A stretch of 64,000 bases of DNA from Dokdonia sp. Dokd-P16. GTDB taxonomy: Bacteria; Bacteroidota; Bacteroidia; Flavobacteriales; Flavobacteriaceae. A program made the translations under genes and the position numbers. The DNA is taken from contig NZ_CP029151.1 in NCBI RefSeq assembly GCF_003095655.1, positions 929,001 through 993,000 on the forward strand. Reading direction: 5' to 3'. The notes under the pieces are model-generated. The model was not told the DNA's origin. It made no database searches and saw only the letters and a program-made list of their open reading frames with translations. Positions 1-64,000 of this stretch are shown here, piece after piece (position 1 is the first letter of the stretch; the number at the start of each line of letters is the position of its first letter).

Positions 1-2449
1 CACCATGCTACTTTGCATGCTTTACATCTTTATAGGTTTTTCTAGCTGGATGATGCTGCCTATACGTGCAAATGCTGGTACAACTATTAATGAGAACAAT
101 CCGTCAAATGCTCGATCACTACTTGCTTATTACAACCGTGAGCAATATGCCGAAACAAAACTCTTTTATGGACCTCAATTTACCTCAGACTATTCTGGAC
201 TAGATCCAGATACGCCATACCTCGACAAACCGAAGTTATACGAGAAAGACGAAGCGCTTGGAAAATATGTTGTGGTAAATGAGTGGCGCAATGCAAAGCA
301 AAATCTTGATGATGCGCATAATGCTATCTTACCAAGAATGTGGAGCCCAGAAAATAATGCAAATTACATGCAGTATACGGGTCCTTTAAAATTCAGTATC
401 AAGTATGATCCTGATATGCCAGAGGAAGATCGCCAGTATCTTCAAGAAGTTGTAACTCAGTTCAAGATAGATTACAGAGACGGAAAGGTAAATTATGAAG
501 GTTATGATGCCTTTCTAAAGAGCCAGATAGGAAGTTACCTAGATGTAGAAAAACCATCCTTTGGAGCAAACATGAATTATATGTTCAGCTTCCAGTTTGG
601 GTATATGTACTGGCGTTACTTCATGTGGAACTTTGTAGGAAGACAAAATGATATACAAGGTAAAGGCGATGACTTTAACGGAAACTGGATTTCTGGAATA
701 GACTTTATAGACAGTATGTTCTTAGGACCTCAAGACAATTTACCGTCTGATGTTGCTGATAACAAAGCTCGTAACACTTATTTCTTTCTTCCGCTATTAT
801 TGGGATTATTAGGTCTTCTTTTTCACGCAAGTAAAGACTGGAAACGTTTTGCAGTATTACTAGTCTTCTTCTTATTTACAGGTCTTGCACTAAAAGTGTA
901 CTTAAATGAACGTGCTTTTGAACCTCGTGAGCGTGATTATGCGCTAGTGGGATCCTTCTATGTCTTTGCGATGTGGATAGGTTTTGGTGTCTATGCGCTA
1001 TTTGATATTGTAAAAGATTTTATAAAACCTAAAATAGCAATGCCTATTGTGGCTGTTATATGTTTACTAGCTGCTCCTGTATTACTTGCCTCACAAAACT
1101 GGGATGACCATGATCGCTCAGGAAGGAAAACGGCACTTGCCATGGCAAAGAAGTACCTAGACTCTGTAGATGAGAATGCCATTATATTCACAATAGGTGA
1201 CAACGATACGTTTGCTCTTTGGTATGCACAAGAAATTGAAGGATATCGTACTGATGTGCGTATTGTAAATACTAGTTTGATTAATACAGATTGGTACTAC
1301 GACCAGATGAAGAGAGCGGCATATAAAAGTCCTCCAGTGCCTAGTTCGCTTACACATGATAAGTATGCAGCATCTAACCGTGAGGCACTATTTTATCAAG
1401 AAACTAAAGACTCTATTATTCCTATCTCACAATGGATGAGTTTTGTTGCTAGCGATGATCCTAGAACAAAGGTAGAGTATGCAAAAGGGCAGTTTTTTAA
1501 CACCTTCCCTAGCAAAAAGGTGCGCATTCCAGTAAATAAGGAAACCGTACTCAAGAACAAGATTGTCCCTATGGATGATGCAGATAGCATTGTACCATAC
1601 ATAGACATTGAACTTAAAGGGAATGTTCTTTACAAGAACAGGCTGCTTATGCTCGACATTATTGCTAGCAATAACTGGGAACGACCTATTTACTTTACTG
1701 GTGGAAGCTTTGGTGATGATGACTACTTATGGATGAAGGACTACCTACAACTAGATGGTGTAGCTTATAAACTTATCCCAATAAGGACTCCTATCGATCC
1801 TCGTAATCCTTATGATATGGGTCGCGTAGATGCAGATAAGATGTATGACATCGTAAAGAAATGGTATTGGGGCAACAGTGGAAGCCCAGATATCTATCAC
1901 GATCGTGAGACACGCACTAATGCTATTACCTATAGAGGTAACATGGCACGTCTAGTGGAGCAACTTCTCGCAGAAAACAAGCCAGAAAAAGCAAAGGAAA
2001 TCATGGATCTCGCTATGGAGAAAATGCCTGTAGACATCTTTGAATTTTACACGCTTGTAGAACCATATATTACTGGATATTATGAGATAGGAGAAACGCA
2101 ACGTGCTCAAGAAATATGGAAAGAAGTTGCTGCTAAGTATCAAGAGCAACTAACTTACTTTAGCAAGGTGGACGAAGAACTTCAATACAAATATTACGAA
2201 GAAATCTTGACTAATATTGAGAAGTACAGAAGTCTTGTAGATCTGCTTATTATAAATGACGATAGAGAACTGTTTGAAAAAGAAGCAACAGTCTTTGATA
2301 ACTACATGCGTACGTTCCCTTACTTAATGGGCGATGATGATGAAGGAGAGGAAATTCCTCAAGAGTTACTTGAAACACTACCTGAACCGTCCATTGAGAT
2401 TCCAGCCCAAGATAGCGTAAGAGACGAAGTAATGACAGATTTAAACTAA
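1..2449 (+). CDS. DUF2723 family membrane protein (C-terminal part, cut by window start)
   Basis: The frame is open to the left edge, so the true start lies upstream and the first Met at base 5 is probably internal. The remaining 814 residues begin in a transmembrane helix, followed by the conserved loop motif P-I-R-A and E-N-N-P-S, and hydrophobic helices around residues 260-300, 315-335 and 345-362. A soluble C-terminal half then has D-N-D-T-F near residue 400 and helical, TPR-like segments. This pattern matches the Bacteroidota DUF2723 proteins (usually about 1100 residues), whose N-terminal half resembles GT-C glycosyltransferases (protein O-mannosyltransferase-like). Its place beside deacetylase and glycosyltransferase genes fits envelope glycosylation, but the acceptor is unknown. 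It probably forms an operon with TerC 8 bp downstream. Confidence 0.8.
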   Translation, partial: TMLLCMLYIFIGFSSWMMLPIRANAGTTINENNPSNARSLLAYYNREQYAETKLFYGPQFTSDYSGLDPDTPYLDKPKLYEKDEALGKYVVVNEWRNAKQNLDDAHNAILPRMWSPENNANYMQYTGPLKFSIKYDPDMPEEDRQYLQEVVTQFKIDYRDGKVNYEGYDAFLKSQIGSYLDVEKPSFGANMNYMFSFQFGYMYWRYFMWNFVGRQNDIQGKGDDFNGNWISGIDFIDSMFLGPQDNLPSDVADNKARNTYFFLPLLLGLLGLLFHASKDWKRFAVLLVFFLFTGLALKVYLNERAFEPRERDYALVGSFYVFAMWIGFGVYALFDIVKDFIKPKIAMPIVAVICLLAAPVLLASQNWDDHDRSGRKTALAMAKKYLDSVDENAIIFTIGDNDTFALWYAQEIEGYRTDVRIVNTSLINTDWYYDQMKRAAYKSPPVPSSLTHDKYAASNREALFYQETKDSIIPISQWMSFVASDDPRTKVEYAKGQFFNTFPSKKVRIPVNKETVLKNKIVPMDDADSIVPYIDIELKGNVLYKNRLLMLDIIASNNWERPIYFTGGSFGDDDYLWMKDYLQLDGVAYKLIPIRTPIDPRNPYDMGRVDADKMYDIVKKWYWGNSGSPDIYHDRETRTNAITYRGNMARLVEQLLAENKPEKAKEIMDLAMEKMPVDIFEFYTLVEPYITGYYEIGETQRAQEIWKEVAAKYQEQLTYFSKVDEELQYKYYEEILTNIEKYRSLVDLLIINDDRELFEKEATVFDNYMRTFPYLMGDDDEGEEIPQELLETLPEPSIEIPAQDSVRDEVMTDLN

Positions 2450-2457
2450 TCTCAACG

Positions 2458-3402
2458 ATGCAGGAGAATATTTTACCATGGGCCTTATTAATAGGCTATA
2501 TAGTTATCCTACTGCTTATAGACTTTTTTGTACTTCACAAAAAAGGAACAACCATAAGCGTTAAAAAAGCATCGTACGAGACCATCTTTTTTATAACTAA
2601 CGCCCTTCTCTTTGGAGGGCTTATTTATTGGTTTTATAGCTCAGGACTCGTAGCAAATCCTTATGATTATTCTGGCACAAAAGCAGTAGTCACCTACTTA
2701 ACAGGTTATCTGGTGGAGCTATCGCTCAGTGTAGATAATCTATTTGTGATTGCAGTAATCTTCACCTCTTTTAAGATTCCAAGCCAGTTCCAACATAGAC
2801 TGTTGTTTTTAGGGATTTTGGGCGCCATCATATTTAGAGCATTACTTATCGGAGTAGGTATTACACTTATTAATAAAATACCTGGAATGCACTTCATTTT
2901 TGGAGGCATCCTACTCTTTACAGCATTCAAGATGCTCAAAGACGATCAAGAACCTGTAAAGAATGAAGAACCAAAGGGATTTGCAAAATGGTTTAAATTC
3001 TCAAAAATAATAGACGGAGATAATTGGGTCACTACAGTAGATGGAAAGCGCGTTTTTACAGCTTTATTTGGAGCACTGGTTACCATAGAGCTTACAGATT
3101 TACTTTTTGCCTTAGATAGCATTCCTGCAATACTAGCCATTACAAAGGACCCCTTTATCGTATACAGTTCAAATATATTTGCCATTATGGGGTTGAGATC
3201 GCTCTATTTCTTTCTAGCCAATATGCTAGAGCGATTTAAGTATCTTAAGTACAGTGTTTTTGTAATACTGCTATTTGTCGCAGCCAAACTTATTGTAGGT
3301 CATTACTATCCGTTCCCAGAATGGTTATCACTCGTTGTCATTTTCGTATGTCTAGGCGCAGGGGTTATGTACTCTCTTAGCAAAGATCAGACGCGACTAT
3401 AG
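2458..3402 (+). CDS. TerC/Alx family integral membrane protein
   Basis: A 314-residue polytopic membrane protein with about eight or nine hydrophobic helices. Two acidic intramembrane motifs typical of the TerC/Alx family are visible: S-L-S-V-D-N-L-F-V near residue 90 and E-L-T-D-L-L-F-A-L-D-S-I near residue 215. The length matches the Alx branch rather than the shorter tellurite TerC. Family members are linked to manganese or other metal export and to metalation of exported proteins; the substrate here is inferred only. The gene starts 8 bp after the preceding stop and its stop codon abuts the next start, so the three genes are likely co-transcribed. The alkaline riboswitch known upstream of E. 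coli alx is not expected in so short a gap. Confidence 0.88.
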   Translation: MQENILPWALLIGYIVILLLIDFFVLHKKGTTISVKKASYETIFFITNALLFGGLIYWFYSSGLVANPYDYSGTKAVVTYLTGYLVELSLSVDNLFVIAVIFTSFKIPSQFQHRLLFLGILGAIIFRALLIGVGITLINKIPGMHFIFGGILLFTAFKMLKDDQEPVKNEEPKGFAKWFKFSKIIDGDNWVTTVDGKRVFTALFGALVTIELTDLLFALDSIPAILAITKDPFIVYSSNIFAIMGLRSLYFFLANMLERFKYLKYSVFVILLFVAAKLIVGHYYPFPEWLSLVVIFVCLGAGVMYSLSKDQTRL

Positions 3403-4068
3403 ATGAGCTTTTTAAAACCTTCTCGAGTACCTTCCATAGTTACCTGGTTGTATCCAAGTTGGTATTTGTGGAGCAAACCAAAAGGTAAGAAAACTATCTA
3501 TCTCACCTTTGACGACGGACCTATTCCTGAGGTGACCGATTTTGTTTTGGATACGCTTTCGCGAAAGCGTGACAACCCTATACCCGCCACTTTTTTTTGC
3601 ATAGGAGATAATGTGCGTAAGCATCCAGAGGTGTTTAAAAGAATCCTTGCCGAAGGTCACTCCATAGGGAATCACACCTACAATCACTTACAGGGATGGA
3701 AAACGGATAACGAGACGTATTTAAAAAACACACAGCTCGCCGAACTTGAGATGAGCAAGCATATAGAAGGTAATCCTGACGCATTAACAAGTACGCTATT
3801 TAGACCACCATATGGAAAAGTAAAGCGTAAGCAGGCATCTGCATTGCGCAAGATGGGATATAAAATCGTAATGTATCGTATAGTTGCTTATGACTGGGAG
3901 TCAAGTATTACTCCGGAAGCATGTCTACATAACGTAATTGATACTGCTCAGGATGGAGATATTATCGTTTTTCACGACAGTGTAAAAGCATTTAAGAATT
4001 TACAATATGCGCTTCCTAAAGCTATTGAGTATTTTGAAAAAGCTGGATTTAGCTTTGGGAAATTGTAG
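3403..4068 (+). CDS. Polysaccharide deacetylase (NodB homology domain)
   Basis: A 221-residue protein of the CE4 family, which removes N- or O-acetyl groups from cell-wall or capsule sugars. Visible motifs in order: T-F-D-D-G-P with the catalytic base Asp and a metal Asp (residues 35-40); H-S-I-G-N-H-T-Y-N-H with the metal histidines; R-P-P-Y-G; Y-D-W; and F-H-D-S near the C-terminus with the catalytic His. There is no convincing signal peptide, so it may act in the cytoplasm or be anchored weakly by its N-terminal aromatic stretch. The ATG follows the terC stop with no gap. Residues T-L-S-R-K-R near position 50 are encoded by one copy of the 20-bp palindromic repeat, inserted between the first and second motifs. 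Confidence 0.9.
   Translation: MSFLKPSRVPSIVTWLYPSWYLWSKPKGKKTIYLTFDDGPIPEVTDFVLDTLSRKRDNPIPATFFCIGDNVRKHPEVFKRILAEGHSIGNHTYNHLQGWKTDNETYLKNTQLAELEMSKHIEGNPDALTSTLFRPPYGKVKRKQASALRKMGYKIVMYRIVAYDWESSITPEACLHNVIDTAQDGDIIVFHDSVKAFKNLQYALPKAIEYFEKAGFSFGKL
3552..3570. repeat. Palindromic repeat copy 1, inside the deacetylase gene
   Basis: Nineteen of the 20 consensus bases TACGCTTTCGCGAAAGCGTA are present. The frame used reads T-L-S-R-K-R, in a loop between conserved motifs of the deacetylase. Confidence 0.95.
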
Positions 4069-4073
4069 TGTTA

Positions 4074-4373
4074 TTATACTGAGTACTCTTCCATAATACC
4101 AATAATGGTATTTGCATCTAGCGCTCCGCTTTGACGCCATATCATCTCCCCGTTTTTATAAATAATTAGGGTAGGTAACGCTTTAATGCGCAATGCTTCG
4201 GCAAGCTTGTTATTCTTATCTACATCTATCTTAATCACTTTTCCCTTATCGCCTATTGCGGCAGCTACTTCCCTAAGAACAGGATGCATTGCCATTGAAT
4301 TTTCATTCCAGTCTGTATAAAAGTCTAACAGTATCGGAATATTTACGTCTATAAGTTCTCCAAATTTTGACAT
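4074..4373 (-). CDS. Thioredoxin-fold protein lacking the CxxC active site
   Basis: A 99-residue single-domain thioredoxin fold. The beta strand I-L-L-D-F-Y-T-D-W leads directly into N-E-N-S-M where thioredoxins have C-G-P-C, so both redox cysteines are missing and the protein contains no cysteine at all. The cis-proline loop L-P-T-L is kept (residues 66-69), as is K-I-D-V-D-K-N. It cannot be a dithiol oxidoreductase. From memory, similar cysteine-free proteins occur across Flavobacteriia, suggesting a structural or chaperone-like role rather than decay, but I could not check this. It ends 5 bp from the convergent deacetylase and follows the metallophosphoesterase gene with a 63-bp gap on the same strand. 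Confidence 0.85.
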   Translation of the reverse strand: MSKFGELIDVNIPILLDFYTDWNENSMAMHPVLREVAAAIGDKGKVIKIDVDKNNKLAEALRIKALPTLIIYKNGEMIWRQSGALDANTIIGIMEEYSV

Positions 4374-4436
4374 ACCTATGGATTTTATTAATCAATTAAG
4401 GATTACGTGCTTAGTAAAGATAGCACTTTATTGGTA

Positions 4437-5663
4437 TTATGCGTTTGCACTAGCTCTTTTCAACTCTATAACAGTTATCTCAGGCCAAATCCCTACCCTT
4501 CCAGGAAAAGCAAGATACCCAAAACCACGGTTTACATTTATATACTGCTTTGCATCTTCATAGATACCTGCCCAGTATTTATAGCGCCACTTTACAGGAC
4601 TCCATTTAAACCAACCTGGTATCTCAATACCAAATTGCATGCCATGCGTGTGACCACTAAGCGTTAAGTGAAAATGCTCTGGGTGATCCTTTACCTCAAA
4701 CTCCCAGTGAGAAGGGTCATGACTCATTAGTACTTTAAACTCCTCCTTATCAAGCCCGTTTATTGCTTTATTGAGATCTCCCGCTTTTTTAAATCCGCCT
4801 TCACCCCAGTTTTCTACTCCTACAATTGCAAGACGCTCTCCATCTCTTTCAATAAAGTGGTGCTCATTAAGTAATAGCTTAAAGTCCATCTCTTTTTGGA
4901 TTTCTTTGAGCCTATTGAGGTTATCTATTTTTGCCTGAGGCGTAGGCCACTCTACATAATCGCCATAGTCATGATTTCCTAAAACAGAAAACTTCCCATC
5001 TTTTGCACGCAAACGAGCGAAAGAATCTTGCCATTCATCCATCTCGCTCGCTTCATTATTTACCATATCACCAGTAAATAAGATAGCATCACTAGCCTGC
5101 TCATTAATAAGATCTATAGCATAGTTTACCTTCTCCTTATTATCAAAGCTTCCACTATGTATGTCACTTATTTGTGTAATCTTATAACCATCAAAGGCAG
5201 CTGGAAGGTCATCAAACGTGAGCGTATACTTAAGGACTTTAAAATTATAACGCCCTTTTATAACTCCGTATAAAATAGATGCAAATGGTATTGCTGCTAG
5301 CCCTAACGCAATCTGACTTACAAATTTACGGCGAGAGGGAATTGCTTTACCTTCTGAGCTTGCCGATATTTTATGCACACCACCACGTATAAGTCTAAAG
5401 ATATCTTCTCCAAACATGGTTGCAATAATGATTAGCTTACAAACAATGAGAATGATAAATGAGACCACAAAGAATTGTGTTAAAGCACTCATGTTACGTC
5501 GTCCTCCAGTAGAGAATTGATAGATCATCCCTCCTATTATAAATAAGGTAATAAGAAAGTATAAAATGGTTCCCCAGCGGCCTTTTACAAGAAATCTAAA
5601 TGCTTGGTAGGCATATATATCTAGGGCAATCACAAATAGGATAATAAAAATAAATCTGAGCAC
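4437..5663 (-). CDS. Membrane-anchored metallophosphoesterase (YaeI-like)
   Basis: 408 residues. The N-terminal 135 residues hold about four hydrophobic segments (near 1-22, 33-55, 63-85 and 112-135). A calcineurin-like phosphoesterase domain follows with all the metal motifs: I-S-D-I-H-S-G, F-T-G-D-M-V-N, V-L-G-N-H-D-Y, L-M-S-H-D-P and S-G-H-T-H-G. This is the arrangement of the YaeI/YkuE family, which acts on phosphorylated lipids or UDP-linked lipid A precursors at the membrane; the substrate here is not known. It lies downstream of manA on the same strand with 110 bp between them, a gap that contains a copy of the palindromic repeat. Confidence 0.9.
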   Translation of the reverse strand: MLRFIFIILFVIALDIYAYQAFRFLVKGRWGTILYFLITLFIIGGMIYQFSTGGRRNMSALTQFFVVSFIILIVCKLIIIATMFGEDIFRLIRGGVHKISASSEGKAIPSRRKFVSQIALGLAAIPFASILYGVIKGRYNFKVLKYTLTFDDLPAAFDGYKITQISDIHSGSFDNKEKVNYAIDLINEQASDAILFTGDMVNNEASEMDEWQDSFARLRAKDGKFSVLGNHDYGDYVEWPTPQAKIDNLNRLKEIQKEMDFKLLLNEHHFIERDGERLAIVGVENWGEGGFKKAGDLNKAINGLDKEEFKVLMSHDPSHWEFEVKDHPEHFHLTLSGHTHGMQFGIEIPGWFKWSPVKWRYKYWAGIYEDAKQYINVNRGFGYLAFPGRVGIWPEITVIELKRASANA

Positions 5664-5749
5664 AGTTTATGAATTTAGGTAAAAATATAGGGTGAACTAT
5701 TAGTAGAGTTCCGTTTCACGTTTCTTTAACTATAAAGGTGTTATTTACA

Positions 5750-5769
5750 TACGCTTTCGCGAAAGCGTA
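5750..5769. repeat. Palindromic repeat copy 2, intergenic
   Basis: A perfect 20-base copy, located 4 bp after the end of manA (which is on the minus strand) and about 90 bp before the metallophosphoesterase start. There is no T-run consistent with a terminator. Confidence 0.97.
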
Positions 5770-5773
5770 CCTA

Positions 5774-6745
5774 TCAAACAGTGACTTCTAAGATTTTTGC
5801 ATGACTGCTTGTAAACGAAAGTCCATTTACAACCGCTGGTAATACTACGGTCTGTCCTTTTTTAAATGTGTACACCTCATCATTACATGAAAACGTTGCA
5901 TTACCATCTACACACATAAGAATTGTAAAAGAATCCTTATTACTATAATCTCTGGTTGTATCTCCTTCTAAGGTCAAAATAGCTGTTTGGAAATATGGTG
6001 TTTCCATGATAGAAACAGCTTCATTAACCTGGGTTTTATAAGGAGTATTATAGGTGTCATATCCTTTTAAGTCTACTACATCAATAGCCTCCTCACTATG
6101 GAGATCACGCAATGCTCCTGTTTTTGCATCTATTCTATTGTAATCAAAAATGCGATAAGTAACATCAGATGTTTGCTGTATTTCGGCTAGTAATACACCT
6201 GCACCTATGGCATGTACTCTACCTGTAGGAATATGAAATACATCACCTTCTTTTATGTATTCTGTATGTAAAAGATCTACAATATTTCCATCCTTTACAG
6301 CTTTTTCATATTGTTCTTTTGAAGTATCCTCTTCAAAACCAACAATAATACTTGCATCATGATCTGCTTGCATGATATACCACATCTCATTTTTTCCAAA
6401 AGAATTATGACGCTCCTTTGCTACCTTATCATCTGGATGCACTTGTATAGAAAGCGGAGTTTTGGCGTCTAGAAATTTAATAAGTAACGGGAAATTTGTA
6501 CCAAATCGTTCAAGCACGGATGCTCCTAAAAATTGCGCTCCATAAGTGGTAATGAGATCATGTAAGGTATTACCTGCAAGCGGCCCGTTTGACACTTGTG
6601 TCTCGCTACCTTCTACATCAGAAACCTCCCAAGATTCACCTATCTGATCTCCACTAAATTCTTTATTGAGCTCTGTGCGCAACTTATCACCACCCCAAAG
6701 GCGGTATTTAAAGTGTGGAGTAAAAAATAGGGGATATAGTTTCAT
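5774..6745 (-). CDS. manA: Mannose-6-phosphate isomerase, class I
   Basis: 323 residues of the type I phosphomannose isomerase family, which interconverts fructose-6-phosphate and mannose-6-phosphate in the cytoplasm using zinc. Seen in the sequence: the N-terminal F-K-Y-R-L-W-G-G motif, S-I-Q-V-H-P-D-D with the zinc His, E-M-W-Y-I, the H-I-P-T-G-R-V-H-A-I-G loop, and the conserved R-I-F-D-Y-N-R. The C-terminal cupin half is short, as in the compact Bacillus/Bacteroidota form. It would supply mannose-6-phosphate and then GDP-mannose for the surrounding glycan-assembly genes, which is inference from context. Confidence 0.95.
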   Translation of the reverse strand: MKLYPLFFTPHFKYRLWGGDKLRTELNKEFSGDQIGESWEVSDVEGSETQVSNGPLAGNTLHDLITTYGAQFLGASVLERFGTNFPLLIKFLDAKTPLSIQVHPDDKVAKERHNSFGKNEMWYIMQADHDASIIVGFEEDTSKEQYEKAVKDGNIVDLLHTEYIKEGDVFHIPTGRVHAIGAGVLLAEIQQTSDVTYRIFDYNRIDAKTGALRDLHSEEAIDVVDLKGYDTYNTPYKTQVNEAVSIMETPYFQTAILTLEGDTTRDYSNKDSFTILMCVDGNATFSCNDEVYTFKKGQTVVLPAVVNGLSFTSSHAKILEVTV

Positions 6746-6818
6746 AGTCTAAATAGGTCGCAAATATACAGCTTACCTTAAATTTTTCTATCACTTCTAT
6801 TTCTTGATTCGCTATCTG

Positions 6819-6826
6819 TATTTTTG
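6819..6826 (+). promoter_or_regulatory. Candidate Bacteroidota -7 box (TAnnTTTG)
   Basis: TATTTTTG lies 8 bp before the ABC ATPase start codon. A TTG occurs at 6804-6806, but 12 bp is too close for a standard -33 element. The leader would be almost absent. Confidence 0.4.
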
Positions 6827-6834
6827 TAAACACT

Positions 6835-7791
6835 ATGCTTAAATTAAAAGATGTACTATTTCATATTTCTAACCGCTTTACAATAGGTCCTATCAACTTG
6901 TCTATCAGCCAAGGTGATCATATCGCGCTTATAGGAGAAAGCGGTTGTGGTAAGACCACCTTACTCAAAATGGTTTATGGACTTTATGATCTAGATGAAG
7001 GGGCAATCACATGGAAAGAAGAAAAAATCACCGGTCCAGAAGATCATCTCATACCAGGAATGCCTTTTATAAAATATCTTTCTCAAGATTTTGACCTCAT
7101 GCCATTCACTTCGGTAGCAGAAAATATTAATAAATACTTAAGCAGACTAGAGCCTGAAGCGAGTAAGGCGCGCACAGATGAGCTCATGGAAGTGGTTGAA
7201 ATGACGGCGTATGCAAACGCACACGTAAAAACGCTCTCTGGCGGACAAAAACAACGTGTTGCACTCGCACAAACGCTAGCCAAAGAACCAGAATTACTCC
7301 TGCTAGACGAGCCATTCTCACACATAGATAACTTTAGAAAAAATAAATTACGCCGTAGGTTATTTAGCTACCTAAAAAAACAACAAATCACCTGCTTAGT
7401 TGCAACGCATGATAGTACAGATGTACTAGCCTTTATGGATAAAACCGTAGTGATGAAAGGTGGAAAAGTAATCGCTCATGATGAGACACTAGCATTGTAT
7501 AAGAACCCTCCTAGCTATTACGTTGGTTCGCTTTTTGGAGATATTAATGTACTGCCTAAAACCTGGTTTTTTAAAGATTACCAAGGTGATGCTACCCTAT
7601 TATTACATCCTCACGAGATTACGACAGTAACCGATGGAAAAATAGCAACCGTTACAGATTGCTATTTTATGGGTTCGCACTATTTGGTAACCGCTATGGT
7701 AGGAGATAAAATTGTTCTCTTTAATACATCAGCTCCATATCCTACACATACAGATGTTATACTAGGCCTTAAAATTAGTACACCGAAGTAA
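6835..7791 (+). CDS. ABC transporter ATP-binding protein with C-terminal TOBE-like domain
   Basis: 318 residues. The nucleotide-binding domain is complete: Walker A G-E-S-G-C-G-K-T-T (about 34-42), Q-loop S-Q-D-F-D, signature L-S-G-G-Q-K-Q-R (about 137-144), Walker B L-L-L-L-D-E-P, and H-loop A-T-H-D. The last 80 residues contain L-L-H-P-H-E-I and a beta-rich segment typical of the TOBE region of CUT1/FbpC/PotA-like importers. No permease or binding protein is adjacent, so it may serve a transporter encoded elsewhere; substrate unknown. Its 3' end overlaps the convergent Gre-like gene by 17 bp. Confidence 0.88.
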   Translation: MLKLKDVLFHISNRFTIGPINLSISQGDHIALIGESGCGKTTLLKMVYGLYDLDEGAITWKEEKITGPEDHLIPGMPFIKYLSQDFDLMPFTSVAENINKYLSRLEPEASKARTDELMEVVEMTAYANAHVKTLSGGQKQRVALAQTLAKEPELLLLDEPFSHIDNFRKNKLRRRLFSYLKKQQITCLVATHDSTDVLAFMDKTVVMKGGKVIAHDETLALYKNPPSYYVGSLFGDINVLPKTWFFKDYQGDATLLLHPHEITTVTDGKIATVTDCYFMGSHYLVTAMVGDKIVLFNTSAPYPTHTDVILGLKISTPK

Positions 7792-8233
7792 TGGTAATAT
7801 CGCTTTCGCGAAAGCGTACTACATCACCTTTTTTCTTACTCAATAATAATTGCCCCATAGGCGATGCAAGTGCTATCGCATAATAAGGTCTTCCTTCTAT
7901 TTTTATTTCTCCTGCCGAAACCGAGATAAAGAAACGATTTGTAGAGGTATGAACTACACTGCCTAGGCGCACGTAGTCGCTCTTTACTTTGATATCAACT
8001 TTAGATAAGGCATCTTCTATCTTCCCTATTTCTTTAAGTTGCTCGCCCGCTTGCTCGCGATCAATCTGTAGCATCGCTCGTCCTGTCTCATGCTTATCTC
8101 CCGCCGAACTTTTAGTCTCGTCTTCTAGCGATTCCATGATATCTGCAATCACAGTTTCTACCTTATTGCGACGGTTTACAATCCACTGTGTGCATTTTGT
8201 AAAGAGTTCTAATTTTATTTCTTGATGATTCAT
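7775..8233 (-). CDS. GreA/GreB-like transcription elongation factor family protein
   Basis: 152 residues. The N-terminal 75 residues look like an antiparallel coiled coil with acidic residues near the tip (S-A-G-D-K-H-E-T-G-R). The C-terminal half resembles the FKBP-like Gre domain, with I-A-L-A-S-P-M-G-Q-L-L-L-S-K-K-K-G-D. Gre factors enter the RNA polymerase secondary channel and stimulate transcript cleavage; whether this divergent member does so is unknown. Database names for such flavobacterial proteins may be misleading. The residues R-F-R-E-S close to the C-terminus come from a palindromic repeat, and the last codons overlap the convergent ABC gene. Confidence 0.72.
   Translation of the reverse strand: MNHQEIKLELFTKCTQWIVNRRNKVETVIADIMESLEDETKSSAGDKHETGRAMLQIDREQAGEQLKEIGKIEDALSKVDIKVKSDYVRLGSVVHTSTNRFFISVSAGEIKIEGRPYYAIALASPMGQLLLSKKKGDVVRFRESDITITSVY
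7801..7818. repeat. Palindromic repeat copy 3, inside the Gre-like gene
   Basis: Eighteen consensus bases. It is read on the minus strand as V-R-F-R-E-S-D, within the last ten or so codons of the gene and 10 bp beyond the convergent ABC gene stop. Confidence 0.95.
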
Positions 8234-8316
8234 AAATTACTTGCCTATGGTTATGTGACAATAAACTTATTATACGTGTAAACACATAAAAGGTTACAAT
8301 CACTAGCTACAAAATT

Positions 8317-9429
8317 TTAAATTAAATCTGCGAGGTTTTTACCTATGGTACTTCCTATGGCAACTCCCATCCCTCCCAGGCGCACGCCGCAATAAGTATG
8401 CTTAGACAATTTTTTAACGACAGGCTTTTTTTGAACACCCACACCCATGATACCACTCCATCTGTGATCTATAGTATAAGGAGTATTTGGTAAAATTACC
8501 TCAGCAAGCAGTCGCTCTAGCTCATTTTGAATAAGTACTGTTTGAGACATCTCCATCGTTTCCTCTCCTTGCATATCTAGATTTCTCCCTCCCCCTAAAA
8601 GAATTCTATCATTAATATTTCTAAAGTAATAATATCCTTTATCGAGATGAAATGTACCTTTCACTTTGAGTTCTGGAATAGGATGTGTGATTAACACCTG
8701 CGCTCTCGCTGGTTTTACTTCGCTAAGTCCTAGCGCGCTTGCAAAGCCATTTGTAGCAATGAAGAGCTTTTTTGTGATGAATGCATTATGAGCCGTTACA
8801 ACTTTCACACTCTCGGCTCCTTCTCTATATGAGTTTACAGTCATGCCGTTTAATATGAGTATTCCTTTGGCGTGTGCGAGTTTGAGAAGTGCACTCATCA
8901 TCATTCCCGTATCTATCTGGCCTTCGCAATTATTAAAAATCACCTTATTTTCTATACCATCAAAACCAAATGCATCATCCTGCAGCGTGTAAACATCTTT
9001 ATTAAAAACTGGAAATAACAACTTATTTATACGGGATAGATTATCAACACATTCTTCATACAACACTTTATCATTTGAGGTAAAAAGCTCGTAACCTCCA
9101 TGTTCTTGATAATCTATTTCTTGATCACCCAGCATGCTTCTCAACAGTTTCAAACCTTCCACACGTTGTTTTACTAGTGAGACCATCTCTTCTTCTGAGT
9201 GTGTTTTGAGATCTTCTAGTAATTCTGAGATACTTCCAAAACATGCAAAACCAGCATTTTTTGTGCTCGCACCATTAGGCAACAATCCCTTTTCTAAGAT
9301 TACTATTTTTGAGTTGGCATCTTTTTCGCGTAAGCGTATTGCACACAATAATCCCACGATACCGCTACCTACAATGGTATAGTCTAAATTATTAAACCAC
9401 GATTCTCGCTCCCAAAAACTTAGATTCAT
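8317..9429 (-). CDS. FAD-dependent oxidoreductase of the DAO/DadA type
   Basis: 370 residues. A Rossmann dinucleotide-binding motif, V-G-S-G-I-V-G, sits at about residues 21-27, followed by I-V-I-L-E-K-G ending the second strand. A conserved glycine-rich C-terminal segment (G-V-R-L-G-G-M-G-V-A-I-G) would close over the flavin. D-H-R-W-S-G-I-M-G is typical of the D-amino-acid oxidase superfamily, whose members oxidise secondary or primary amines of amino acids. The substrate cannot be read from sequence. It is a cytoplasmic, single-gene unit divergent from the MORN-repeat gene. Residues R-L-R-E-K between the first helix and second strand may be a decayed copy of the palindromic repeat. Confidence 0.87.
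   Translation of the reverse strand: MNLSFWERESWFNNLDYTIVGSGIVGLLCAIRLREKDANSKIVILEKGLLPNGASTKNAGFACFGSISELLEDLKTHSEEEMVSLVKQRVEGLKLLRSMLGDQEIDYQEHGGYELFTSNDKVLYEECVDNLSRINKLLFPVFNKDVYTLQDDAFGFDGIENKVIFNNCEGQIDTGMMMSALLKLAHAKGILILNGMTVNSYREGAESVKVVTAHNAFITKKLFIATNGFASALGLSEVKPARAQVLITHPIPELKVKGTFHLDKGYYYFRNINDRILLGGGRNLDMQGEETMEMSQTVLIQNELERLLAEVILPNTPYTIDHRWSGIMGVGVQKKPVVKKLSKHTYCGVRLGGMGVAIGSTIGKNLADLI
9322..9338. repeat. Degenerate palindromic repeat copy 4, inside the FAD oxidoreductase gene
   Basis: TTTTCGCGTAAGCGTA-like sequence with about three differences from the consensus. It is read as I-R-L-R-E-K, matching the third reading frame of the element. It could be chance. Confidence 0.5.
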
Positions 9430-9496
9430 TAGATATTTTTCATTAAAAATACGTGTTCTATGTTAGTGCCTCAAATTTCTCTCGTCTAACACTCGT

Positions 9497-9979
9497 ATGA
9501 CAGCGCAGGCAATTACTACGATCTTACTAGCTTTTATAGCATTTTCACTCCCAGAGCCGAGAATGTATAGCAAGCAATATCATGATGATGGCACCATTAA
9601 AGCAGAAGGATGGATCATGGGAGAGCAAAAGGTAAAATACTGGAAATTTTATCACGAGAATGGCACCATCGCCGCCGAGGGACACTATCAAACCAATAAG
9701 AAATCAAAATACTGGCATTATTACGATAATCAAGGAAAACTAACCAAGGAAGGGCATTATGAAGACGGAATTGCCCAAAATTGGTGGATTTTTTACGACC
9801 TTGCGCGACAAGAAACTAGAAAAAGCCAGTACGTTGACAATCATTTACATGGTTTCTGTCTCGTATATAAAAACAAAAAACTTTTTAAGGTAGAAAAATA
9901 CGAGAAGAATCAATTAAAAGGCGCGTGGACAAGCATACGTGATTTCCGCCGCGATAATCCTGATGTATCACTCTACTAG
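9497..9979 (+). CDS. MORN/YwqK-like repeat protein with N-terminal signal or anchor
   Basis: 160 residues. A short hydrophobic stretch (residues 5-18) suggests export or anchoring. Four to five repeats of the form G-x-I/L-x-A/K-E-G-x-x, followed by W-x-x-Y/F-x (for example D-G-T-I-K-A-E-G-W and N-G-T-I-A-A-E-G-H-Y), are the antiparallel hairpins of MORN-2/YwqK proteins. These are often annotated as antitoxins without evidence. The function is unknown. It starts the + strand glycosyltransferase operon: its stop is only 4 bp before the next gene, so it may act with that envelope pathway. Confidence 0.75.
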   Translation: MTAQAITTILLAFIAFSLPEPRMYSKQYHDDGTIKAEGWIMGEQKVKYWKFYHENGTIAAEGHYQTNKKSKYWHYYDNQGKLTKEGHYEDGIAQNWWIFYDLARQETRKSQYVDNHLHGFCLVYKNKKLFKVEKYEKNQLKGAWTSIRDFRRDNPDVSLY

Positions 9980-9983
9980 CGTT

Positions 9984-10694
9984 ATGACTCCCCTTATTAA
10001 AGTAATAATACCAGCTTACAACGAGCAAGACTCCATTGGTCACGTGCTACGAGACATTCCTCACACGGTGAGTGAAGTTATTGTAGTAAGCAATGCATCT
10101 ACAGATAATACAGAACAAGTTGCTAGAGATAATGGTGCTACTGTATTAAGAGAAGAACGCAAAGGATATGGATACGCCTGCCTCAAGGGCATGGAATACA
10201 TTGCAACCACGGGTATTGATGACCCTACCAAACGCCCAGATATCGTTGTCTTTTTAGACGGAGATTATAGTGACTACCCAGAAGAGCTAACTAAGATAGT
10301 CGCTCCTATTATCAATGGAGATTACGACATGGTTATAGGTGCTAGAGACAAACGCTTTCGCGAAAGCGGATCAATGACCACTCCACAGATATTTGGAAAC
10401 TGGCTTGCAACTACATTAATGACGCTATTTTTTGGAGCAAACTTCACAGATTTGGGACCTTTTAGAGCTATGAAATATGATAGCTTACTAGCTTTACAGA
10501 TGGAAGATAAAACCTATGGGTGGACGGTAGAGATGCAACTCAAGGTTTTAAAGAAGAAGATGAATTATATAGAAGTCCCAGTAACTTATCGCAATCGCAT
10601 AGGTGTTTCTAAAGTCTCTGGTACCGTAAAAGGTGCAGTAATGGCAGGAGTTAAAATACTAGGATGGATTTTTAAATACAGTTTTAAGAAATGA
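9984..10694 (+). CDS. Family 2 glycosyltransferase (polyprenyl-phosphate glycosyltransferase type)
   Basis: 236 residues using the ATG at 9984. The longer frame from 9939 would overlap the previous gene by 41 bp and lacks family support, while this start falls directly before V-I-I-P-A-Y-N-E-Q. Motifs are the GT-A nucleotide site (S-N-A-S-T-D-N-T), the D-G-D-Y-S-D metal-binding region, and the C-terminal P-V-T-Y-R-N-R-I-G-V-S-K-V-S-G typical of DPM1-like enzymes. These load a sugar from a nucleotide donor onto a polyprenyl phosphate on the inner face of the membrane. Residues R-F-R-E-S come from a palindromic repeat. The stop overlaps the next start (ATGA). Confidence 0.88.
   Translation: MTPLIKVIIPAYNEQDSIGHVLRDIPHTVSEVIVVSNASTDNTEQVARDNGATVLREERKGYGYACLKGMEYIATTGIDDPTKRPDIVVFLDGDYSDYPEELTKIVAPIINGDYDMVIGARDKRFRESGSMTTPQIFGNWLATTLMTLFFGANFTDLGPFRAMKYDSLLALQMEDKTYGWTVEMQLKVLKKKMNYIEVPVTYRNRIGVSKVSGTVKGAVMAGVKILGWIFKYSFKK
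10352..10368. repeat. Palindromic repeat copy 5, inside the GT2 gene
   Basis: Seventeen consensus bases. Read as K-R-F-R-E-S-G in a region between the catalytic core and the C-terminal motif. Confidence 0.93.
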
Positions 10695-12181
10695 TATTAG
10701 AAACCGTTATTATTGTTATTTACACGATTTCGCTTATTATCATATTTGCGTATAGCTTATCACAGCTCAACTTACTTTTTAATTACTTGCGTGCACAACG
10801 CAAAAAGGATGATGCTGTAGTTTTTAACTTTAAAGATCCAGCACAAATCCCTTTTGTAACCATACAGCTTCCTGTATATAATGAACTGTATGTCATGGAG
10901 CGTCTACTAGATAATATTGCGCTCTTAGACTACCCTGCAGATAAGCTTGAAATCCAAGTGCTAGATGATAGTACAGATGAGTCTTTTGAAACCACAAGAA
11001 AACACATAAAACGTCTAAGCGATAAAGGACTAGACATTAAGCATGTTACTCGAACAGACCGTTCGGGATTTAAAGCAGGCGCATTAAAGGAAGGACTTAA
11101 GGTTGCAAAAGGCGAATTTATTGCCATCTTTGATGCAGATTTTCTTCCAGAACCTAACTGGTTACAACGTACTGTTCCTTACTTTAAGGATCGTAACATA
11201 GGCGTCGTACAAACACGCTGGGGACACATAAACAGAGATTACTCCCTACTCACAAAAGTGCAGGCATTTGCACTTGATGCTCACTTTACTCTAGAACAAG
11301 TAGGTAGAAATAGTAAAGGACATTTTATAAACTTTAATGGAACTGCTGGCTTATGGCGCAAGCAGTGTATTGAAGATGCTGGAAACTGGGAAGGTGATAC
11401 CCTTACCGAAGATCTTGACCTAAGCTACCGTGCCCAACTTAAAAACTGGAAATTCAAATACCTAGAGGATGTAGAAACTCCAGCAGAGCTTCCGGTAGTT
11501 ATTAGTGCTGCTCGCTCTCAACAGTTTCGATGGAATAAAGGTGGAGCAGAGAACTTCCAGAAAATGTCTAGAAAGGTTTTGACTAGCAAAACTATTTCTC
11601 CAAAAACAAAACTACACGGCCTTCTACATTTATTAAATAGCACCATGTTTTTAAATGTTCTCATAGTAGCGATATTGAGTATCCCAATGCTCTATATCAA
11701 AAATGAATATGCACACCTAAAGCCATACTTTTATGTGATGTCTTTCTTTGTAATTAGTAGTGTGATTTTCTTTATCTGCTATTGGTTTATGTTTAAAAGC
11801 ATTTATGGTGGAGGATTCAAGCAATTTTTAAAGTATACGGGGATGTTCTTTGTATTTTTTAGTATTGCCATGGGATTCTCACTTCATAATTCTATTGCAG
11901 TAATAGAAGGTCACCTAGGTAAACGAAGTGATTTTATACGTACGCCTAAGTTTAACATAAGCGAACTCAAAGACTCTTGGAAAGGTAATAAGTATCTCAA
12001 AAAGAATATATCAATCAATGTGATTTTTGAAGGTCTCTTGATGTTGTATTTTGGTTTTGGGATGTATTATGCATCTGTAGTAGGAGATCAAGGTGGAGAT
12101 TTTGGATTATTTCCTTTTCACCTTATGTTATTCATGGGCTTCGGGTTTGTGTTTTTTAAATCACTTACAAGTAAAGCGTGA
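10691..12181 (+). CDS. Cellulose-synthase-like family 2 glycosyltransferase (processive type)
   Basis: 496 residues. One N-terminal transmembrane helix is followed by a GT-A domain with the full processive set: P-V-Y-N-E (about 60), D-D-S-T-D, F-D-A-D-F (D-x-D), G-T-A-G-L-W-R, the E-D-L-D-L catalytic base and Q-Q-F-R-W (Q-x-x-R-W). Four C-terminal helices follow. The architecture is that of CESA/CslA-like enzymes making beta-linked polymers or transferring glucose or mannose to lipid carriers. There is no PilZ domain. It is translationally coupled to both neighbours by 4-bp overlaps (ATGA upstream, GTGA downstream), so the three glycosyltransferases probably work as one module. Confidence 0.88.
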   Translation: MILETVIIVIYTISLIIIFAYSLSQLNLLFNYLRAQRKKDDAVVFNFKDPAQIPFVTIQLPVYNELYVMERLLDNIALLDYPADKLEIQVLDDSTDESFETTRKHIKRLSDKGLDIKHVTRTDRSGFKAGALKEGLKVAKGEFIAIFDADFLPEPNWLQRTVPYFKDRNIGVVQTRWGHINRDYSLLTKVQAFALDAHFTLEQVGRNSKGHFINFNGTAGLWRKQCIEDAGNWEGDTLTEDLDLSYRAQLKNWKFKYLEDVETPAELPVVISAARSQQFRWNKGGAENFQKMSRKVLTSKTISPKTKLHGLLHLLNSTMFLNVLIVAILSIPMLYIKNEYAHLKPYFYVMSFFVISSVIFFICYWFMFKSIYGGGFKQFLKYTGMFFVFFSIAMGFSLHNSIAVIEGHLGKRSDFIRTPKFNISELKDSWKGNKYLKKNISINVIFEGLLMLYFGFGMYYASVVGDQGGDFGLFPFHLMLFMGFGFVFFKSLTSKA

Positions 12182-13614
12182 TAGAACGCCTTTGGAAATA
12201 TAATAAAACTCCTATCGCACTAGCGATTGTTTCCTTAGTTACCTACTACCTCTTTGCTTTTCATCTAGAAAGAGCTAACACCGCACTCCTATTAAGTCTA
12301 TACAGTATACTTTTTGCTTGCTTTTACTTTATCGTTAGTAAAGGCAAAAATGACTTCTCTTTACTTCTTTTTCTAGCAGTAGCGCTAAGGCTCGTTTTTA
12401 TACCCGTTATACCAAATCTCTCTCAAGATTTTTATCGCTTTATATGGGATGGGCGGATGCTCGTTCAAGGTTTTAATCCGTATTTAACAACTCCTCAAAG
12501 CTATATAGAAGCTGGCAATCTCCAGATTGTAGCGCATGCAAAACAGCTCTATGAGGGAATGGGAGCACTTAACGGAAGTCACTTTACAAATTACCCACCC
12601 GTAAACCAACTTATATTTGCAATCGCAGGATTATTCTCTGGCAATAGCATCATTGGTGCCGCCATCGTTTTTAGAATTACCATCATTCTTGCAGACATTG
12701 GGATTATTATTTATGGTAAGAAATTGTTACAAAAGTTAGGCTTACCTATTCACAACATCTTCTGGTACGGGCTCAATCCCTTTATCATTATTGAGATGAC
12801 AGGCAATCTGCATTTTGAGTCTGTCATGTTGTTTTTTGTCGTCTTATCCTTGTATTTACTGGCCCAAGGTAAGTGGATAATAAGTGCTGTGATGATAGCA
12901 TTATCTATATCTACTAAGTTATTACCACTACTCTTTCTGCCACTTTTCATGCAATACTTCTTAACTCGTGGTGATAGAAAAACAACTCACTTTAGAAGCT
13001 CCTACCCATGGAAAGTCCGCTTTCGCGAAATAACAAAAAACCTTCCTCGCCTCGTTTATTTCTATTTGATTGTGATTGGAGTAGTCATATTGACCTTCTT
13101 ACCATTTCTCACAAATGAGTTCGCCGAAAACTTTGGGGCATCCATTGCGTTATGGTTTAAGAAATTTGAATTTAATGCCAGTATTTATTACATCATCAGA
13201 TATGTAGGTTATCAAACCATAGGCTGGAACATTATTGCAGATGTAGGACCTTTACTGCCTAAGATTGTATTAGGCTTTCTAATAGTTATAGCCTTCTTTA
13301 GAAACAACAGATCATTACAAGCTACCATTACCGCCATACTCATTGGGATTTCCTTTTACTTTTTAATGTCTACCACTGTTCACCCTTGGTATGTAGCTAC
13401 GCCTCTACTTTTGTGTGTATTCACTCGCTATCGTTTTCCACTGGTTTGGAGTGCTACCGTGATGCTAAGTTACAGTGCGTATGGCGCAAATGGTTTTAAT
13501 GAAAATTTATGGCTCGTAGCTATAGAGTACATTATTGTAATCGTATTTTTTATCTGGGAAGTTTACAAACCATCTAAAATTATTGTAATGACAAAGACCG
13601 CCATTGAGGGCTAA
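12178..13614 (+). CDS. GT-C family polytopic glycosyltransferase (mannosyltransferase-like)
   Basis: 478 residues with 11-13 hydrophobic helices. A first periplasmic loop motif, Q-D-F-Y-R-F-I-W-D-G-R, resembles the catalytic D-x-Y-R-Y-x-W-x-G-R of GT87/MptB-like lipid-sugar-dependent mannosyltransferases. The start codon is GTG, overlapping the upstream TGA by 4 bp; no better ATG lies nearby. It would take a polyprenyl-phosphate sugar, plausibly made by the GT2 at 9984, and transfer it on the periplasmic side; the acceptor is unknown. The peptide V-R-F-R-E-I is a partial palindromic repeat in a cytoplasmic loop. The gene converges on the ArnT-like gene with a single base between the stops. 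Confidence 0.83.
   Translation: MIERLWKYNKTPIALAIVSLVTYYLFAFHLERANTALLLSLYSILFACFYFIVSKGKNDFSLLLFLAVALRLVFIPVIPNLSQDFYRFIWDGRMLVQGFNPYLTTPQSYIEAGNLQIVAHAKQLYEGMGALNGSHFTNYPPVNQLIFAIAGLFSGNSIIGAAIVFRITIILADIGIIIYGKKLLQKLGLPIHNIFWYGLNPFIIIEMTGNLHFESVMLFFVVLSLYLLAQGKWIISAVMIALSISTKLLPLLFLPLFMQYFLTRGDRKTTHFRSSYPWKVRFREITKNLPRLVYFYLIVIGVVILTFLPFLTNEFAENFGASIALWFKKFEFNASIYYIIRYVGYQTIGWNIIADVGPLLPKIVLGFLIVIAFFRNNRSLQATITAILIGISFYFLMSTTVHPWYVATPLLLCVFTRYRFPLVWSATVMLSYSAYGANGFNENLWLVAIEYIIVIVFFIWEVYKPSKIIVMTKTAIEG
13018..13030. repeat. Partial palindromic repeat copy 6, inside the GT-C gene
   Basis: Only the left half and centre (CGCTTTCGCGAAA) remain. Read as V-R-F-R-E-I, in the frame that gives R-F-R-E-S in full copies. 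Confidence 0.75.
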
Positions 13615-13615
13615 A

Positions 13616-15247
13616 CTATTTTCCCACCTTAATCATCTCATACACTTTTCCAGACTTTCTATCTTTATAAGCTCTACTATCTGTAGCGTTGTAATTAAAA
13701 TCAAAGTCTTGAACAAACGTTGCTTGATAGCCCTTAAATTTTTCTGAGAGAACCGCTTCACAATCTGAACATAACAGTAAGTGGAACCTCTCATCTAGCA
13801 CCACAGTCTCTTCAGAGTCAAGAATAACCACTTCCCTTTCAGCTCCCCAGAACACTTCAGGAGCGCCCATTTCAAAACTGTACAGTGGTGTGCTACTTTC
13901 GAGAACCTCATCGTTAAATACACTGTAATGATCATTAAACAGGTTGTTTTTAAGAACTGATAGACTTCCTATGGCCGTACAAATAACAGCGAGGACAATA
14001 AGCAGGAAAACATGGTATATATTTTTATGCATTAAAGCACGAATAATATATAGTGCAACTACAAGAACTACCATAAAAGCAATTACGGCAACAACATTTA
14101 CAGCTATCGAGTGTGATATAGCTAGGTAAATAAATGCAATAGGAGCAGCTATAAATATTAAAAGCAATAAACCCACATTGAAATACACGGGAACAATCTC
14201 TTTTCTACTTTTCAATTCTTTAAAACGTTTTACGAGATACGTGATATAAAAACCAACATTCATGGCTAGTGGTATAAGCACAGGCATAAGGTATCGAGAT
14301 TTTTTCTCTGGAATAACAGAAAGTAGTATGACAGCGATAATGGTCCACAAAAATGTAAAACGATATGCTTTTCTATTAGAAACCCTAGTCTTCAAATAAG
14401 GATACAATAGACTTATAAAGGCTGGAATTGTCCACAATCCGCTTTGTACAAAGAAGCTCCAGTAATAATAAAAAGGCCTCACATTATAACTCGTCCAGTT
14501 TCCTGTTTCTTTGGAAGCTATCGCTGCAAAAGTTTCCGGATCTATAGCACGTACATAACCGTACCAACTAAAACCTAGCAATAATCCTCCTAGCAAAACA
14601 AGTGTTAATGGCAACCACTTTCTCCTTCCAGTTTCCCTTCTATAGACTACGAGATAAGCAATCAGAAATGGCAAGAACAGTACGTATAAAGAAACAGGAC
14701 CCTTACTCAATATAGAAGCTCCTAGACATATAGCAGCGATGAGCCAAGTCGATATATTCCCGCGTGATGTATCTTCACTCAATCCCTTAAAAATGCAATA
14801 AATTGCCGTGAGCATAAATGCATGTGCATATATATCCCATGGTGCTTCAAAAACTATAAGAATAACATATAATGAAGTTATACTTACCAGTGCATTAATA
14901 AGACTATTGCGTTTAGTAAGAGTCAGCTTTCGCGAAAGCGTATATATCATACTCCCCAGCAACATCACCATTAGCACTGCAGGAAAACGCATTGCCCAGA
15001 CGCTATTTATACCAAAAATAGCTCCTGAAATTGCCGATAGCCAAGTGGGCAAAGGAGGTTTTTCATAACGTGGCTCACCATTCATGGTAGTGAGTATCCA
15101 GTTACCATCAGTAAGCATTTCTCGTGCTGTCACAAAGTTGCGAGCTTCCATGATGGTTACTTCTAGCACATCAAGAAAAGGCAATAATAAAACTCCAACC
15201 ACGATAATGATTGTGAAAATAGGTCGCTTTTCTATGAGTGTGATCAA
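13616..15247 (-). CDS. ArnT-like glycosyltransferase (GT83, PMT superfamily)
   Basis: 543 residues with about 12 transmembrane helices. The N-terminal loop has the family signature: E-A-R-N-F-V-T-A-R-E-M (catalytic Asp/Glu region), G-N-W-I-L-T-T-M-N-G and R-Y-E-K-P-P-L-P-T-W. ArnT enzymes transfer aminoarabinose or other sugars from undecaprenyl phosphate to lipid A; Bacteroidota members have unknown sugars and acceptors. The C-terminal 140 residues form a soluble periplasmic domain. It is the last gene of a minus-strand trio with an LpxB-N-type membrane protein (4-bp overlap) and a GT2. T-L-S-R-K-L near residue 100 derives from a palindromic repeat. Confidence 0.88.
   Translation of the reverse strand: MITLIEKRPIFTIIIVVGVLLLPFLDVLEVTIMEARNFVTAREMLTDGNWILTTMNGEPRYEKPPLPTWLSAISGAIFGINSVWAMRFPAVLMVMLLGSMIYTLSRKLTLTKRNSLINALVSITSLYVILIVFEAPWDIYAHAFMLTAIYCIFKGLSEDTSRGNISTWLIAAICLGASILSKGPVSLYVLFLPFLIAYLVVYRRETGRRKWLPLTLVLLGGLLLGFSWYGYVRAIDPETFAAIASKETGNWTSYNVRPFYYYWSFFVQSGLWTIPAFISLLYPYLKTRVSNRKAYRFTFLWTIIAVILLSVIPEKKSRYLMPVLIPLAMNVGFYITYLVKRFKELKSRKEIVPVYFNVGLLLLIFIAAPIAFIYLAISHSIAVNVVAVIAFMVVLVVALYIIRALMHKNIYHVFLLIVLAVICTAIGSLSVLKNNLFNDHYSVFNDEVLESSTPLYSFEMGAPEVFWGAEREVVILDSEETVVLDERFHLLLCSDCEAVLSEKFKGYQATFVQDFDFNYNATDSRAYKDRKSGKVYEMIKVGK
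14925..14942. repeat. Palindromic repeat copy 7, inside the ArnT-like gene
   Basis: Eighteen bases with one change (AGCTTT in place of CGCTTT). Read on the minus strand as Y-T-L-S-R-K-L in a loop between helices. Confidence 0.92.
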
Positions 15248-15864
15248 GCCTTTTGAGATTTATAATGAAGATAAATATTGCGTGCGTAGATAAAGGTTCC
15301 CAACCCATAAGAGAGCACCATTACATAATCTACACGGTATAAGAAATACAGCAACGAGAGTAGTCCTCCCGTAAATGAAAACAACCAGAACCCAAGAGGT
15401 AGTGTTGCTTCTTTATTCTTTTCCGCATGAAACCACTGGTATACAAAACGAAGTGTAAACAAGACTTGTGCAACGATTCCAAGGGTAAGCAGCCAAGTGC
15501 TCATTTCCTCTTTTGAGAATAATGCTGCGAGGTCAAATTTTCCATTATTCCAACCGTATGCAATAATCCCAACAGGAATGGCAATGATTAAAAACTGAGA
15601 CCATTTAGGCAACAATTTCCATTGATTTTGGATTTGTAAATTTCTTATGTAAATAATATAACCCAGCACCTGACCCAGCATGAGCGGGAAGTCCGTACGG
15701 AAATATCCGTAAATAAAAAGTACAAAAGACCCAGAAAGACTAAGCCACCAGAATGTAAGAGGTGTTACTACTTTTTTCCTTTTTTCTGAAAGCAACCACT
15801 GCGATAACATACGCCCTCCAAAGAGAAGCTGCGCAAGTACGGCAAGTAGCGACAGACTATCCAC
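15244..15864 (-). CDS. Duplicated LpxB N-terminal-type membrane protein, possible lipid-sugar flippase
   Basis: 206 residues consisting of two tandem copies of the small LAB_N membrane domain. Copy one holds F-G-G-R-M-L-S-Q-W with L-G-Y-I-I-Y-I-R-N near residue 75. Copy two holds F-T-L-R-F-V-Y-Q-W with G-L-G-T-F-I-Y-A-R-N near residue 195. The domain is named for the N-terminus of some lipid-A-disaccharide synthases but has no catalytic glycosyltransferase fold. Each copy has three or four helices. Sitting between a GT2 and an ArnT-like enzyme, with overlaps of 8 and 4 bp, it occupies the place that ArnE/ArnF or GtrA flippases hold in comparable systems. The flippase role is inference. Confidence 0.82.
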   Translation of the reverse strand: MDSLSLLAVLAQLLFGGRMLSQWLLSEKRKKVVTPLTFWWLSLSGSFVLFIYGYFRTDFPLMLGQVLGYIIYIRNLQIQNQWKLLPKWSQFLIIAIPVGIIAYGWNNGKFDLAALFSKEEMSTWLLTLGIVAQVLFTLRFVYQWFHAEKNKEATLPLGFWLFSFTGGLLSLLYFLYRVDYVMVLSYGLGTFIYARNIYLHYKSQKA

Positions 15865-16576
15865 GGCTTGTGCTTCCTACTTTATAGTTGATGTATTTTT
15901 TCTTCATCCAGAGATAGGCAAAGCAATCCATAAGAGGACCCACTAATCTATTCCAAACGCCAAATTTTGCCTCCCCAGCAATACGCGGGAAGTGACGCAC
16001 AGGAACTTGTTTTACTTTCCCATGTTGCAACAAAATCATTGCAGGAAGAAAACGGTGCAATCCTTTAAACATAGGTATGCGCTGCGCATACTCCGTTTTT
16101 ATAATTTTAAGCGGACAACCAGTGTCATCCATCCCGTCATGTGTAAAGGAACGGCGTATTCCATTTGCAATCTTTGAAGACATGTTTTTCACAAACTTAT
16201 CCTTACGATCTGCACGTACACCAGTTACAAGATCATAAGGTCCTATTTCTTTAATAAGCACATTAAAATCTTCTGGAGATGTTTGTAAATCACTATCTAT
16301 ATAACCCACGAGTTCTGTATCTGCGTGATCAAATCCAGCTTTAATTGCGGCACTTAGTCCGCAATTTTCTGTGAATGCGATATACTCAAAGTCAGTATTT
16401 CTAGCGCAAATCTCCTTGATAATATCAAGACTGGTATCCTTAGAACCATCGTTTACAAACAGCACCTTACTCTTTGCTACAGCAGTTTTAAAATAAGCTA
16501 CAAATTCAGATTCCACCCTTGCGAGGTTATCTTCTTCATTATAAACTGGGACTACGATAGTAAGACGATACTCCAT
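15857..16576 (-). CDS. Family 2 glycosyltransferase (ArnC/DPM1-like)
   Basis: 239 residues. GT-A fold with V-V-P-V-Y-N-E-E-D-N-L (about 8-18), F-V-N-D-G-S-K-D-T, Y-I-D-S-D-L-Q-T-S-P (D-x-D region) and D-D-T-G-C-P-L-K near residue 150. No transmembrane helices are apparent at the C-terminus, unlike ArnC. It likely loads a sugar onto undecaprenyl phosphate for the ArnT-like enzyme encoded two genes downstream. It is first in the minus-strand trio and begins 6 bp after the stop of the pseudouridine-synthase-like gene, so all four may share a transcript. Confidence 0.88.
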   Translation of the reverse strand: MEYRLTIVVPVYNEEDNLARVESEFVAYFKTAVAKSKVLFVNDGSKDTSLDIIKEICARNTDFEYIAFTENCGLSAAIKAGFDHADTELVGYIDSDLQTSPEDFNVLIKEIGPYDLVTGVRADRKDKFVKNMSSKIANGIRRSFTHDGMDDTGCPLKIIKTEYAQRIPMFKGLHRFLPAMILLQHGKVKQVPVRHFPRIAGEAKFGVWNRLVGPLMDCFAYLWMKKKYINYKVGSTSRG

Positions 16577-16582
16577 AAAAAC

Positions 16583-17473
16583 CTATCCGTTTTTGAGATT
16601 TACAACCTCTTGTTTTGTTAAGTGTCTCCAGTGACCTCTAGGTAAATCTTTCTTTGTAAGTCCCGCTATTGTAACACAATCTACACGTACCACCTCGTAG
16701 TTAAGGTGTTCAAAAATAGTACGTATCACACTGTTACCAGTATTTCTAATACGAAGACCTACTTCCTTTTTAGGCGCTCCATCTACATAGCTTATCTCAT
16801 CTACGGTAATTGTTTTGCCATCGATCTTAAGACCCTCATTGATTCGCTCAATATCTGCACCTTTCAAGTTGTTAGAAAGCTCTACGTGGTATAACTTATC
16901 TACTCCTTTTTTAGAATTTGTAAATTTCTGTACAAGCTCATCATCATTAGTAAAAAGTAATAATCCCATCGCATTACGGCCTAATCTTCCTATAGGTTGA
17001 ATACGAGATTTAGTAGAACCTGCTACGAGATCCATTACGGTATTTCCTTTATCATTACTTGTTGTAGTTGCAAAGCCTTTAGGCTTGTTAAGCAATACAT
17101 ATGCTTTTGCCTCAGGATTGATACGACGTCCATCAAAACGAACATCATCCTCTAGTTTTACTTGGTAACCCATCTCATTAACCACCTTACCATTTACGGT
17201 AACCTGACCTATAGAGATATACATATCTGCCTCACGACGAGAACATATCCCTGAGTTTGCTATATACTTATTAAGGCGCATCGTTCCATCATCCTTCTTT
17301 CTAGGCGCTTGTTTTTTTGGTGCATCAAAGGCTTTATCCTTAGGTTTTCCTACTGGTTTATTCGCTTGTTTACGCACGGGTTGTGTCCCTCTAGAACCAC
17401 TCTTTTGCTTTCCGCCAGCGCCACTACGCCCAGATGGTTTTCCTTTTCCTCTATTATCTGCTCCTCTGCTCAT
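16583..17473 (-). CDS. RsuA/RluB-family pseudouridine synthase homologue lacking the catalytic Asp
   Basis: 296 residues. The first 60 are a Lys/Arg/Gly-rich disordered tail. An S4 RNA-binding domain follows (M-R-L-N-K-Y-I-A-N-S-G-I-C-S-R-R, about 62-77), then the synthase domain. In this family the catalytic aspartate lies in G-R-L-D; here the sequence reads P-I-G-R-L-G-R-N-A-M-G, with a GGC codon, so glycine replaces it. The rest of the fold motifs (L-L-L-F-T-N-D, L-Y-H-V-E-L, R-V-D-C-V-T-I-A-G-L) are intact, so the gene is under constraint and not decayed. It may bind rRNA without modifying it, or a nearby residue may substitute. Confidence 0.85.
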   Translation of the reverse strand: MSRGADNRGKGKPSGRSGAGGKQKSGSRGTQPVRKQANKPVGKPKDKAFDAPKKQAPRKKDDGTMRLNKYIANSGICSRREADMYISIGQVTVNGKVVNEMGYQVKLEDDVRFDGRRINPEAKAYVLLNKPKGFATTTSNDKGNTVMDLVAGSTKSRIQPIGRLGRNAMGLLLFTNDDELVQKFTNSKKGVDKLYHVELSNNLKGADIERINEGLKIDGKTITVDEISYVDGAPKKEVGLRIRNTGNSVIRTIFEHLNYEVVRVDCVTIAGLTKKDLPRGHWRHLTKQEVVNLKNG

Positions 17474-17795
17474 TACATTATTGTTTAAGCTGCAAAGGTA
17501 AGATTTACTCCGTACTCTTTTACTACCTAGTGAGCATAATAATAAGTTACCCGCTTTCGCGAAAATTTGATCTCATTACAAAGAAGCTTTTATCAACTAA
17601 AACAAGCCTCACCTCCTACTCTCATTGAATTCAAAACCAAACAAACACCTGGATCAACACTGACAAATAAAACACTAAAGCTGCTTATTAAAGACCCTCG
17701 CTACGAGCTTAGACACGCTCCATTTTCAAAAAGTAGCCTACTGGCACAGAACTTGATTCCCACAACCTGTTCAACATTTTAAAACTTTATACATT
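17474..17795. other. 322-bp intergenic region between divergent genes
   Basis: It separates the RsuA-like gene (minus) from exbD (plus). It contains one partial palindromic repeat at 17552-17564. An open frame at 17567-17782 has no recognisable domain and is not called. No perfect TAnnTTTG box was found immediately before exbD. Confidence 0.6.
17552..17564. repeat. Partial palindromic repeat copy 8, intergenic
   Basis: CGCTTTCGCGAAA followed by ATTTG. The right arm is lost. Confidence 0.75.
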
Positions 17796-18419
17796 ATGAG
17801 AAGACGCACTACTCCCGAAGTAAATGCAGGATCCATGGCAGACATTGCCTTCCTCTTGCTTATTTTTTTCTTGGTTACCACAACTATAGAAAAAGATAAA
17901 GGCATCGCACGGCAACTCCCGCCAGCGATTCAAGACAAACCTCAAGTTCTTATTAAGAACAAGAATCTTTTTGAAATCATTGTCAACGCAGATAATATGC
18001 TGCTGGTAGAAAATGAACGTGTACCGCTTGAAGATTTAAGACAATTAACCATTGACTTTCTTGATAATGGCGGTATCCCGTTAGGTCAAGATGAATATTG
18101 TGATTATTGTAAAGGCAGCAGAGATCTACTCTCTTCAGATAATCCTCAGAAAGCTGTAATTTCTATTTCGCCAGATAGACTTACAAACTACGATACGTAT
18201 ATCAAGGTACAGAATGAGATTTCAAGTGCTTATGAGTTTTTGAGAAATAGAGAAGCACAACGATTATTTGCGATTGACTTTACAGCTACAGATAAGGCTA
18301 TAAAGAATGGCACCTACAAAGGAGATGTGTTAAAAAGAACAGCTCAATTAAAACAAGTGCGAACTATGTTCCCAATGCTTATCTCAGAAGCAGAGACTTC
18401 AAAAGAACTGAGAATTTAA
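17796..18419 (+). CDS. ExbD/TolR-family biopolymer transport protein
   Basis: 207 residues. The N-terminus, P-E-V-N-A-G-S-M-A-D-I-A-F-L-L-L-I-F-F, contains the single transmembrane helix with the proton-conducting Asp of ExbD/TolR. The periplasmic part is longer than in E. coli ExbD (about 140 residues) and includes a C-D-Y-C pair near residue 105 that could form a disulfide or bind metal. No exbB or tonB lies next to it, so it is an orphan copy that must pair with proteins encoded elsewhere. It energises outer-membrane transport, gliding or Tol functions. Transcription probably ends at the hairpin directly downstream. Confidence 0.87.
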   Translation: MRRRTTPEVNAGSMADIAFLLLIFFLVTTTIEKDKGIARQLPPAIQDKPQVLIKNKNLFEIIVNADNMLLVENERVPLEDLRQLTIDFLDNGGIPLGQDEYCDYCKGSRDLLSSDNPQKAVISISPDRLTNYDTYIKVQNEISSAYEFLRNREAQRLFAIDFTATDKAIKNGTYKGDVLKRTAQLKQVRTMFPMLISEAETSKELRI

Positions 18420-18440
18420 AATACATTATCAAGTAATACA

Positions 18441-18479
18441 AAAACGGCAGAAATCTTCAAGTAGATTCCTGCCGTTTTT
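18441..18479. terminator. Bidirectional rho-independent terminator
   Basis: Stem AAAACGGCAG/CTGCCGTTTT, extended by AATCT/AGATT across one mismatch, with loop TCAAGT. It lies between the convergent exbD and nitrilase genes, with A and T tracts serving both directions. Confidence 0.92.
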
Positions 18480-18481
18480 AA

Positions 18482-19441
18482 TTAATCATTAAAGGTTACC
18501 GTGCTCTGACGTTCTCTGTTAACTGTTAGCTTAGTCACATCTGGACGAGAATAATGCCCAGAAGGATCAAAATTCTGACGTTCCTCATACACTCTATTAA
18601 AATCTAAGGTGTGATATATATTACCTTCTGTTTCTATATCTGGAGGTAAGATGAATTCGCCATCCGGTCCTGCAATGCAAGAACCACCATTTGATGAACG
18701 CTCTGGGGCGCGCTTTAAAATTTCTTTAAGGTGAGGAGTATCTTCTGGAAAATCAGTAGCAATTGCCATTCTGCTAGACACAGAGATTACATAACTACGA
18801 GATTCTCTTGCGATAAAGCGTGTGATATCTTTCGTATTGTAATCACTCCCTGGCCATACGGCAATATGTAAATTTTCACCTTGCGCATACATAGCAGCTC
18901 GTGGTAATGGCATCCAGTTCTCCCAGCAGTTAAGACCGCCCACTGTAAATTGTTTAAGAGGATGCACTTTTAGACCGTGACCATCTCCTGGCGCCCAAGT
19001 TAATCGCTCATCATAGGTAGGTTGTAATTTGCGGTGAACAGATTGTATTTCTCCATTTTGATTGATATACACTAAGGAGCAATATAAACTTGCTCCTCCT
19101 CGATCCATTGGTTTTTCAATGATTCCAAGATATATTGCAATATTGTAATATTTCGATAATGCACATATTTCATCTAGATCACCACGCTCTACATCTACAG
19201 CATTTCTCGCGTAGTGCGCATGTAATTCCTTCACCACTTTTGTATCCCATGCCGCACCATCTGTGAGCGATAACCAATATGGATACCCAGGCAACAACCC
19301 TTCTCCAAAAACAATGAGTTCTGCCTCATTTTCGGCAGCTTCTTGAATGGCGATTTTTATTTTTTTAATCGTCTCTTCCCTATTTCCCCAGACTGGAGCG
19401 ATTTGAGCAAGAGCAACTTTTAAATGATTAGACTGTGACAT
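18482..19441 (-). CDS. Nitrilase-type carbon-nitrogen hydrolase
   Basis: 319 residues with the catalytic triad of the nitrilase branch: Glu in F-G-E-G-L-L-P-G-Y-P (about 47), Lys in H-R-K-L-Q-P-T (about 134) and Cys in G-L-N-C-W-E-N-W (about 168). C-W-E-N, rather than C-Y-D-x, favours true nitrilases that convert organic nitriles to carboxylic acids and ammonia. Length and the C-terminal region, with P-E-R-S-S-N-G-G-S-C, agree with that. No nitrile-related neighbours are visible. Cytoplasmic, monocistronic. Confidence 0.9.
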   Translation of the reverse strand: MSQSNHLKVALAQIAPVWGNREETIKKIKIAIQEAAENEAELIVFGEGLLPGYPYWLSLTDGAAWDTKVVKELHAHYARNAVDVERGDLDEICALSKYYNIAIYLGIIEKPMDRGGASLYCSLVYINQNGEIQSVHRKLQPTYDERLTWAPGDGHGLKVHPLKQFTVGGLNCWENWMPLPRAAMYAQGENLHIAVWPGSDYNTKDITRFIARESRSYVISVSSRMAIATDFPEDTPHLKEILKRAPERSSNGGSCIAGPDGEFILPPDIETEGNIYHTLDFNRVYEERQNFDPSGHYSRPDVTKLTVNRERQSTVTFND

Positions 19442-19502
19442 AGGTATAGTTTATAAAAGTGATAATGTTAAAAGTACTAAATAGTAGTCGGCTTCATAGG
19501 GT

Positions 19503-19522
19503 TACGCTTTCGCGAAAGCGTA
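19503..19522. repeat. Palindromic repeat copy 9, intergenic
   Basis: Perfect 20-base copy between the divergent nitrilase and radical SAM genes, about 60 bp upstream of the nitrilase start. Confidence 0.97.
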
Positions 19523-19585
19523 CTTATTTCTTTCAATACCATTCACAAAATTTGTGTTACAATCCACATATTAGGAATTATTCCA

Positions 19586-19593
19586 TAATTTTG
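19586..19593 (+). promoter_or_regulatory. Candidate -7 box for the radical SAM gene
   Basis: TAATTTTG matches TAnnTTTG and lies 17 bp before the ATG. No TTG was found at the expected -33 distance. Confidence 0.45.
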
Positions 19594-19610
19594 TTTTAAA
19601 TCCTATTGCT

Positions 19611-20897
19611 ATGAATTTTGAACGTATTAAAGAAAAGCTCAACATCCTCGCAGATGCTGCAAAATATGATGTCTCTTGCTCTTCTAGCGGAAGTAAGCGT
19701 GCAAATAAAAATAAAGGATTAGGAGATTCTAGTGGGATGGGAATCTGCCACACCTATACAGAAGATGGACGATGTGTATCATTATTGAAAATCTTACTTA
19801 CTAATCATTGCATTTTTGACTGTGCCTATTGCGTGACTCGTAAAAGTAATGATGTAAAACGAGCCGCTTTTAAAGTACAAGAGGTGGTGGATCTTACGAT
19901 CAATTTCTACCGTAGAAATTATATTGAGGGCCTATTTTTAAGTAGTGGTATTTTTAAAAATGCCGACTATACCATGGAGCGCCTTGTTCTTGTTGCCAAG
20001 AAACTACGCCTTGAAGAAAATTTTAATGGGTATATCCATCTCAAATCTATTCCTGGAGCGAGCGACGAATTAATGAGAGAAGCAGGACTTTATGCCGACA
20101 GACTTTCTGTGAATATTGAAATACCCACGGAGCAAGGTCTTAAACTACTTGCTCCAGATAAAAAACGCGAAGACTTTATCAAACCTATGCGCAAAGTAAA
20201 GAATGAGATCATTCAATACAAAAGCGAGAAGAAGCTTATAAAAAGCACTCCTATATATGCACCTGCTGGGCAAAGTACACAAATGATCATAGGCGCCACG
20301 GGTGAGACAGATGCTCAGATTATGTACACAAGTGCATACTTTTATAAAGAATTCCAAATGAAAAGGGTGTACTACTCTGGATACATCCCTATAAGTCATG
20401 ACGAGCGATTGCCTTCTATAGGTACAGATGTGCCTATGTTACGAGAAAATAGGTTGTATCAAACAGACTGGTTATTGCGTTTTTATGGATTTAGCATACA
20501 AGAGTTGCTCAACAAAGAGCATCCTAATCTTGAAACAGATATCGACCCAAAATTAAGTTGGGCACTACGCAACTTACAGCACTTCCCTGTAGATGTAAAT
20601 CATGCAGACCGCAGATTACTTGCTCGTATTCCTGGTGTAGGAATGCGCTCTGTAGATAAAATTATCAATGCACGTAGATATAGAAAACTAAGCTGGGAGC
20701 ATCTCAAAGCCATAGGCATCTCAATGAATCGTGCTCAGTATTTTCTCGTTTGCGCTTCTTCACAATTTGAAACAAAAGACCGCACCGCTGCACAACTTAA
20801 AAGCTTAATCATGGGAACCTCTTCTAGTAAATGGCGAGGTGCTTACAACAGCCAGCTTAACCTTTTTGAATCTAACGCAAATGTAACTGTGTCGTAA
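19611..20897 (+). CDS. Putative DNA modification/repair radical SAM protein
   Basis: 428 residues. A radical SAM cluster motif C-I-F-D-C-A-Y-C (C-x3-C-x2-C) lies near residue 68, preceded by an N-terminal S-G-M-G-I-C-H-T-Y-T-E-D-G-R-C segment. The C-terminus carries helix-hairpin-helix DNA-binding motifs (I-P-G-V-G-M-R-S-V-D-K-I and a second, weaker one). This is the family linked by TIGR03916 to uracil-DNA-glycosylase-like partners; its chemistry is not established. The next gene, 2 bp downstream, encodes its usual TIGR03915/DUF4130 partner, so the two form a conserved two-gene unit. Likely to act on damaged or modified DNA. Confidence 0.9.
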   Translation: MNFERIKEKLNILADAAKYDVSCSSSGSKRANKNKGLGDSSGMGICHTYTEDGRCVSLLKILLTNHCIFDCAYCVTRKSNDVKRAAFKVQEVVDLTINFYRRNYIEGLFLSSGIFKNADYTMERLVLVAKKLRLEENFNGYIHLKSIPGASDELMREAGLYADRLSVNIEIPTEQGLKLLAPDKKREDFIKPMRKVKNEIIQYKSEKKLIKSTPIYAPAGQSTQMIIGATGETDAQIMYTSAYFYKEFQMKRVYYSGYIPISHDERLPSIGTDVPMLRENRLYQTDWLLRFYGFSIQELLNKEHPNLETDIDPKLSWALRNLQHFPVDVNHADRRLLARIPGVGMRSVDKIINARRYRKLSWEHLKAIGISMNRAQYFLVCASSQFETKDRTAAQLKSLIMGTSSSKWRGAYNSQLNLFESNANVTVS

Positions 20898-20898
20898 G

Positions 20899-21669
20899 AT
20901 GGGAATGATAGATCAATACATCTATGATGGAACTTTCGAAGGTTTTCTCACTTCAGTATTTGAGGTTTATGACCGTAAACCTACACGAGTAAAAATTGTA
21001 AGCGAGCGACTAGTCACCGTAAATTTCTTTGATGAGGAGCATACAATATATACAGATCAAGCCAAATCTGATCGTGTATGGAAAGGTATTGAAGATAAAA
21101 TAGGAAAGAAAGCTGGTAATCTCATCTACAAAGCATTTTTAAGTGAGCAATCAGATAGAGAGCAAGTCCTCTTACGAATAATCAAAAAAGGATTTAAAGG
21201 TGAAAATGTCACTGATAATTTTGCAGATATCGATGTGTTGAGACTCACCAATTTGGTTAAAATTGTAGGGCGTGAAAAACATAGAATGGATGCCTTTATC
21301 AGGTTTAGACTTACTAAGGACAATGTATATTTTGCAGAGGTCGAACCAGATTTTGACACCTTACCTCTTAATGCCATTCACTTTAAAAATAGATATTCAG
21401 ATCAAAAATGGCTCATCTATGATCGTTGCAGGAATTATGGGATTTTCTATGACCTAAAGACTGTCAACTATGTACAGCTTGAAATCTCAAATGATATTAA
21501 TAGTAGCCTAGCTGCGCCATTTTACTTCACGCATGATGAAATGCATTATCAAGACTTATGGAAAAACTATTTTAAAAGTACCAATATACCTTCCCGTAAA
21601 AATATGAGACTACACTTACAGCATGTACCCAAGAGATACTGGAAGTATTTAAGTGAGAAACAGCCGTAA
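20899..21669 (+). CDS. TIGR03915/DUF4130 family DNA-metabolism protein
   Basis: 256 residues. The N-terminus Y-I-Y-D-G-T-F-E-G-F-L-T and the central H-R-M-D-A-F-I-R-F-R-L-T-K-D, followed by P-D-F-D, are hallmarks of DUF4130. The C-terminal K-N-Y-F-K-S-T-N-I-P-S-R-K-N and V-P-K-R-Y-W-K-Y-L are also conserved. In other bacteria the domain can be fused to a uracil-DNA glycosylase; here only DUF4130 is present. The function is undetermined but tied to the radical SAM gene upstream by a 1-bp gap. The gene converges with tadA, with a palindromic repeat between them. Confidence 0.88.
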   Translation: MGMIDQYIYDGTFEGFLTSVFEVYDRKPTRVKIVSERLVTVNFFDEEHTIYTDQAKSDRVWKGIEDKIGKKAGNLIYKAFLSEQSDREQVLLRIIKKGFKGENVTDNFADIDVLRLTNLVKIVGREKHRMDAFIRFRLTKDNVYFAEVEPDFDTLPLNAIHFKNRYSDQKWLIYDRCRNYGIFYDLKTVNYVQLEISNDINSSLAAPFYFTHDEMHYQDLWKNYFKSTNIPSRKNMRLHLQHVPKRYWKYLSEKQP

Positions 21670-21679
21670 ATTGGGTCAT

Positions 21680-21699
21680 TATGCTTTCGCGAAAGCGTA
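21680..21699. repeat. Palindromic repeat copy 10, intergenic
   Basis: Nineteen of 20 bases (TATGC in the left arm). It lies 10 bp after the DUF4130 stop, between convergent genes. Confidence 0.95.
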
Positions 21700-21729
21700 A
21701 CTAAGACTTATAAAAAAATAAAAGTGTTC

Positions 21730-22179
21730 CTAATTAAGATTGCGCTTATCTACAAAAAAGCGCTTCATGATACTTTCACACTCTTGTGCGAGCACTCCGC
21801 TTTCTACCTTTGTCTTAGGATGCAAGGTGGTACCCATCACATCATAACCACGCCTCAAATCTTTTGCACCATAAACGATTCTACCTATTTGACTCCAATA
21901 GAGAGCACCAGCACACATCTGACAAGGTTCTAAAGTAACATACAACGTACATTGCTGAAGGTATTTACCACCTATAAAACTAGAAGCACTTGTAATCGCC
22001 TGCATCTCTGCATGTGCGGTTACATCTGTTAAACGCTCTGTAAGATTGTGTGCTCTGGCAATAATCATATTATCAATTACGACTACGGCACCAACAGGAA
22101 TTTCACCTTGATCAAAAGCAGCTTGCGCTTCTTGCAAAGCCTTCTTCATAAAGTAAGCATCATCATAAGGTTCTAGCAT
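21730..22179 (-). CDS. tadA: tRNA-specific adenosine deaminase
   Basis: 149 residues of the cytidine/deoxycytidylate deaminase fold. Zinc site: H-A-E-M-Q-A-I (catalytic Glu) and P-C-Q-M-C-A-G-A-L (two Cys ligands). The N-terminal A-F-D-Q-G-E-I-P-V-G-A-V-V and the length match TadA, which converts A34 to inosine in the wobble position of tRNA-Arg(ACG). The gene is divergent from dxs with 38-53 bp between starts. Confidence 0.95.
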   Translation of the reverse strand: MLEPYDDAYFMKKALQEAQAAFDQGEIPVGAVVVIDNMIIARAHNLTERLTDVTAHAEMQAITSASSFIGGKYLQQCTLYVTLEPCQMCAGALYWSQIGRIVYGAKDLRRGYDVMGTTLHPKTKVESGVLAQECESIMKRFFVDKRNLN

Positions 22180-22220
22180 GTATCCTGTTTTTAATGATAT
22201 AAAAATACATATTCAAGATG

Positions 22221-22228
22221 TACCTTTG
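22221..22228 (+). promoter_or_regulatory. -7 box giving a probably leaderless dxs transcript
   Basis: TACCTTTG matches TAnnTTTG and ends 4 bp before the ATG at 22233. Transcription from this box would start at or just after that codon, so either the mRNA is leaderless or the true start differs. Confidence 0.5.
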
Positions 22229-22232
22229 TAAC

Positions 22233-23996
22233 ATGCCAGAGAGTATTCTTGATACTATAAAATCACCAAGCGATTTGCGCCTATTGACGCAAGAGCAACT
22301 ATCCCAACTTGCGGTAGAGCTTCGTCGTTTTATTATTGATATTATTGCAACTAAGGAAGGACATCTAGGCGCTAGTTTAGGAGTTGTTGAAATTACAATT
22401 GCCCTACACTATATATTTAACACCCCAGAAGATAATCTTATCTGGGACGTGGGTCACCAGGCTTATGGACATAAAATATTAACGGGACGTAGAGATATTT
22501 TCCATACTAACAGGCAAAAGGGTGGTATAAGTGGTTTTCCTAATCGTATGGAGAGTGTATATGACACCTTTGGAACTGGCCACAGCAGCACCTCTATATC
22601 TGCAGCTTTAGGCATGGCGATGGCTGCAACATTAAAAGGTCAAAAAGATAGACATCACATCGCCGTAATAGGTGATGCCTCCATAGCCAGCGGGATGGCT
22701 TTTGAAGGATTAAATCACGCGGGAGTAACTAACGCAAATTTACTTGTTATCCTTAACGACAATGCTATAGGTATTGACCCTAGCGTAGGAGCTCTAAAAA
22801 AATATCTAACTAACGTAAAAAAAGGCACTGCTAGGGAAGACAACATCTTTGAAGCGCTTAATTTTAAATATTTTGGCCCAGTAGACGGTCACGATTTACC
22901 TAAACTACTAGGGACCTTAGAAGCTCTCAAAAAAGTAGAAGGTCCAAAATTCTTACATGTAATTACCACAAAAGGAAAGGGACTAGCCCTCGCCGAACAA
23001 GAACAGATCACCTATCATGCCCCTGGTAAATTTGATGCAATTACTGGCATTAGAATTACAAAAGCAGTTGTTCCAGAGCCTCCAAAATATCAAGATGTTT
23101 TTGGGCATACCATTGTGGAGCTCGCAACACTTAACAAAAAAATTATAGGTATTACACCTGCCATGCCTACAGGCAGCTCTCTTAAATATATGATTGCCGC
23201 TTTTCCAGATCGTGCCTTTGACGTAGGCATCGCAGAGCAGCATGCTGTAACGCTTTCAGCAGGAATGGCAACAGAGGGAATGGTAGTTTTTTGTAACATC
23301 TATTCCACCTTTTTACAGCGAGCATATGATCAAGTAATTCATGATGTGGCGCTACAAAATTTACCCGTTATTTTTTGTTTAGATCGCGCTGGTCTTGTGG
23401 GTCAAGATGGAGGCACACACCAAGGCGTTTATGACCTGGCGTACCTTAATTGCATCCCTAACCTTATTATTTACGCACCTAGTGATGAGATTGCATTACG
23501 TAATATACTATATACTGCACAACTTGGATTAAAACATCCTATTGCCATAAGGTACCCACGAGGTCGAGGTATTCATATAGACTGGCAGCTTCCTTTTGAA
23601 AAAACACACATAGGCAAAGGACGTTGTATTCAGGGAGGTAAGGATGTTGCCATTATAAGTATAGGAAGCATTTTAAAGAATGTTATAGCAGCAGTAGAGA
23701 AGTCAGAACAAGCATTTGGGGTTTACGACATCGGTTTTTTAAAACCTATAGACACCGACCTATTAGACGAGGTTTTTAAAACCTATAAACATATAATTAC
23801 TGTGGAAGATGGCTCAAGAATAGGTGGACTGGGAAGTGTTGTGGGTGATTACGCTTTCGCGAAAGCGTATAAAGGCAAACTCATCATACTAGGAGTACCA
23901 GACACGTTTATAGAACATGCCACGGTTGATGAGCAATATGAAGAAGCTGGAATATCTGTAAACGAAATTACAAGACTTCTTAAAAATCTTACATAA
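22233..23996 (+). CDS. dxs: 1-deoxy-D-xylulose-5-phosphate synthase
   Basis: 587 residues from the ATG at 22233. An in-frame ATG at 22218 adds M-Y-L-C-N, but it would lie upstream of the putative promoter box. The thiamine-diphosphate enzyme condenses pyruvate and glyceraldehyde-3-phosphate in the first step of the MEP isoprenoid pathway. Visible motifs: H-Q-A-Y-G-H-K (about 75), G-T-G-H-S-S-T-S, the ThDP/metal site G-D-A-S-I-A-S-G-M-A with N-D-N-A, the transketolase pyrimidine domain D-V-G-I-A-E-Q-H-A-V-T, and D-R-A-G-L-V-G-Q-D-G-x-T-H. The C-terminal domain contains the repeat-encoded Y-A-F-A-K-A-Y. Confidence 0.95.
   Translation: MPESILDTIKSPSDLRLLTQEQLSQLAVELRRFIIDIIATKEGHLGASLGVVEITIALHYIFNTPEDNLIWDVGHQAYGHKILTGRRDIFHTNRQKGGISGFPNRMESVYDTFGTGHSSTSISAALGMAMAATLKGQKDRHHIAVIGDASIASGMAFEGLNHAGVTNANLLVILNDNAIGIDPSVGALKKYLTNVKKGTAREDNIFEALNFKYFGPVDGHDLPKLLGTLEALKKVEGPKFLHVITTKGKGLALAEQEQITYHAPGKFDAITGIRITKAVVPEPPKYQDVFGHTIVELATLNKKIIGITPAMPTGSSLKYMIAAFPDRAFDVGIAEQHAVTLSAGMATEGMVVFCNIYSTFLQRAYDQVIHDVALQNLPVIFCLDRAGLVGQDGGTHQGVYDLAYLNCIPNLIIYAPSDEIALRNILYTAQLGLKHPIAIRYPRGRGIHIDWQLPFEKTHIGKGRCIQGGKDVAIISIGSILKNVIAAVEKSEQAFGVYDIGFLKPIDTDLLDEVFKTYKHIITVEDGSRIGGLGSVVGDYAFAKAYKGKLIILGVPDTFIEHATVDEQYEEAGISVNEITRLLKNLT
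23850..23869. repeat. Palindromic repeat copy 11, inside dxs
   Basis: Perfect 20-base copy read as Y-A-F-A-K-A-Y in the C-terminal domain, between helix G-L-G-S-V-V and strand L-I-I-L-G-V. Confidence 0.97.
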
Positions 23997-23998
23997 AA

Positions 23999-24028
23999 AA
24001 ATCGGCAGACTTATGAGTCTGCCGATTT
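23999..24028. terminator. Bidirectional rho-independent terminator
   Basis: Stem of 13 bp (AAATCGGCAGACT-type arms with loop TATG) directly after dxs. An A-run on the left gives the T-tract for the convergent M36 protease transcript. Confidence 0.92.
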
Positions 24029-24051
24029 GTTATTTGATTCAATATCTAATA

Positions 24052-26757
24052 TTACTCGATAATAATCTTGATAGTTTCAGTAGTATTAGTACTCTGAACT
24101 TGTAGTAAATAAATACCTGTTGCAAGCCCTTCTGCTTGTAATCTTACAGTACCTTCAAGCACAGCATCTTTAGTATATACCACACGTCCGTTTATGTCAA
24201 TAATTTTCACAGTCCCTCCACCTTGAGGTGTATTTACTGCGATATTGATATTACCGTTACTTGGATTAGGAAACACACTGAATGCTCCAACTGCTGCAAC
24301 TCTATCTACAGATAGAGGTCCTAAGCAAGGATTAAGGTTATCTGGTGGTAAATCTGTAGCAGAAGTTCCGTCTTCTCTTTCTCTCCAATCACCTTGATCT
24401 GCAGAAAAACCTAAACCTCTATTTGCAAATGCATTCCAAATAATACATCCAGCAGTAGCTTTTGTATCCTCATCTGTAAAGTATGGACTCATTTCTACGG
24501 CTGCTAGTATCGCATCTCTACCATCTACAAATCCTGGATTACACGGCTGTAGTTTAAGTCCGTCCATTACTAATTGAAGAGCAATATTATTTCCACCTGT
24601 TCCATTATATATATCTTCATCAAAACCAAACTCATCAATGAATCCCCATGTCATGTCCCAGATCATGGTTGCCCATACATAACCTACTGGATGCGGTGCA
24701 GTGGTATTTTCGAATACCGCAACAGAATCATATGATGAATCATTAATAGCTAGATCTGTACTATAAGGAGTAGGGCGTATACCGCCACCATCTGTAGGCT
24801 GCCCTATTGCATAAGTTCCAATACCTCTTACATCTGCACCAGTGTCTCCTTCCTTCATAGTAACCATAAGCCCGAAATAATCTGACCACCCCTCACTCAT
24901 TACTTCTGTAGCAAATCCAGGAATACAACCATCAACATCAAACTGCACACAAGTTCTCATACAGTTAGAATTGTTTGCACCTCCTGTTAACCTATTTGAC
25001 ACACCATGCCCATATTCATGAGCTACAATACCGTTATCTAGGTTACCGTCAACTTGAAATGGACCTTCATTAAGTAAGGATCCATTAATAATGTCTCCGT
25101 TTTGTAATGCTGTAATTAAAGCTTCTCCATCTTCTTGAGAAACCATAACACTCGCGATAGTTACCTGGTCACCTACTGCTCCAGGAGCCATAGCTATTGG
25201 CGCATCGGCATTGTTATTTATAACAATAACAGCAATGGCCCCTGCTTGCTCTGCAGCTAGAACCTTAACACCAAACTCACATGTACCTCTTCTCAAAAGT
25301 GCAATCTTACCAACTACATCTGCTGCATTTGTAACAGTGTCACAAGCGTCGATTTCATCTGTTGAATCTCCGGCGTTATCATCTAATAATATAGCTAGTT
25401 CTCCAACTAATGCAGTTTGTTCTGGTAATGGTGCTCCAAATCCAGCAGGTATACCTATATAAGAACCTGCCAGAGATCCATCAAGAATTGTAATCGCTTC
25501 TCCTGGAGGTCCACTTGCTGACCACAAAAACATTTGCATTCTTGGATTAATTCCATCTGGTGGTGTAGCAAAGTTTGCGTTATTAAGTCCTGATCCATCT
25601 TGCGAATCTGCAATTACAAAATCGTTGCCATTTCCTAGATTAGAATAATTTGTCTGTTGAAAATTCCCACTCTCTTCATCAAATCCGTAAAGAAATAAAA
25701 CATCATGCATGATGTTGTTCCAATAAAATAAATTTGTAGTAGATGCTTCCAGCATATTTACTGGATTTGTATCAAACGCATAAGGAAAGTCAAAACTAAG
25801 TGCAGCTCCTCCATCTGGTGAAGCTCCCCCTGTATCTTCGTTATCTCCTAATATATCATCCCACGCTAGTACATTATTTCCTCTAGTTATAGTAAACTCT
25901 GCTCCTGCTACGCCGTCTGTATCATGCCACCCAAAAGGAGAAGCCTCTAGGTTCTGAGGATCAACTATTAATGAAGCATTACCATGATTAGGACTCTCTA
26001 CAGGAAGTGCGTATACATTGTATTGCTCCCCAGCAAATGCTGCTGCTGTAGCTTGTTCATTCTTAAAAAGAGAAAAGTCTTTTTTAGTTGCCTTTTTAAT
26101 ATTGTTTGCCGATTGATGATTATGCGTACTAAATGAACAAGAAACTACCCAATCATTTTGATTGATAATTTCTCCTGTTTGAGCATCTATACGTACACTC
26201 CACCAATGCTTACCATCAAGAGTATGAATATTAAGATCCCACGCAATTTTTAACTCTTCACCTACTGGCACATAAACCAATTCTACTGGAACATCTTCTA
26301 AAGAAACACCACCGTTAGTAAGAAGAAATTCTTTAGTCGTTACTGTCTCTATTAAAGAAAAGCTTCCTGTACCCAGACCTAACTCAGCTGCTGCTGCGGT
26401 TGCTGCTTGTAGAGGGTTTAATTGTGGCGTTATTGCATTTACACGAGCAGACACATTTGCTTCAAGAGTGTTTGAAAAATAAACTAACTCTTGACCTTTA
26501 AATGCTCCGTTTGCAGTTGCATTAAATATCGAAATGTCATTATACTTCTGTCCTGCATACACATGCATTACATCAGTTTTTTGAGTTCTACTCTTACTAT
26601 AAATATACAGTTCATTTATATCTTGAGACCCAATTCCTAATTGGCTCCTCTGTGAGGTAATTTCCTGCTTGAGCAGTGATAAATAATCCTGTGCCTGAAC
26701 ACCCATCGAGGTGACAAACAACAAAATCATTAAAATCTTAACGTAATTTTTTTTCAT
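24052..26757 (-). CDS. Secreted M36 (fungalysin-type) metallopeptidase with PA domain and T9SS sorting signal
   Basis: 901 residues. Signal peptide at 1-22 ending V-Q-A-Q. A propeptide region runs to about 230. The zinc site H-E-Y-G-H-G-V-S begins at about residue 580, and the third ligand is in E-G-W-S-D-Y-F-G near 621. A protease-associated (PA) insert lies near 470-540 (L-R-R-G-T-C-E-F-G-V-K and a G-A-I-A-V-I-V core), between the N-terminal part of the catalytic domain and the zinc motif. The C-terminal 75 residues, from F-P-N-P-S-N-G-N to I-I-I-E, form a type A sorting domain for type IX secretion. The enzyme is expected outside the cell or on its surface, degrading protein for nutrition. 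Monocistronic. Confidence 0.93.
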   Translation of the reverse strand: MKKNYVKILMILLFVTSMGVQAQDYLSLLKQEITSQRSQLGIGSQDINELYIYSKSRTQKTDVMHVYAGQKYNDISIFNATANGAFKGQELVYFSNTLEANVSARVNAITPQLNPLQAATAAAAELGLGTGSFSLIETVTTKEFLLTNGGVSLEDVPVELVYVPVGEELKIAWDLNIHTLDGKHWWSVRIDAQTGEIINQNDWVVSCSFSTHNHQSANNIKKATKKDFSLFKNEQATAAAFAGEQYNVYALPVESPNHGNASLIVDPQNLEASPFGWHDTDGVAGAEFTITRGNNVLAWDDILGDNEDTGGASPDGGAALSFDFPYAFDTNPVNMLEASTTNLFYWNNIMHDVLFLYGFDEESGNFQQTNYSNLGNGNDFVIADSQDGSGLNNANFATPPDGINPRMQMFLWSASGPPGEAITILDGSLAGSYIGIPAGFGAPLPEQTALVGELAILLDDNAGDSTDEIDACDTVTNAADVVGKIALLRRGTCEFGVKVLAAEQAGAIAVIVINNNADAPIAMAPGAVGDQVTIASVMVSQEDGEALITALQNGDIINGSLLNEGPFQVDGNLDNGIVAHEYGHGVSNRLTGGANNSNCMRTCVQFDVDGCIPGFATEVMSEGWSDYFGLMVTMKEGDTGADVRGIGTYAIGQPTDGGGIRPTPYSTDLAINDSSYDSVAVFENTTAPHPVGYVWATMIWDMTWGFIDEFGFDEDIYNGTGGNNIALQLVMDGLKLQPCNPGFVDGRDAILAAVEMSPYFTDEDTKATAGCIIWNAFANRGLGFSADQGDWREREDGTSATDLPPDNLNPCLGPLSVDRVAAVGAFSVFPNPSNGNINIAVNTPQGGGTVKIIDINGRVVYTKDAVLEGTVRLQAEGLATGIYLLQVQSTNTTETIKIIIE

Positions 26758-26817
26758 AGAACTATAGGATTTAATTTAAATTATGCAATAAAATTAAACG
26801 AAAGCCACTAACCCCAC

Positions 26818-26835
26818 AATGAATGTACGTTCATT
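26818..26835. promoter_or_regulatory. Imperfect 18-bp palindrome between dgt and the M36 gene
   Basis: AATGAATGTACGTTCATT; outer six bases on each side are complementary around a GTAC centre. The TGAA...TTCA form resembles operators of TetR-family regulators. It sits about 60 bp upstream of the M36 protease start. Regulator unknown. Confidence 0.35.
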
Positions 26836-26846
26836 AACATAATTGT

Positions 26847-28181
26847 TTACCCATTTATATTCATTCCTTGAAGCTGTTGAAATATTTTAACAGACTTACT
26901 ATCTGTCATCACAGACACTTGATTACAAATCTCAAGGAGTTCTTGATACAAAGTATAATCACCGTCTGATCTTGTATTAAATAATTTTAGAACTAGCTTA
27001 TCGTAATGTGTAGGCGTTGTTGTTATTGCATTGCACCTTGCAGACAATAAAGTGTTTAAAATTTCATAACCCGCTATTTCTTTTGAAATCACCTCGTCAC
27101 TGTCATAAATATTTGAAACACTTATTTTAAGAACATCATTGATTTGCGCTTCATATTTAGATTTATCTAGCAATGCCTTATCAAAGACTCCCCCGAGAAT
27201 AGCCTCTTCATTTTTCATAAAAATAGAAACAGCCTCGTCTATGAGCGTTCCTATTGCGAGTGCTCTTAGATAACCCACTCTTGCCGCCTTATCTGTAAGT
27301 GTAGAATATTTAGATCTATTTATATGTGGAACGAGTTTTATAAGATATTCTAAAGCATATTCTTCTGGAATGAGCCCTAAGTTGATACCATCTTCAAAGT
27401 CTATAATAGTATAGCAAATATCATCTGCTGCTTCAACTAAGAAAGTAAGTGGATGTCTCGCGTAACTTATATCCTTACCTGACCTAGTCTGGATAAGACC
27501 TAATTCTTCGGCTACATCTTGAAAAGAGGCTTTATCATCTTGAAAGAAACCATATTTCTTATCTGCTATATGTTTTGTAGGCTTATGTGGGAGCGATTCT
27601 TTTGGGTACTTCATAAATGTACCTAGGGTTGCATACGAAAGTCTTAGACCACCATCTGCACCAGGACGGGACTCCGTGAGTATTTTAAACCCGTTTGCAT
27701 TTCCTTCAAAAGTGCATAGATCTTGATATTCTTTATCTGTGAGCTCTGCTTCAAATCGCTTACCTCCACCATTTTTGAAATAATCACCTATAGATTTTTC
27801 TCCAGAATGACCAAAAGGAGGATTCCCAATGTCGTGTGCCAATGCAGCAGCAGCTACAATTGCCCCAAAATCATTCATCTTATAGCCATGTACCTCAGAA
27901 AGATGAGGATATTTTTCTAGAATTTGTTTCCCTACTTGCCTACCTAATGACCTTCCCACAACAGCGACCTCTAGACTATGCGTTAATCGTGTATGAACAA
28001 AATCTGTTTTAGACAAAGGGATTACCTGCGTCTTATCTTGTAGGCTTCTAAAAGCCGACGAAAAGATTATACGATCGTAATCTACTTCAAAGCCTAAACG
28101 GGTTTCATCTTGCTCTGCTCGTAATCTCTTATTTGTATCTCCTTGCCTCTTAAGTGAAAGCAGTCGTTCCCATTGCATCAT
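26847..28181 (-). CDS. dgt: Deoxyguanosinetriphosphate triphosphohydrolase
   Basis: 444 residues of the HD superfamily. Metal motifs: H-T-R-L-T-H-S-L-E-V (about 63-72) and A-L-A-H-D-I-G-N-P-P-F-G-H-S-G-E (about 113-128), and a later E-A-A-D-D-I-C-Y near residue 250. These enzymes release tripolyphosphate from dGTP and related dNTPs and so tune the nucleotide pool. The N-terminal Q-D-E-T-R-L-G-F-E-V-D-Y-D-R-I-I-F-S-S-A-F-R-R-L-like segment is the conserved start of the family. The gene starts 60 bp from a palindromic repeat. Confidence 0.94.
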   Translation of the reverse strand: MMQWERLLSLKRQGDTNKRLRAEQDETRLGFEVDYDRIIFSSAFRSLQDKTQVIPLSKTDFVHTRLTHSLEVAVVGRSLGRQVGKQILEKYPHLSEVHGYKMNDFGAIVAAAALAHDIGNPPFGHSGEKSIGDYFKNGGGKRFEAELTDKEYQDLCTFEGNANGFKILTESRPGADGGLRLSYATLGTFMKYPKESLPHKPTKHIADKKYGFFQDDKASFQDVAEELGLIQTRSGKDISYARHPLTFLVEAADDICYTIIDFEDGINLGLIPEEYALEYLIKLVPHINRSKYSTLTDKAARVGYLRALAIGTLIDEAVSIFMKNEEAILGGVFDKALLDKSKYEAQINDVLKISVSNIYDSDEVISKEIAGYEILNTLLSARCNAITTTPTHYDKLVLKLFNTRSDGDYTLYQELLEICNQVSVMTDSKSVKIFQQLQGMNING

Positions 28182-28240
28182 TTTTTCAATCCTTTGTTAG
28201 CAAGGGGAAAGATAGTCTTTTTCTACTTTTTTTTGATTGA

Positions 28241-28264
28241 TTTACGCTTTCGCGAAAGCGTAAA
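28241..28264. repeat. Palindromic repeat copy 12, intergenic
   Basis: Perfect copy extended to 24 bp (TTTACGC...GCGTAAA). It lies just upstream of the phased repeat at 28297-28357. Confidence 0.97.
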
Positions 28265-28296
28265 AAACATGACACCTAAAGAATTGTATAACAGTC

Positions 28297-28357
28297 TTAA
28301 CGTTGAGATAACACTAAAATTACAAGAAGCTAATGCAACTATAACAATGAGGTAACT
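28297..28357 (+). promoter_or_regulatory. Candidate Pho box: six 6-mers in 11-bp phase
   Basis: Hexamers at 28297 (TTAACG), 28308 (ATAACA), 28319 (ATTACA), 28330 (CTAATG), 28341 (ATAACA) and 28352 (GTAACT) are each exactly 11 bp apart. Five of six keep the core T-A/T-A-C. This is the geometry of OmpR/PhoB-family sites and resembles the Bacillus PhoP consensus TT(A/T/C)ACA. The array ends 20 bp before a -7-like box, the position of an activator. Assignment to phosphate control is inference, helped by a similar array near the phosphate transporter. Confidence 0.6.
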
Positions 28358-28377
28358 TCAAAAAAAGATAATGCTAG

Positions 28378-28385
28378 CATCTTTG
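28378..28385 (+). promoter_or_regulatory. -7-like box for the lipoprotein/TonB operon
   Basis: CATCTTTG matches TAnnTTTG at seven of eight positions. It lies 20 bp downstream of the phased array and 39 bp before the ATG at 28425. Confidence 0.45.
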
Positions 28386-28424
28386 CATCGAAGATTTTAA
28401 ATGACAATCAAATCGAAAACCAAG

Positions 28425-29687
28425 ATGAAAAAATTAATTTTTAGTTTAGCCTTATTAGGCGGAATTTTAGCAGGATGTTCAAGTGATGATGATCAACCTA
28501 TCGTAATAACTGAAGTTCCTGGAACTGGAGGTGGTGATGATACAGATAGCGTAGATACTACTCTTTCCGGAAATATCACCGAAGACATGACATTAACAAA
28601 TGATGCTATATGGCAGTTAGATGGTCGTGTGATTGTAACAGCTGGAAACACTCTTACTATAGAGCCAGGAACAATCATTAAGGCATTTGCAGGACAAGAA
28701 GCAAACGCTTCTGTTTTAATTATTGCACGTGATGCAAAAATAGAGGCAAACGGAACGGCTGCTGCCCCTATTATTATGACTTCTAGTGCAGATGGTATAC
28801 AACTAGGACAAACAGAAGGAACTCTTGATGAAAATACTCGTGGTTTATGGGGAGGACTTATCGTATTAGGTAACGCACCTATCTCTGAGGATGGTGACGT
28901 AGAAGCATCTCAAATTGAAGGAATACCTGCTAGTGACACTAACGGTCTTTATGGAGGTACTGATGCAGCAGATGACTCAGGAACTATAACTTATGTTTCA
29001 ATACGTCATGGCGGAACACTCATAGGTGAGGGTAACGAAATTAACGGACTTACTTTAGGTGGTGTAGGAACAGGAACTACTATCGATCACGTAGAGGTTG
29101 TAGGAAATGTAGATGATGGTATCGAATTTTTTGGAGGTACTGTGAATGCATCAAATCTTTTAGTGTGGGCTCAAGGTGATGATGGTCTTGACATCGATCA
29201 AGCATACTCAGGAACTGTAACAAACGCAGTTGTAATTGCTGGAGACATCTCTGATCACGCTTTAGAAATAGATGGTCCAGAAGGATCTTTAAACGGTGCT
29301 TTTACACTTAATAATATTACTTTGATAGGAAGTGCAACTGCTCCAAATGGAGAATATGCAGACTATAGAGATGGTGCACAAGGAGCAACTAACAATGTTT
29401 TTGTAACAGGATTCCAAGACGGTAAAGATGTTGAATTAGATAATAATGGGGTTGCTCAAAACTTTATAGATGGTCTAATTTCATTTTCAAACTGGGTTAT
29501 AAATGGAGTAACTCCAGCAAATTCAATTTTTGTTGAAAAAACCGGAGATGGAGAAGCAACAATAGTCTCTCCTTCATTTACTGATCAAGCTGCAGACTGG
29601 ACAATGTCTGGAACAACTGGAGGTGCAGATCTTACTGTATTTGCATGGACACTTGCAGCACAAAGTACATCTGGTGTAATTGATTAA
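28425..29687 (+). CDS. Exported beta-helix lipoprotein
   Basis: 420 residues from the ATG at 28425, which places a classical signal peptide first (M-K-K-L-I-F-S-L-A-L-L-G-G-I-L-A-G-C with lipobox L-A-G-C). The frame opens at 28401, but that start buries the signal eight residues in. The mature protein begins with an acidic S-S-D-D-D-Q tether. It then has repeated short strands such as L-D-G-R-V-I-V-T-A-G-N-T-L-T-I-E-P-G-T-I-I-K, W-G-G-L-I-V-L-G-N-A-P-I and D-D-G-I-E-F-F-G-G-T, the rungs of a right-handed beta helix. Such proteins are often mislabelled as transporters. Paired with a TonB receptor, it is probably a surface or periplasmic binding partner. Ligand unknown; a phosphorus compound is suggested by the upstream array. 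Confidence 0.82.
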   Translation: MKKLIFSLALLGGILAGCSSDDDQPIVITEVPGTGGGDDTDSVDTTLSGNITEDMTLTNDAIWQLDGRVIVTAGNTLTIEPGTIIKAFAGQEANASVLIIARDAKIEANGTAAAPIIMTSSADGIQLGQTEGTLDENTRGLWGGLIVLGNAPISEDGDVEASQIEGIPASDTNGLYGGTDAADDSGTITYVSIRHGGTLIGEGNEINGLTLGGVGTGTTIDHVEVVGNVDDGIEFFGGTVNASNLLVWAQGDDGLDIDQAYSGTVTNAVVIAGDISDHALEIDGPEGSLNGAFTLNNITLIGSATAPNGEYADYRDGAQGATNNVFVTGFQDGKDVELDNNGVAQNFIDGLISFSNWVINGVTPANSIFVEKTGDGEATIVSPSFTDQAADWTMSGTTGGADLTVFAWTLAAQSTSGVID

Positions 29688-29723
29688 TACAATCTCACAC
29701 TCTTACAAACTATACAATAATAT

Positions 29724-29753
29724 AGATTGCCCACCATTAATGGTGGGCAATCT
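29724..29753. promoter_or_regulatory. Perfect 30-bp inverted repeat between the lipoprotein and TonB receptor genes
   Basis: Arms AGATTGCCCACCATT and AATGGTGGGCAATCT meet without a loop in the DNA. The RNA hairpin would have about 13 bp with a minimal loop. No T-run follows, so it is not a standard terminator. It lies 16 bp before the receptor ATG, where it could attenuate, protect or process the operon mRNA. Confidence 0.8.
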
Positions 29754-29769
29754 TATGAATTATAACATA

Positions 29770-32589
29770 ATGAAAACCGTTTTATATTCACTCTTACTTT
29801 TACTGTCTGCAATGACCGCAAATTCTCAAACGGGAATTATCGCTGGTACCATTAACGATGGACAGCTTAATGACATATTACCATTTGCAAATGTTATTGT
29901 ACAAGGAACGACAAAGGGTACTACTTCTGACTTTGATGGGAAATACACACTAGAAATTGCTCCTGGAACCTATGTCATAGAATTTTCTTTTGTTGGATAT
30001 AATACACAGCAAATTTCTGAGGTAATTGTCACAGAAAATAATACTACAAATCTTGATGTAACACTATCGGGAGCATCACTAGACGAAGTTATCATCACAT
30101 CGACTAGTCGTCAAAACACAGAGCAATCAGTTTTAAATCTTCAAAAAAAATCGGTTCAATTGCTCGATGGATTGTCATTAGAAAGTATTAAGAAAAGTGG
30201 CGCTAGTAATGTTGCTGCAGCAGTAAAAAACATTCCTGGAGTATCTGTTCAGGGTGGAAAGTATGTATATGTAAGAGGTCTAGGCGATCGTTATACAAAA
30301 ACAATACTCAATGGTGTAGATGTTCCTGGACTTGATCCAGACAGAAACACACTACAACTTGATATTTTCCCTTCATCAATTTTGGAAAATATCATAGTTG
30401 TAAAATCCTCTACCGCAGACCAACCAGCAGATTTTACTGGAGGTGTAGTTGATATAGTTACTAAAGATATCCCTAATGGAAAAGAAACTAGCGCTTCTAT
30501 AGGTCTTGGCTATAACCCTAATTTTCACTTTAACGATAGCTACATAAGCAACGAATCTAGTGGGACAGATTTTCTAGGTTATGATAACGGACAGCGTACT
30601 AACCCTTTTAATGAGAATCAAGTATTTGACTTCCCTACAAACACGCCTAACACTGCCTCTTTTCTAGCAGGCAGACTAAATCCTGTACTAGCTGCACAGA
30701 GAGAAAACAGTGGTGCAGATTTTAACTTATCGTTTACTACAGGAAACTCTTATGATGTAGGTGATAATAAATTGGGATATCTTGCTTCCGTTTCTTACCG
30801 CAATGAAACTACTTATTATGATGATTATGTAGATGGGCAACGTTTTAGAAAAGATACTGATGCAAGCATTTTTGAATTAAACACAGACAGAACACAACAA
30901 GGTGAAAGAGGAGAAAATAATGTTCTTATCAGCGCATTAGGAGGGTTATCTTATAAAACTAGCAACTCTAAATATCGTCTTAACGTACTACACATACAAA
31001 ATGGTGAATCTGGCGCTTCATTACTTAGCCAAACTAACAGAATAGACAACAGTAACACCATTAAAAAGGACATTTTAATTTATACAGAACGTGCTCTTAC
31101 AAATGTACTTTTGAGTGGAAAACACACTAATGAAGATGCCTCATGGACAACGGAGTGGAAATTATCTCCTACTTTTTCAAGAGTAGATGATAAGGACTTC
31201 CGTACTACTCCATTTCTAGTTAATGATGAAGATGAAAGCTTTACAATAAGCCCAAGTGAATCTGGTGATGCTTCCCGTTTTTTCAGAAATCTTGATGAGA
31301 TAAACCTAGCTGGTAAATTAGATATGACTCGCAAGCATGAATTATTTTCAAAGGATGCAAAATTTAAATTTGGTGCAGCATATACTTATAAGCAACGTGA
31401 TTTCAAAACAGTACGTTTTGCAACACCTTTTAGAAATTTCAATAGCGCTCTTTTAAACGGAGACCCTAATGCAATTTTAGGGCAAAACGTATATAATCCG
31501 GATACTGACAGTGGCTTCTTTGTGAGAAGGGATTCTAATGATAATGACCAGTATGATTCAAATATCAATGTAGGAGCTTTATATGCGTCTGAAGAACTTA
31601 GACCAGCTTCATGGTTCACAGCAATTGTAGGACTACGCTTTGAAAAATTTGATCTTATTTATACTGGGCAAGATCAACAAGGAAACGTTTTTAATGATGA
31701 GAAAATACTAGATAAAGCTGATTTATTTCCTTCTGCAAATTTAATATTTGATCTTAACGAGGATGGGAATAAAAAGATTAGAGCATCATACTCTAGGACT
31801 ACAGCACGTCCTTCATTTAAAGAGGCATCACTTGCACAAATATTTAATCCTATTGAAAACGAGCTTTTTATAGGTAATATAAATTTACAGCCTACTTACA
31901 TTAACAACTTAGATCTAAGATATGAGATTTACGGTGCTAGTGAAAAGAAGTTTGGAATAGGTGATTTTGCTGCATTCAGTGGTTTTTACAAGAGCTTCAA
32001 GGACCCTATCGAACTTACATTTTTTGCCGAGGCAACTGGACAGGTAACACCACGTAACCTAGGAGATGCTAATGTAATAGGAGCAGAAATTGAGCTACGT
32101 AAAAACCTAGATTTCATAGGACTTAACAACTTCTCACTTAATGTAAATTATTCTATTATTGAGTCTGATGAAACATACAATGAAGACGAAAGATTGTTGA
32201 GAGAAAACTTACTGAGAGATGGAGAAACTCTTGACTCTGGAAGAGTTTTACAAGGACAATCACCATTTTTATTAAACGCTGGTATTGCTTTCGAATCTGA
32301 AGATTCTGCATGGAAATCAAGTCTGTCTTACAATGTTCAAGGTAAAACACTTCAAATTGTGGGAGCAGGAGAAATTGCAGATGTATATACACTTCCTTTC
32401 AATGACCTAAAATTCAATATTTCAAAGTCATTTGGAGAAGATCAAAATCAAACAATCACATTTAAGGCAGGAAACTTACTTAATGATGACCGCGAGAGTG
32501 TTTTTCAATCTTACAAAGCAGAAGACCAATTATACTCTAAGTGGAGTCCTGGACAAGATTTTAGCTTAAGCTATAGCTTTAAGTTCTAA
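29770..32589 (+). CDS. TonB-dependent receptor with carboxypeptidase-like N-terminal domain
   Basis: 939 residues from the ATG at 29770. The upstream part of the open frame has no signal sequence, and this start gives one: M-K-T-V-L-Y-S-L-L-L-L-L-S-A ending N-S-Q. Residues 25-110 form a carboxypeptidase-regulatory-like beta sandwich (F-A-N-V-I-V-Q-G-T-T-K-G-T-T-S-D-F-D-G-K-Y). A plug domain follows (S-N-V-A-A-A-V-K-N-I-P-G-V, then Y-V-R-G-L-G-D-R-Y, and an F-P-S-S-I-L-E-N-I-I-V motif), then a beta barrel ending in aromatic F-K-F. It imports a substrate across the outer membrane, presumably delivered by the lipoprotein encoded upstream. A strong terminator follows. Confidence 0.92.
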   Translation: MKTVLYSLLLLLSAMTANSQTGIIAGTINDGQLNDILPFANVIVQGTTKGTTSDFDGKYTLEIAPGTYVIEFSFVGYNTQQISEVIVTENNTTNLDVTLSGASLDEVIITSTSRQNTEQSVLNLQKKSVQLLDGLSLESIKKSGASNVAAAVKNIPGVSVQGGKYVYVRGLGDRYTKTILNGVDVPGLDPDRNTLQLDIFPSSILENIIVVKSSTADQPADFTGGVVDIVTKDIPNGKETSASIGLGYNPNFHFNDSYISNESSGTDFLGYDNGQRTNPFNENQVFDFPTNTPNTASFLAGRLNPVLAAQRENSGADFNLSFTTGNSYDVGDNKLGYLASVSYRNETTYYDDYVDGQRFRKDTDASIFELNTDRTQQGERGENNVLISALGGLSYKTSNSKYRLNVLHIQNGESGASLLSQTNRIDNSNTIKKDILIYTERALTNVLLSGKHTNEDASWTTEWKLSPTFSRVDDKDFRTTPFLVNDEDESFTISPSESGDASRFFRNLDEINLAGKLDMTRKHELFSKDAKFKFGAAYTYKQRDFKTVRFATPFRNFNSALLNGDPNAILGQNVYNPDTDSGFFVRRDSNDNDQYDSNINVGALYASEELRPASWFTAIVGLRFEKFDLIYTGQDQQGNVFNDEKILDKADLFPSANLIFDLNEDGNKKIRASYSRTTARPSFKEASLAQIFNPIENELFIGNINLQPTYINNLDLRYEIYGASEKKFGIGDFAAFSGFYKSFKDPIELTFFAEATGQVTPRNLGDANVIGAEIELRKNLDFIGLNNFSLNVNYSIIESDETYNEDERLLRENLLRDGETLDSGRVLQGQSPFLLNAGIAFESEDSAWKSSLSYNVQGKTLQIVGAGEIADVYTLPFNDLKFNISKSFGEDQNQTITFKAGNLLNDDRESVFQSYKAEDQLYSKWSPGQDFSLSYSFKF

Positions 32590-32613
32590 TCAACTGTTAT
32601 TTAAATTAGCCAC

Positions 32614-32646
32614 AAAAAAAGGTCTCCATATTGGAGACCTTTTTTT
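32614..32646. terminator. Rho-independent terminator
   Basis: Fifteen-bp stem (AAAAAAAGGTCTCCA and its complement, loop TAT) with T-runs both ways. It ends the TonB receptor transcript and may serve the converging MORN-type gene. Confidence 0.93.
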
Positions 32647-32659
32647 ATTTGTATCGTTT

Positions 32660-32679
32660 TACGCTTTCGAGAAAGCGTT
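32660..32679. repeat. Palindromic repeat copy 13, intergenic variant
   Basis: TACGCTTTCGAGAAAGCGTT: the central CGCG is CGAG and the last base differs. It lies 1 bp before the end of the minus-strand MORN-type gene. Confidence 0.88.
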
Positions 32680-32680
32680 A

Positions 32681-33046
32681 TTATCTATTACTAGCAACTT
32701 TGGAACCTTCATTCTTCCAAGTATTAACAGAAGCTACTCGTGAATCTTGATAGTCTACCTCAGTAAGTTTATCACTTGACCAGAAGAACCAAGTACCCAC
32801 TTTAGTTCCATTGTCATATTGAGCTTTGGCAGTTTTATCTCCATCACGGTTATAACTAATCCACTGTCCAGTAACTTGTCCTTCCTTAGTATAAAAACCT
32901 GTTTGACTTACTTCACCATTATCAAAATATAAAGTTGCCTTAACTAGGTCTCCTACTTCTACATATGTAGGCTTATTATTTTTTTCTTGAGCTTGCATTG
33001 AAACAACCATTAAAAATGCAACTGCTATCATCATTATCTTTTTCAT
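32681..33046 (-). CDS. Exported MORN/YwqK-like protein
   Basis: 121 residues. Signal peptide at 1-19 (ends M-Q-A-Q). Three MORN-2-like hairpins follow: Y-F-D-N-G-E-V-S-Q-T-G-F-Y, N-R-D-G-D-K-T-A-K-A-Q-Y and N-G-T-K-V-G-T-W-F-F-W, close to the family's D-G-x-x-x-x-x-G-x-Y pattern. Predicted periplasmic or secreted; function unknown. Its start faces the phosphate transporter gene across a region rich in TTTACA repeats, so its expression may follow phosphate supply (inference). Database names for this family are often misleading. Confidence 0.78.
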   Translation of the reverse strand: MKKIMMIAVAFLMVVSMQAQEKNNKPTYVEVGDLVKATLYFDNGEVSQTGFYTKEGQVTGQWISYNRDGDKTAKAQYDNGTKVGTWFFWSSDKLTEVDYQDSRVASVNTWKNEGSKVASNR

Positions 33047-33079
33047 AATTTGGGATTTTAATTTTTCTATGATATAAAT

Positions 33080-33140
33080 GTAACATAAAATTTACATAAA
33101 ACAAACTTTTACATAACATTTTGTTTACATTTAATTTACA
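33080..33140 (+). promoter_or_regulatory. Second candidate Pho box: six 6-mers in 11-bp phase
   Basis: Hexamers at 33080 (GTAACA), 33091 (TTTACA), 33102 (CAAACT), 33113 (ATAACA), 33124 (TTTACA) and 33135 (TTTACA) are each 11 bp apart, with only the third degenerate. An extra TTTACA at 33108 is out of phase. Both flanking genes could be controlled from here. The consensus matches the array upstream of the lipoprotein gene. Confidence 0.58.
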
Positions 33141-33246
33141 TTGAACCACTAACCAACTGAATTACAATTAATTAATATTGTTTAAAATCATATTTTAATC
33201 TACCTCTCTTTATTGTTCACAGGCTGCTAGTGTACTGCGAATACTA

Positions 33247-33254
33247 TAAATTTG
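33247..33254 (+). promoter_or_regulatory. Candidate -7 box for the phosphate transporter gene
   Basis: TAAATTTG, a perfect TAnnTTTG, is 113 bp upstream of the ATG at 33368. No TTG is visible at the -33 position, consistent with a need for an activator. Confidence 0.45.
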
Positions 33255-33367
33255 CATTGTAGTTCGATGTAAAAAGTTATTATCTTTCGCTCGATATAAC
33301 CTTTACATAACGCTTAATCTTTTTTTAATTAAGATTTTTGCCACCTTGGCTTTTCAGCTTATATTTT

Positions 33368-35608
33368 ATGGAAAATATTTACATTTTTATGATTGCTGCG
33401 TTAGCAATTCTCGCAATTGCAGATTTGGTAGTCGGAGTGAGTAATGACGCAGTAAACTTTCTAAATTCTGCAATAGGATCTAAGGCGGTTACTTTTAAAA
33501 CAGTGATGATTGTGGCTAGTGTGGGTATCGCTTTTGGTGCGCTCTCCTCTAGTGGTATGATGGAGGTTGCGAGGAAAGGAATTTTTGATCCCAGTCAGTT
33601 TTATTTTGATGAGATCATGATCATCTTCATGGCTGTCATGATTACAGATATCATATTGCTTGATATCTTCAACAGCTTGGGTATGCCTACCTCTACAACA
33701 GTCTCTATAGTATTTGAACTACTTGGAGCCTCTGTGGTTATGTCCATTATTAAAATATCAAACAATAGTGATTCTCTTGCCCAGATAGGTGAATATATAA
33801 ATACAGATAAGGCAACGGAGATTATATTAGGTATACTCCTCTCTGTTTTTATCGCCTTTACTATTGGAGCTATTATACAGTTTTTAACAAGATTCCTCTT
33901 GACTTTCAATTTTGAGAAAAAACCATCTTGGATTGCTGCTGTTTTTGGAGGTATTGCAGTTTCATCTATTTCATACTTTATAATTATTAAAGGATTAAAA
34001 GGTGCAAATATTTTACCACCTGAGTTTAGTAGCTGGGCAAATGATAATCTAATCCAATTCTTAGGAGCTAACTTTATTCTTTGGACCGCAGTCTCTTGGG
34101 TGTTTCATGCAATTCTCAAACAAAACATATACAAACTTGTTATTATCTTAGGGACCTTTGCGCTCGCAATGGCCTTTGCTGGTAACGACTTAGTAAACTT
34201 CATAGGAGTTCCTATGGCTGCCTATAATTCATTTATAGCCTGGTCTGGTTCTGGAATATTACCAAGTGCATTCAGCATGGAACAGCTTGCTGAAAAAGTA
34301 CCTACACAACCTATTTTACTTTTGGTTGCCGGTTTAATCATGGTTCTTACATTGTGGTTTAGTAAAAAAGCAAGACGCGTTGTAAAAACCTCTGTAGATT
34401 TATCACGTCAAGATGAAGTAAAAGAGCGATTTAAACCTAACTGGGTATCACAGCACTTAGTACGTGGAGTTATCATTGCAAATACTGGTGTTAATAAAAT
34501 ATTACCTCCAAAACTACGTCAAAGTATAAACAAGAGCTTTGAACCATCTACCGTAGCACACGCAAAAGCGTCAGACGCTCCAGCTTTTGATATGGTGAGA
34601 GCTGCCGTAAACCTTGTAATTGCGAGTGTTCTTATATCAGTAGCTACTGGACTTAAGCTTCCACTATCTACAACTTATGTTACATTTATGGTTGCTATGG
34701 GTACTTCCCTAGCAGATCGTGCTTGGGGAGCAGAAAGCGCTGTATATAGAGTTGCTGGTGTTCTTAATGTAATAAGCGGGTGGTTTTTAACAGCATTTAG
34801 CGCATTTACTGCGGCAGGTATTCTAGCATACTTAATGTATCTAGGAGGGAATATTGCCATCATAGGCTTATTCTTCCTTGCAATTGCCATGCTTATAAGA
34901 AATTATTTATCTACTAAAAAGAAAAATAAGGAAGCAAAAATTGAGGAAGACCTTCGTAAAGCAGAAAGTAAAACCATTTCTGGTATCATCGAAGAAAGTG
35001 CAGATAACATTGCAAAAACAATTATTCGTACTGACAAAATTTACACAGGAACTCTAAAAGGTCTTGCTAAGAATAAGGTAGGAAGCCTCAGAAAGAGCAG
35101 AGCCACCGTCGAAAAACTTAATGAAGAGATAGATGAGTTGCGCAATAATATTTTCTATTTCATTAAAAACCTAGAGGAAACGAGTGTACGAGGATCAAAC
35201 TTCTACATAGAGATATTGGGATATCTTGAAGATATCACTCAATCACTTGAGTACATAGCAAAAGTGAGTTACAAGCACGTTAACAACAATCACAAACCGC
35301 TACGTTTTAATCAAATTAGAGATTTACAAGAAATAGACAATAAGCTGTGTGACTTCTTACAAGAAACAGCTCAAGCTTTTAAAGACCGTAATTACAACAA
35401 AATAGAGAGGCTTTTAGGAAGAAAACAAGAGCTTTATGGTCACGTAACAGATAAGATTCAAAAACAGGTAGAGCGCACACGTTCTGAAGAGTCTAGTCCT
35501 AAAAATACCACCTTGTACTTTGGTCTATTATTAGAAACTAAAGATCTTATAGAAGAGATCATGAACTTACTTGAACTCTATAACACAGAGCACAAAAGAT
35601 CAAAATAA
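33368..35608 (+). CDS. PiT-family inorganic phosphate transporter fused to a PhoU/DUF47-like domain
   Basis: 746 residues from the ATG at 33368; the frame extends to a TTG at 33338 with no membrane or family support. The first 530 residues contain about 12 helices with two inverted PiT signatures, V-S-N-D-A-V-N-F-L-N near residue 25 and A-G-N-D-L-V-N-F near residue 275. Residues 540-746 are helical and resemble the DUF47/PhoU regulator usually encoded by a separate gene (for example L-N-E-E-I-D-E-L-R-N-N-I-F-Y-F-I-K). PiT carriers import metal-phosphate with protons or sodium. The fusion would tie gating or signalling to the carrier. It is regulated, presumably, from the upstream phased array and ends at a hairpin. 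Confidence 0.92.
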   Translation: MENIYIFMIAALAILAIADLVVGVSNDAVNFLNSAIGSKAVTFKTVMIVASVGIAFGALSSSGMMEVARKGIFDPSQFYFDEIMIIFMAVMITDIILLDIFNSLGMPTSTTVSIVFELLGASVVMSIIKISNNSDSLAQIGEYINTDKATEIILGILLSVFIAFTIGAIIQFLTRFLLTFNFEKKPSWIAAVFGGIAVSSISYFIIIKGLKGANILPPEFSSWANDNLIQFLGANFILWTAVSWVFHAILKQNIYKLVIILGTFALAMAFAGNDLVNFIGVPMAAYNSFIAWSGSGILPSAFSMEQLAEKVPTQPILLLVAGLIMVLTLWFSKKARRVVKTSVDLSRQDEVKERFKPNWVSQHLVRGVIIANTGVNKILPPKLRQSINKSFEPSTVAHAKASDAPAFDMVRAAVNLVIASVLISVATGLKLPLSTTYVTFMVAMGTSLADRAWGAESAVYRVAGVLNVISGWFLTAFSAFTAAGILAYLMYLGGNIAIIGLFFLAIAMLIRNYLSTKKKNKEAKIEEDLRKAESKTISGIIEESADNIAKTIIRTDKIYTGTLKGLAKNKVGSLRKSRATVEKLNEEIDELRNNIFYFIKNLEETSVRGSNFYIEILGYLEDITQSLEYIAKVSYKHVNNNHKPLRFNQIRDLQEIDNKLCDFLQETAQAFKDRNYNKIERLLGRKQELYGHVTDKIQKQVERTRSEESSPKNTTLYFGLLLETKDLIEEIMNLLELYNTEHKRSK

Positions 35609-35630
35609 AGTGTATCACATATGTGTACCA

Positions 35631-35666
35631 AAATGCCGGAAACATTATTTGTTTCTGGCATTTTTT
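35631..35666 (+). terminator. Rho-independent terminator after the phosphate transporter
   Basis: Stem AAATGCCgGAAACA with TGTTTCtGGCATTT, loop TTATT, then a T-run. One mismatch in the stem. Confidence 0.9.
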
Positions 35667-35680
35667 ATTAGCGATATAGA

Positions 35681-35700
35681 TACGCTTTCGCGAAAGCGTA
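35681..35700. repeat. Palindromic repeat copy 14, intergenic
   Basis: Perfect 20-base copy 14 bp after the transporter's terminator. Confidence 0.97.
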
Positions 35701-35894
35701 ATTATATCCCGCAAAAGGCTCTATCAATTGATTTAAGGCTTGTTTACTATTAAAGTAGAACTATGTAGTCGGATAACAGCTAAAAACGACTTAAAGCGTT
35801 AAAGCTTCCTAAAAACGTCTGTTAATCTTACTTAAGACAAAATGAAATAGCAAGAACAATCCTTAATATTATCATCTAACCAAAAATTAAGATT

Positions 35895-36047
35895 ATGGCA
35901 GATATAGTTAAGGACGAAAAAGATCCTACAGATGAGTATTTACTTCAAGATAATAAGAAGACACGCTTTGGCGCGACTTTTATAATTATAACATTAGTAA
36001 TCCTAATCATTGCAGTAGTAGCAACTTACTTTGCATTAGGATTATAA
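35895..36047 (+). CDS. Small single-helix membrane protein (50 aa)
   Basis: A 50-codon frame from ATG to TAA. The first 24 residues are charged and acidic (M-A-D-I-V-K-D-E-K-D-P-T-D-E-Y, then K-K-T-R). A single hydrophobic helix of about 22 residues follows (F-I-I-I-T-L-V-I-L-I-I-A-V-V-A-T-Y-F), ending A-L-G-L. The positive cluster before the helix predicts a cytoplasmic N-terminus. I do not recognise the protein. It is preceded by about 190 bp of non-coding DNA and stands alone, so it probably has its own promoter, though I found no perfect -7 box. Confidence 0.6.
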   Translation: MADIVKDEKDPTDEYLLQDNKKTRFGATFIIITLVILIIAVVATYFALGL

Positions 36048-36065
36048 TATATTTAAATAGAAATT

Positions 36066-36125
36066 CTAAGGTATAAATGCGATTGCTAAAAGGATGCACA
36101 CGATAATGATGATTGTAATTTTCAT
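36066..36125 (-). CDS. Possible 19-aa hydrophobic microprotein
   Basis: ATG to TAG on the minus strand encodes M-K-I-T-I-I-I-I-V-C and then I-L-L-A-I-A-F-I-P, almost entirely a membrane helix. A -7-like sequence (CATATTTG on minus) lies upstream at about 36163-36156. It converges on the 50-aa gene. It could be chance in AT-rich DNA. Confidence 0.3.
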   Translation of the reverse strand: MKITIIIIVCILLAIAFIP

Positions 36126-36244
36126 GATTATGATTTTGAGGATTTATACATAGCAAATATGCACCTCATTTATTGAAAATTAACGGGGTATTTACCCCTA
36201 ATCCTATCGCAATCAAACCTTTTCAATAGAAATGTAACACATAA

Positions 36245-36280
36245 AAAAAGCCTGAATTCCATATGGAATTCAGGCTTTTT
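36245..36280. terminator. Rho-independent terminator after sdhB
   Basis: A 36-bp perfect palindrome, AAAAAGCCTGAATTCCAT and its complement, giving a long stem with A and T tracts. It is 36 bp past the sdhB stop. Confidence 0.93.
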
Positions 36281-36294
36281 ATTATCTATAACTT

Positions 36295-36307
36295 TTTCGC
36301 GAAAGCG
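36295..36307. repeat. Partial palindromic repeat copy 15, intergenic
   Basis: TTTCGCGAAAGCG with the left arm lost, between the sdhB stop and its terminator. Confidence 0.75.
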
Positions 36308-36315
36308 AATATAAA

Positions 36316-37062
36316 TTATCCTTTTAGTGAAGCAGAAAGATACTCACGGTTCATACGTGCGATGTTCTCTAGGGATATCCCTTTAGGACACTCAACCTCA
36401 CAAGCACCAGTGTTTGTACAGTTACCAAAACCTTCCTCATCCATTTGCTTTACCATGTTAAGAACACGAGTAGTTGCCTCTACCTCTCCTTGTGGAAGTA
36501 ATGCAAACTGACTCACTTTCGCTCCTACAAATAGCATAGCACTTGAGTTTTTACAACTTGCAACACAAGCTCCACAACCGATACATGTAGCCGCCGCAAA
36601 AGCGTCGTCTGCATTTTCCTTCTCGATAGGAATCGAGTTTGCATCTTGTGTGTTACCAGAAGTATTTACAGAGATAAATCCTCCAGCATGCTGTATGCGG
36701 TCAAAAGAAGAACGATCTACCATAAGGTCCTTTATAACAGGGAATCCCGCAGCTCTAAAAGGTTCTATAGTAATAGTATCTCCATCCTTAAATTTACGCA
36801 TGTGTAACTGGCAAGTAGTTACAAGTCTATCTGGACCGTGCGCCTCACCGTTAATAAACATAGAACATGAACCACAAATTCCCTCACGACAATCGTGATC
36901 AAATGTTACAGGTTCATCTCCTTCGAGGATAAGCTTATTGTTAAGCATATCCATCATTTCTAAGAAAGACATATCTCCATCGATACCATCGATTGGGTAC
37001 GTTACTATGCTTCCTTTAGCTGTGGCGTTTTTCTGGCGCCATACCTTTAGCGTTAGTTTCAT
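36316..37062 (-). CDS. sdhB: Succinate dehydrogenase/fumarate reductase iron-sulfur subunit
   Basis: 248 residues. Three cluster sites are visible: the [2Fe-2S] C-R-E-G-I-C-G-S-C (about 60-68) with its distal Cys in T-T-C-Q-L; the ferredoxin-type [11 protein letters not shown] (about 150-160); and [12 protein letters not shown] (about 206-217). It carries electrons from the flavoprotein to the membrane heme subunit of complex II. Third gene of sdhCAB, starting 8 bp after sdhA. The polarity (succinate oxidation or fumarate reduction) cannot be read from sequence. Confidence 0.96.
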
Positions 37063-37069
37063 CGTCTTC

Positions 37070-39082
37070 TTATTTATAGCTTCTTTGTTTTAACTCAATA
37101 TTTTCAAACTCCAGTTCTTCTTTATGAAGAACAGCATCCTTAGGTGCTCCTTTATATTCCCAAGCAGATACAAATGTGAAGTTTTCATCATCACGAAGTG
37201 CTTCTCCTTTTTGTGGTCCATCTAGCTCAACAGACTCTTCTCTAAAGTGTCCACCAGCAGATTCGTTACGTGTTAATGCATCTTTTGCAAATAACTCACC
37301 TAACTCCAAGAAATCTGCTACACGAAGTGCTTTTGCAAGTTCTTCGTTAAACTCATTCTGTCCTCCAGGTACACGTACTTCTTTATAGAAATCACTACGT
37401 AATTCTGCAATCTCATCAATAGCACTCTGTAGGTCTGTCGCGTTACGAGACATACCACACTTGTTCCACATAATCTTACCTAACTTCTTGTGGAAGTAAT
37501 CTACAGATTTTGTTCCATTGTTATTAACTAAAGCATCTACTTGCTTGCGCACGTTTTGTTCTGCTTCTTCAAATTCTGGAGTATCTGTTGGTATAGGTCC
37601 TGTACGTATATCATGAGATAAGTAGTCACCTATTGTATATGGTAATACAAAGTATCCATCTGCAAGACCTTGCATAAGCGCCGAAGCTCCTAAACGGTTT
37701 GCACCGTGATCTGAGAAGTTTGCTTCTCCTATCGCATATAATCCCTCTACAGAAGTCTGTAAGTTATAATCTACCCATAATCCTCCCATTGTATAATGTA
37801 CCGCTGGGTAAATCATCATAGGTGTTTTGTATGGATTCTGATCTACAATCTTTTCATACATCTGGAATAAGTTTCCGTATTTGTTACGTACTACTTCTGT
37901 TCCTAATGCTGTTACGACTGCTTTATCATTTGCATCTTTATGCTGTACATACGCTTGTTCTTTACCGTAACGCTCGATTGCGCTAGCAAAGTCCAAGTAT
38001 ACAGCTTCTCCAGTTTTGTTTACTCCAAAACCTGCATCACAACGCTCTTTTGCAGCTCTAGATGCTACATCACGTGGCACTAGGTTACCAAAGGCTGGGT
38101 AGCGACGCTCTAGATAATAATCTCTCTCGTCCTCAGCAAGCTCAGTAGGCTTCTTCTTCCCTTCGCGTATTGCGATGGCATCTTCTTTTTTCTTAGGCAC
38201 CCATATACGACCATCATTACGTAGTGACTCAGACATAAGCGTTAACTTAGACTGGTGATCACCAGAAACTGGTATACATGTAGGGTGTATTTGAGTATAA
38301 CAAGGATTTGCAAAGTAAGCACCACGTTTGTGTGCCTTCCATGCTGCCGTTACGTTAGAACCCATTGCGTTTGTAGAAAGGTAAAATACGTTTCCATATC
38401 CTCCAGTTCCTAATACAACCGCATGTGCAGAGTGACGCTCTATTTCTCCAGTAACTAGGTTACGAGTGATAATACCACGAGCTTTACCATCTACCTTTAC
38501 GACGTCTAGCATCTCGTGACGGTTATACATTTTTATTTTACCACGACCTATCTGACGGTTCATAGCAGAATATGCTCCCAGTAGTAATTGTTGTCCTGTT
38601 TGTCCTTTTGCATAAAAAGTACGACTTACAAGTACACCACCAAAAGAACGGTTATCTAGCAAACCACCATAATCACGTGCAAAAGGAACTCCTTGAGCTA
38701 CACACTGATCAATAATGTTTGTAGAAACCTCAGCAAGACGATAAACGTTTGCTTCACGTGAGCGGTAATCACCACCTTTTACCGTATCATAAAATAAACG
38801 GTAGGTAGAGTCACCATCACCTTGATAGTTCTTTGCTGCGTTAATACCTCCTTGTGCTGCAATAGAGTGCGCACGACGTGGAGAATCTTGAAAGCAAAAA
38901 GCTTTTACGTTATAGCCTAGTTCTGCAAGCGTTGCTGCTGCAGATCCTCCGGCAAGACCTGTACCTACCACAATTACATCAATAAGACGTTTGTTTGCAG
39001 GGTTTACAAGGTTAATTTCATTTTTATAATTAGTCCACTTATCAGCTAGTGGTCCTTGGGGTATTTTAGAATCTAATGCCAT
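37070..39082 (-). CDS. sdhA: Succinate dehydrogenase/fumarate reductase flavoprotein subunit
   Basis: 670 residues, the long Bacteroidota/epsilonproteobacterial-type flavoprotein. FAD motif [13 protein letters not shown] (about 36-48), the flavinylation His in [14 protein letters not shown] (His about 72), substrate-site H-P-T-C-I-P, and a capping-domain Arg in [13 protein letters not shown]. Located on the cytoplasmic face of the inner membrane. It starts 11 bp after sdhC on the same transcript. Confidence 0.96.
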
Positions 39083-39093
39083 AGCTTTATTTT

Positions 39094-39762
39094 TTAGTGA
39101 GGAATTTGATTAAAGTGCAGGTATACTGCAATAATTATAAATCCTACAGGTATTGTAATTGCCCAAACTTTAGCAAACTTTGAAAGTCCAGCAGAGTATT
39201 TATTATTAAATCCTACCGACTGGAATGTCGATGCAAATCCGTGCCATAAGTGAAGTGCTAGTAGCACAAAAGAAATCACATAAAGTACTACACGTACAGG
39301 GCTTTCAAATTTGTGAACAGTCTCTGCATAATATCTTGTAGGATCCTCTGGATGCGTTTCTACATATTTATGAATCATTTCTGGAATCCAGAAATCATAA
39401 AAGTGAAGTCCTAAGAAAGCAAGTACCACAAGTCCAGAAAGAATCATGTTACGTGATGTCCAAGGTGCATTTGCACTTCCTTTATACTGTGCATATCCTA
39501 CTGGACGTGCTTTTCTGTTTTGTAATTCTAATACAAATCCCATAACGAAGTGAAAAACCACTCCGAATATAAGAACAGGCTGTAATCCATATTGTACTAA
39601 TGGGTTAGACCCCATAAAATGCGACCACGCATTAAATGTATCTGGCGCAATAACCGCTGTACTGTTAATTACAAAGTGCTGTGTTAAAAAGACAACTAGA
39701 AAAAGACCTGATAGCGCCATGGCTACCTTTCGGCCAATTGAAGATTTTAATAATCCGCTCAT
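39094..39762 (-). CDS. sdhC: Succinate dehydrogenase cytochrome b subunit
   Basis: 222 residues with five transmembrane helices. This is the single-subunit type B anchor seen with Bacillus and Wolinella enzymes, binding two hemes; candidate ligands are His in F-L-T-Q-H-F-V, H-F-V-M-G-F, L-G-L-H-F-Y and [10 protein letters not shown]. The starting [13 protein letters not shown] is typical. First gene of the operon, with a good promoter upstream. Confidence 0.94.
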
Positions 39763-39789
39763 TTAATTTTTGGTTTGGAATAATCTATA

Positions 39790-39820
39790 CAAAAATACGG
39801 CGCAAACGTTGTTTTGGCAA
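39790..39820 (-). promoter_or_regulatory. Promoter of sdhCAB
   Basis: On the minus strand, TTG (39820-39818), a 20-bp spacer and TATTTTTG (39797-39790) match the Bacteroidota -33/-7 consensus at the expected spacing. The sdhC ATG is 27 bp downstream of the -7 box. Confidence 0.65.
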
Positions 39821-39972
39821 CTATACAAGGAAAGCATTGCTATTATTTAGAATGATTATAAGAAAAATCGCAACTATGTTGAACACTAAAAGGTAGACAT
39901 TGCAAAAACTGCATTTTACGTTCAACATTTTCAATATTATTGAAAACTTTTAAGAGAGATTTATAAATTTTC

Positions 39973-39991
39973 ACGCTTTCGCGAAAGCGTA
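39973..39991. repeat. Palindromic repeat copy 16, intergenic
   Basis: Nineteen bases of consensus (ACGC...GCGTA), preceded by C instead of T. Confidence 0.95.
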
Positions 39992-40107
39992 ATTTGAACC
40001 TAAAACACTATTATAAACCATCATACTGTGACTACTCAATTACATAAAGTCAGATGTTATACTATTAAGTATTAAATTATCACCTAGACACTTAGTGTTA
40101 TTCAAGA

Positions 40108-40138
40108 GCAAAAAACCCTGTACGATGTGTACAGGGTT
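40108..40138 (-). terminator. Rho-independent terminator of the BNR-repeat gene
   Basis: Stem AACCCTGTAC/GTACAGGGTT with a five-base loop. On the minus strand it is followed by a T-run (TTTTTTG). Confidence 0.88.
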
Positions 40139-40162
40139 ATAATAAGCATTTTGTCTAAAGAT

Positions 40163-43033
40163 TTATTTAATCTCTAAGGTAGTTTGCGCTGCATTACTAT
40201 TGCCTCCACCACCATCAAGGGATACTGTATAAGTCCCTTTTGGGAGGTAATACTTACCACTTTTGGCCTTTTGTATATCTAATGAAGAATTTGCCTTTTC
40301 AAGTATCTTCTTTCCTTTTTCTGTTATAGAAAGATTGTAATTAAACACACTAAGTCCCGCCGAAGGTACTAACGATACTCTTTGCACTTCTTTCCCCTCT
40401 GCGTCTTTAATTACCATAGCATATTTACCTGCATTGCTTATGTAGTAATTAATCGCAACATTTGGCTCGTTTGGTTCAGACCAACTGCTCCAACTATTGC
40501 CCCATCTCCCGCTTAATCTTACACTAGCAATGTCAAATATTTGAGCATTCGCCTCTGTATTTACTTGCTGTATAGCTGTTAGATCTGCTCTGTAGATGCT
40601 TCGGCCATGAGTTCCTAGCAATAGGTGATTTGCCTTTTTCTGGATTTTCATATCATGAACGGCTACTGCTGGTAGTGGTGCAGTAGTTTTATCTGATACC
40701 GCTTTCGCGAAAGCGTTATAACTATTACCACCATCCATACTTACATAAGCACCATTATCTGTACCTACATAAATGATATTTTCTTTTATAGGATCTTCGA
40801 TGATCACATTTACAGGCGACATAGGAATCCCTGCCGAAATATTCTTCCATGTCTGTCCATAATTTTCAGAAACATAGATGTATGTTGCAAAATCATCCCA
40901 ACGATATCCATTTAAAGTAGCATATACTCGCTCCTTCTTATGCTCTGAAGCCACGACACGTGATACCCACAAATCTTTAGGAAATGTGTTACTAATCACT
41001 TGCCAGTCGCTACCACCATTATTTGTGACAGCAATCTTACCATCATCACTTCCTGTGTATATCAACCCAAATTGAAAAGGTGACTCAGAAACTGTAGTAA
41101 GGGTTCCATAAGCGACATTACCAGGTTTACCACCATGCGTAAGGTCTGGGCTTATTGCAGTCCAGCTATCGCCTTGATCCATAGACCTCATGAGTTTATT
41201 ACCTCCTAAATATAAAATATCTTGATTATGAGAACTCAGCAAAATAGGCGTTTGCCAGTTAAAACGGTATGGCTTCTCACCTAAGGTATGCTTTATATCA
41301 AATCGCTTGTTTTCTCCAGTCTCGCGATTAATCCTGAAGTAGTTTCCAAACTGAAATCCTGTGTACACAATATTTGCATCACGACTATCTACTTGTACTT
41401 GCATACCGTCACCACCCATGATACTTTCCCAAGGGTACTGCCCGCTTTGTAACCAACCTCTACTTTCGTGTGCAGTGCTAGGAGCTACCCACACACCATT
41501 ATCTTGTAATCCTCCATATATATTATAAGGCTCCTCATTATCAACTTGAATAAAGTAAAACTGACCAACAGATGGATCATTTGCTTTTATCCAGCTAGCA
41601 CCATCATCGTATGAAATATTAATACCTCCATCATTCCCATTAATAAGGTGCTTTTCATTTTTAGGATTAATCCACAGCGCATGATGATCTGAGTGCACAT
41701 TAGGAGCACTGATACTTGTAAAAGTCTTTCCTCCATCTTTAGACTTTACAATAGGCACCCCATAGATGTAAATATCTTGAGCATCTGATGGGTTTACATT
41801 AATCTCGCCAAAATAATACCCGTAACTATAATATAAATCTTCTATGTAACCCTCGTGGGTCTTCTTCCATGTAGCTCCACCATCATTAGACCTATACACC
41901 TCTGCTCCTACTACAGGCGTGTCAAACATTTGCGTATTTGCTGTTTCTAAGTACGTGGCAAGATCTACTGGTTGTACATCTCCTTGACGCACCATAGATT
42001 TTACGTTTGCAGCACGATATTTTTCTTGAAAACCATTGCGCTTTAGATAGTCATCTAGCTTCTTGTCATCAAGAGCTAGTAGTGCATCTTTAGACATTGT
42101 TTTAAAATCGTCTTTTTCTAACTTATTTGAAGATGATTTTTTTCCATCTCCCTCACGTCGAAATTGGCTATCATGCACTGCATACACCGTATTCTCGTCA
42201 TAGACCGCAATCCCTATTCTACCCACACCATCACCAGAAGGAAATGAGTTAAGTTGTTTCCAAGTATCTCCACCATCTGTACTCTTATAAATTCCAGAAC
42301 CAGCGCCGGCTCCTTCAAAGTTCCATGCTTTGCGATCCTTTTGCCATGCTGAAGCATACATCAAATTAAAATTAGCCGGATCATTATCTATATCTATAAT
42401 TCCCGTCTTATTATCAATAAACAAGGTTTTCTTCCATGTCTTACCGCCATCTGTTGTTTTATAAACTCCGCGCTCTTCATTATCTGAATAGAGATGACCT
42501 AATGCTCCTACAACGACCTCATCCGGATTAGACGGATTTATTAAAATACGCCCTATGTGATGACTATCTATAAGTCCCATATTTTGCCATGTCGCTCCTT
42601 TATCTGTAGATTTTAATAATCCTATACCGGCATAACTAGATCTAGAGGCGTTATTCTCTCCAGTACCTACCCATATGGTTCCGCTTTTCCAGTCTACTGT
42701 CACTTCTCCTACATTTTGCGTAGGCGCATTATCCATTACTGGTGTAAAAGTGGTTCCATTATTATTAGTGTACCATAAACCACCACTTGCATATCCTGCA
42801 TAAAACTCTGAAGGCATTTCTGGATTTACTGCAATATCTACAATACGACCACTCATTACAGAAGGCCCTATATTTTCAAAAGGAATATTTTTTACAATAC
42901 TATTATTAAGCGATTGCTCTTTTTGAAGCACCGCCTGTTCTTGTAATTGTATCGAGGTCGCTGGTTGTTGTGACTGCCCTTTTGTAAGTGCAAAAAGAAC
43001 CGCACTCGAGGCAAGGAAATAACGTAATTTCAT
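40163..43033 (-). CDS. Exported BNR/sortilin (VPS10)-like beta-propeller protein
   Basis: 956 residues. Signal peptide at 1-21. Many BNR (Asp-box) repeats are visible: S-T-D-K-G-A-T-W, T-T-D-G-G-K-T-W, S-T-D-G-G-D-T-W, S-N-D-G-G-A-T-W, S-K-D-G-G-K-T-F, S-M-D-Q-G-D-S-W, S-E-N-Y-G-Q-T-W and M-D-G-G-N-S-Y. They imply one or two large propellers as in sortilin/VPS10 domains. A glycosidase label is common but no catalytic residues are evident. No C-terminal T9SS sorting domain is obvious, so it is probably periplasmic or outer-membrane associated. A-F-A-K-A-V near residue 780 comes from a palindromic repeat beside the last Asp-box. Function unknown. Confidence 0.82.
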   Translation of the reverse strand: MKLRYFLASSAVLFALTKGQSQQPATSIQLQEQAVLQKEQSLNNSIVKNIPFENIGPSVMSGRIVDIAVNPEMPSEFYAGYASGGLWYTNNNGTTFTPVMDNAPTQNVGEVTVDWKSGTIWVGTGENNASRSSYAGIGLLKSTDKGATWQNMGLIDSHHIGRILINPSNPDEVVVGALGHLYSDNEERGVYKTTDGGKTWKKTLFIDNKTGIIDIDNDPANFNLMYASAWQKDRKAWNFEGAGAGSGIYKSTDGGDTWKQLNSFPSGDGVGRIGIAVYDENTVYAVHDSQFRREGDGKKSSSNKLEKDDFKTMSKDALLALDDKKLDDYLKRNGFQEKYRAANVKSMVRQGDVQPVDLATYLETANTQMFDTPVVGAEVYRSNDGGATWKKTHEGYIEDLYYSYGYYFGEINVNPSDAQDIYIYGVPIVKSKDGGKTFTSISAPNVHSDHHALWINPKNEKHLINGNDGGINISYDDGASWIKANDPSVGQFYFIQVDNEEPYNIYGGLQDNGVWVAPSTAHESRGWLQSGQYPWESIMGGDGMQVQVDSRDANIVYTGFQFGNYFRINRETGENKRFDIKHTLGEKPYRFNWQTPILLSSHNQDILYLGGNKLMRSMDQGDSWTAISPDLTHGGKPGNVAYGTLTTVSESPFQFGLIYTGSDDGKIAVTNNGGSDWQVISNTFPKDLWVSRVVASEHKKERVYATLNGYRWDDFATYIYVSENYGQTWKNISAGIPMSPVNVIIEDPIKENIIYVGTDNGAYVSMDGGNSYNAFAKAVSDKTTAPLPAVAVHDMKIQKKANHLLLGTHGRSIYRADLTAIQQVNTEANAQIFDIASVRLSGRWGNSWSSWSEPNEPNVAINYYISNAGKYAMVIKDAEGKEVQRVSLVPSAGLSVFNYNLSITEKGKKILEKANSSLDIQKAKSGKYYLPKGTYTVSLDGGGGNSNAAQTTLEIK
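40700..40716. repeat. Palindromic repeat copy 17, inside the BNR-repeat gene
   Basis: Seventeen consensus bases. Read on the minus strand as N-A-F-A-K-A-V, directly after an Asp-box and so in a propeller loop. Confidence 0.94.
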
Positions 43034-43151
43034 TTGGTTTGGATTTTATAAGGCAATGAAAATACGGAAAGGACTTATTTTAAGAAAACTTTTGGTTTTT
43101 GTTTAACAGACATTATACAGAATGGTTTGCAAGCATCATCACTCAAAAGGA

Positions 43152-43188
43152 AATGCTCTCCGAAACTTATTAAAGTTGGGAGAGCATT
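43152..43188 (-). terminator. Hairpin terminator of the carbonic anhydrase gene
   Basis: Outer stem AATGCTCTCC/GGAGAGCATT with an inner AACTT/AAGTT stem. It is 38 bp beyond the minus-strand stop and has a modest T-rich tail on the minus strand. Confidence 0.75.
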
Positions 43189-43225
43189 AAAACTGATTAC
43201 AACATCAATTGTGAGTCTACAATAT

Positions 43226-43990
43226 TTAATTAATAAAATTTACTTTACCAGTTTCCATATCATATACCGCCGAAACAATTTTAATCGTACCATCATTTTC
43301 CATTGCGGCCATTTTAGGAGATTGCTTTCGAATATCTTCAACCGTTTTTATGGCATTTTTATGAATTACATTGTTAGTAAAGGCAACATTCTTAGAAGAT
43401 AGTTCGCCATCTTTCTCGGTTACAAGTACTGATGGTTTAATCTCATCAAGTAAATTTGAAAGAGAATTCATACCCATAGACGCAGCGTCCGTATTATCTA
43501 TAGCATGTTTTACAGCGCCACATTCAGTATGGCCCATTACAATTACTACTTTTGATCCCGCAACAGCCGTAGCAAATTCCATAGAACCTACGATGTCAGT
43601 ATTTTCAATATTGCCGGCTACTCTTGCAACAAAAATATCGCCGATCCCCAAGTCAAAAACATCTTCTACAGGTACTCTACTATCAACACAAGACAGTACA
43701 ATCGCTTTAGGGTATTGACCTATTGTAGCTTTTCTCCTTTGTGCGGAGTGGTCGCGTTGTGTCAAATTATTGTCTACAAAGTTCTGATTTCCCTTTTTTA
43801 ATCGATTTATAATTTCGTCAGGAGTCATTCCAGCTTGTTCTTCGGCAGTCATAATACTTTCTACAACTTTTTTTTCTATAACCTCAGGTGTTCGTTGTTC
43901 ATCTTGTAAAATCTCATGGGAGCTCTCTTTGCAAGAGTTCAAGAAAATCATACACATTACACTTAGTGATACTTTAAATAGATTTCTCAT
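43226..43990 (-). CDS. Beta-class carbonic anhydrase with lipoprotein signal
   Basis: 254 residues. The zinc site is complete: C-V-D-S-R (Cys and the Asp/Arg dyad, about 100-104) and G-H-T-E-C-G-A (His and Cys, about 156-162). The enzyme interconverts CO2 and bicarbonate. Unusually, it begins with a lipoprotein signal peptide, V-M-C-M-I-F-L-N-S-C-K-E-S-S with lipobox L-N-S-C, followed by a 45-residue polar linker. The enzyme should therefore be anchored in the periplasm or outer membrane, not the cytoplasm where most beta-class enzymes act. Monocistronic. It may feed bicarbonate uptake or anaplerotic carbon fixation, which is inference. Confidence 0.9.
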   Translation of the reverse strand: MRNLFKVSLSVMCMIFLNSCKESSHEILQDEQRTPEVIEKKVVESIMTAEEQAGMTPDEIINRLKKGNQNFVDNNLTQRDHSAQRRKATIGQYPKAIVLSCVDSRVPVEDVFDLGIGDIFVARVAGNIENTDIVGSMEFATAVAGSKVVIVMGHTECGAVKHAIDNTDAASMGMNSLSNLLDEIKPSVLVTEKDGELSSKNVAFTNNVIHKNAIKTVEDIRKQSPKMAAMENDGTIKIVSAVYDMETGKVNFIN

Positions 43991-44230
43991 TTTTCTAATT
44001 TTTATTTAGTTATTCATAATGATATAACTAGTTTCAAATTTAATAGTAATACTATCATTTTTAAAACTTATGCTATTATTTTAACCAATAATTAACTCAT
44101 ATGCTCTTCCACAGCTATATTGACAGTCAATTATTGTGATGCTATTGTCATTAAAAAGCATGTTCTAATTTGTACTTTTACAACAGTAGATTAACGAACA
44201 ATAGATACACCCGTATAAAAGGTCACAATT

Positions 44231-45523
44231 ATGAAATACGACTTAATAGACAACACCCTTTTTATAAAAAATCGCAAAAACTTTATGGCGCAAATGAAGC
44301 CTAAGAGTCTTGCTGTTTTTAATAGTAATGATACTTACCCAGTAAGCGCAGACTCCACTCTTCCTTTTGAGCAGCATCGTGATATTTTTTATTTAAGCGG
44401 CGTTGATCAAGAAGAGTCTATCCTTGTTTTATTTCCAGACTGTCCTAAAGAGCAATATCGTGAAATCCTTTTCTTAACAGAAACTAACGATCACATCGCA
44501 GTTTGGGAAGGAGAAAAACTCACAAAGGAAAAAGCACTAGCAACTTCTGGAGTTGAGACGGTTTTTTGGCTTCAAGACCTAGAGAAAGTTTTTGCAGAGC
44601 TTATGACATATGCAGATACTGTGTATGTAAATACGAACGAACACTACCGCCAGTCTGTAGCACTTGAGACAAGAGAAGATCGTTTTACAAAATGGTGGAA
44701 AGCAAAATACCCAGCACATAGTGTTGCAAAAAGTAACCCAATCCTCCAGCGTTTACGTTCTGTAAAAGATCCTATCGAGTTAGATCTAATGCAGAAGGCT
44801 TGTGATATTACTAATAAAGGTTTCCGCCGCGTGCTTGGGTTTGTAAAACCTGGAGTTTGGGAATACGAGATTGAAGCAGAATACATGCATGAATTCTTAC
44901 GCAATCGCTCTAAGAAGTTTGCATATACACCAATCATAGCTTCTGGTAATAGCGCAAACGTACTTCACTACATTGAGAACAACAATCAGTGTAAAGATGG
45001 AGAACTTATCTTAATGGATGTAGGTGCAGAATATGCAAACTATGCTAGTGACATGACAAGAACCATCCCTGTAAACGGAAGGTTTACAGACCGACAAAAA
45101 GATGTTTATAACGCAGTGTTGCGTGTAAAAGATGAGGCTACAAAAATGCTTGTACCTGGAACTATGTGGGAGCAATACCACGTAGAAGTGGGTAAACTAA
45201 TGACTTCTGAGTTACTAGGTCTAGGGTTACTTGACAAAGCAGATGTACAGAACGAGAATCCAGACTGGCCTGCTTATAAGAAGTATTTCATGCACGGCAC
45301 TTCTCACCATATTGGACTTGATACTCATGATTACGGATTATTACACGAACCTATGCAAGCAAACAATGTGTTTACTGTAGAGCCTGGAATATACATTCCT
45401 AAAGAAGGTTTTGGGATACGTCTAGAGGATGATTTAGTAATACAAGAAAATGGAGCTCCTGTAAATCTTATGGGTGACATTCCTATCACAGTTGAGGAGA
45501 TTGAAGATCTTATGAATAAGTAA
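44231..45523 (+). CDS. Xaa-Pro aminopeptidase (M24 family, aminopeptidase P type)
   Basis: 430 residues. The N-terminal creatinase-like domain (1-170) is followed by a pita-bread catalytic domain with all five metal ligands: D-V-G-A-E-Y (first Asp), S-D-M-T-R-T (second Asp), H-G-T-S-H-H-I-G-L-D (His), V-E-P-G-I-Y (Glu) and R-L-E-D-D (Glu). It removes N-terminal residues before proline, using manganese. No signal peptide is present, so it is cytoplasmic. Monocistronic, with a terminator 36 bp downstream. Confidence 0.93.
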   Translation: MKYDLIDNTLFIKNRKNFMAQMKPKSLAVFNSNDTYPVSADSTLPFEQHRDIFYLSGVDQEESILVLFPDCPKEQYREILFLTETNDHIAVWEGEKLTKEKALATSGVETVFWLQDLEKVFAELMTYADTVYVNTNEHYRQSVALETREDRFTKWWKAKYPAHSVAKSNPILQRLRSVKDPIELDLMQKACDITNKGFRRVLGFVKPGVWEYEIEAEYMHEFLRNRSKKFAYTPIIASGNSANVLHYIENNNQCKDGELILMDVGAEYANYASDMTRTIPVNGRFTDRQKDVYNAVLRVKDEATKMLVPGTMWEQYHVEVGKLMTSELLGLGLLDKADVQNENPDWPAYKKYFMHGTSHHIGLDTHDYGLLHEPMQANNVFTVEPGIYIPKEGFGIRLEDDLVIQENGAPVNLMGDIPITVEEIEDLMNK

Positions 45524-45529
45524 AATAAG

Positions 45530-45546
45530 TACGCTTTCGCCAAAGC
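45530..45546. repeat. Degenerate palindromic repeat copy 18, intergenic
   Basis: TACGCTTTCGCCAAAGC; one central change (CGCG to CGCC) and a damaged right arm. It lies 6 bp after the aminopeptidase stop. Confidence 0.85.
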
Positions 45547-45558
45547 TACCAAATAACA

Positions 45559-45591
45559 AAAAGCCCGTTTTCACTAGGAAAACGGGCTTTT
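45559..45591. terminator. Bidirectional rho-independent terminator
   Basis: Fourteen-bp stem AAAAGCCCGTTTTC with its complement, loop ACTAG, between convergent aminopeptidase and aspartate kinase genes. Confidence 0.93.
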
Positions 45592-45608
45592 ACAATCAAA
45601 GGAACTTC

Positions 45609-46934
45609 TTAGTTTGCTACGGGAAGAGAAAATACATAACGCTGTAAAAGCTCTAGAGCACTACGCTTATCTTCTGTTGCGACTAGCAATGATATATTAT
45701 GATCACTTCCTCCGTAAGAAATCATGCGCACTTGCACATCTTGGAGCACTTGGAATAACTTATGTGTATCTGCATGGCGATTTACCTCATTACCTACAAG
45801 ACAGATAATAGTCTGATTTTTATCTACCACCACTTGTGCAAATTGTAACAACTCTGCTTGTATAGCATCAAGATGTGTGGTGTCATCAATCGTGAGTGAT
45901 ACCGCTATCTCTGAAGTGGTAATCATATCTATAGATGTCTCATAGCGCTGGAAGATTGCAAACACTTTACTTAAAAATCCGTGCGCAAGTAACATCTTGC
46001 TTGATTTTATTTTGAGTGCTGTAATCCCATCTTTGGCAGCGATTGCTTTTATCCCTTCCCCTTCAGATCTATGAGTTATTACTGTACCAGGAGCATCTGG
46101 CTCCATCGTATTTTTAAGCCTTAACGGTATACGATCCTCTCGTAATGGCTGCACTGTTTGCGGATGCAAAATTTTGGCTCCAAAATAAGCCAACTCTGCC
46201 GCCTCATCATAAGAGAGTGCACCTATAGCTTTTGTTTTCTCAACTTCTCTAGGGTCATTATTATGAAAGCCATCTATATCTGTCCAGATCTGCACCTCAC
46301 TCGCTTGTATTGCAGCTCCTATTATAGTTGCTGTATAATCACTTCCTCCACGTTGCAAGTTTGAAATCTGACCGTAGTAATTGCGACATATAAAACCCTG
46401 GGTGATGTACACCACACTGTCATCAGTCTGCTCAATTACTCGACGTAAGTTTTGCGCGATATAAAATTGATCTGGCTCATGCTCTTTATCAATTCGCATG
46501 AATTCTAGCGCAGGTAACAAGACAGCTTTAAGTCCTTCTTGCTCTAGGAAATGACAAAATATAAAAGTAGAAAGTAATTCTCCTTGCGCTACAATTGCCT
46601 CTGCTTTTTGATCACTAAAATCTTCAGATGAAAGTCGCTCTATCTCTGCAAAAATCTCATCTACATATCCTATCACAAGAGGTTTTAGCCTTTTATCTGT
46701 AATTAATTGCTCCACTACATCGTCGTACCTTGATTGCAGGCTGCTGCGTAGCTCACTTGCCTCGGTAAGATTTGAAGCTCTTGCGGCATTTGCGATTTGG
46801 ACTAAAGCATTTGTAGTACCAGACATTGCAGAAAGCACTACTATTTTAGGAGTTGGCGTATCAATAATATGTCTTACAGAGATCATATTTTCTGTAGATC
46901 CAACGGAGGTACCCCCAAATTTTAAAACTTGCAT
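45609..46934 (-). CDS. lysC: Aspartate kinase
   Basis: 441 residues. N-terminal K-F-G-G-T-S-V-G-S is the signature of the amino-acid kinase fold. The aspartate site R-G-G-S-D-Y-T-A and the I-W-T-D-I-D-G motif lie near 215-240. The C-terminal 140 residues form ACT-type regulatory domains (I-K-S-S-K-M-L, then L-V-G-N-E-V). It phosphorylates aspartate, the first step toward lysine, threonine, methionine and diaminopimelate. There is no homoserine dehydrogenase fusion, so it is a monofunctional isoenzyme; the symbol is by homology only. Divergent from a gene encoding a related ACT domain. Confidence 0.92.
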   Translation of the reverse strand: MQVLKFGGTSVGSTENMISVRHIIDTPTPKIVVLSAMSGTTNALVQIANAARASNLTEASELRSSLQSRYDDVVEQLITDKRLKPLVIGYVDEIFAEIERLSSEDFSDQKAEAIVAQGELLSTFIFCHFLEQEGLKAVLLPALEFMRIDKEHEPDQFYIAQNLRRVIEQTDDSVVYITQGFICRNYYGQISNLQRGGSDYTATIIGAAIQASEVQIWTDIDGFHNNDPREVEKTKAIGALSYDEAAELAYFGAKILHPQTVQPLREDRIPLRLKNTMEPDAPGTVITHRSEGEGIKAIAAKDGITALKIKSSKMLLAHGFLSKVFAIFQRYETSIDMITTSEIAVSLTIDDTTHLDAIQAELLQFAQVVVDKNQTIICLVGNEVNRHADTHKLFQVLQDVQVRMISYGGSDHNISLLVATEDKRSALELLQRYVFSLPVAN

Positions 46935-47000
46935 ACGTGATATTTTTAAGCAAAAGTATTTAAGAGTTAGATTACCACCACATAAATGAAGAAAATAGAC

Positions 47001-47008
47001 TAATTTTG
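47001..47008 (+). promoter_or_regulatory. Candidate -7 box for the ACT-domain gene
   Basis: TAATTTTG, a perfect TAnnTTTG, is 25 bp before the TTG start codon at 47034. Confidence 0.45.
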
Positions 47009-47033
47009 AACAAAATGTTAACTATATAACGAT

Positions 47034-47690
47034 TTGAATACTATATCCGACTGCGTATCAGAGATTATCGCACAGCAACCTTACCTAGAAGAGGCATTAT
47101 CACAGAAGATTATTAATTATGCGGCTCTCGCTGAGAATCTTAATCCTCAGGTCTCACAATTACTTAAGAAACCTGTAAAAGATGGAGCTATATTAATGGC
47201 GCTACGTCGTTATGCATCACCTACAGACACTCAGAAATCGCTACGCTTAAAGGAAGTACTTAGTACGCTAGGTGATATCACAGTACGTTCTAAGCTTATT
47301 GTGTTTACTTTTCAAAATTCGGGTACACTTATCCAGAATCACGCTCAAATATTGAGCACTATTGCTACAAACACACAAGTGTTTTATACATTTACACGTG
47401 GTATTCATGAAAGCACACTCATAAGCTCTTCAAGTGAGGAGGAGAACATTCGTAATCATTTTGAGACAGAAAGTATTCTTGGGTTTCAAGGAAATTTATC
47501 TGCTATAAGCATAAGACTTCCGCAAGGTAACACTGCCGTTGCAGGTTTATACTACCAGATATTTAAGCGTTTGGCTTGGGAGGGCATTTCACTACAAGAG
47601 GTTATTTCAACCACTAATGAATTCATTATCCTAGTAGAAGACCATCTAGTTGATCGTGCGTTTTCTACCATTAAGAAGTTACAGTCTTAG
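47034..47690 (+). CDS. ACT-domain protein related to the aspartokinase regulatory region
   Basis: 218 residues starting at a TTG (N-T-I-S-D-C follows). The nearest ATG upstream is out of frame and followed by a stop, and the next internal Met is at residue 55. The first 90 residues look helical. The last 60 (G-N-T-A-V-A-G-L-Y-Y-Q-I-F-K-R-L-A-W-E-G with I-S-L-Q-E-V-I-S-T-T-N-E-F-I-I-L-V-E) have the beta-alpha-beta pattern of an aspartokinase ACT domain. No kinase motif is present. Because it is divergent from lysC, it could sense an aspartate-family amino acid and modulate that enzyme or its expression (inference). Confidence 0.72.
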   Translation: MNTISDCVSEIIAQQPYLEEALSQKIINYAALAENLNPQVSQLLKKPVKDGAILMALRRYASPTDTQKSLRLKEVLSTLGDITVRSKLIVFTFQNSGTLIQNHAQILSTIATNTQVFYTFTRGIHESTLISSSSEEENIRNHFETESILGFQGNLSAISIRLPQGNTAVAGLYYQIFKRLAWEGISLQEVISTTNEFIILVEDHLVDRAFSTIKKLQS

Positions 47691-48961
47691 ATGGTACGCT
47701 TTCGCGAAAGCGTAATAGCACTCACCATTATATAAGTCACCACAGCAGGTAATAACCAACCTAAACTTACAGTGCCTAGCGGAATCATTTCCTGCAGTAC
47801 TTTCATCTGGTCACCAAAACCTACAGAGGCCCAAAAATCTGGTGCGCTAAAAAGTATGGTAGCAATTACTACTGCTCTAAATACTACTGGAGAGGTCCAC
47901 CTTCTAGGCATCGCGTTAAGTAATATTAACACGATTGTGATTGGGTAGATAAACATAAGTGCTGGTACAGCAACTATAATAATAGAATTTACATCTAGTT
48001 GTCCCATTACAACACCAAGTATAGCTCCTAGAATGGCGGTGACTGTATAAGCTACTTGCGAGTTTCCTAGAATTCCTTTTACAAAATCTGCAGTTCCTGT
48101 TACAATTCCTACAGCCGTTGTAAAGCAAGCTAAACTTACTAAAACAGCGAGCACCTTAGTACCTATAACTCCTAATGTATCTGTACTAAGAAGGTTGAGA
48201 AGTGCCGTACGATCTGTCATCTCTATACCACCACTTCTTAGAGCACCTAGATAGATAAGTCCTCCATATATTAGTAACAATCCTATACCTGCAATGATGC
48301 CCGCTCTAGTTAACAAACGTTGCTTTGCTCTACTAGAACCCTTTTTAAAACCAAGAGAAATCACAATGACTCCTCCTACAACCACTCCACCTATGGCGTC
48401 AAAAGTTTGATAACCTTCTAAGATTCCGCTAGTGAGCGTACTATCAAAAATAGATGCACGCATAGGCTCATACTCTCCAAATATCCCAATACCAATCACC
48501 AATGCCAGAATAATGAGAATGGCTGGCGTAAGATATTTACCTACAAGATCCATCATCTTAGATCTATTAAGCACAAATAACAGGACTAATCCAAAGTATA
48601 TCGTACTCCACAGCCAACTAGAAATATCAAAATAGGGAGCAATTGCCATCTCATAAGTAACAGAGGCAGTACGTGGACCTGGCAATGCGATAGAAATAGC
48701 ATAGACCACGATTGCATACAATAGTGCAAAGAGTGGTGAAACTTTATTTGCAAAATCAATCAACGTTCCTTGTAATCTTGCATGACCGTAAATTGCCAGA
48801 ATAGGCACTACCACCGCCGAAATAAGAAAACCTGCCAGCACAAATAACCAAGAGCTCCCGGCATTATAACCTAGAAAGGATGGCAAGATTAAGTTACCTG
48901 CACCGAAAAAAAGAGAAAATAAAGCAAAAGCTGTGATAAAGGTTTGTTTGGTCATTCTCAT
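47687..48961 (-). CDS. brnQ: Branched-chain amino acid carrier (LIVCS family)
   Basis: 424 residues with about 12 transmembrane helices. The N-terminal F-F-G-A-G-N-L-I-L-P-S-F-L-G motif is the LIVCS signature. It imports leucine, isoleucine and valine with sodium or protons. The stop codon overlaps the convergent ACT-domain gene by 4 bp. The final residues, T-L-S-R-K-R-T-I, are supplied by a palindromic repeat, so the element provides the C-terminus of the protein. Confidence 0.93.
   Translation of the reverse strand: MRMTKQTFITAFALFSLFFGAGNLILPSFLGYNAGSSWLFVLAGFLISAVVVPILAIYGHARLQGTLIDFANKVSPLFALLYAIVVYAISIALPGPRTASVTYEMAIAPYFDISSWLWSTIYFGLVLLFVLNRSKMMDLVGKYLTPAILIILALVIGIGIFGEYEPMRASIFDSTLTSGILEGYQTFDAIGGVVVGGVIVISLGFKKGSSRAKQRLLTRAGIIAGIGLLLIYGGLIYLGALRSGGIEMTDRTALLNLLSTDTLGVIGTKVLAVLVSLACFTTAVGIVTGTADFVKGILGNSQVAYTVTAILGAILGVVMGQLDVNSIIIVAVPALMFIYPITIVLILLNAMPRRWTSPVVFRAVVIATILFSAPDFWASVGFGDQMKVLQEMIPLGTVSLGWLLPAVVTYIMVSAITLSRKRTI
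47695..47714. repeat. Palindromic repeat copy 19, at the C-terminus of brnQ
   Basis: Perfect 20-base copy read on the minus strand as I-T-L-S-R-K-R-T, two codons before the brnQ stop and 5 bp past the convergent ACT gene. Confidence 0.97.
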
Positions 48962-48996
48962 AGGTTGCGTGATATTTGCCCTCCAATATAGAACTA

Positions 48997-49791
48997 ATGA
49001 CTATTAACCACAAAGGTGCTACCATATTTTATACAGATCAAGGAAAAGGAACACCCGTAATCTTACTACACGGATTCTTAGAAAATCACACGATGTGGGA
49101 TCATTTCCTTAGCGTTTTGTGTGAGCAATACCGCATTATCTGCATTGACTTACTAGGCCATGGATTTTCAGAGTCCGTAGGTTATGTTCATAGTATGGAA
49201 GAAATGGCTGCTGCAGTTGCTGCCGTAACAAATCAGCTAGCGCTTAAAGACATTACGATAATAGGACATTCTATGGGAGGTTATGTGGGTATTGCTTTCG
49301 CGAAAGCGTATCCAGAATTTATATCAAAAATATGCCTTCTTAACTCAACTCCAGAAGCAGATGACGAGGCTCGAAAAAAATTGAGATCACGGGCAAATGT
49401 GATGGCAAAAAAACAATATGAGCAACTTGTTAGAATGTCATTTATAAATCTTTTTGACAAAAAAGCAAGTACAAATCATACTCTCGAAATAAAGGATGCA
49501 CTTGAACAAGCACTTAACACACCTGTACAAGGATATATTGCTGCAAATTCTGGAATGAAAGATAGACCAGACAGTTCTGAGTTTTGGAAAACAACTGCTA
49601 TCACAACGGGAATGATTTTAGGAAATTCTGATTTGCTCATTGATGCTGAAATTCACGAGCAAAGCTATAAAGAGAACACAAATTTCTTTTCTATCATAGA
49701 AAGCGGACATATGTCACATATTACTAATGCTACAGAGACTATTAGTAATATACTTTACTTTCTATCTGCCTCAGGATCATCTAGCATATGA
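48997..49791 (+). CDS. Alpha/beta hydrolase
   Basis: 264 residues from the ATG at 48997; the frame opens at a TTG at 48976 that overlaps a -7-like GATATTTG and is unlikely to be translated. Motifs: oxyanion loop L-L-H-G-F-L-E-N-H (about 24-32), nucleophile elbow G-H-S-M-G-G (about 89-94), acidic residue in G-N-S-D-L-L-I-D (about 215), and catalytic His in E-S-G-H-M-S-H. Substrate not predictable. A-F-A-K-A-Y right after the nucleophile elbow helix is encoded by a palindromic repeat. Divergent from brnQ by 35 bp. Confidence 0.9.
   Translation: MTINHKGATIFYTDQGKGTPVILLHGFLENHTMWDHFLSVLCEQYRIICIDLLGHGFSESVGYVHSMEEMAAAVAAVTNQLALKDITIIGHSMGGYVGIAFAKAYPEFISKICLLNSTPEADDEARKKLRSRANVMAKKQYEQLVRMSFINLFDKKASTNHTLEIKDALEQALNTPVQGYIAANSGMKDRPDSSEFWKTTAITTGMILGNSDLLIDAEIHEQSYKENTNFFSIIESGHMSHITNATETISNILYFLSASGSSSI
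49294..49310. repeat. Palindromic repeat copy 20, inside the hydrolase gene
   Basis: Seventeen consensus bases read as I-A-F-A-K-A-Y-P. Many hydrolases of this class naturally have an A-x-x-x-P here, so this copy could be native sequence shaped to the consensus. Confidence 0.9.
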
Positions 49792-49906
49792 AAAGCTAGT
49801 TATCAAGATGATTAAGCAATTTTCTCGCATGAGGAAGCACTAATTAAGGGTGAATAGATATTTTGATGGTTGGGGTTAAATGTTAAAATTTTAAGTATTT
49901 AATCGG

Positions 49907-49914
49907 TAAATTTG
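49907..49914 (+). promoter_or_regulatory. Candidate -7 box for the small Cys-pair gene
   Basis: TAAATTTG matches TAnnTTTG. It is 12 bp before the ATG at 49927 and 51 bp before the ATG at 49966. Confidence 0.45.
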
Positions 49915-49965
49915 TGTATTTCATAGATGATTCCTTTATTTGTGTATCCCAAATCAACCCCTAGA

Positions 49966-50220
49966 ATGAAAACTATCAACCTTAAATCGGAAAAACAAAG
50001 TATTAACCCACTCACTACTGTAGGCTGTAAATTATTTGGACATAAGTATAGAATCACAAAGCGTTACGAATCCAATCTAAAAGAATTTGAATGCTCACAG
50101 TGTAAAAAACAATACACGCTAGATGGCTATGGTCATTACACACCATTGACACCTAAGTTACGTCGTATTAATGAAGTATATGAGGAGTTTTACATGCGTA
50201 AACTTGCTCGCACCTCTTAG
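49966..50220 (+). CDS. Small protein with a zinc-ribbon-like Cys pair
   Basis: 84 residues from the ATG at 49966 (M-K-T-I-N-L-K); an ATG at 49927 would add 13 residues and cannot be excluded. It contains G-C-K-L-F-G-H-K-Y near residue 20 and E-C-S-Q-C-K-K-Q near 44. The Cys/His and C-x2-C pairs could bind zinc. A basic, aromatic tail follows (T-P-K-L-R-R-I-N-E-V-Y). I recall similar small flavobacterial proteins but know no function. Its stop overlaps the convergent thiL stop by 4 bp. Confidence 0.7.
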   Translation: MKTINLKSEKQSINPLTTVGCKLFGHKYRITKRYESNLKEFECSQCKKQYTLDGYGHYTPLTPKLRRINEVYEEFYMRKLARTS

Positions 50221-51269
50221 TCTTCTTTTTGAAGTGCATTCCATCCGCGAGCAACTAATGGTATTTTAGTATTTCCTCGTGTGATGAGGTGTATGCCTTC
50301 TTTTTCTTCTGTCATGTGACCTATAATAGAAAAATTAGGGTTTGCTTTTATTTTTGGAAAGTCGTCTTGACTAATCGTAAATAAAAGCTCATAATCCTCT
50401 CCTCCGCTTAATGCTATAGTAGTACTATCTAGTTCAAATTCCTCACAACTACTTATAACTTGAGGATCTAGCGGAATTTTATCTTCATAAAGATTACATC
50501 CTACACCAGAGTTTTTACATATATGTAGCACCTCAGAAGATAGTCCGTCACTTACATCAATCATTGATGTAGGCTGTACTTCTAGAGATTCTAGAATTCC
50601 CTTAACATCTTTACGTGCTTCTGGTTTAAGTTGGCGTTCAATAAGGTAGCTATACTGCTCAAGATCTGGCTGGCTGTTAGGATTTACCTTAAAAACTGCC
50701 TTTTCTCTTTCTAGTATTTGTAAACCCATATATGCTGCACCTATATCTCCTGTTACCACAAGTAAATCTCCAGCTTTGGCAGTAGATCTCTTTGCAATTT
50801 TCTTAGGTGCTGCGTGGCCTATTGCCGTAACACTTATTACTAAACCTACGTTAGACGAGGTAGTATCTCCACCTATAAGATCTACTTTATAATTAGTACA
50901 CGCAGTTTGAATTCCTGCATATAATTCTTCTAGTGCCTCTAGTGGGAAACGATTTGAAACCGCGATTGAAACTGTAATCTGAGTTGCCTCTGCATTCATA
51001 GCATACACGTCAGATAGATTTGCCATCACTGCCTTATAACCTAAATGTTTTAATGGCACGTAACTTAAATCAAAATGTACACCCTCTACAAGAAGGTCTG
51101 TAGTAACAATAACCTGGCTTTTAGGAAATTTCAACACTGCAGCATCATCACCTACACTTACTACCGTGCTTTTATGATGAATTTTAAAGTGCTTTGTTAA
51201 GTGGTCAATAAGACCAAATTCTCCTAATTCTGAAAGCGAAGTGCGCTCTTGATTTTTATCTTCTAACAT
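50217..51269 (-). CDS. thiL: Thiamine-monophosphate kinase
   Basis: 350 residues. Family motifs: S-E-L-G-E-F-G-L-I (about 12-20), V-G-D-D-A-A-V-L with the metal Asp residues, D-L-L-V-E-G-V-H-F-D, the K-A-V-M-A-N-L-S-D segment, M-I-D-V-S-D-G-L and L-S-G-G-E-D-Y-E-L-L-F. It phosphorylates thiamine monophosphate to the diphosphate cofactor, needed for example by Dxs. Cytoplasmic and apparently monocistronic. Confidence 0.95.
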   Translation of the reverse strand: MLEDKNQERTSLSELGEFGLIDHLTKHFKIHHKSTVVSVGDDAAVLKFPKSQVIVTTDLLVEGVHFDLSYVPLKHLGYKAVMANLSDVYAMNAEATQITVSIAVSNRFPLEALEELYAGIQTACTNYKVDLIGGDTTSSNVGLVISVTAIGHAAPKKIAKRSTAKAGDLLVVTGDIGAAYMGLQILEREKAVFKVNPNSQPDLEQYSYLIERQLKPEARKDVKGILESLEVQPTSMIDVSDGLSSEVLHICKNSGVGCNLYEDKIPLDPQVISSCEEFELDSTTIALSGGEDYELLFTISQDDFPKIKANPNFSIIGHMTEEKEGIHLITRGNTKIPLVARGWNALQKED

Positions 51270-51537
51270 AGCTGCAAAGATACTTAAACATCTTCTTTTA
51301 ATACTTTCAAAATAGGATAGCTAGTATTACAAAATATAGAAACACTTATTCCAATTTCATCTAGAAGTGAAATTAATTATTTTCTTGTTTTTTCAATTTT
51401 AAAGAAGAAAAGAGGTGAAAAACTAGAATATTACAGATAAAACAGCCATGTTTTCATAAAGTATTCTTAAAAGCCAGCAATTGCGTAGGTTAGTTATAAT
51501 TGTTTAAGTAATTTAACCTAAAATTAAACAATTTCCT

Positions 51538-51759
51538 ATGGACCTCTTACAACAAGCAGAAGTATATGAAAATAGAACGATGAGTCATATGTCTACTAGT
51601 GATCGAGTAGCAGCATCACGCGAAGGCAAAAAATTGATTCTTGCTATTAATGAAATATACAAGAAAACAAAAGACAGTAAACTTATGGACGTTATGAAGC
51701 GTCTTACTGTAAAAAAGAAAAAAATTGAAAAACGTATTAAGGGCAGATTAGCCGCATAA
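51538..51759 (+). CDS. Small basic helical protein
   Basis: 73 residues, rich in Lys/Arg toward the C-terminus (K-K-T-K-D-S-K and V-K-K-K-K-I-E-K-R-I-K-G-R) and predicted helical throughout. No known domain is recognised. The charge suggests nucleic acid binding. A hairpin terminator lies 26 bp past the stop, inside the C-terminal codons of the facing ThuA gene. The gap of about 270 bp upstream should contain its promoter, but no perfect -7 box was found. Confidence 0.65.
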   Translation: MDLLQQAEVYENRTMSHMSTSDRVAASREGKKLILAINEIYKKTKDSKLMDVMKRLTVKKKKIEKRIKGRLAA

Positions 51760-51775
51760 TACTTTAACCATATAA

Positions 51776-52837
51776 TTATTTCCAGGAGCGCTTTACGGCG
51801 CTCTTTTTTGTTGGGAAATCACTGGGCACTTCTTGTGTTACTCTCCCAGTGGCTGCCCACTCTGCTCCTCGCTGCAAGGTCGTAATAAAGCCGACACTCT
51901 CCATAGAAATATCCATATGTCCTAAAGCCGTATGAAACACGCGCCCTTTCTCATAGTTTATAGTCATAATGAGGGGCTCTCCTCTACCTGATCCTTTATT
52001 TTCTGGAGCCCAAGGCTGTGCGTTTCCTTCTACATCTGAATGTGCGTAATACAACACATTTACATTTTCGGCAGGGCCGCGTAAACGATCGTAGAGCTCA
52101 TCTTTAGTGTGCATCCACTGTTTAGGCAATCCTCGTGTAATAGGGTGTAATGTATCCCAAGCGGTAAGTACAAATTCCTTTTCTGGGCCGTGTGAAGATT
52201 CTTCTCCGTTACTTGGCTCAATTTTAAGTTGTTTCTCTTCGTTAATGTAAATCTGATTAAGTCCATCGTGTGGGCGGTTTCCCCAACCACCTACACCTAT
52301 CATCTTATTAAATGCAGGCCAGTCTCCCCAAGAATTATTTGCTCCATGCACAACCACAAGACCTCCACCATTCTTCATATAAGATTCAAACTCTTCTTTT
52401 GTATCCTCAGGCCAATTTGCAGTTTTGTCACCAAAGTTTGATAAGACCACATCATATGTATCAAATTCGGGCTTAAAAGAAGCATCGGCTACGATGCTGT
52501 CTTTTACTTCATGTATTCGCGCATCATCCACTCGATACTTTTCGACTAATTGTGTGATACTATCATGATTGAGTCCGTCTACAATACCGTGATGAGGTCC
52601 CTGATATGTATAAGCCGTTCTATAAATATCAACTTCAAAAAGACCGGTTTCTTCTAGATATGACTTCATCATCATTGTTGTTTTGGGCCACACTCCATGA
52701 TTGTTTTGACCGTCTACAATGAGTGCTCTAAGTTGCTTAACTGGTTCATCTATCACCAGCTTCTTATCTTCAGTCTGATAGCAACTAGTAATAAATAGTA
52801 TACAGAAACTTATTTTGAGTAACATTTTGACACGCAT
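51776..52837 (-). CDS. ThuA-domain lipoprotein
   Basis: 353 residues. Signal peptide with lipobox F-I-T-S-C (Cys about 19). A ThuA/class I glutamine-amidotransferase-like fold follows: L-I-V-D-G-Q-N-N-H near 44, D-V-V-L-S-N-F-G-D near 128, and G-G-G-L-V-V-V-H-G-A-N-N near 155. The usual GATase catalytic Cys is absent, as in other ThuA proteins. This family is tied to sugar catabolism in Bacteroidota, with unknown chemistry. Probably facing the periplasm. The C-terminal codons overlap the terminator hairpin of the convergent small gene. Confidence 0.87.
   Translation of the reverse strand: MRVKMLLKISFCILFITSCYQTEDKKLVIDEPVKQLRALIVDGQNNHGVWPKTTMMMKSYLEETGLFEVDIYRTAYTYQGPHHGIVDGLNHDSITQLVEKYRVDDARIHEVKDSIVADASFKPEFDTYDVVLSNFGDKTANWPEDTKEEFESYMKNGGGLVVVHGANNSWGDWPAFNKMIGVGGWGNRPHDGLNQIYINEEKQLKIEPSNGEESSHGPEKEFVLTAWDTLHPITRGLPKQWMHTKDELYDRLRGPAENVNVLYYAHSDVEGNAQPWAPENKGSGRGEPLIMTINYEKGRVFHTALGHMDISMESVGFITTLQRGAEWAATGRVTQEVPSDFPTKKSAVKRSWK
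51786..51809 (+). terminator. Rho-independent terminator of the small basic gene
   Basis: Stem GAGCGC/GCGCTC, loop TTTACG, then six T. It overlaps the coding end of the ThuA gene on the other strand. Confidence 0.8.
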
Positions 52838-52890
52838 AATATCTTATTTAGATTCCTAAAAATACTTACAAAATAATTAAATGGATAAGC

Positions 52891-52907
52891 ACGCTTTCGC
52901 AAAAGCG
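52891..52907. repeat. Degenerate palindromic repeat copy 21, intergenic
   Basis: ACGCTTTCGCAAAAGCG, with one change at the centre. It sits 6 bp after the TauE gene's end and before the ThuA start, both on the minus strand. Confidence 0.85.
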
Positions 52908-52912
52908 GACTT

Positions 52913-53671
52913 TTAAAACAAAAACATCTTTCCTATGGCGCCTATAAGCACAATAATAAGAACGTAATATGCTACTTGATCTGCCCATTTATTCTTGCTA
53001 GCAAAGCGGGCAGTAAGAAATCCTCCTGTGGTTTGCCCTATTGCCATAATGCCACCCAGCTTCCAGTCAATGAGTCCTTGATAATGGAAAATCGCGATTA
53101 CAAAGAGCGTATAAAGTCCTATTACAAAACTTTTAAGCGCATTGCTTTCTATGATATTAAAGCGCATTCCTAACACCATGATTATAAGGAAAAACACGCC
53201 CATACCCATCTGGATAAATCCTCCATAAAACCCAAGAGCAAAAAGCAACGGGATATAAATGTACCATTTAGGCTTGAACGTAAGATCTGTTTCTCTTAGC
53301 CAGCGCTTAGGCTTTACCAATACCGCAAGCAACATGAACACCATCATAAATTTAAATACTGCTCTGAACTGCTCATTACTTACATTTATGGCAAGAATAG
53401 CTCCCGCAATAGCGCCTATAAAAATAGGAATGATATATTTTTTGTTCTTTGCGACATCAAGTCTCCCATTCTTGTAAAAAACCCACGAGGTTGCCGAACA
53501 TTGTGTAAAAATCCCAATACGGTTGGTTCCATTTGCAATATTGCCTGGCAGCCCAAGCACCTCCGTAAGAATCGTTAAGGTAATGGCGCTTCCATTTCCT
53601 GCAAGGGTATTGATCCCCCCAGCGATAAGACCTCCTATTATAGCAATAATATATGTTTGTACTTCTGTCAC
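52913..53671 (-). CDS. TauE/SafE-family membrane permease (TSUP)
   Basis: 252 residues if translation starts at the GTG at 53671, 4 bp after the TonB receptor stop; the ATG at 53749 would overlap the receptor by 74 bp and add a polar stretch with no family support. About eight helices, with the signature G-G-x-I-A-G-G-I-N-T-L-A-G-N-G-S at the N-terminus and G-F-Y-G-G-F-I-Q-M-G-M-G in the middle. Family members move sulfite, sulfoacetate or other organic anions; substrate unknown here. Its position directly behind a TonB receptor hints at a two-membrane route for one compound. Confidence 0.86.
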   Translation of the reverse strand: MTEVQTYIIAIIGGLIAGGINTLAGNGSAITLTILTEVLGLPGNIANGTNRIGIFTQCSATSWVFYKNGRLDVAKNKKYIIPIFIGAIAGAILAINVSNEQFRAVFKFMMVFMLLAVLVKPKRWLRETDLTFKPKWYIYIPLLFALGFYGGFIQMGMGVFFLIIMVLGMRFNIIESNALKSFVIGLYTLFVIAIFHYQGLIDWKLGGIMAIGQTTGGFLTARFASKNKWADQVAYYVLIIVLIGAIGKMFLF

Positions 53672-53675
53672 AATA

Positions 53676-55727
53676 TTAAAATTCAAGTGTGATTCCTCCA
53701 AAAACAGTGAGTCTCGGCGCAGGCTCATAAAACCTTCCTCCAAAGGCATTAATGCGCACGTTATCGGTATATTTTTGATCTAACACGTTATTTATCCCAA
53801 TGTATGGCCTCAACTTGACCTCTCTAAATAATGTCTCATAGCTTGCTCTCACATTAACGAGTTCATATCCATCTATGGTAGTCTCGTTGCTATCTTGAGC
53901 ATATTGCTCTCCTATAAAATTTGTACTTATACTTGCGCTCACACCAGTATCACCTGCATATTGCAACCCTACACTAGACATGTGCCTTGCAATTCCTGGT
54001 AAGAAGTTACCGTCAAAATTTCCATTTGGCGTTTCAAATTCATCATAGGTAAAGTCTGAGTACGTATAGGAACCCGTAGCGTTCAACCAACCATTTCCTA
54101 TGGGTAATGCTCTGTATGAAGCCTCAATCTCAATACCATGACGCTCGGTTTTTCCTGCATTTCTAAAAAACTCACGATCTGGAAATTGCGCCAACTCAAA
54201 CGGCACTAAATCATCTTTTGTGTTTATCAAAAACGCAGCGAGTTGATATTGCAACTTGCTTGCAATAGTCCCTTTTAAACCCACCTCAAAGCTAGTTGCC
54301 TTTTGCGCTTTTAGATTTTCATTGAATCCTATAGCCCCATCAGGATTTGATGATAATTCTGATAATGATGGTGTCTCAAAACTTGTTGCGACATTCATGT
54401 ATGCAGATAAAGCTTTCGCGAAAGCGTAACTAACACCAACACTAGGATTAAAAGCATTTAATATAATGCTTCCAGAATCATCTCCATTATCCAGAAAATC
54501 ATCATCTGCCGAAAGTTTATTGTAATCGAACCTCGCTCCGGCTGTAATCAATAATTTACCTAGCGAAAGGTGGTCTGTAATATAAACACCTAGGTTAGTA
54601 AATTTCTCACGCTGTCCCAGCGTTTGACTTCCCTCTTCTCCATCAAGGTTTCTAAATCTGTTTCTGCGATCATTTTGATAAGCAAAGTCGTATCCTGCGC
54701 GTATGATATTCTTATTTTTCTTGTAAGTTATGCTCGTTCCTTGCCCTATGTAATTACGTGATAAATCAACAATACCTCCAAATTCAAAAGGCAACAATCC
54801 ATTAAACTGTCGGTTGCTATAAAAAGCATAGGCATTTACAGTAATATGCTCACTCTTATTCCACGCTAGGCTAGTTCCTACTTTAAACTGCTCTATAGCC
54901 TCACCAGTTTTAAACTGCACATTTCTATCTCTCGCCTGTCGTCTATTAGCATTAACTTCCTCTAGAGTCAATCCTCCTGGATCATCTGCCTGTGGTGAGT
55001 CTGCATAATTAAGAATAGCCGTTAGAAAAGTATTCTCGCCTATTTTAAATTGCCCTTTAAAGTTGGTGTTTATTTGCTCAAAACCGCTTTGATCTCTGTA
55101 ACCATCGCTAGTCGCATAATTACCATGAAACGTATAGTTTGCATTTGCATCTCCTATGGTAGCCGTTGCTTGATAGTTTTGAAATCCAAAAGCACCTATT
55201 CCAGCTTTTACTGAGGTGCTATTTCCCGCCAGGGTGTCGAAAGATTTTGTGGTAATATCAATCACACCACCAGATGCATTCCCGTAAAGGCTAGCACTTG
55301 CTCCTTTTGTAATCTCAATACGGTCTATGATACCTAGATTAATATTATCTAATTGTCCCTGTCCATCTGGAGTAGTCTCTGGAATCCCATCTACAATAAG
55401 TTTTATACCACGTATCCCAAAACTAGATCGTGCTCCAAAACCACGAATGGATATTCGTAAATCCTGAGCAAAGTTGTTTGCATTTTGAGTAAACACACCT
55501 GGCACTTGCTGCACATACTCTTGTAATGATAATTGCTGTCTAGTGGCATCTTCCTTGCTCGTGGTAATGACGGAAACGGCTGCAGGTATTTGCTGTACGG
55601 TACTCTTAATTCTCGATGAGGAAATTACAATAGTATCAATAGTCTGGTTAGGTATAGATCCCGTCTGACTATAGGCACCATAAAAGAATGCAATCGAACA
55701 GATAAAAGAGGTGATAATATTTTTCAA
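53676..55727 (-). CDS. TonB-dependent receptor (FecA/siderophore type)
   Basis: 683 residues. Signal peptide at 1-20. There is no carboxypeptidase-like domain; a TonB-box-like I-D-T-I-V-I-S-S-S is followed by the plug (Q-E-Y-V-Q-Q-V-P-G-V-F, R-I-S-I-R-G-F-G-A-R-S, I-E-I-T-K-G-A-S-A-S-L-Y-G) and a 22-strand barrel ending G-G-I-T-L-E-F. This form is common for siderophore, heme, vitamin or metal complexes. Residues Y-A-F-A-K-A-L in a barrel strand or turn come from a palindromic repeat. It is the first gene of a probable operon with the TauE permease. Confidence 0.92.
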   Translation of the reverse strand: MKNIITSFICSIAFFYGAYSQTGSIPNQTIDTIVISSSRIKSTVQQIPAAVSVITTSKEDATRQQLSLQEYVQQVPGVFTQNANNFAQDLRISIRGFGARSSFGIRGIKLIVDGIPETTPDGQGQLDNINLGIIDRIEITKGASASLYGNASGGVIDITTKSFDTLAGNSTSVKAGIGAFGFQNYQATATIGDANANYTFHGNYATSDGYRDQSGFEQINTNFKGQFKIGENTFLTAILNYADSPQADDPGGLTLEEVNANRRQARDRNVQFKTGEAIEQFKVGTSLAWNKSEHITVNAYAFYSNRQFNGLLPFEFGGIVDLSRNYIGQGTSITYKKNKNIIRAGYDFAYQNDRRNRFRNLDGEEGSQTLGQREKFTNLGVYITDHLSLGKLLITAGARFDYNKLSADDDFLDNGDDSGSIILNAFNPSVGVSYAFAKALSAYMNVATSFETPSLSELSSNPDGAIGFNENLKAQKATSFEVGLKGTIASKLQYQLAAFLINTKDDLVPFELAQFPDREFFRNAGKTERHGIEIEASYRALPIGNGWLNATGSYTYSDFTYDEFETPNGNFDGNFLPGIARHMSSVGLQYAGDTGVSASISTNFIGEQYAQDSNETTIDGYELVNVRASYETLFREVKLRPYIGINNVLDQKYTDNVRINAFGGRFYEPAPRLTVFGGITLEF
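54411..54428. repeat. Palindromic repeat copy 22, inside the TonB receptor gene
   Basis: Seventeen of 18 bases (AGCTTT in the left arm). Read on the minus strand as S-Y-A-F-A-K-A-L-S-A-Y within the barrel. Confidence 0.92.
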
Positions 55728-55812
55728 GGGTAGAAATTTTTGGCGAAAAGTACTGCCTATAACAAGAAATTCAAAATAAAGCTACATTTACTTGTGTAAA
55801 CATGTTCATGAT

Positions 55813-58194
55813 ATGAAACGATTATTACAACTTAAAAAGTGGATTTATAAGCAATTAAAGACAATAACTCCTGGTGCGATTGCCACTAAAGGTGCCGCCA
55901 GAGGACTTTTTATAGGGACCTCCATTATCTTTTTGATTTTTGCGATTCACGCTATACAAACGATGGGTGACAGTACACTCATATTATTACAGCTCGCTAT
56001 TCTTATAGGGATTGTACTATCTGTATACTTAGGATTATGGGTGCTCAAAAAGCTTGCTCGCATTCCTAAAATTCTCCAGCTAGCACTGCTAATCACTACA
56101 CCGCTCCTTCTGCTATCATTATCAGAAGAACTCGTTTACTGGTTATGGGCTGTGATTACACTTGCAACCGCCGGGGCTACTATTGCTGTCCTTACTAGCA
56201 AAGGATTTAGACAAAAGACTATCATAAAAAAAGCAATAACACTTCTGGGAGGCGTACTCGCAATTACTGGATGTACACTTGCAATTTTAGGGCTTTCACC
56301 TAAAGGGTTTGACATGAAACCGATAGCAAATGCGGCTGCTCTTAGCTCAGATAATATTGCGCCTATCAACGCTCCTTCTCCATCCCTAAATGGCAATTAC
56401 AAAGTACAGACGTTAACTTATGGAAGCGGTACTGATAAACACAGACCTGAATATGGAGAAGAAGCAACTATTATCACAAATACTATTAATGGAATACCGT
56501 TTTTAGATAATTGGGAAGGAATGAGTGGATGGTATAGAGAACGTTTTTGGGGATTTGACGCTAGAGAACTTCCTGTAAATGGTCGGGTGTGGTATCCAAA
56601 GGGAGAAGGCCCGTTCCCACTTGCATTAATTGTTCACGGTAATCACTCCATGCACGACTTCTCAGACGAAGGGTATGCGTATCTAGGAGAATTAATGGCA
56701 TCAAGAGGATTCATTTTTGCATCTGTAGATCAAAATTTCATCAATAGCAGTTGGTCAGATATCCCTCAAGGTCTTGATGAAGAAAATGACGCCCGTGGCT
56801 GGATACTTCTAGAACATCTAAAAGCATGGCATGAGTGGAATGAAGATACAGAAAGTAGTTTTTATAAAAAAATAGATACTACTCAGATAGCGTTACTCGG
56901 ACATTCTAGAGGTGGCGAAGCTGTGGCACATGCCGCCCTACTAAACAAGCTTTCACATTACCCTGATGATGCAACCATCGCTATGGATTACAACTATAAC
57001 ATCAACACTGTCATTGCGATTGCTCCTGTAGACGGACAGTACGAACCTGGAAATACACGAACATCACTCAAGGACATCAACTACTTTGTGATGCATGGCG
57101 CTCAAGATGGTGATGTGAGTTCTTATGCAGGATCCAAGCAATATGAACGCATTACATTTTCTGATAGTACAGATTACATAAAAAGCGGACTTTATATACA
57201 AGGAGCAAATCATGGACAGTTTAATACTAGGTGGGGAGCTAATGATGCGGGACTTGCAGTAACGCCGTTTTTAAACAACAAGCAATTGCTTCCCAAAAAA
57301 GATCAAGAACAAATCGCCAAAGTTTACATAAGCGCCTTTCTGGAAACTACACTCAACAATCGGAAGGAATACTTACCGCTATTTATTGATGCTCGTAAAG
57401 GGAAAGAATGGCTTCCAGAAACCATCTACCTTAACCAATATGAAGATAGCTCTTTTGAGGCTATCGCAACTTATGATGAAGATTTTGATGTTGTGACTAC
57501 TGTAGACACTACCACAACAATATTAACGGAAAACCTAAGCGTCTGGAGAGAACAAGAAATAGCACTAAAATGGGGAGAGAAAGGTAGTCGTGCGGCATAT
57601 ATAGGCTGGAGCTATGACAATATTGATGAAGAAGCAACTCTTCCCGATAGCATTGTTGCTAGTTATTCATTTGTATTTAAAAAACCGCTCAACACGATAG
57701 ACAACAGTAAGGTGTTTACATTTTCACTGGCAGAATCCACCGAAAGTACAAATCCAAAATCTAGTGGAAAATGGATAAACGATGAAGACAACAATATAAA
57801 TAAGGAACCATTACCGACTAACAATATCGCTAACAACAGTGAGGAACCTACCGAAGATAGTATAGATGATAGTGAAGGCACAGAGCTACCAGAAGAACCT
57901 ATTGACTTTACAATTACCATAGAGGACGCCACTGGAAACACCGCTTCTATCTGTTTAAGTGACTTCTCTGCATTGCAACCTGAAATAGGTGTGCGTGTAT
58001 GGAAGTCTCAATTTATAGAAGAGAAAACACTCTCAGAAAATGTATTCCAGACCTATTATTTCCCATTAGCTGACTTCCAAGATCGCAACAAGGCTCTTGA
58101 TTTGAAGGAAATTGTGAGTGTCACATTCGTTTTTGACAATACGCAAGAAGGCGTTATCATTTTAGACAATGTAGGTTTTATGAAACGCTTGTGA
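55813..58194 (+). CDS. Large membrane-anchored alpha/beta hydrolase
   Basis: 793 residues from the ATG at 55813; the frame extends to a TTG at 55792. Residues 25-165 contain four or five hydrophobic helices. A periplasmic hydrolase domain of the chlorophyllase/PET-hydrolase type follows: L-I-V-H-G-N-H-S near 275, nucleophile elbow L-L-G-H-S-R-G-G-E-A near 365, an acidic residue in G-A-Q-D-G-D, and G-A-N-H-G-Q-F-N with the likely catalytic His. The segment around 650-710 is acidic, low-complexity linker, before a beta-rich C-terminal domain ending V-I-I-L-D-N-V-G-F. Probably an esterase or lipase facing the periplasm; substrate unknown. Confidence 0.8.
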   Translation: MKRLLQLKKWIYKQLKTITPGAIATKGAARGLFIGTSIIFLIFAIHAIQTMGDSTLILLQLAILIGIVLSVYLGLWVLKKLARIPKILQLALLITTPLLLLSLSEELVYWLWAVITLATAGATIAVLTSKGFRQKTIIKKAITLLGGVLAITGCTLAILGLSPKGFDMKPIANAAALSSDNIAPINAPSPSLNGNYKVQTLTYGSGTDKHRPEYGEEATIITNTINGIPFLDNWEGMSGWYRERFWGFDARELPVNGRVWYPKGEGPFPLALIVHGNHSMHDFSDEGYAYLGELMASRGFIFASVDQNFINSSWSDIPQGLDEENDARGWILLEHLKAWHEWNEDTESSFYKKIDTTQIALLGHSRGGEAVAHAALLNKLSHYPDDATIAMDYNYNINTVIAIAPVDGQYEPGNTRTSLKDINYFVMHGAQDGDVSSYAGSKQYERITFSDSTDYIKSGLYIQGANHGQFNTRWGANDAGLAVTPFLNNKQLLPKKDQEQIAKVYISAFLETTLNNRKEYLPLFIDARKGKEWLPETIYLNQYEDSSFEAIATYDEDFDVVTTVDTTTTILTENLSVWREQEIALKWGEKGSRAAYIGWSYDNIDEEATLPDSIVASYSFVFKKPLNTIDNSKVFTFSLAESTESTNPKSSGKWINDEDNNINKEPLPTNNIANNSEEPTEDSIDDSEGTELPEEPIDFTITIEDATGNTASICLSDFSALQPEIGVRVWKSQFIEEKTLSENVFQTYYFPLADFQDRNKALDLKEIVSVTFVFDNTQEGVIILDNVGFMKRL

Positions 58195-58200
58195 TGTGAG

Positions 58201-58220
58201 TACGCTTTCGCGAAAGCGTA
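58201..58220. repeat. Palindromic repeat copy 23, intergenic
   Basis: Perfect 20-base copy 6 bp after the hydrolase stop and upstream of its terminator. Confidence 0.97.
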
Positions 58221-58244
58221 TTAAAAACAGTATAAACACAAAAA

Positions 58245-58271
58245 AAAGACCCGCTATCACAGCAGGTCTTT
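58245..58271. terminator. Terminator between the hydrolase and nrdA
   Basis: Stem AAAGACC-c-GCT/AGC-a-GGTCTTT with loop ATCAC. An A-run on the left gives a T-tract for nrdA on the minus strand. Confidence 0.85.
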
Positions 58272-58325
58272 CTCTTATATGCTTTGCTCAACATACATTA
58301 AGCAATGCTTTTAATCTTTTACAGA

Positions 58326-60116
58326 TTATGCTTCACAACTCGCACAGTCTTTCTTCTGCTTGAATTTTTGTGCTGCATTCATACTGTGCTGATAGTATAG
58401 AGATTTTAATCCTAGCTTCCATGCTGTCACGTGGATCTTGTTAATCTCTTTTACCGGCATCTCTGGGTGCACAATAATGTTTACAGATTGTCCTTGATCA
58501 ATGTGATTTTGACGGTTTGCTGCTTGATAGATAATATCCATCTGATCAATTTCTGAATACGTTTTAAAAGTATCCTTCTCATTCTCACTCAAGAACTCTA
58601 AGTGCTGCACAGATCCATCCATATCACGGATGCTTCTCCACACCTCTGTACTATTCATTCCTTTTTCCTCAAGAAGCTCTTCTAAGAATGGGTTCTTGAT
58701 CGTAGTCTTAATCTTTGCAATATCTTTTACATAAATATTTGACCAGATAGGTTCAATACCTTGAGATACTTGACCTAAAATGAAAGCAGATGATGTTGTA
58801 GGTGCAACCGCATTAAGTGTCGCATTACGTCTACCATATCCTTTAAGTACTTCTGGCTCTCCAAAAGTTTCGGCAAGCTCTTCTGATGCTTTATAAGATT
58901 TCTCTTTAATTACTTTAAAAATCTCACTGTTAAGATTAAATGCTTCTTGACTATTAAATGGTAACATTCTAGATTGTAATAATGAGTGCCATCCTAGCAC
59001 TCCTAAACCTAATGAACGGTTAGCCTTTGCAAAGTTATAAGCACGCTCCATAAATAAGAACGTCTGGCGATCTTCTCTAGAATCTGAATCTCTATATCTT
59101 TCTAATTTTTCTAAGAACTCAGTAATAACTGCATCTAAGAAATACACCATAGTTTCTACAGCATCTGTATCCTTCCACTTATCATAGTGTAATACATTTA
59201 CCGAAGAAAGTACACATACAAATGACCAATCATCATTAGAAGGTAACATGATCTCTGTACAAAGGTTACTTGCGTAGATTTTGTGATCATTGTCCTTATA
59301 TACATCGGCAGCACCATTGTTTGCGTTGTCTGTAAAGAAGATGTATGGGTATCCCATTTCTCCTCTAGACTGCAATACTTTTGCCCATAATGAACGTTTT
59401 GCACTATCTCCTGCAATCATTTCTTCCATCCACTCGTTTGTCACAGTTACACCGTGTGTAAGCTCTTGGATGCTATTTCCTTCTGTTCCTATTTTTAAGA
59501 ACTCTTCAATATCTGCATGTTCGATAGGTAAGTATGGAGAAAAACGACCACGTCTTACAGACCCTTGACTTACTACATCTACCATAGATTCAAAAAGCTG
59601 CATGATGTGCACAGAACCAGACGCCTGCCCGTTGTTCTTTACATCTGCTCCTCTTGGTCTTATTTTACCGAAGTAACCAGAAGTACCACCCCCTAGTTTT
59701 GACATCATTCCTACCTCAGACTGCGTATATAAGATGTTACCCATATCGTCAGAGATATGTGATCCGAAACAGCTTATAGGAAGTCCTCTTTCTTTTCCAA
59801 AGTTTGACCACACTGGAGAAGCTAGTGAGTAAAAACCTTCAGACATATACCCATAGAATTTATCACTAAATCCTGGCATCCCTAAAATTTGTTCTGCTCT
59901 ATCTGCAACTTCTCTTATTCTTTGCTCTGGAGATACTCCAGGGCTTAAATATCCTGCACCTAAAAACTTACGACTATTTTCTGTAAGCCACTTAAATCCG
60001 GCTCCTTCACTCTCTGTTTTATTAGACAACGCTTCTTTACGAGCAGTTAGCAATTCATTTTCTTTTCCTGCTGTCGTTGCAGAAACTTGTCCTTTAATTA
60101 GTTCTTGATCGTTCAT
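58326..60116 (-). CDS. nrdA: Class I ribonucleoside-diphosphate reductase, alpha subunit (no ATP-cone)
   Basis: 596 residues, about 150 shorter than E. coli NrdA. The N-terminus goes straight into the catalytic barrel (G-Y-L-S-P-G-V-S-P-E-Q-R, then L-P-I-S-C-F-G-S-H), with no ATP-cone. Catalytic features: first redox Cys in I-S-C-F, S-G-S-V-H, and the thiyl-radical region N-L-C-T-E-I-M (N-x-C-x-E). A C-terminal C-A-S-C pair would reduce the active site. It makes deoxyribonucleotides. Its ATG abuts the nrdB stop with no gap, so the two are co-translated. The allosteric cone is on NrdB instead. Confidence 0.95.
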   Translation of the reverse strand: MNDQELIKGQVSATTAGKENELLTARKEALSNKTESEGAGFKWLTENSRKFLGAGYLSPGVSPEQRIREVADRAEQILGMPGFSDKFYGYMSEGFYSLASPVWSNFGKERGLPISCFGSHISDDMGNILYTQSEVGMMSKLGGGTSGYFGKIRPRGADVKNNGQASGSVHIMQLFESMVDVVSQGSVRRGRFSPYLPIEHADIEEFLKIGTEGNSIQELTHGVTVTNEWMEEMIAGDSAKRSLWAKVLQSRGEMGYPYIFFTDNANNGAADVYKDNDHKIYASNLCTEIMLPSNDDWSFVCVLSSVNVLHYDKWKDTDAVETMVYFLDAVITEFLEKLERYRDSDSREDRQTFLFMERAYNFAKANRSLGLGVLGWHSLLQSRMLPFNSQEAFNLNSEIFKVIKEKSYKASEELAETFGEPEVLKGYGRRNATLNAVAPTTSSAFILGQVSQGIEPIWSNIYVKDIAKIKTTIKNPFLEELLEEKGMNSTEVWRSIRDMDGSVQHLEFLSENEKDTFKTYSEIDQMDIIYQAANRQNHIDQGQSVNIIVHPEMPVKEINKIHVTAWKLGLKSLYYQHSMNAAQKFKQKKDCASCEA

Positions 60117-61394
60117 TTAAAATAGGTCGTCTTCGGTTATACTTTGTGCTCTTTTTGTGTAGTTGACAGATCTCTTAACAAAGAAATCGCCATGTTTGGT
60201 CCCTATGATTTCATCATCAAACCACTCTGCATCTTTTAATAAAGTTTCATCAACTTCAAACACAGGTTCAATACCAATACTCGTAAGAGATTTATTGAAT
60301 CTGTCTTTTATAAATTCGTTTACAAGCGCTTTAGGTAAGAAATCTAATTCTCCAGCCTCAAAGATCCAGTCTACAATATTGCTTTCTGCTTTGAATGCTT
60401 CCTTACACATTTCTTGTACGGTTGCGCTGTGGGCTGCATCAAACCACTCTGGGTTTTCTGCTTTGATTATTTTTATAATGTCAATACCAAAATCTCCGTG
60501 TATTTGCTCCTCCTTAGAAGTTGCCTCTACTACGTTTGAGATTCCCTTAAGCATATTTTTATGCTTATTAAATGCCATGATAATTAAGAACTGAGAAAAC
60601 AGTGATACGTGCTCAATAAAGAGAGAAAATAATAAGATAGACTCTGAGTATTCTTTATTGTCTTCACTTTTTGCATTCTTAAGTGCCGTCTCGAGGTACT
60701 GCACACGCTTCATCATTACTGGCTTTTTCTTGAGTAATTTAAACTCTTTATTAAGACCTAGTATTTCAAGAAGGTGTGAGTATGCATCTGCATGACGCAC
60801 TTCACTCTCTGCAAATGTCGCTCCTACTGCTCCTACTTCTGGCTTAGGCATTTTGTGATAGATATCTCCCCAAAATCCTTTTACTGCAACTTCTATTTGA
60901 GAGATTGCTAGCATTGTGTTTTTAATAGCACTACGTTCTACATCTGTAATACGAGTTTTGAAATCCTGTATATCACTCGTAAAGTTATACTCCGTATGTA
61001 TCCAGTAAGAGTGTCTTATTGCTGGTACATAATCATATAATTGTGGGTACTCGTAAGGCTTAAGATTAATACGCTTTTCAAAGATGTTTGTTTTACGCTT
61101 TTGTGCTTGTTCATCACGATACAAAATGTACGTTTTTGCAACATCTACAAACTCCTCACTTAACATTAACTTGCGCTCTACAAGATCTTGTATTTGCTCA
61201 ATAGTAGGAATGTAACCAGCGTCAAGTTCCTTTCTCTTCTTAAGGTCGCTATAAACCATATCAGAAATACGTTGTGCATCTTCAGGACCTCCATGTTCAA
61301 TAGCTGTCATGGCCTTAAGAATGGCACTTGTAATCTTCTCTTGGTGAAAGGGTTTCGTTTGAAAGTCGCGCTTGACGATGTGGGTAATTTCCAT
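60117..61394 (-). CDS. nrdB: Class I ribonucleotide reductase, beta subunit with N-terminal ATP-cone
   Basis: 425 residues. Residues 1-95 form an ATP-cone (V-K-R-D-F-Q-T-K-P-F, K-I-T-S-A-I-L-K-A-M, I-E-Q-I-Q-D-L-V-E-R-K-L, A-K-T-Y-I-L-Y-R), a domain normally on the alpha subunit. Residues 110-425 are the ferritin-like radical subunit. Metal ligands lie in E-S-E-V-R-H, and Y two turns later (E-x2-H-x3-Y in A-E-S-E-V-R-H-A-D-A-Y) is the candidate radical tyrosine, with a second site in E-E-Q-I-H. This architecture was characterised in Leeuwenhoekiella blandensis, where dATP binding to the cone drives NrdB tetramers that inhibit activity. First gene of the nrdBA operon. Confidence 0.95.
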   Translation of the reverse strand: MEITHIVKRDFQTKPFHQEKITSAILKAMTAIEHGGPEDAQRISDMVYSDLKKRKELDAGYIPTIEQIQDLVERKLMLSEEFVDVAKTYILYRDEQAQKRKTNIFEKRINLKPYEYPQLYDYVPAIRHSYWIHTEYNFTSDIQDFKTRITDVERSAIKNTMLAISQIEVAVKGFWGDIYHKMPKPEVGAVGATFAESEVRHADAYSHLLEILGLNKEFKLLKKKPVMMKRVQYLETALKNAKSEDNKEYSESILLFSLFIEHVSLFSQFLIIMAFNKHKNMLKGISNVVEATSKEEQIHGDFGIDIIKIIKAENPEWFDAAHSATVQEMCKEAFKAESNIVDWIFEAGELDFLPKALVNEFIKDRFNKSLTSIGIEPVFEVDETLLKDAEWFDDEIIGTKHGDFFVKRSVNYTKRAQSITEDDLF

Positions 61395-61887
61395 AGCTAT
61401 ATTGAGTATAATAATTAGAATTATGCGGATAATAAAGGTCTACTTTTTATGGGTTCAAACAACCGTTTATCTTTCAACGTTTTCAACAGGATATTCACAA
61501 TTGCCATTTTACTAGGCTTCACAAAGGTTTCATTTTCACGCTCATCTCTGTCATCAAGTCTATTTGCATATGATGACACGATTTACACAAATCTATCAAC
61601 ATTAGGGTGTGGAAAACTTAGTCAAAAAACTTCTGCCTTAAATTAGGTTTCAAGAGTCATTTCAAGTAGAAATGGCTTCGCTTTTTAGAGACACCCGCAA
61701 ATACAAAGCTTTAACTCAAGACATGTAGCATCTTCAGTTATTTTATCACCTCTAAAACTTCAAAACACCTTTAAATCTCGTTTGAATCACCTATAAGAAA
61801 TCCCTATCACACTATGCATTAGTTATATGTTAGGATTCGTGTAAAAACGAGACCTAAACCTTATATTTGCAAACTATTTATAACGAT
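61395..61887. other. 493-bp divergent intergenic region with DnaA-box-like words
   Basis: It separates nrdB (minus) from the A-type Fe-S carrier (plus). It contains TTTTCAACA (61480-61488), ATATTCACA (61491-61499), ATTTACACA (61581-61589) and, on the minus strand, TTTTCCACA (61616-61608), all within one or two bases of TTATNCACA. No gene is called; an open frame at 61449-61646 has no supporting signal. Confidence 0.45.
61862..61869 (+). promoter_or_regulatory. -7 box for the A-type Fe-S carrier gene
   Basis: TATATTTG matches TAnnTTTG and ends 18 bp before the ATG at 61888. This also argues against the in-frame TTG at 61867 as a start, because it lies within the box. Confidence 0.55.
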
Positions 61888-62217
61888 ATGATTAAAGTAG
61901 ATTCACAAGCAAAAACTAAAATCGCAAGCCTCATGCAGGAAGACGGTTTTGATGTAACTACAGACTATGTGCGCGTAGGCGTAAAAAGTGGTGGTTGCAG
62001 TGGTTTATCATACGATCTTCATTTTGACAAAACGCATCAAGAAGATGACAAAGTTTTTGAAGATAATGATGTAAAGCTAATCGTAGACAAGAAGAGCTTC
62101 CTTTATTTAATAGGTACCACATTAGAATATAGTGGCGGACTTAATGGAAAAGGATTTGTTTTTAACAATCCAAATGCACAGCGCACCTGTGGATGCGGAG
62201 AAAGCTTTTCTCTATAA
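61888..62217 (+). CDS. A-type iron-sulfur cluster carrier (IscA/SufA/HesB family)
   Basis: 109 residues from the ATG at 61888. The three ligands are present: Cys in K-S-G-G-C-S-G-L-S-Y (about 37) and C-G-C in R-T-C-G-C-G-E-S-F near the C-terminus. These proteins receive Fe-S clusters from the SUF scaffold and deliver them to apoproteins. It precedes sufB on the same strand with a 152-bp gap containing the longest palindromic repeat of the window, so it may be first in the suf operon or have partial read-through. Confidence 0.93.
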   Translation: MIKVDSQAKTKIASLMQEDGFDVTTDYVRVGVKSGGCSGLSYDLHFDKTHQEDDKVFEDNDVKLIVDKKSFLYLIGTTLEYSGGLNGKGFVFNNPNAQRTCGCGESFSL

Positions 62218-62223
62218 TAACTT

Positions 62224-62257
62224 AATTGGTTACGCTTTCGCGAAAGCGTAACCAATT
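62224..62257. repeat. Palindromic repeat copy 24, extended to a 34-bp perfect palindrome
   Basis: The 20-base core is flanked by AATTGGT on the left and ACCAATT on the right, so perfect symmetry reaches 34 bp. It lies 6 bp after the Fe-S carrier stop. The transcript would fold into a very stable hairpin that could limit read-through into sufB. Confidence 0.97.
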
Positions 62258-62369
62258 TAAAACATATTACAGTTTTCTTGATGACACCCTAGGACAAGAA
62301 AACTAGCATACCACGAAAAGTCAACCTTAGGGCAGGAATACTTTTCTATCACACATTGAAAAAAGAAAC

Positions 62370-63815
62370 ATGGCATATACTGAAGATGATTTAAGGGAAG
62401 AACTAAAAACCAAAGAATACGAATATGGTTTTTTTACAGACATTGAGTCTGAAACATTTCCTGTAGGTTTAAATGAAGACATTATACGAGCTATTTCTAA
62501 GAAAAAGGATGAGCCGCAATGGATGACTGAGTGGAGACTTGAGGCATACAAGGTTTGGCTATCTATGGAAGAGCCAGACTGGGCAAACGTAAATTACGAG
62601 AAGCCAGATTTTCAAGCAATCGCTTATTACTCTGCTCCCGTAGCTGTAGACCCTAATAAAACACTAGATGACGTAGATCCAGATCTACTCGCTATGTATA
62701 AGAAATTAGGAATCTCTGTAGATGAGCAAAAGAAAATGAACAACGTCGCGATGGATATCGTGGTAGATTCTGTTTCTGTAGCAACTACCTTTAAAAAGAC
62801 GCTTGCAGAGAAGGGAATTATTTTCATGAGTATCTCTGAGGCTATAAAAGAGCACCCAGAATTAGTACGTAAGCACTTAGGAACTATCGTTCCTGTAAAA
62901 GACAATTACTATGCAGCATTAAACAGCGCAGTATTTTCTGATGGCTCTTTCTGTTATATTCCTAAAGGTGTAAAATGTCCGATGGAACTTTCTACTTACT
63001 TCCGTATTAATCAAGGAGGAACTGGACAGTTTGAAAGAACATTACTTGTAGCAGACGAAGGTAGTTATGTAAGTTACCTTGAAGGTTGTACTGCTCCTAG
63101 TCGTGATGAGAATCAACTGCATGCTGCCGTTGTAGAACTGATCGCAATGGATGATGCAGAGATTAAATATAGTACCGTACAAAACTGGTACCCTGGTAAT
63201 GCAGAAGGAAAAGGTGGGGTTTACAACTTTGTAACAAAGCGTGGTCTTTGCGAGAAGAATGCAAAAATCTCATGGACACAAGTAGAAACAGGATCTGCAG
63301 TAACATGGAAATACCCTTCTTGTATTCTTAAAGGTGATAACTCTATAGGTGAGTTTTACTCTATCGCCGTGACAAACAATCACCAGCAGGCAGACACAGG
63401 TACTAAGATGATCCACCTTGGAAAAAACACCAAGAGTACAATCATATCAAAAGGTATCTCTGCAGGAAAATCTCAGAACTCATATAGAGGTCTTGTAAAG
63501 ATTAACGCAGGAGCGACAAACGCTCGTAACTTCTCCCAGTGTGATTCATTATTAATGGGTAACGAGTGTGGAGCACACACTTTCCCATACATTGAGACTA
63601 AAAATAAAACTGCTCAAGTAGAGCACGAAGCAACTACTAGTAAGATAGGTGAAGACCAAATCTTTTACTGCAACCAGCGCGGTATTGATACAGAAAAGGC
63701 AATTGCTTTAATTGTAAACGGATTCTCAAAAGAGGTACTTAACAAACTCCCTATGGAGTTTGCTGTAGAAGCTCAAAAATTACTTGAGATTAGTCTAGAA
63801 GGATCTGTAGGATAG
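62370..63815 (+). CDS. sufB: Fe-S cluster assembly scaffold subunit SufB
   Basis: 481 residues. Family features include the N-terminal helical part ([11 protein letters not shown]), [18 protein letters not shown], the beta-helix core with Y-L-E-G-C-T-A-P (Cys near 248) and Q-N-W-Y-P-G, and C-terminal [10 protein letters not shown] with the cysteine and histidine shared with SufD. SufB with SufC and SufD forms the scaffold on which clusters are built in the cytoplasm. SufC would normally be next, but a lipoprotein gene begins 44 bp after this stop, so sufC may lie beyond the window edge. Confidence 0.96.
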
Positions 63816-63859
63816 TATTTATCAATACAATTAAACTGTAAACCAAGATTATCACAACA

Positions 63860-64000
63860 ATGAAAAATATATTATTAATTGCCGCTCTTGCCATCACTAC
63901 AATCTCTTGTGAAGAATTCAAGAAAGGATATGAAGATGGAAAGCAAAAAGCAGAAGATCGTAGAGAAACAGCTGCTATAAATAAATCACCAAAGGTAACT
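63860..64000 (+). CDS. Small lipoprotein (5' part, cut by window end)
   Basis: The frame runs to the window edge (47 codons). A signal peptide with lipobox T-I-S-C ends at Cys 17 (M-K-N-I-L-L-I-A-A-L-A-I-T-T), followed by a highly charged stretch E-E-F-K-K-G-Y-E-D-G-K-Q-K-A-E-D. It sits between sufB and whatever follows, on the same strand and only 44 bp away. Function unknown. Confidence 0.7.
   Translation, partial: MKNILLIAALAITTISCEEFKKGYEDGKQKAEDRRETAAINKSPKVT

What the first reader, a model, noticed from the sequence alone, without database searches (positions are those of the whole stretch)
3552..62257. Dense family of a 20-bp palindrome, TACGCTTTCGCGAAAGCGTA, spread through genes and gaps
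Seventeen copies keep the 14-base core GCTTTCGCGAAAGC, and seven further sites are partial or altered (list in features). For one 14-mer in 64 kb, chance would give about 0.0002 copies. Spacing is fairly even (about one per 2.7 kb) and the copies are not tied to one gene family. Seventeen near-identical copies in AT-rich DNA imply active spread, selection on the DNA itself, or a protein that binds it. Known parallels are Rickettsia palindromic elements, REP/RAYT sequences and the cyanobacterial HIP1 octamer, but this motif is none of these.
Basis: partly seen in the sequence, partly recalled or inferred. Interest (0 to 1): 0.85.

Follow-up and report, generated by a model that had tools for sequence, protein, structure and literature searches.

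The report
Genome-wide palindromic DNA signal in Dokdonia
A marine bacterium and its relatives carry hundreds of copies of one short mirror-image DNA word, largely kept at the same places while the surrounding DNA changes, which suggests that an unknown cell protein reads it as a mark on the cell's own DNA.

Summary
The 14-mer GCTTTCGCGAAAGC occurs 17 times in the window and 808 times in the 3.62-Mb genome; the reversed word occurs 0 times. The organism is a Dokdonia. All 17 other Dokdonia genomes held have 369-905 copies; three genomes of two other genera have 445-685 (12-mer). The other genomes searched have 0-21.

It does not behave like a mobile palindrome. In a 64-kb region of five genomes 258 of 291 pairwise comparisons keep the copy. 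In dxs the word arose by substitution without indel, and its synonymous positions are frozen. No Y1 (RAYT-type) transposase was found in 14 of 18 Dokdonia. Gap types argue against a promoter or terminator. It is longer than described: about 16 bases 5' of the palindrome on each strand are cytosine-poor.

Temperate phages and a metal-resistance region carry it too. Most likely it is a protein-read self-DNA signal kept by selection or drive; an uptake/recombination signal is my first choice (0.4). I found no description of it in the papers searched.

The parts
3552..3571 (.). exact 14-mer core (20-mer frame), inside polysaccharide deacetylase ORF 3403-4068 (+)
5750..5769 (.). exact 20-mer, gap between two - strand genes; one base different in G006, absent with an alignment gap in G016
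7799..7818 (.). exact core, 3' end of ORF 7775-8233 (-), weak GreA/GreB match below the family cut-off
9319..9338 (.). partial site, 3 mismatches, in ORF 8317-9429 (-)
10351..10370 (.). exact core in glycosyltransferase ORF 9939-10694 (+)
13016..13035 (.). partial site GCTTTCGCGAAATA, the same in G006, G008 and G016 (not alignable in G004), in ORF 12178-13614 (+)
14923..14942 (.). exact core in PMT-family ORF 13616-15247 (-)
17550..17569 (.). partial site GCTTTCGCGAAAAT, intergenic; two relatives (L010, L011) read the full core here
19503..19522 (.). exact 20-mer, gap between divergent genes
21680..21699 (.). exact core, gap between convergent genes; absent with an irregular alignment gap in G004
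23850..23869 (.). exact 20-mer in dxs (22218-23996 +), reading Y-A-F-A-K-A; exact core at the same place in 15 of 16 other Dokdonia examined and in two genomes of genus g11
28243..28262 (.). exact 20-mer, gap between divergent genes; kept in relatives whose flanks align poorly
32660..32679 (.). 1-mismatch site (GCTTTCGAGAAAGC), exact core in G006, G008, G016, G004
35681..35700 (.). exact 20-mer, gap after PHO4-family gene
36290..36309 (.). partial site TTTTTCGCGAAAGC, in the gap beside the 3' end of ORF 36316-37062 (-)
39972..39991 (.). exact core, intergenic
40698..40717 (.). exact core in ORF 40163-43033 (-); kept beside a 24-base alignment gap in G004
45530..45549 (.). 1-mismatch site (GCTTTCGCCAAAGC), exact core in G006 and G008; gap between convergent genes
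47695..47714 (.). exact 20-mer at 3' end of branched-chain amino-acid transporter gene 47687-48961 (-)
49291..49310 (.). exact core in alpha/beta-hydrolase ORF 48976-49791 (+), A-F-A-K-A frame
52890..52909 (.). 1-mismatch site (GCTTTCGCAAAAGC), exact core in G006 and G008; intergenic
54409..54428 (.). exact core in TonB-receptor ORF 53676-55727 (-)
58201..58220 (.). exact 20-mer, gap between convergent genes
62231..62250 (.). exact 20-mer, gap upstream of SufB/D-family gene 62370-63815

Best explanation
SHOWN: a composite DNA signal of about 50 bp, made of a perfect palindrome (TTTCGCGAAA at the centre, GC/GC on the outside in 100 of 136 copies of the inner 10-mer, TAC..GTA often) and, on the 5' side of each strand, about 16 bases in which C is avoided (T and G preferred). 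It occurs about once per 4.5 kb in this genome, is largely kept at orthologous places between Dokdonia species, and arose by point substitution at the coding place examined most closely (dxs). INFERRED: a symmetric (dimeric) host DNA-binding factor reads it, and selection or molecular drive through that factor keeps it. MOST LIKELY ROLE (about 0.4): a self-DNA signal for uptake and/or homologous recombination, working like the uptake sequences of Neisseria and Haemophilus. Fragments that carry the word are taken up or recombined preferentially, so intact copies replace decayed ones and collect in permissive sites of shared genes and in chromosomal passengers such as prophages and islands.
For: Genome and genus range with reversed-word controls of 0-3. 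Orthologous retention of this genome's 17 copies: 17 of 17 alignable in G008 (89% nt identity), 16 of 17 in G006 (94%), 12 of 13 in G016 (76%), 8 of 10 in G004 (75%); over 20 ordered pairs of five genomes 258 of 291 kept, 18 with one mismatch, 10 facing gaps, 5 with more changes (pairs are not independent). Core 92-100% identical while bases 4-20 from it are less conserved than bases 21-80 (0.65 v 0.71; 0.58 v 0.72; 0.82 v 0.86; 0.915 v 0.920), as described for DUS in PMC2397512 (passages read). dxs: substitution without indel; of 113 fourfold columns with invariant amino acid in 19 genomes, the only one with a single codon in all is the motif's Ala546. Density falls with genome size (rho -0.81, 12 genomes), as if copies belonged mostly to the shared core. 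Gaps under 1 kb are avoided. C-poor arms, mean 2.2 C in 32 arm bases v 5.8 at random positions, recall the AT-rich flanks that help USS uptake (PMC7811141 passages). Exact:1-mismatch ratio 137:6 in the other Dokdonia stretches v 29:10 in islands of motif-poor genera, p=0.0002. A flavobacterium, Riemerella columbina, prefers its own DNA in transformation (PMC7965970 passages).
Against: No uptake data for Dokdonia were found and no receptor was identified. To my recall, known uptake sequences are not perfect palindromes. Temperate phages keep copies: 4 of 4 sites shared by two phage contigs at 76-91% local identity, which selection on the phage itself explains more simply than uptake drive. Islands in motif-poor genera also carry it. 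Copy-free gaps of 20-37 kb exist. This genome itself has 16 one-mismatch and 30 two-mismatch copies beside 100 exact in 464 kb: its ratio (100:16) does not differ clearly from that of the islands (p=0.13) and is worse than that of its relatives (p=0.007), so upkeep by the host is supported by the relatives, not by this genome alone. Ten of 291 comparisons are gaps at intergenic places, whose history (gain or loss) is unknown.
Confidence: 0.4

Rival explanations
1. Binding site of a dedicated chromosome-organising, segregation or replication-linked protein. About 800 operators spread over the chromosome keep its architecture; prophages and islands gain sites because chromosomal DNA works better with them.
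For: Perfect palindrome suits a homodimer; about 50-bp footprint with arms; no preference for promoter or terminator gaps; some phage contigs and islands carry it at up to host-like density.
Against: Copies avoid each other only at short range and leave gaps of 20-37 kb. No extra ParB_N protein marks the motif-rich genomes: all 30 genomes searched have one or two. A strand-biased arm composition is not what simple wrapping needs (inference).
Confidence: 0.25
2. Two-way recombination or repair hotspot, or self-mark that spares resident DNA from a nuclease: it works like Chi, but as a palindrome with a G/T-rich loading arm 5' of it on each strand. Temperate phages carry it to be treated as self.
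For: Density of one per about 4.5 kb; C-poor, T/G-rich 5' arms on both strands in hosts, islands and phages; phages share sites and differ at others by substitution.
Against: Known Chi sites are, by recall, 5-8 bases and one-way; a 14-20-base palindrome read as single strand has no precedent that I know. No nuclease was tested.
Confidence: 0.15
3. HIP1-like word created and kept by a cognate DNA methyltransferase with methyl-directed mismatch repair.
For: Highly iterated palindrome in genes and gaps; C>T at the inner CpG is among the one-mismatch decays (10 of 42 in five of the sets: this genome 2 of 16, other Dokdonia 2 of 6, g11/g225 0 of 3... islands 5 of 10, phages 1 of 5, counted without G068), as the HIP model would allow (PMC4390886, abstract read).
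Against: C5 methyltransferases (PF00145) were not found in 9 of 14 motif-rich genomes and were found in 8 of 14 motif-poor ones. CGCG outside exact copies behaves alike in this genome and motif-poor relatives, 446 v 551 expected and 1322 v 1628 expected. In this genome the commonest one-mismatch change is at the second base of the core, not the CpG (7 of 16). N6A and N4C enzymes were not tested.
Confidence: 0.1
4. Mobile palindromic element (REP/RAYT, Rickettsia palindromic element or MITE type) that spread by copying.
For: Hundreds of near-identical copies, some inside ORFs. Y1_Tnp does occur in 4 of 18 Dokdonia and, with 6 matches, in the motif-rich G027; one locus each from G027 and G009 fetched there holds a motif copy. 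Ten of 291 comparisons show the copy opposite a gap.
Against: Positions are largely conserved across species and, at dxs, between genera; the dxs copy arose without indel; no Y1_Tnp in this genome and 13 other Dokdonia with hundreds of copies; the gaps seen are irregular and at three intergenic places, none a clean 14-20-base empty site (target duplications were not searched for); beyond the 20-mer the flanks share only a composition bias.
Confidence: 0.03
5. RNA hairpin: transcription terminator, processing site or RNA-binding site.
For: The core can fold (a 26-nt composite -11.8 kcal/mol, z -3.8; two natural stretches z -2.6 and -0.9).
Against: Intergenic copies follow gap types as their length predicts (15/11/7/5 of 38, chi-square p=0.90); about two thirds lie in ORFs; arms are no more complementary than shuffled arms (0.317 v 0.315, sd 0.008); only 1 of 29 two-mismatch copies is a symmetric change.
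Confidence: 0.05

Closest known systems
DNA uptake sequences: Neisseria DUS, Pasteurellaceae USS
   Same: Hundreds to thousands of copies in genes and gaps, stringent conservation at orthologous places, permissive surroundings, AT-rich or T-rich flanks; probable core-genome bias
   Different: Perfect palindrome with two arms; Bacteroidota; no uptake data; also on temperate phages and islands
HIP1 (GCGATCGC) of cyanobacteria
   Same: Highly iterated palindrome, in genes and gaps, function unsettled
   Different: 14-20 bp instead of 8, rarer per kb (recalled), unrelated sequence, C-poor arms, no C5 methyltransferase found in 9 of 14 motif-rich genomes
Chi sites of RecBCD/AddAB
   Same: Similar density and G/T-rich strand (recalled for E. 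coli Chi)
   Different: Chi is short and one-way (recalled); this is a long palindrome
parS and Noc-box sites of the ParB family
   Same: Palindromic, protein-read sites (recalled)
   Different: About 800 copies; inner spacing differs from the parS palindrome (recalled); no extra ParB in 13 of 14 motif-rich genomes
REP/RAYT, REPIN and Rickettsia palindromic elements
   Same: Short palindromes in hundreds of copies, some inside ORFs
   Different: No consistent transposase link, no clean insertion seen, positions largely shared between species

Membership tests
DUS/USS | genome-wide over-representation far above chance | tested here: met
   808 copies v 0.005 expected; reversed word 0
DUS/USS | copies more conserved than surroundings and in permissive sites | tested here: met
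   core 0.92-1.00; bases 4-20 lower than bases 21-80 in 4 of 4 comparisons, though the G006 difference is slight
DUS/USS | over-represented in core genome | tested here: inconclusive
   density falls with genome size, rho -0.81, 12 genomes; no gene-by-gene test
DUS/USS | raises DNA uptake or transformation by competent cells | not testable with these tools
   needs competition assays
DUS/USS | cognate receptor | not tested
   no candidate was searched for
REP/RAYT | associated Y1 transposase in the genome | tested here: not met
   PF01797 not found in G000 and in 14 of 18 Dokdonia in all; found in 4 Dokdonia and in motif-rich G027
Rickettsia palindromic element / MITE | copies inserted as extra bases relative to empty sites | tested here: not met
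   dxs copy: gap-free substitution v 44 of the 73 non-Dokdonia loci; 10 of 291 comparisons elsewhere face irregular gaps
HIP-type palindromes | cognate methyltransferase (C5 type tested) | tested here: not met
   PF00145 in 5 of 14 motif-rich and 8 of 14 motif-poor genomes; N6A and N4C types not tested
parS/Noc sites | ParB-family paralogue in motif-rich genomes | tested here: not met
   one ParB_N in 13 of 14 motif-rich genomes, two in G010; 4 of 16 motif-poor genomes also have two
intrinsic terminators | preference for gaps downstream of genes | tested here: not met
   7 of 38 intergenic copies in convergent gaps, which hold 18% of gap length
Chi-type hotspots | modulates the end-resection nuclease | not testable with these tools
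   needs biochemistry or crosses

The most novel reading that the evidence does not exclude
A self-DNA signal in the Bacteroidota, built as a palindrome with a C-poor, T/G-rich loading arm 5' of it on each strand. It works in both directions to direct uptake and/or recombination, and is read by an unknown dimeric protein. Temperate phages and metal-resistance islands have evolved to carry it.
Probability: 0.3. Interest if true: 0.9.

Novelty: new variant of a known kind. Interest (0 to 1): 0.78.

Why it matters
Few kinds of chromosome-wide selected DNA words are known (uptake sequences, Chi, HIP1, KOPS; recalled), and HIP1 still lacks a settled function. This one is long, widespread in a cultivable marine genus and stable in place, so reader and role can be found by pull-down and by ordinary genetics. 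If it is an uptake signal it would be a new palindromic design in a phylum where sequence-biased uptake is so far only hinted at in what I read. If it is architectural or a repair mark, it gives a new model, with phages that carry the same mark.

Tried and rejected
Mobile palindrome: rejected on positional conservation, substitution origin at dxs and absence of Y1 transposase from most Dokdonia. Terminator, promoter or RNA hairpin: no context preference, no arm complementarity. ParB/Noc-type reader: no distinctive paralogue. C5-methylation model: no matching distribution. Prophage link to Dokdonia: the terminase of phage contig G154 has no match in 18 Dokdonia genomes (no positive control), so the hosts of the motif-bearing phages are not known. 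Literature: no held paper contains the 20-mer or its inner 12-mer. Of the 10 papers that contain the inner 10-mer, and of the papers found, I saw only the listing (titles and starts of abstracts), except those named here with passages; one search found none. PMC5217627 (passages) names no Bacteroidetes. PMC4974333 (passages) mentions 'highly repetitive intergenic sequences' in D. donghaensis without describing them, which might include this word. Subscription journals are mostly not held. An in-frame TGA flagged in dxs of G027, G335 and G284 was followed up: in G027 and G335 it lies just upstream of the likely start, and in G284 no stop was seen inside the aligned part. The low rate of one-mismatch copies first seen in 560 kb (159 exact v 9) was softened by the larger sample of this genome (100 v 16, plus 30 with two mismatches), and a pooled comparison with islands (237:22 v 29:10, p=0.004) was split after checking, because this genome alone does not differ from the islands (p=0.13).


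Full report
1. What is there. The window has 17 exact copies of GCTTTCGCGAAAGC and seven altered ones, against a mean of 1.87 matches at up to three mismatches in shuffles. The full 20-mer is exact at 8 of the 17. The window is part of a 3,623,447-base chromosome with 808 exact copies; the same word read backwards, also a palindrome, occurs 0 times. The best named relatives of a window protein (dxs) are Dokdonia. G016 has the chromosome length (3,293,944) reported for D. donghaensis DSW-1T (PMC4974333, passages read), so it is probably that strain.

2. Who has it. Of 148 relatives searched (the own genome included), 30 hold the 14-mer: 18 of 18 Dokdonia genomes (369-905 copies), G027 of another genus (578), and 11 others with 1-17. 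With the inner 12-mer, 86 of 329 genomes of the family match, but only G000, G011, G027, G335 (genus g11, 685) and G284 (genus g225, 445) have hundreds; the rest have 21 or fewer. In 296 genomes drawn across the phylum 16 match, and apart from G000 none has more than 4. A dxs tree of 39 rows does not settle whether the three motif-rich genera have one origin; one origin is not ruled out.

3. It is old and largely fixed in place. In the window region, copies of this genome are kept at the aligned place (within 25 bases) in 16 of 17 (G006, 94% nt identity), 17 of 17 (G008, 89%), 12 of 13 alignable of 17 (G016, 76%) and 8 of 10 alignable of 17 (G004, 75%). Over the 20 ordered pairs of these five genomes 73-100% of alignable copies are kept: 258 of 291 in sum, 18 with one mismatch, 5 with more, and 10 opposite irregular gaps at three intergenic places; up to 12 of 23 copies of a genome could not be aligned. 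Three one-mismatch copies of this window are exact in relatives. Mean identity of the 14 bases is 0.92-1.00, while bases 4-20 away are less conserved than bases 21-80 away in 4 of 4 comparisons, though only slightly in G006. In some intergenic gaps the flanks align poorly or not at all while the word stays.

4. It can arise by substitution. In dxs the word encodes Y-A-F-A-K-A at one place in 15 of 16 other Dokdonia loci examined (G001 was not fetched) and L-A-F-A-K-A in G027 and G335. G013 keeps the amino acids with a changed core, and G284 has a decayed D-Y-A-F-A. 44 non-Dokdonia loci (of 73, the first 44 by score) have other residues there with no insertion or deletion. Among 19 motif-rich genomes, 113 fourfold-degenerate columns have an invariant amino acid. 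Only one uses a single codon throughout, and it is the motif's Ala546; the next motif codons are 18/19, 18/19, 19/19 and 16/19. So the DNA, not only the peptide, is constrained. For intergenic copies the origin is not known.

5. It is larger than the palindrome. In 100 copies of this genome the two arms (bases 4-19 outward, each read 5' to 3' towards the core) hold 2.2 C in 32 bases against 5.8 at 5,000 random positions; C is 222 of 3,200 in the arms v 481 of 3,000 further out. The bias fades beyond about base 20. It recurs in other Dokdonia, in the other two genera, in islands and in phages. Arms are not complementary beyond composition, 0.317 v 0.315 (sd 0.008) in shuffles, so they do not extend a hairpin. 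Flank sequence changes freely while avoiding C, which points to reading of one strand or of groove chemistry by a protein (inference).

6. Where it sits. Of 100 copies in 464 kb, 62-68 are in ORFs and 32-38 in the 9-13% non-coding DNA, a 2.7-3.4-fold enrichment. Intergenic copies fall in gap types as their length predicts, p=0.90, against a promoter or terminator role. The A-F-A-K and L-S-R-K frames dominate in genes (35 and 22 of 62). Gaps under 1 kb are rare, 6 of 99 v 18.4 expected, but spacing is otherwise not regular. In 12 genomes of at least 99% completeness the count does not follow genome size (rho 0.31, p=0.33) and density falls with it (rho -0.81), as if copies belonged mainly to the shared core (inference).

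7. Mobile DNA. 18 records that I picked for AT-rich or repeated matches hold 1-7 copies, e.g. G154 7 in 37.4 kb and G151 5 in 27.0 kb. G154 and G149 carry a transposase together with head and tail genes; G157 carries an integrase, portal and terminase, and G158 an integrase; these four look temperate. Among the few ORFs of G151 and G152 that were scanned no such gene was seen. G157 and G153 share 4 of 4 sites at 76-91% local identity. G149 and G154 share one site in the portal gene at 65% amino-acid identity, while other coding sites with a homologue differ by substitution. The exact 18-mer is in only 3 stretches of IMG/VR, so the outer bases are less often kept in phages. In motif-poor Flavobacteriaceae I fetched 16 stretches of nine genomes where copies cluster; 15 of 16 align with at least one other at about 65-97% nucleotide identity, and the two annotated ones carry metal-resistance genes (RND pump, multicopper oxidase, ArsP-type permease, P-type ATPases). 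Homologous sites are intact in some and decayed in others. Exact to one-mismatch ratios: other Dokdonia 137:6, this genome 100:16, phages 19:5, islands (14 stretches) 29:10. Islands differ from the other Dokdonia (p=0.0002) but not clearly from this genome (p=0.13), which itself has more decay than its relatives (p=0.007). Upkeep by motif-rich hosts is therefore supported by the relatives, and this lineage may be losing it (inference).

8. Mechanism. Shown: conservation in place, substitution origin at dxs, the composite footprint. Inferred: a symmetric protein reader and host-dependent upkeep. Among known systems the pattern fits uptake sequences best: stringent conservation, permissive surroundings, core-genome bias and enhancing flanks (PMC2397512 and PMC7811141, passages read). 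A flavobacterium prefers its own DNA in transformation (PMC7965970, passages read). The palindrome and its upkeep in phages argue the other way and leave an architectural or Chi-like reader open. I give 0.4, 0.25 and 0.15 to these three; the checking of the report did not change these odds.

9. Tests of membership. Y1 transposase: not found in 14 of 18 Dokdonia, found in 4 and in the motif-rich G027. ParB paralogue: none distinctive. C5 methyltransferase: 5 of 14 motif-rich v 8 of 14 motif-poor genomes. HIP1 literature: abstract and section list only (PMC4390886). Uptake, methylation and binding could not be tested here.

10. Limits. ORFs come from a simple caller, not annotation. Orthologous sites in related genomes are not independent. 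The reader protein was sought only through two families (ParB_N, C5 methyltransferase) beside the transposase. Negative literature results cover only the held open papers, and mostly their listings.

Noticed in passing
L260:10252 and L270:2497 v L268:12641: In two islands the motif copy is interrupted by a roughly 24-bp insert of another repeat-like sequence, while a homologous copy is intact.
   Followed up: no
L259-L274 except L265: A region with metal-resistance genes (RND pump, multicopper oxidase, ArsP-type permease, P-type ATPases in the two stretches annotated) is shared in pieces at about 65-97% nucleotide identity by nine Flavobacteriaceae genomes.
   Followed up: partly
L001 1500-2742 (G000 about 18.9-20.2 kb): The closest motif pair of the first 100 (132 bp apart) lies by a lipoprotein-like gene that has a partial tandem duplicate.
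   Followed up: no
window 53676-55727 (-): TonB-receptor ORF opens with TTG, and an ATG-only ORF caller sets its start far inside the gene.
   Followed up: no
G068 contig C6 (L271, L272): 12 exact copies in 40 kb of a genome that otherwise has 5; a contig from a motif-rich organism (contamination) or an island at host-like density.
   Followed up: partly
G000 v other Dokdonia: This genome has more one-mismatch copies (100:16) than its relatives (137:6; p=0.007), as if upkeep were weaker in this lineage.
   Followed up: partly
L094 (G027) and L095 (G009): Two of the Y1-transposase loci fetched from motif-rich genomes hold a motif copy within the fetched flanks.
   Followed up: no
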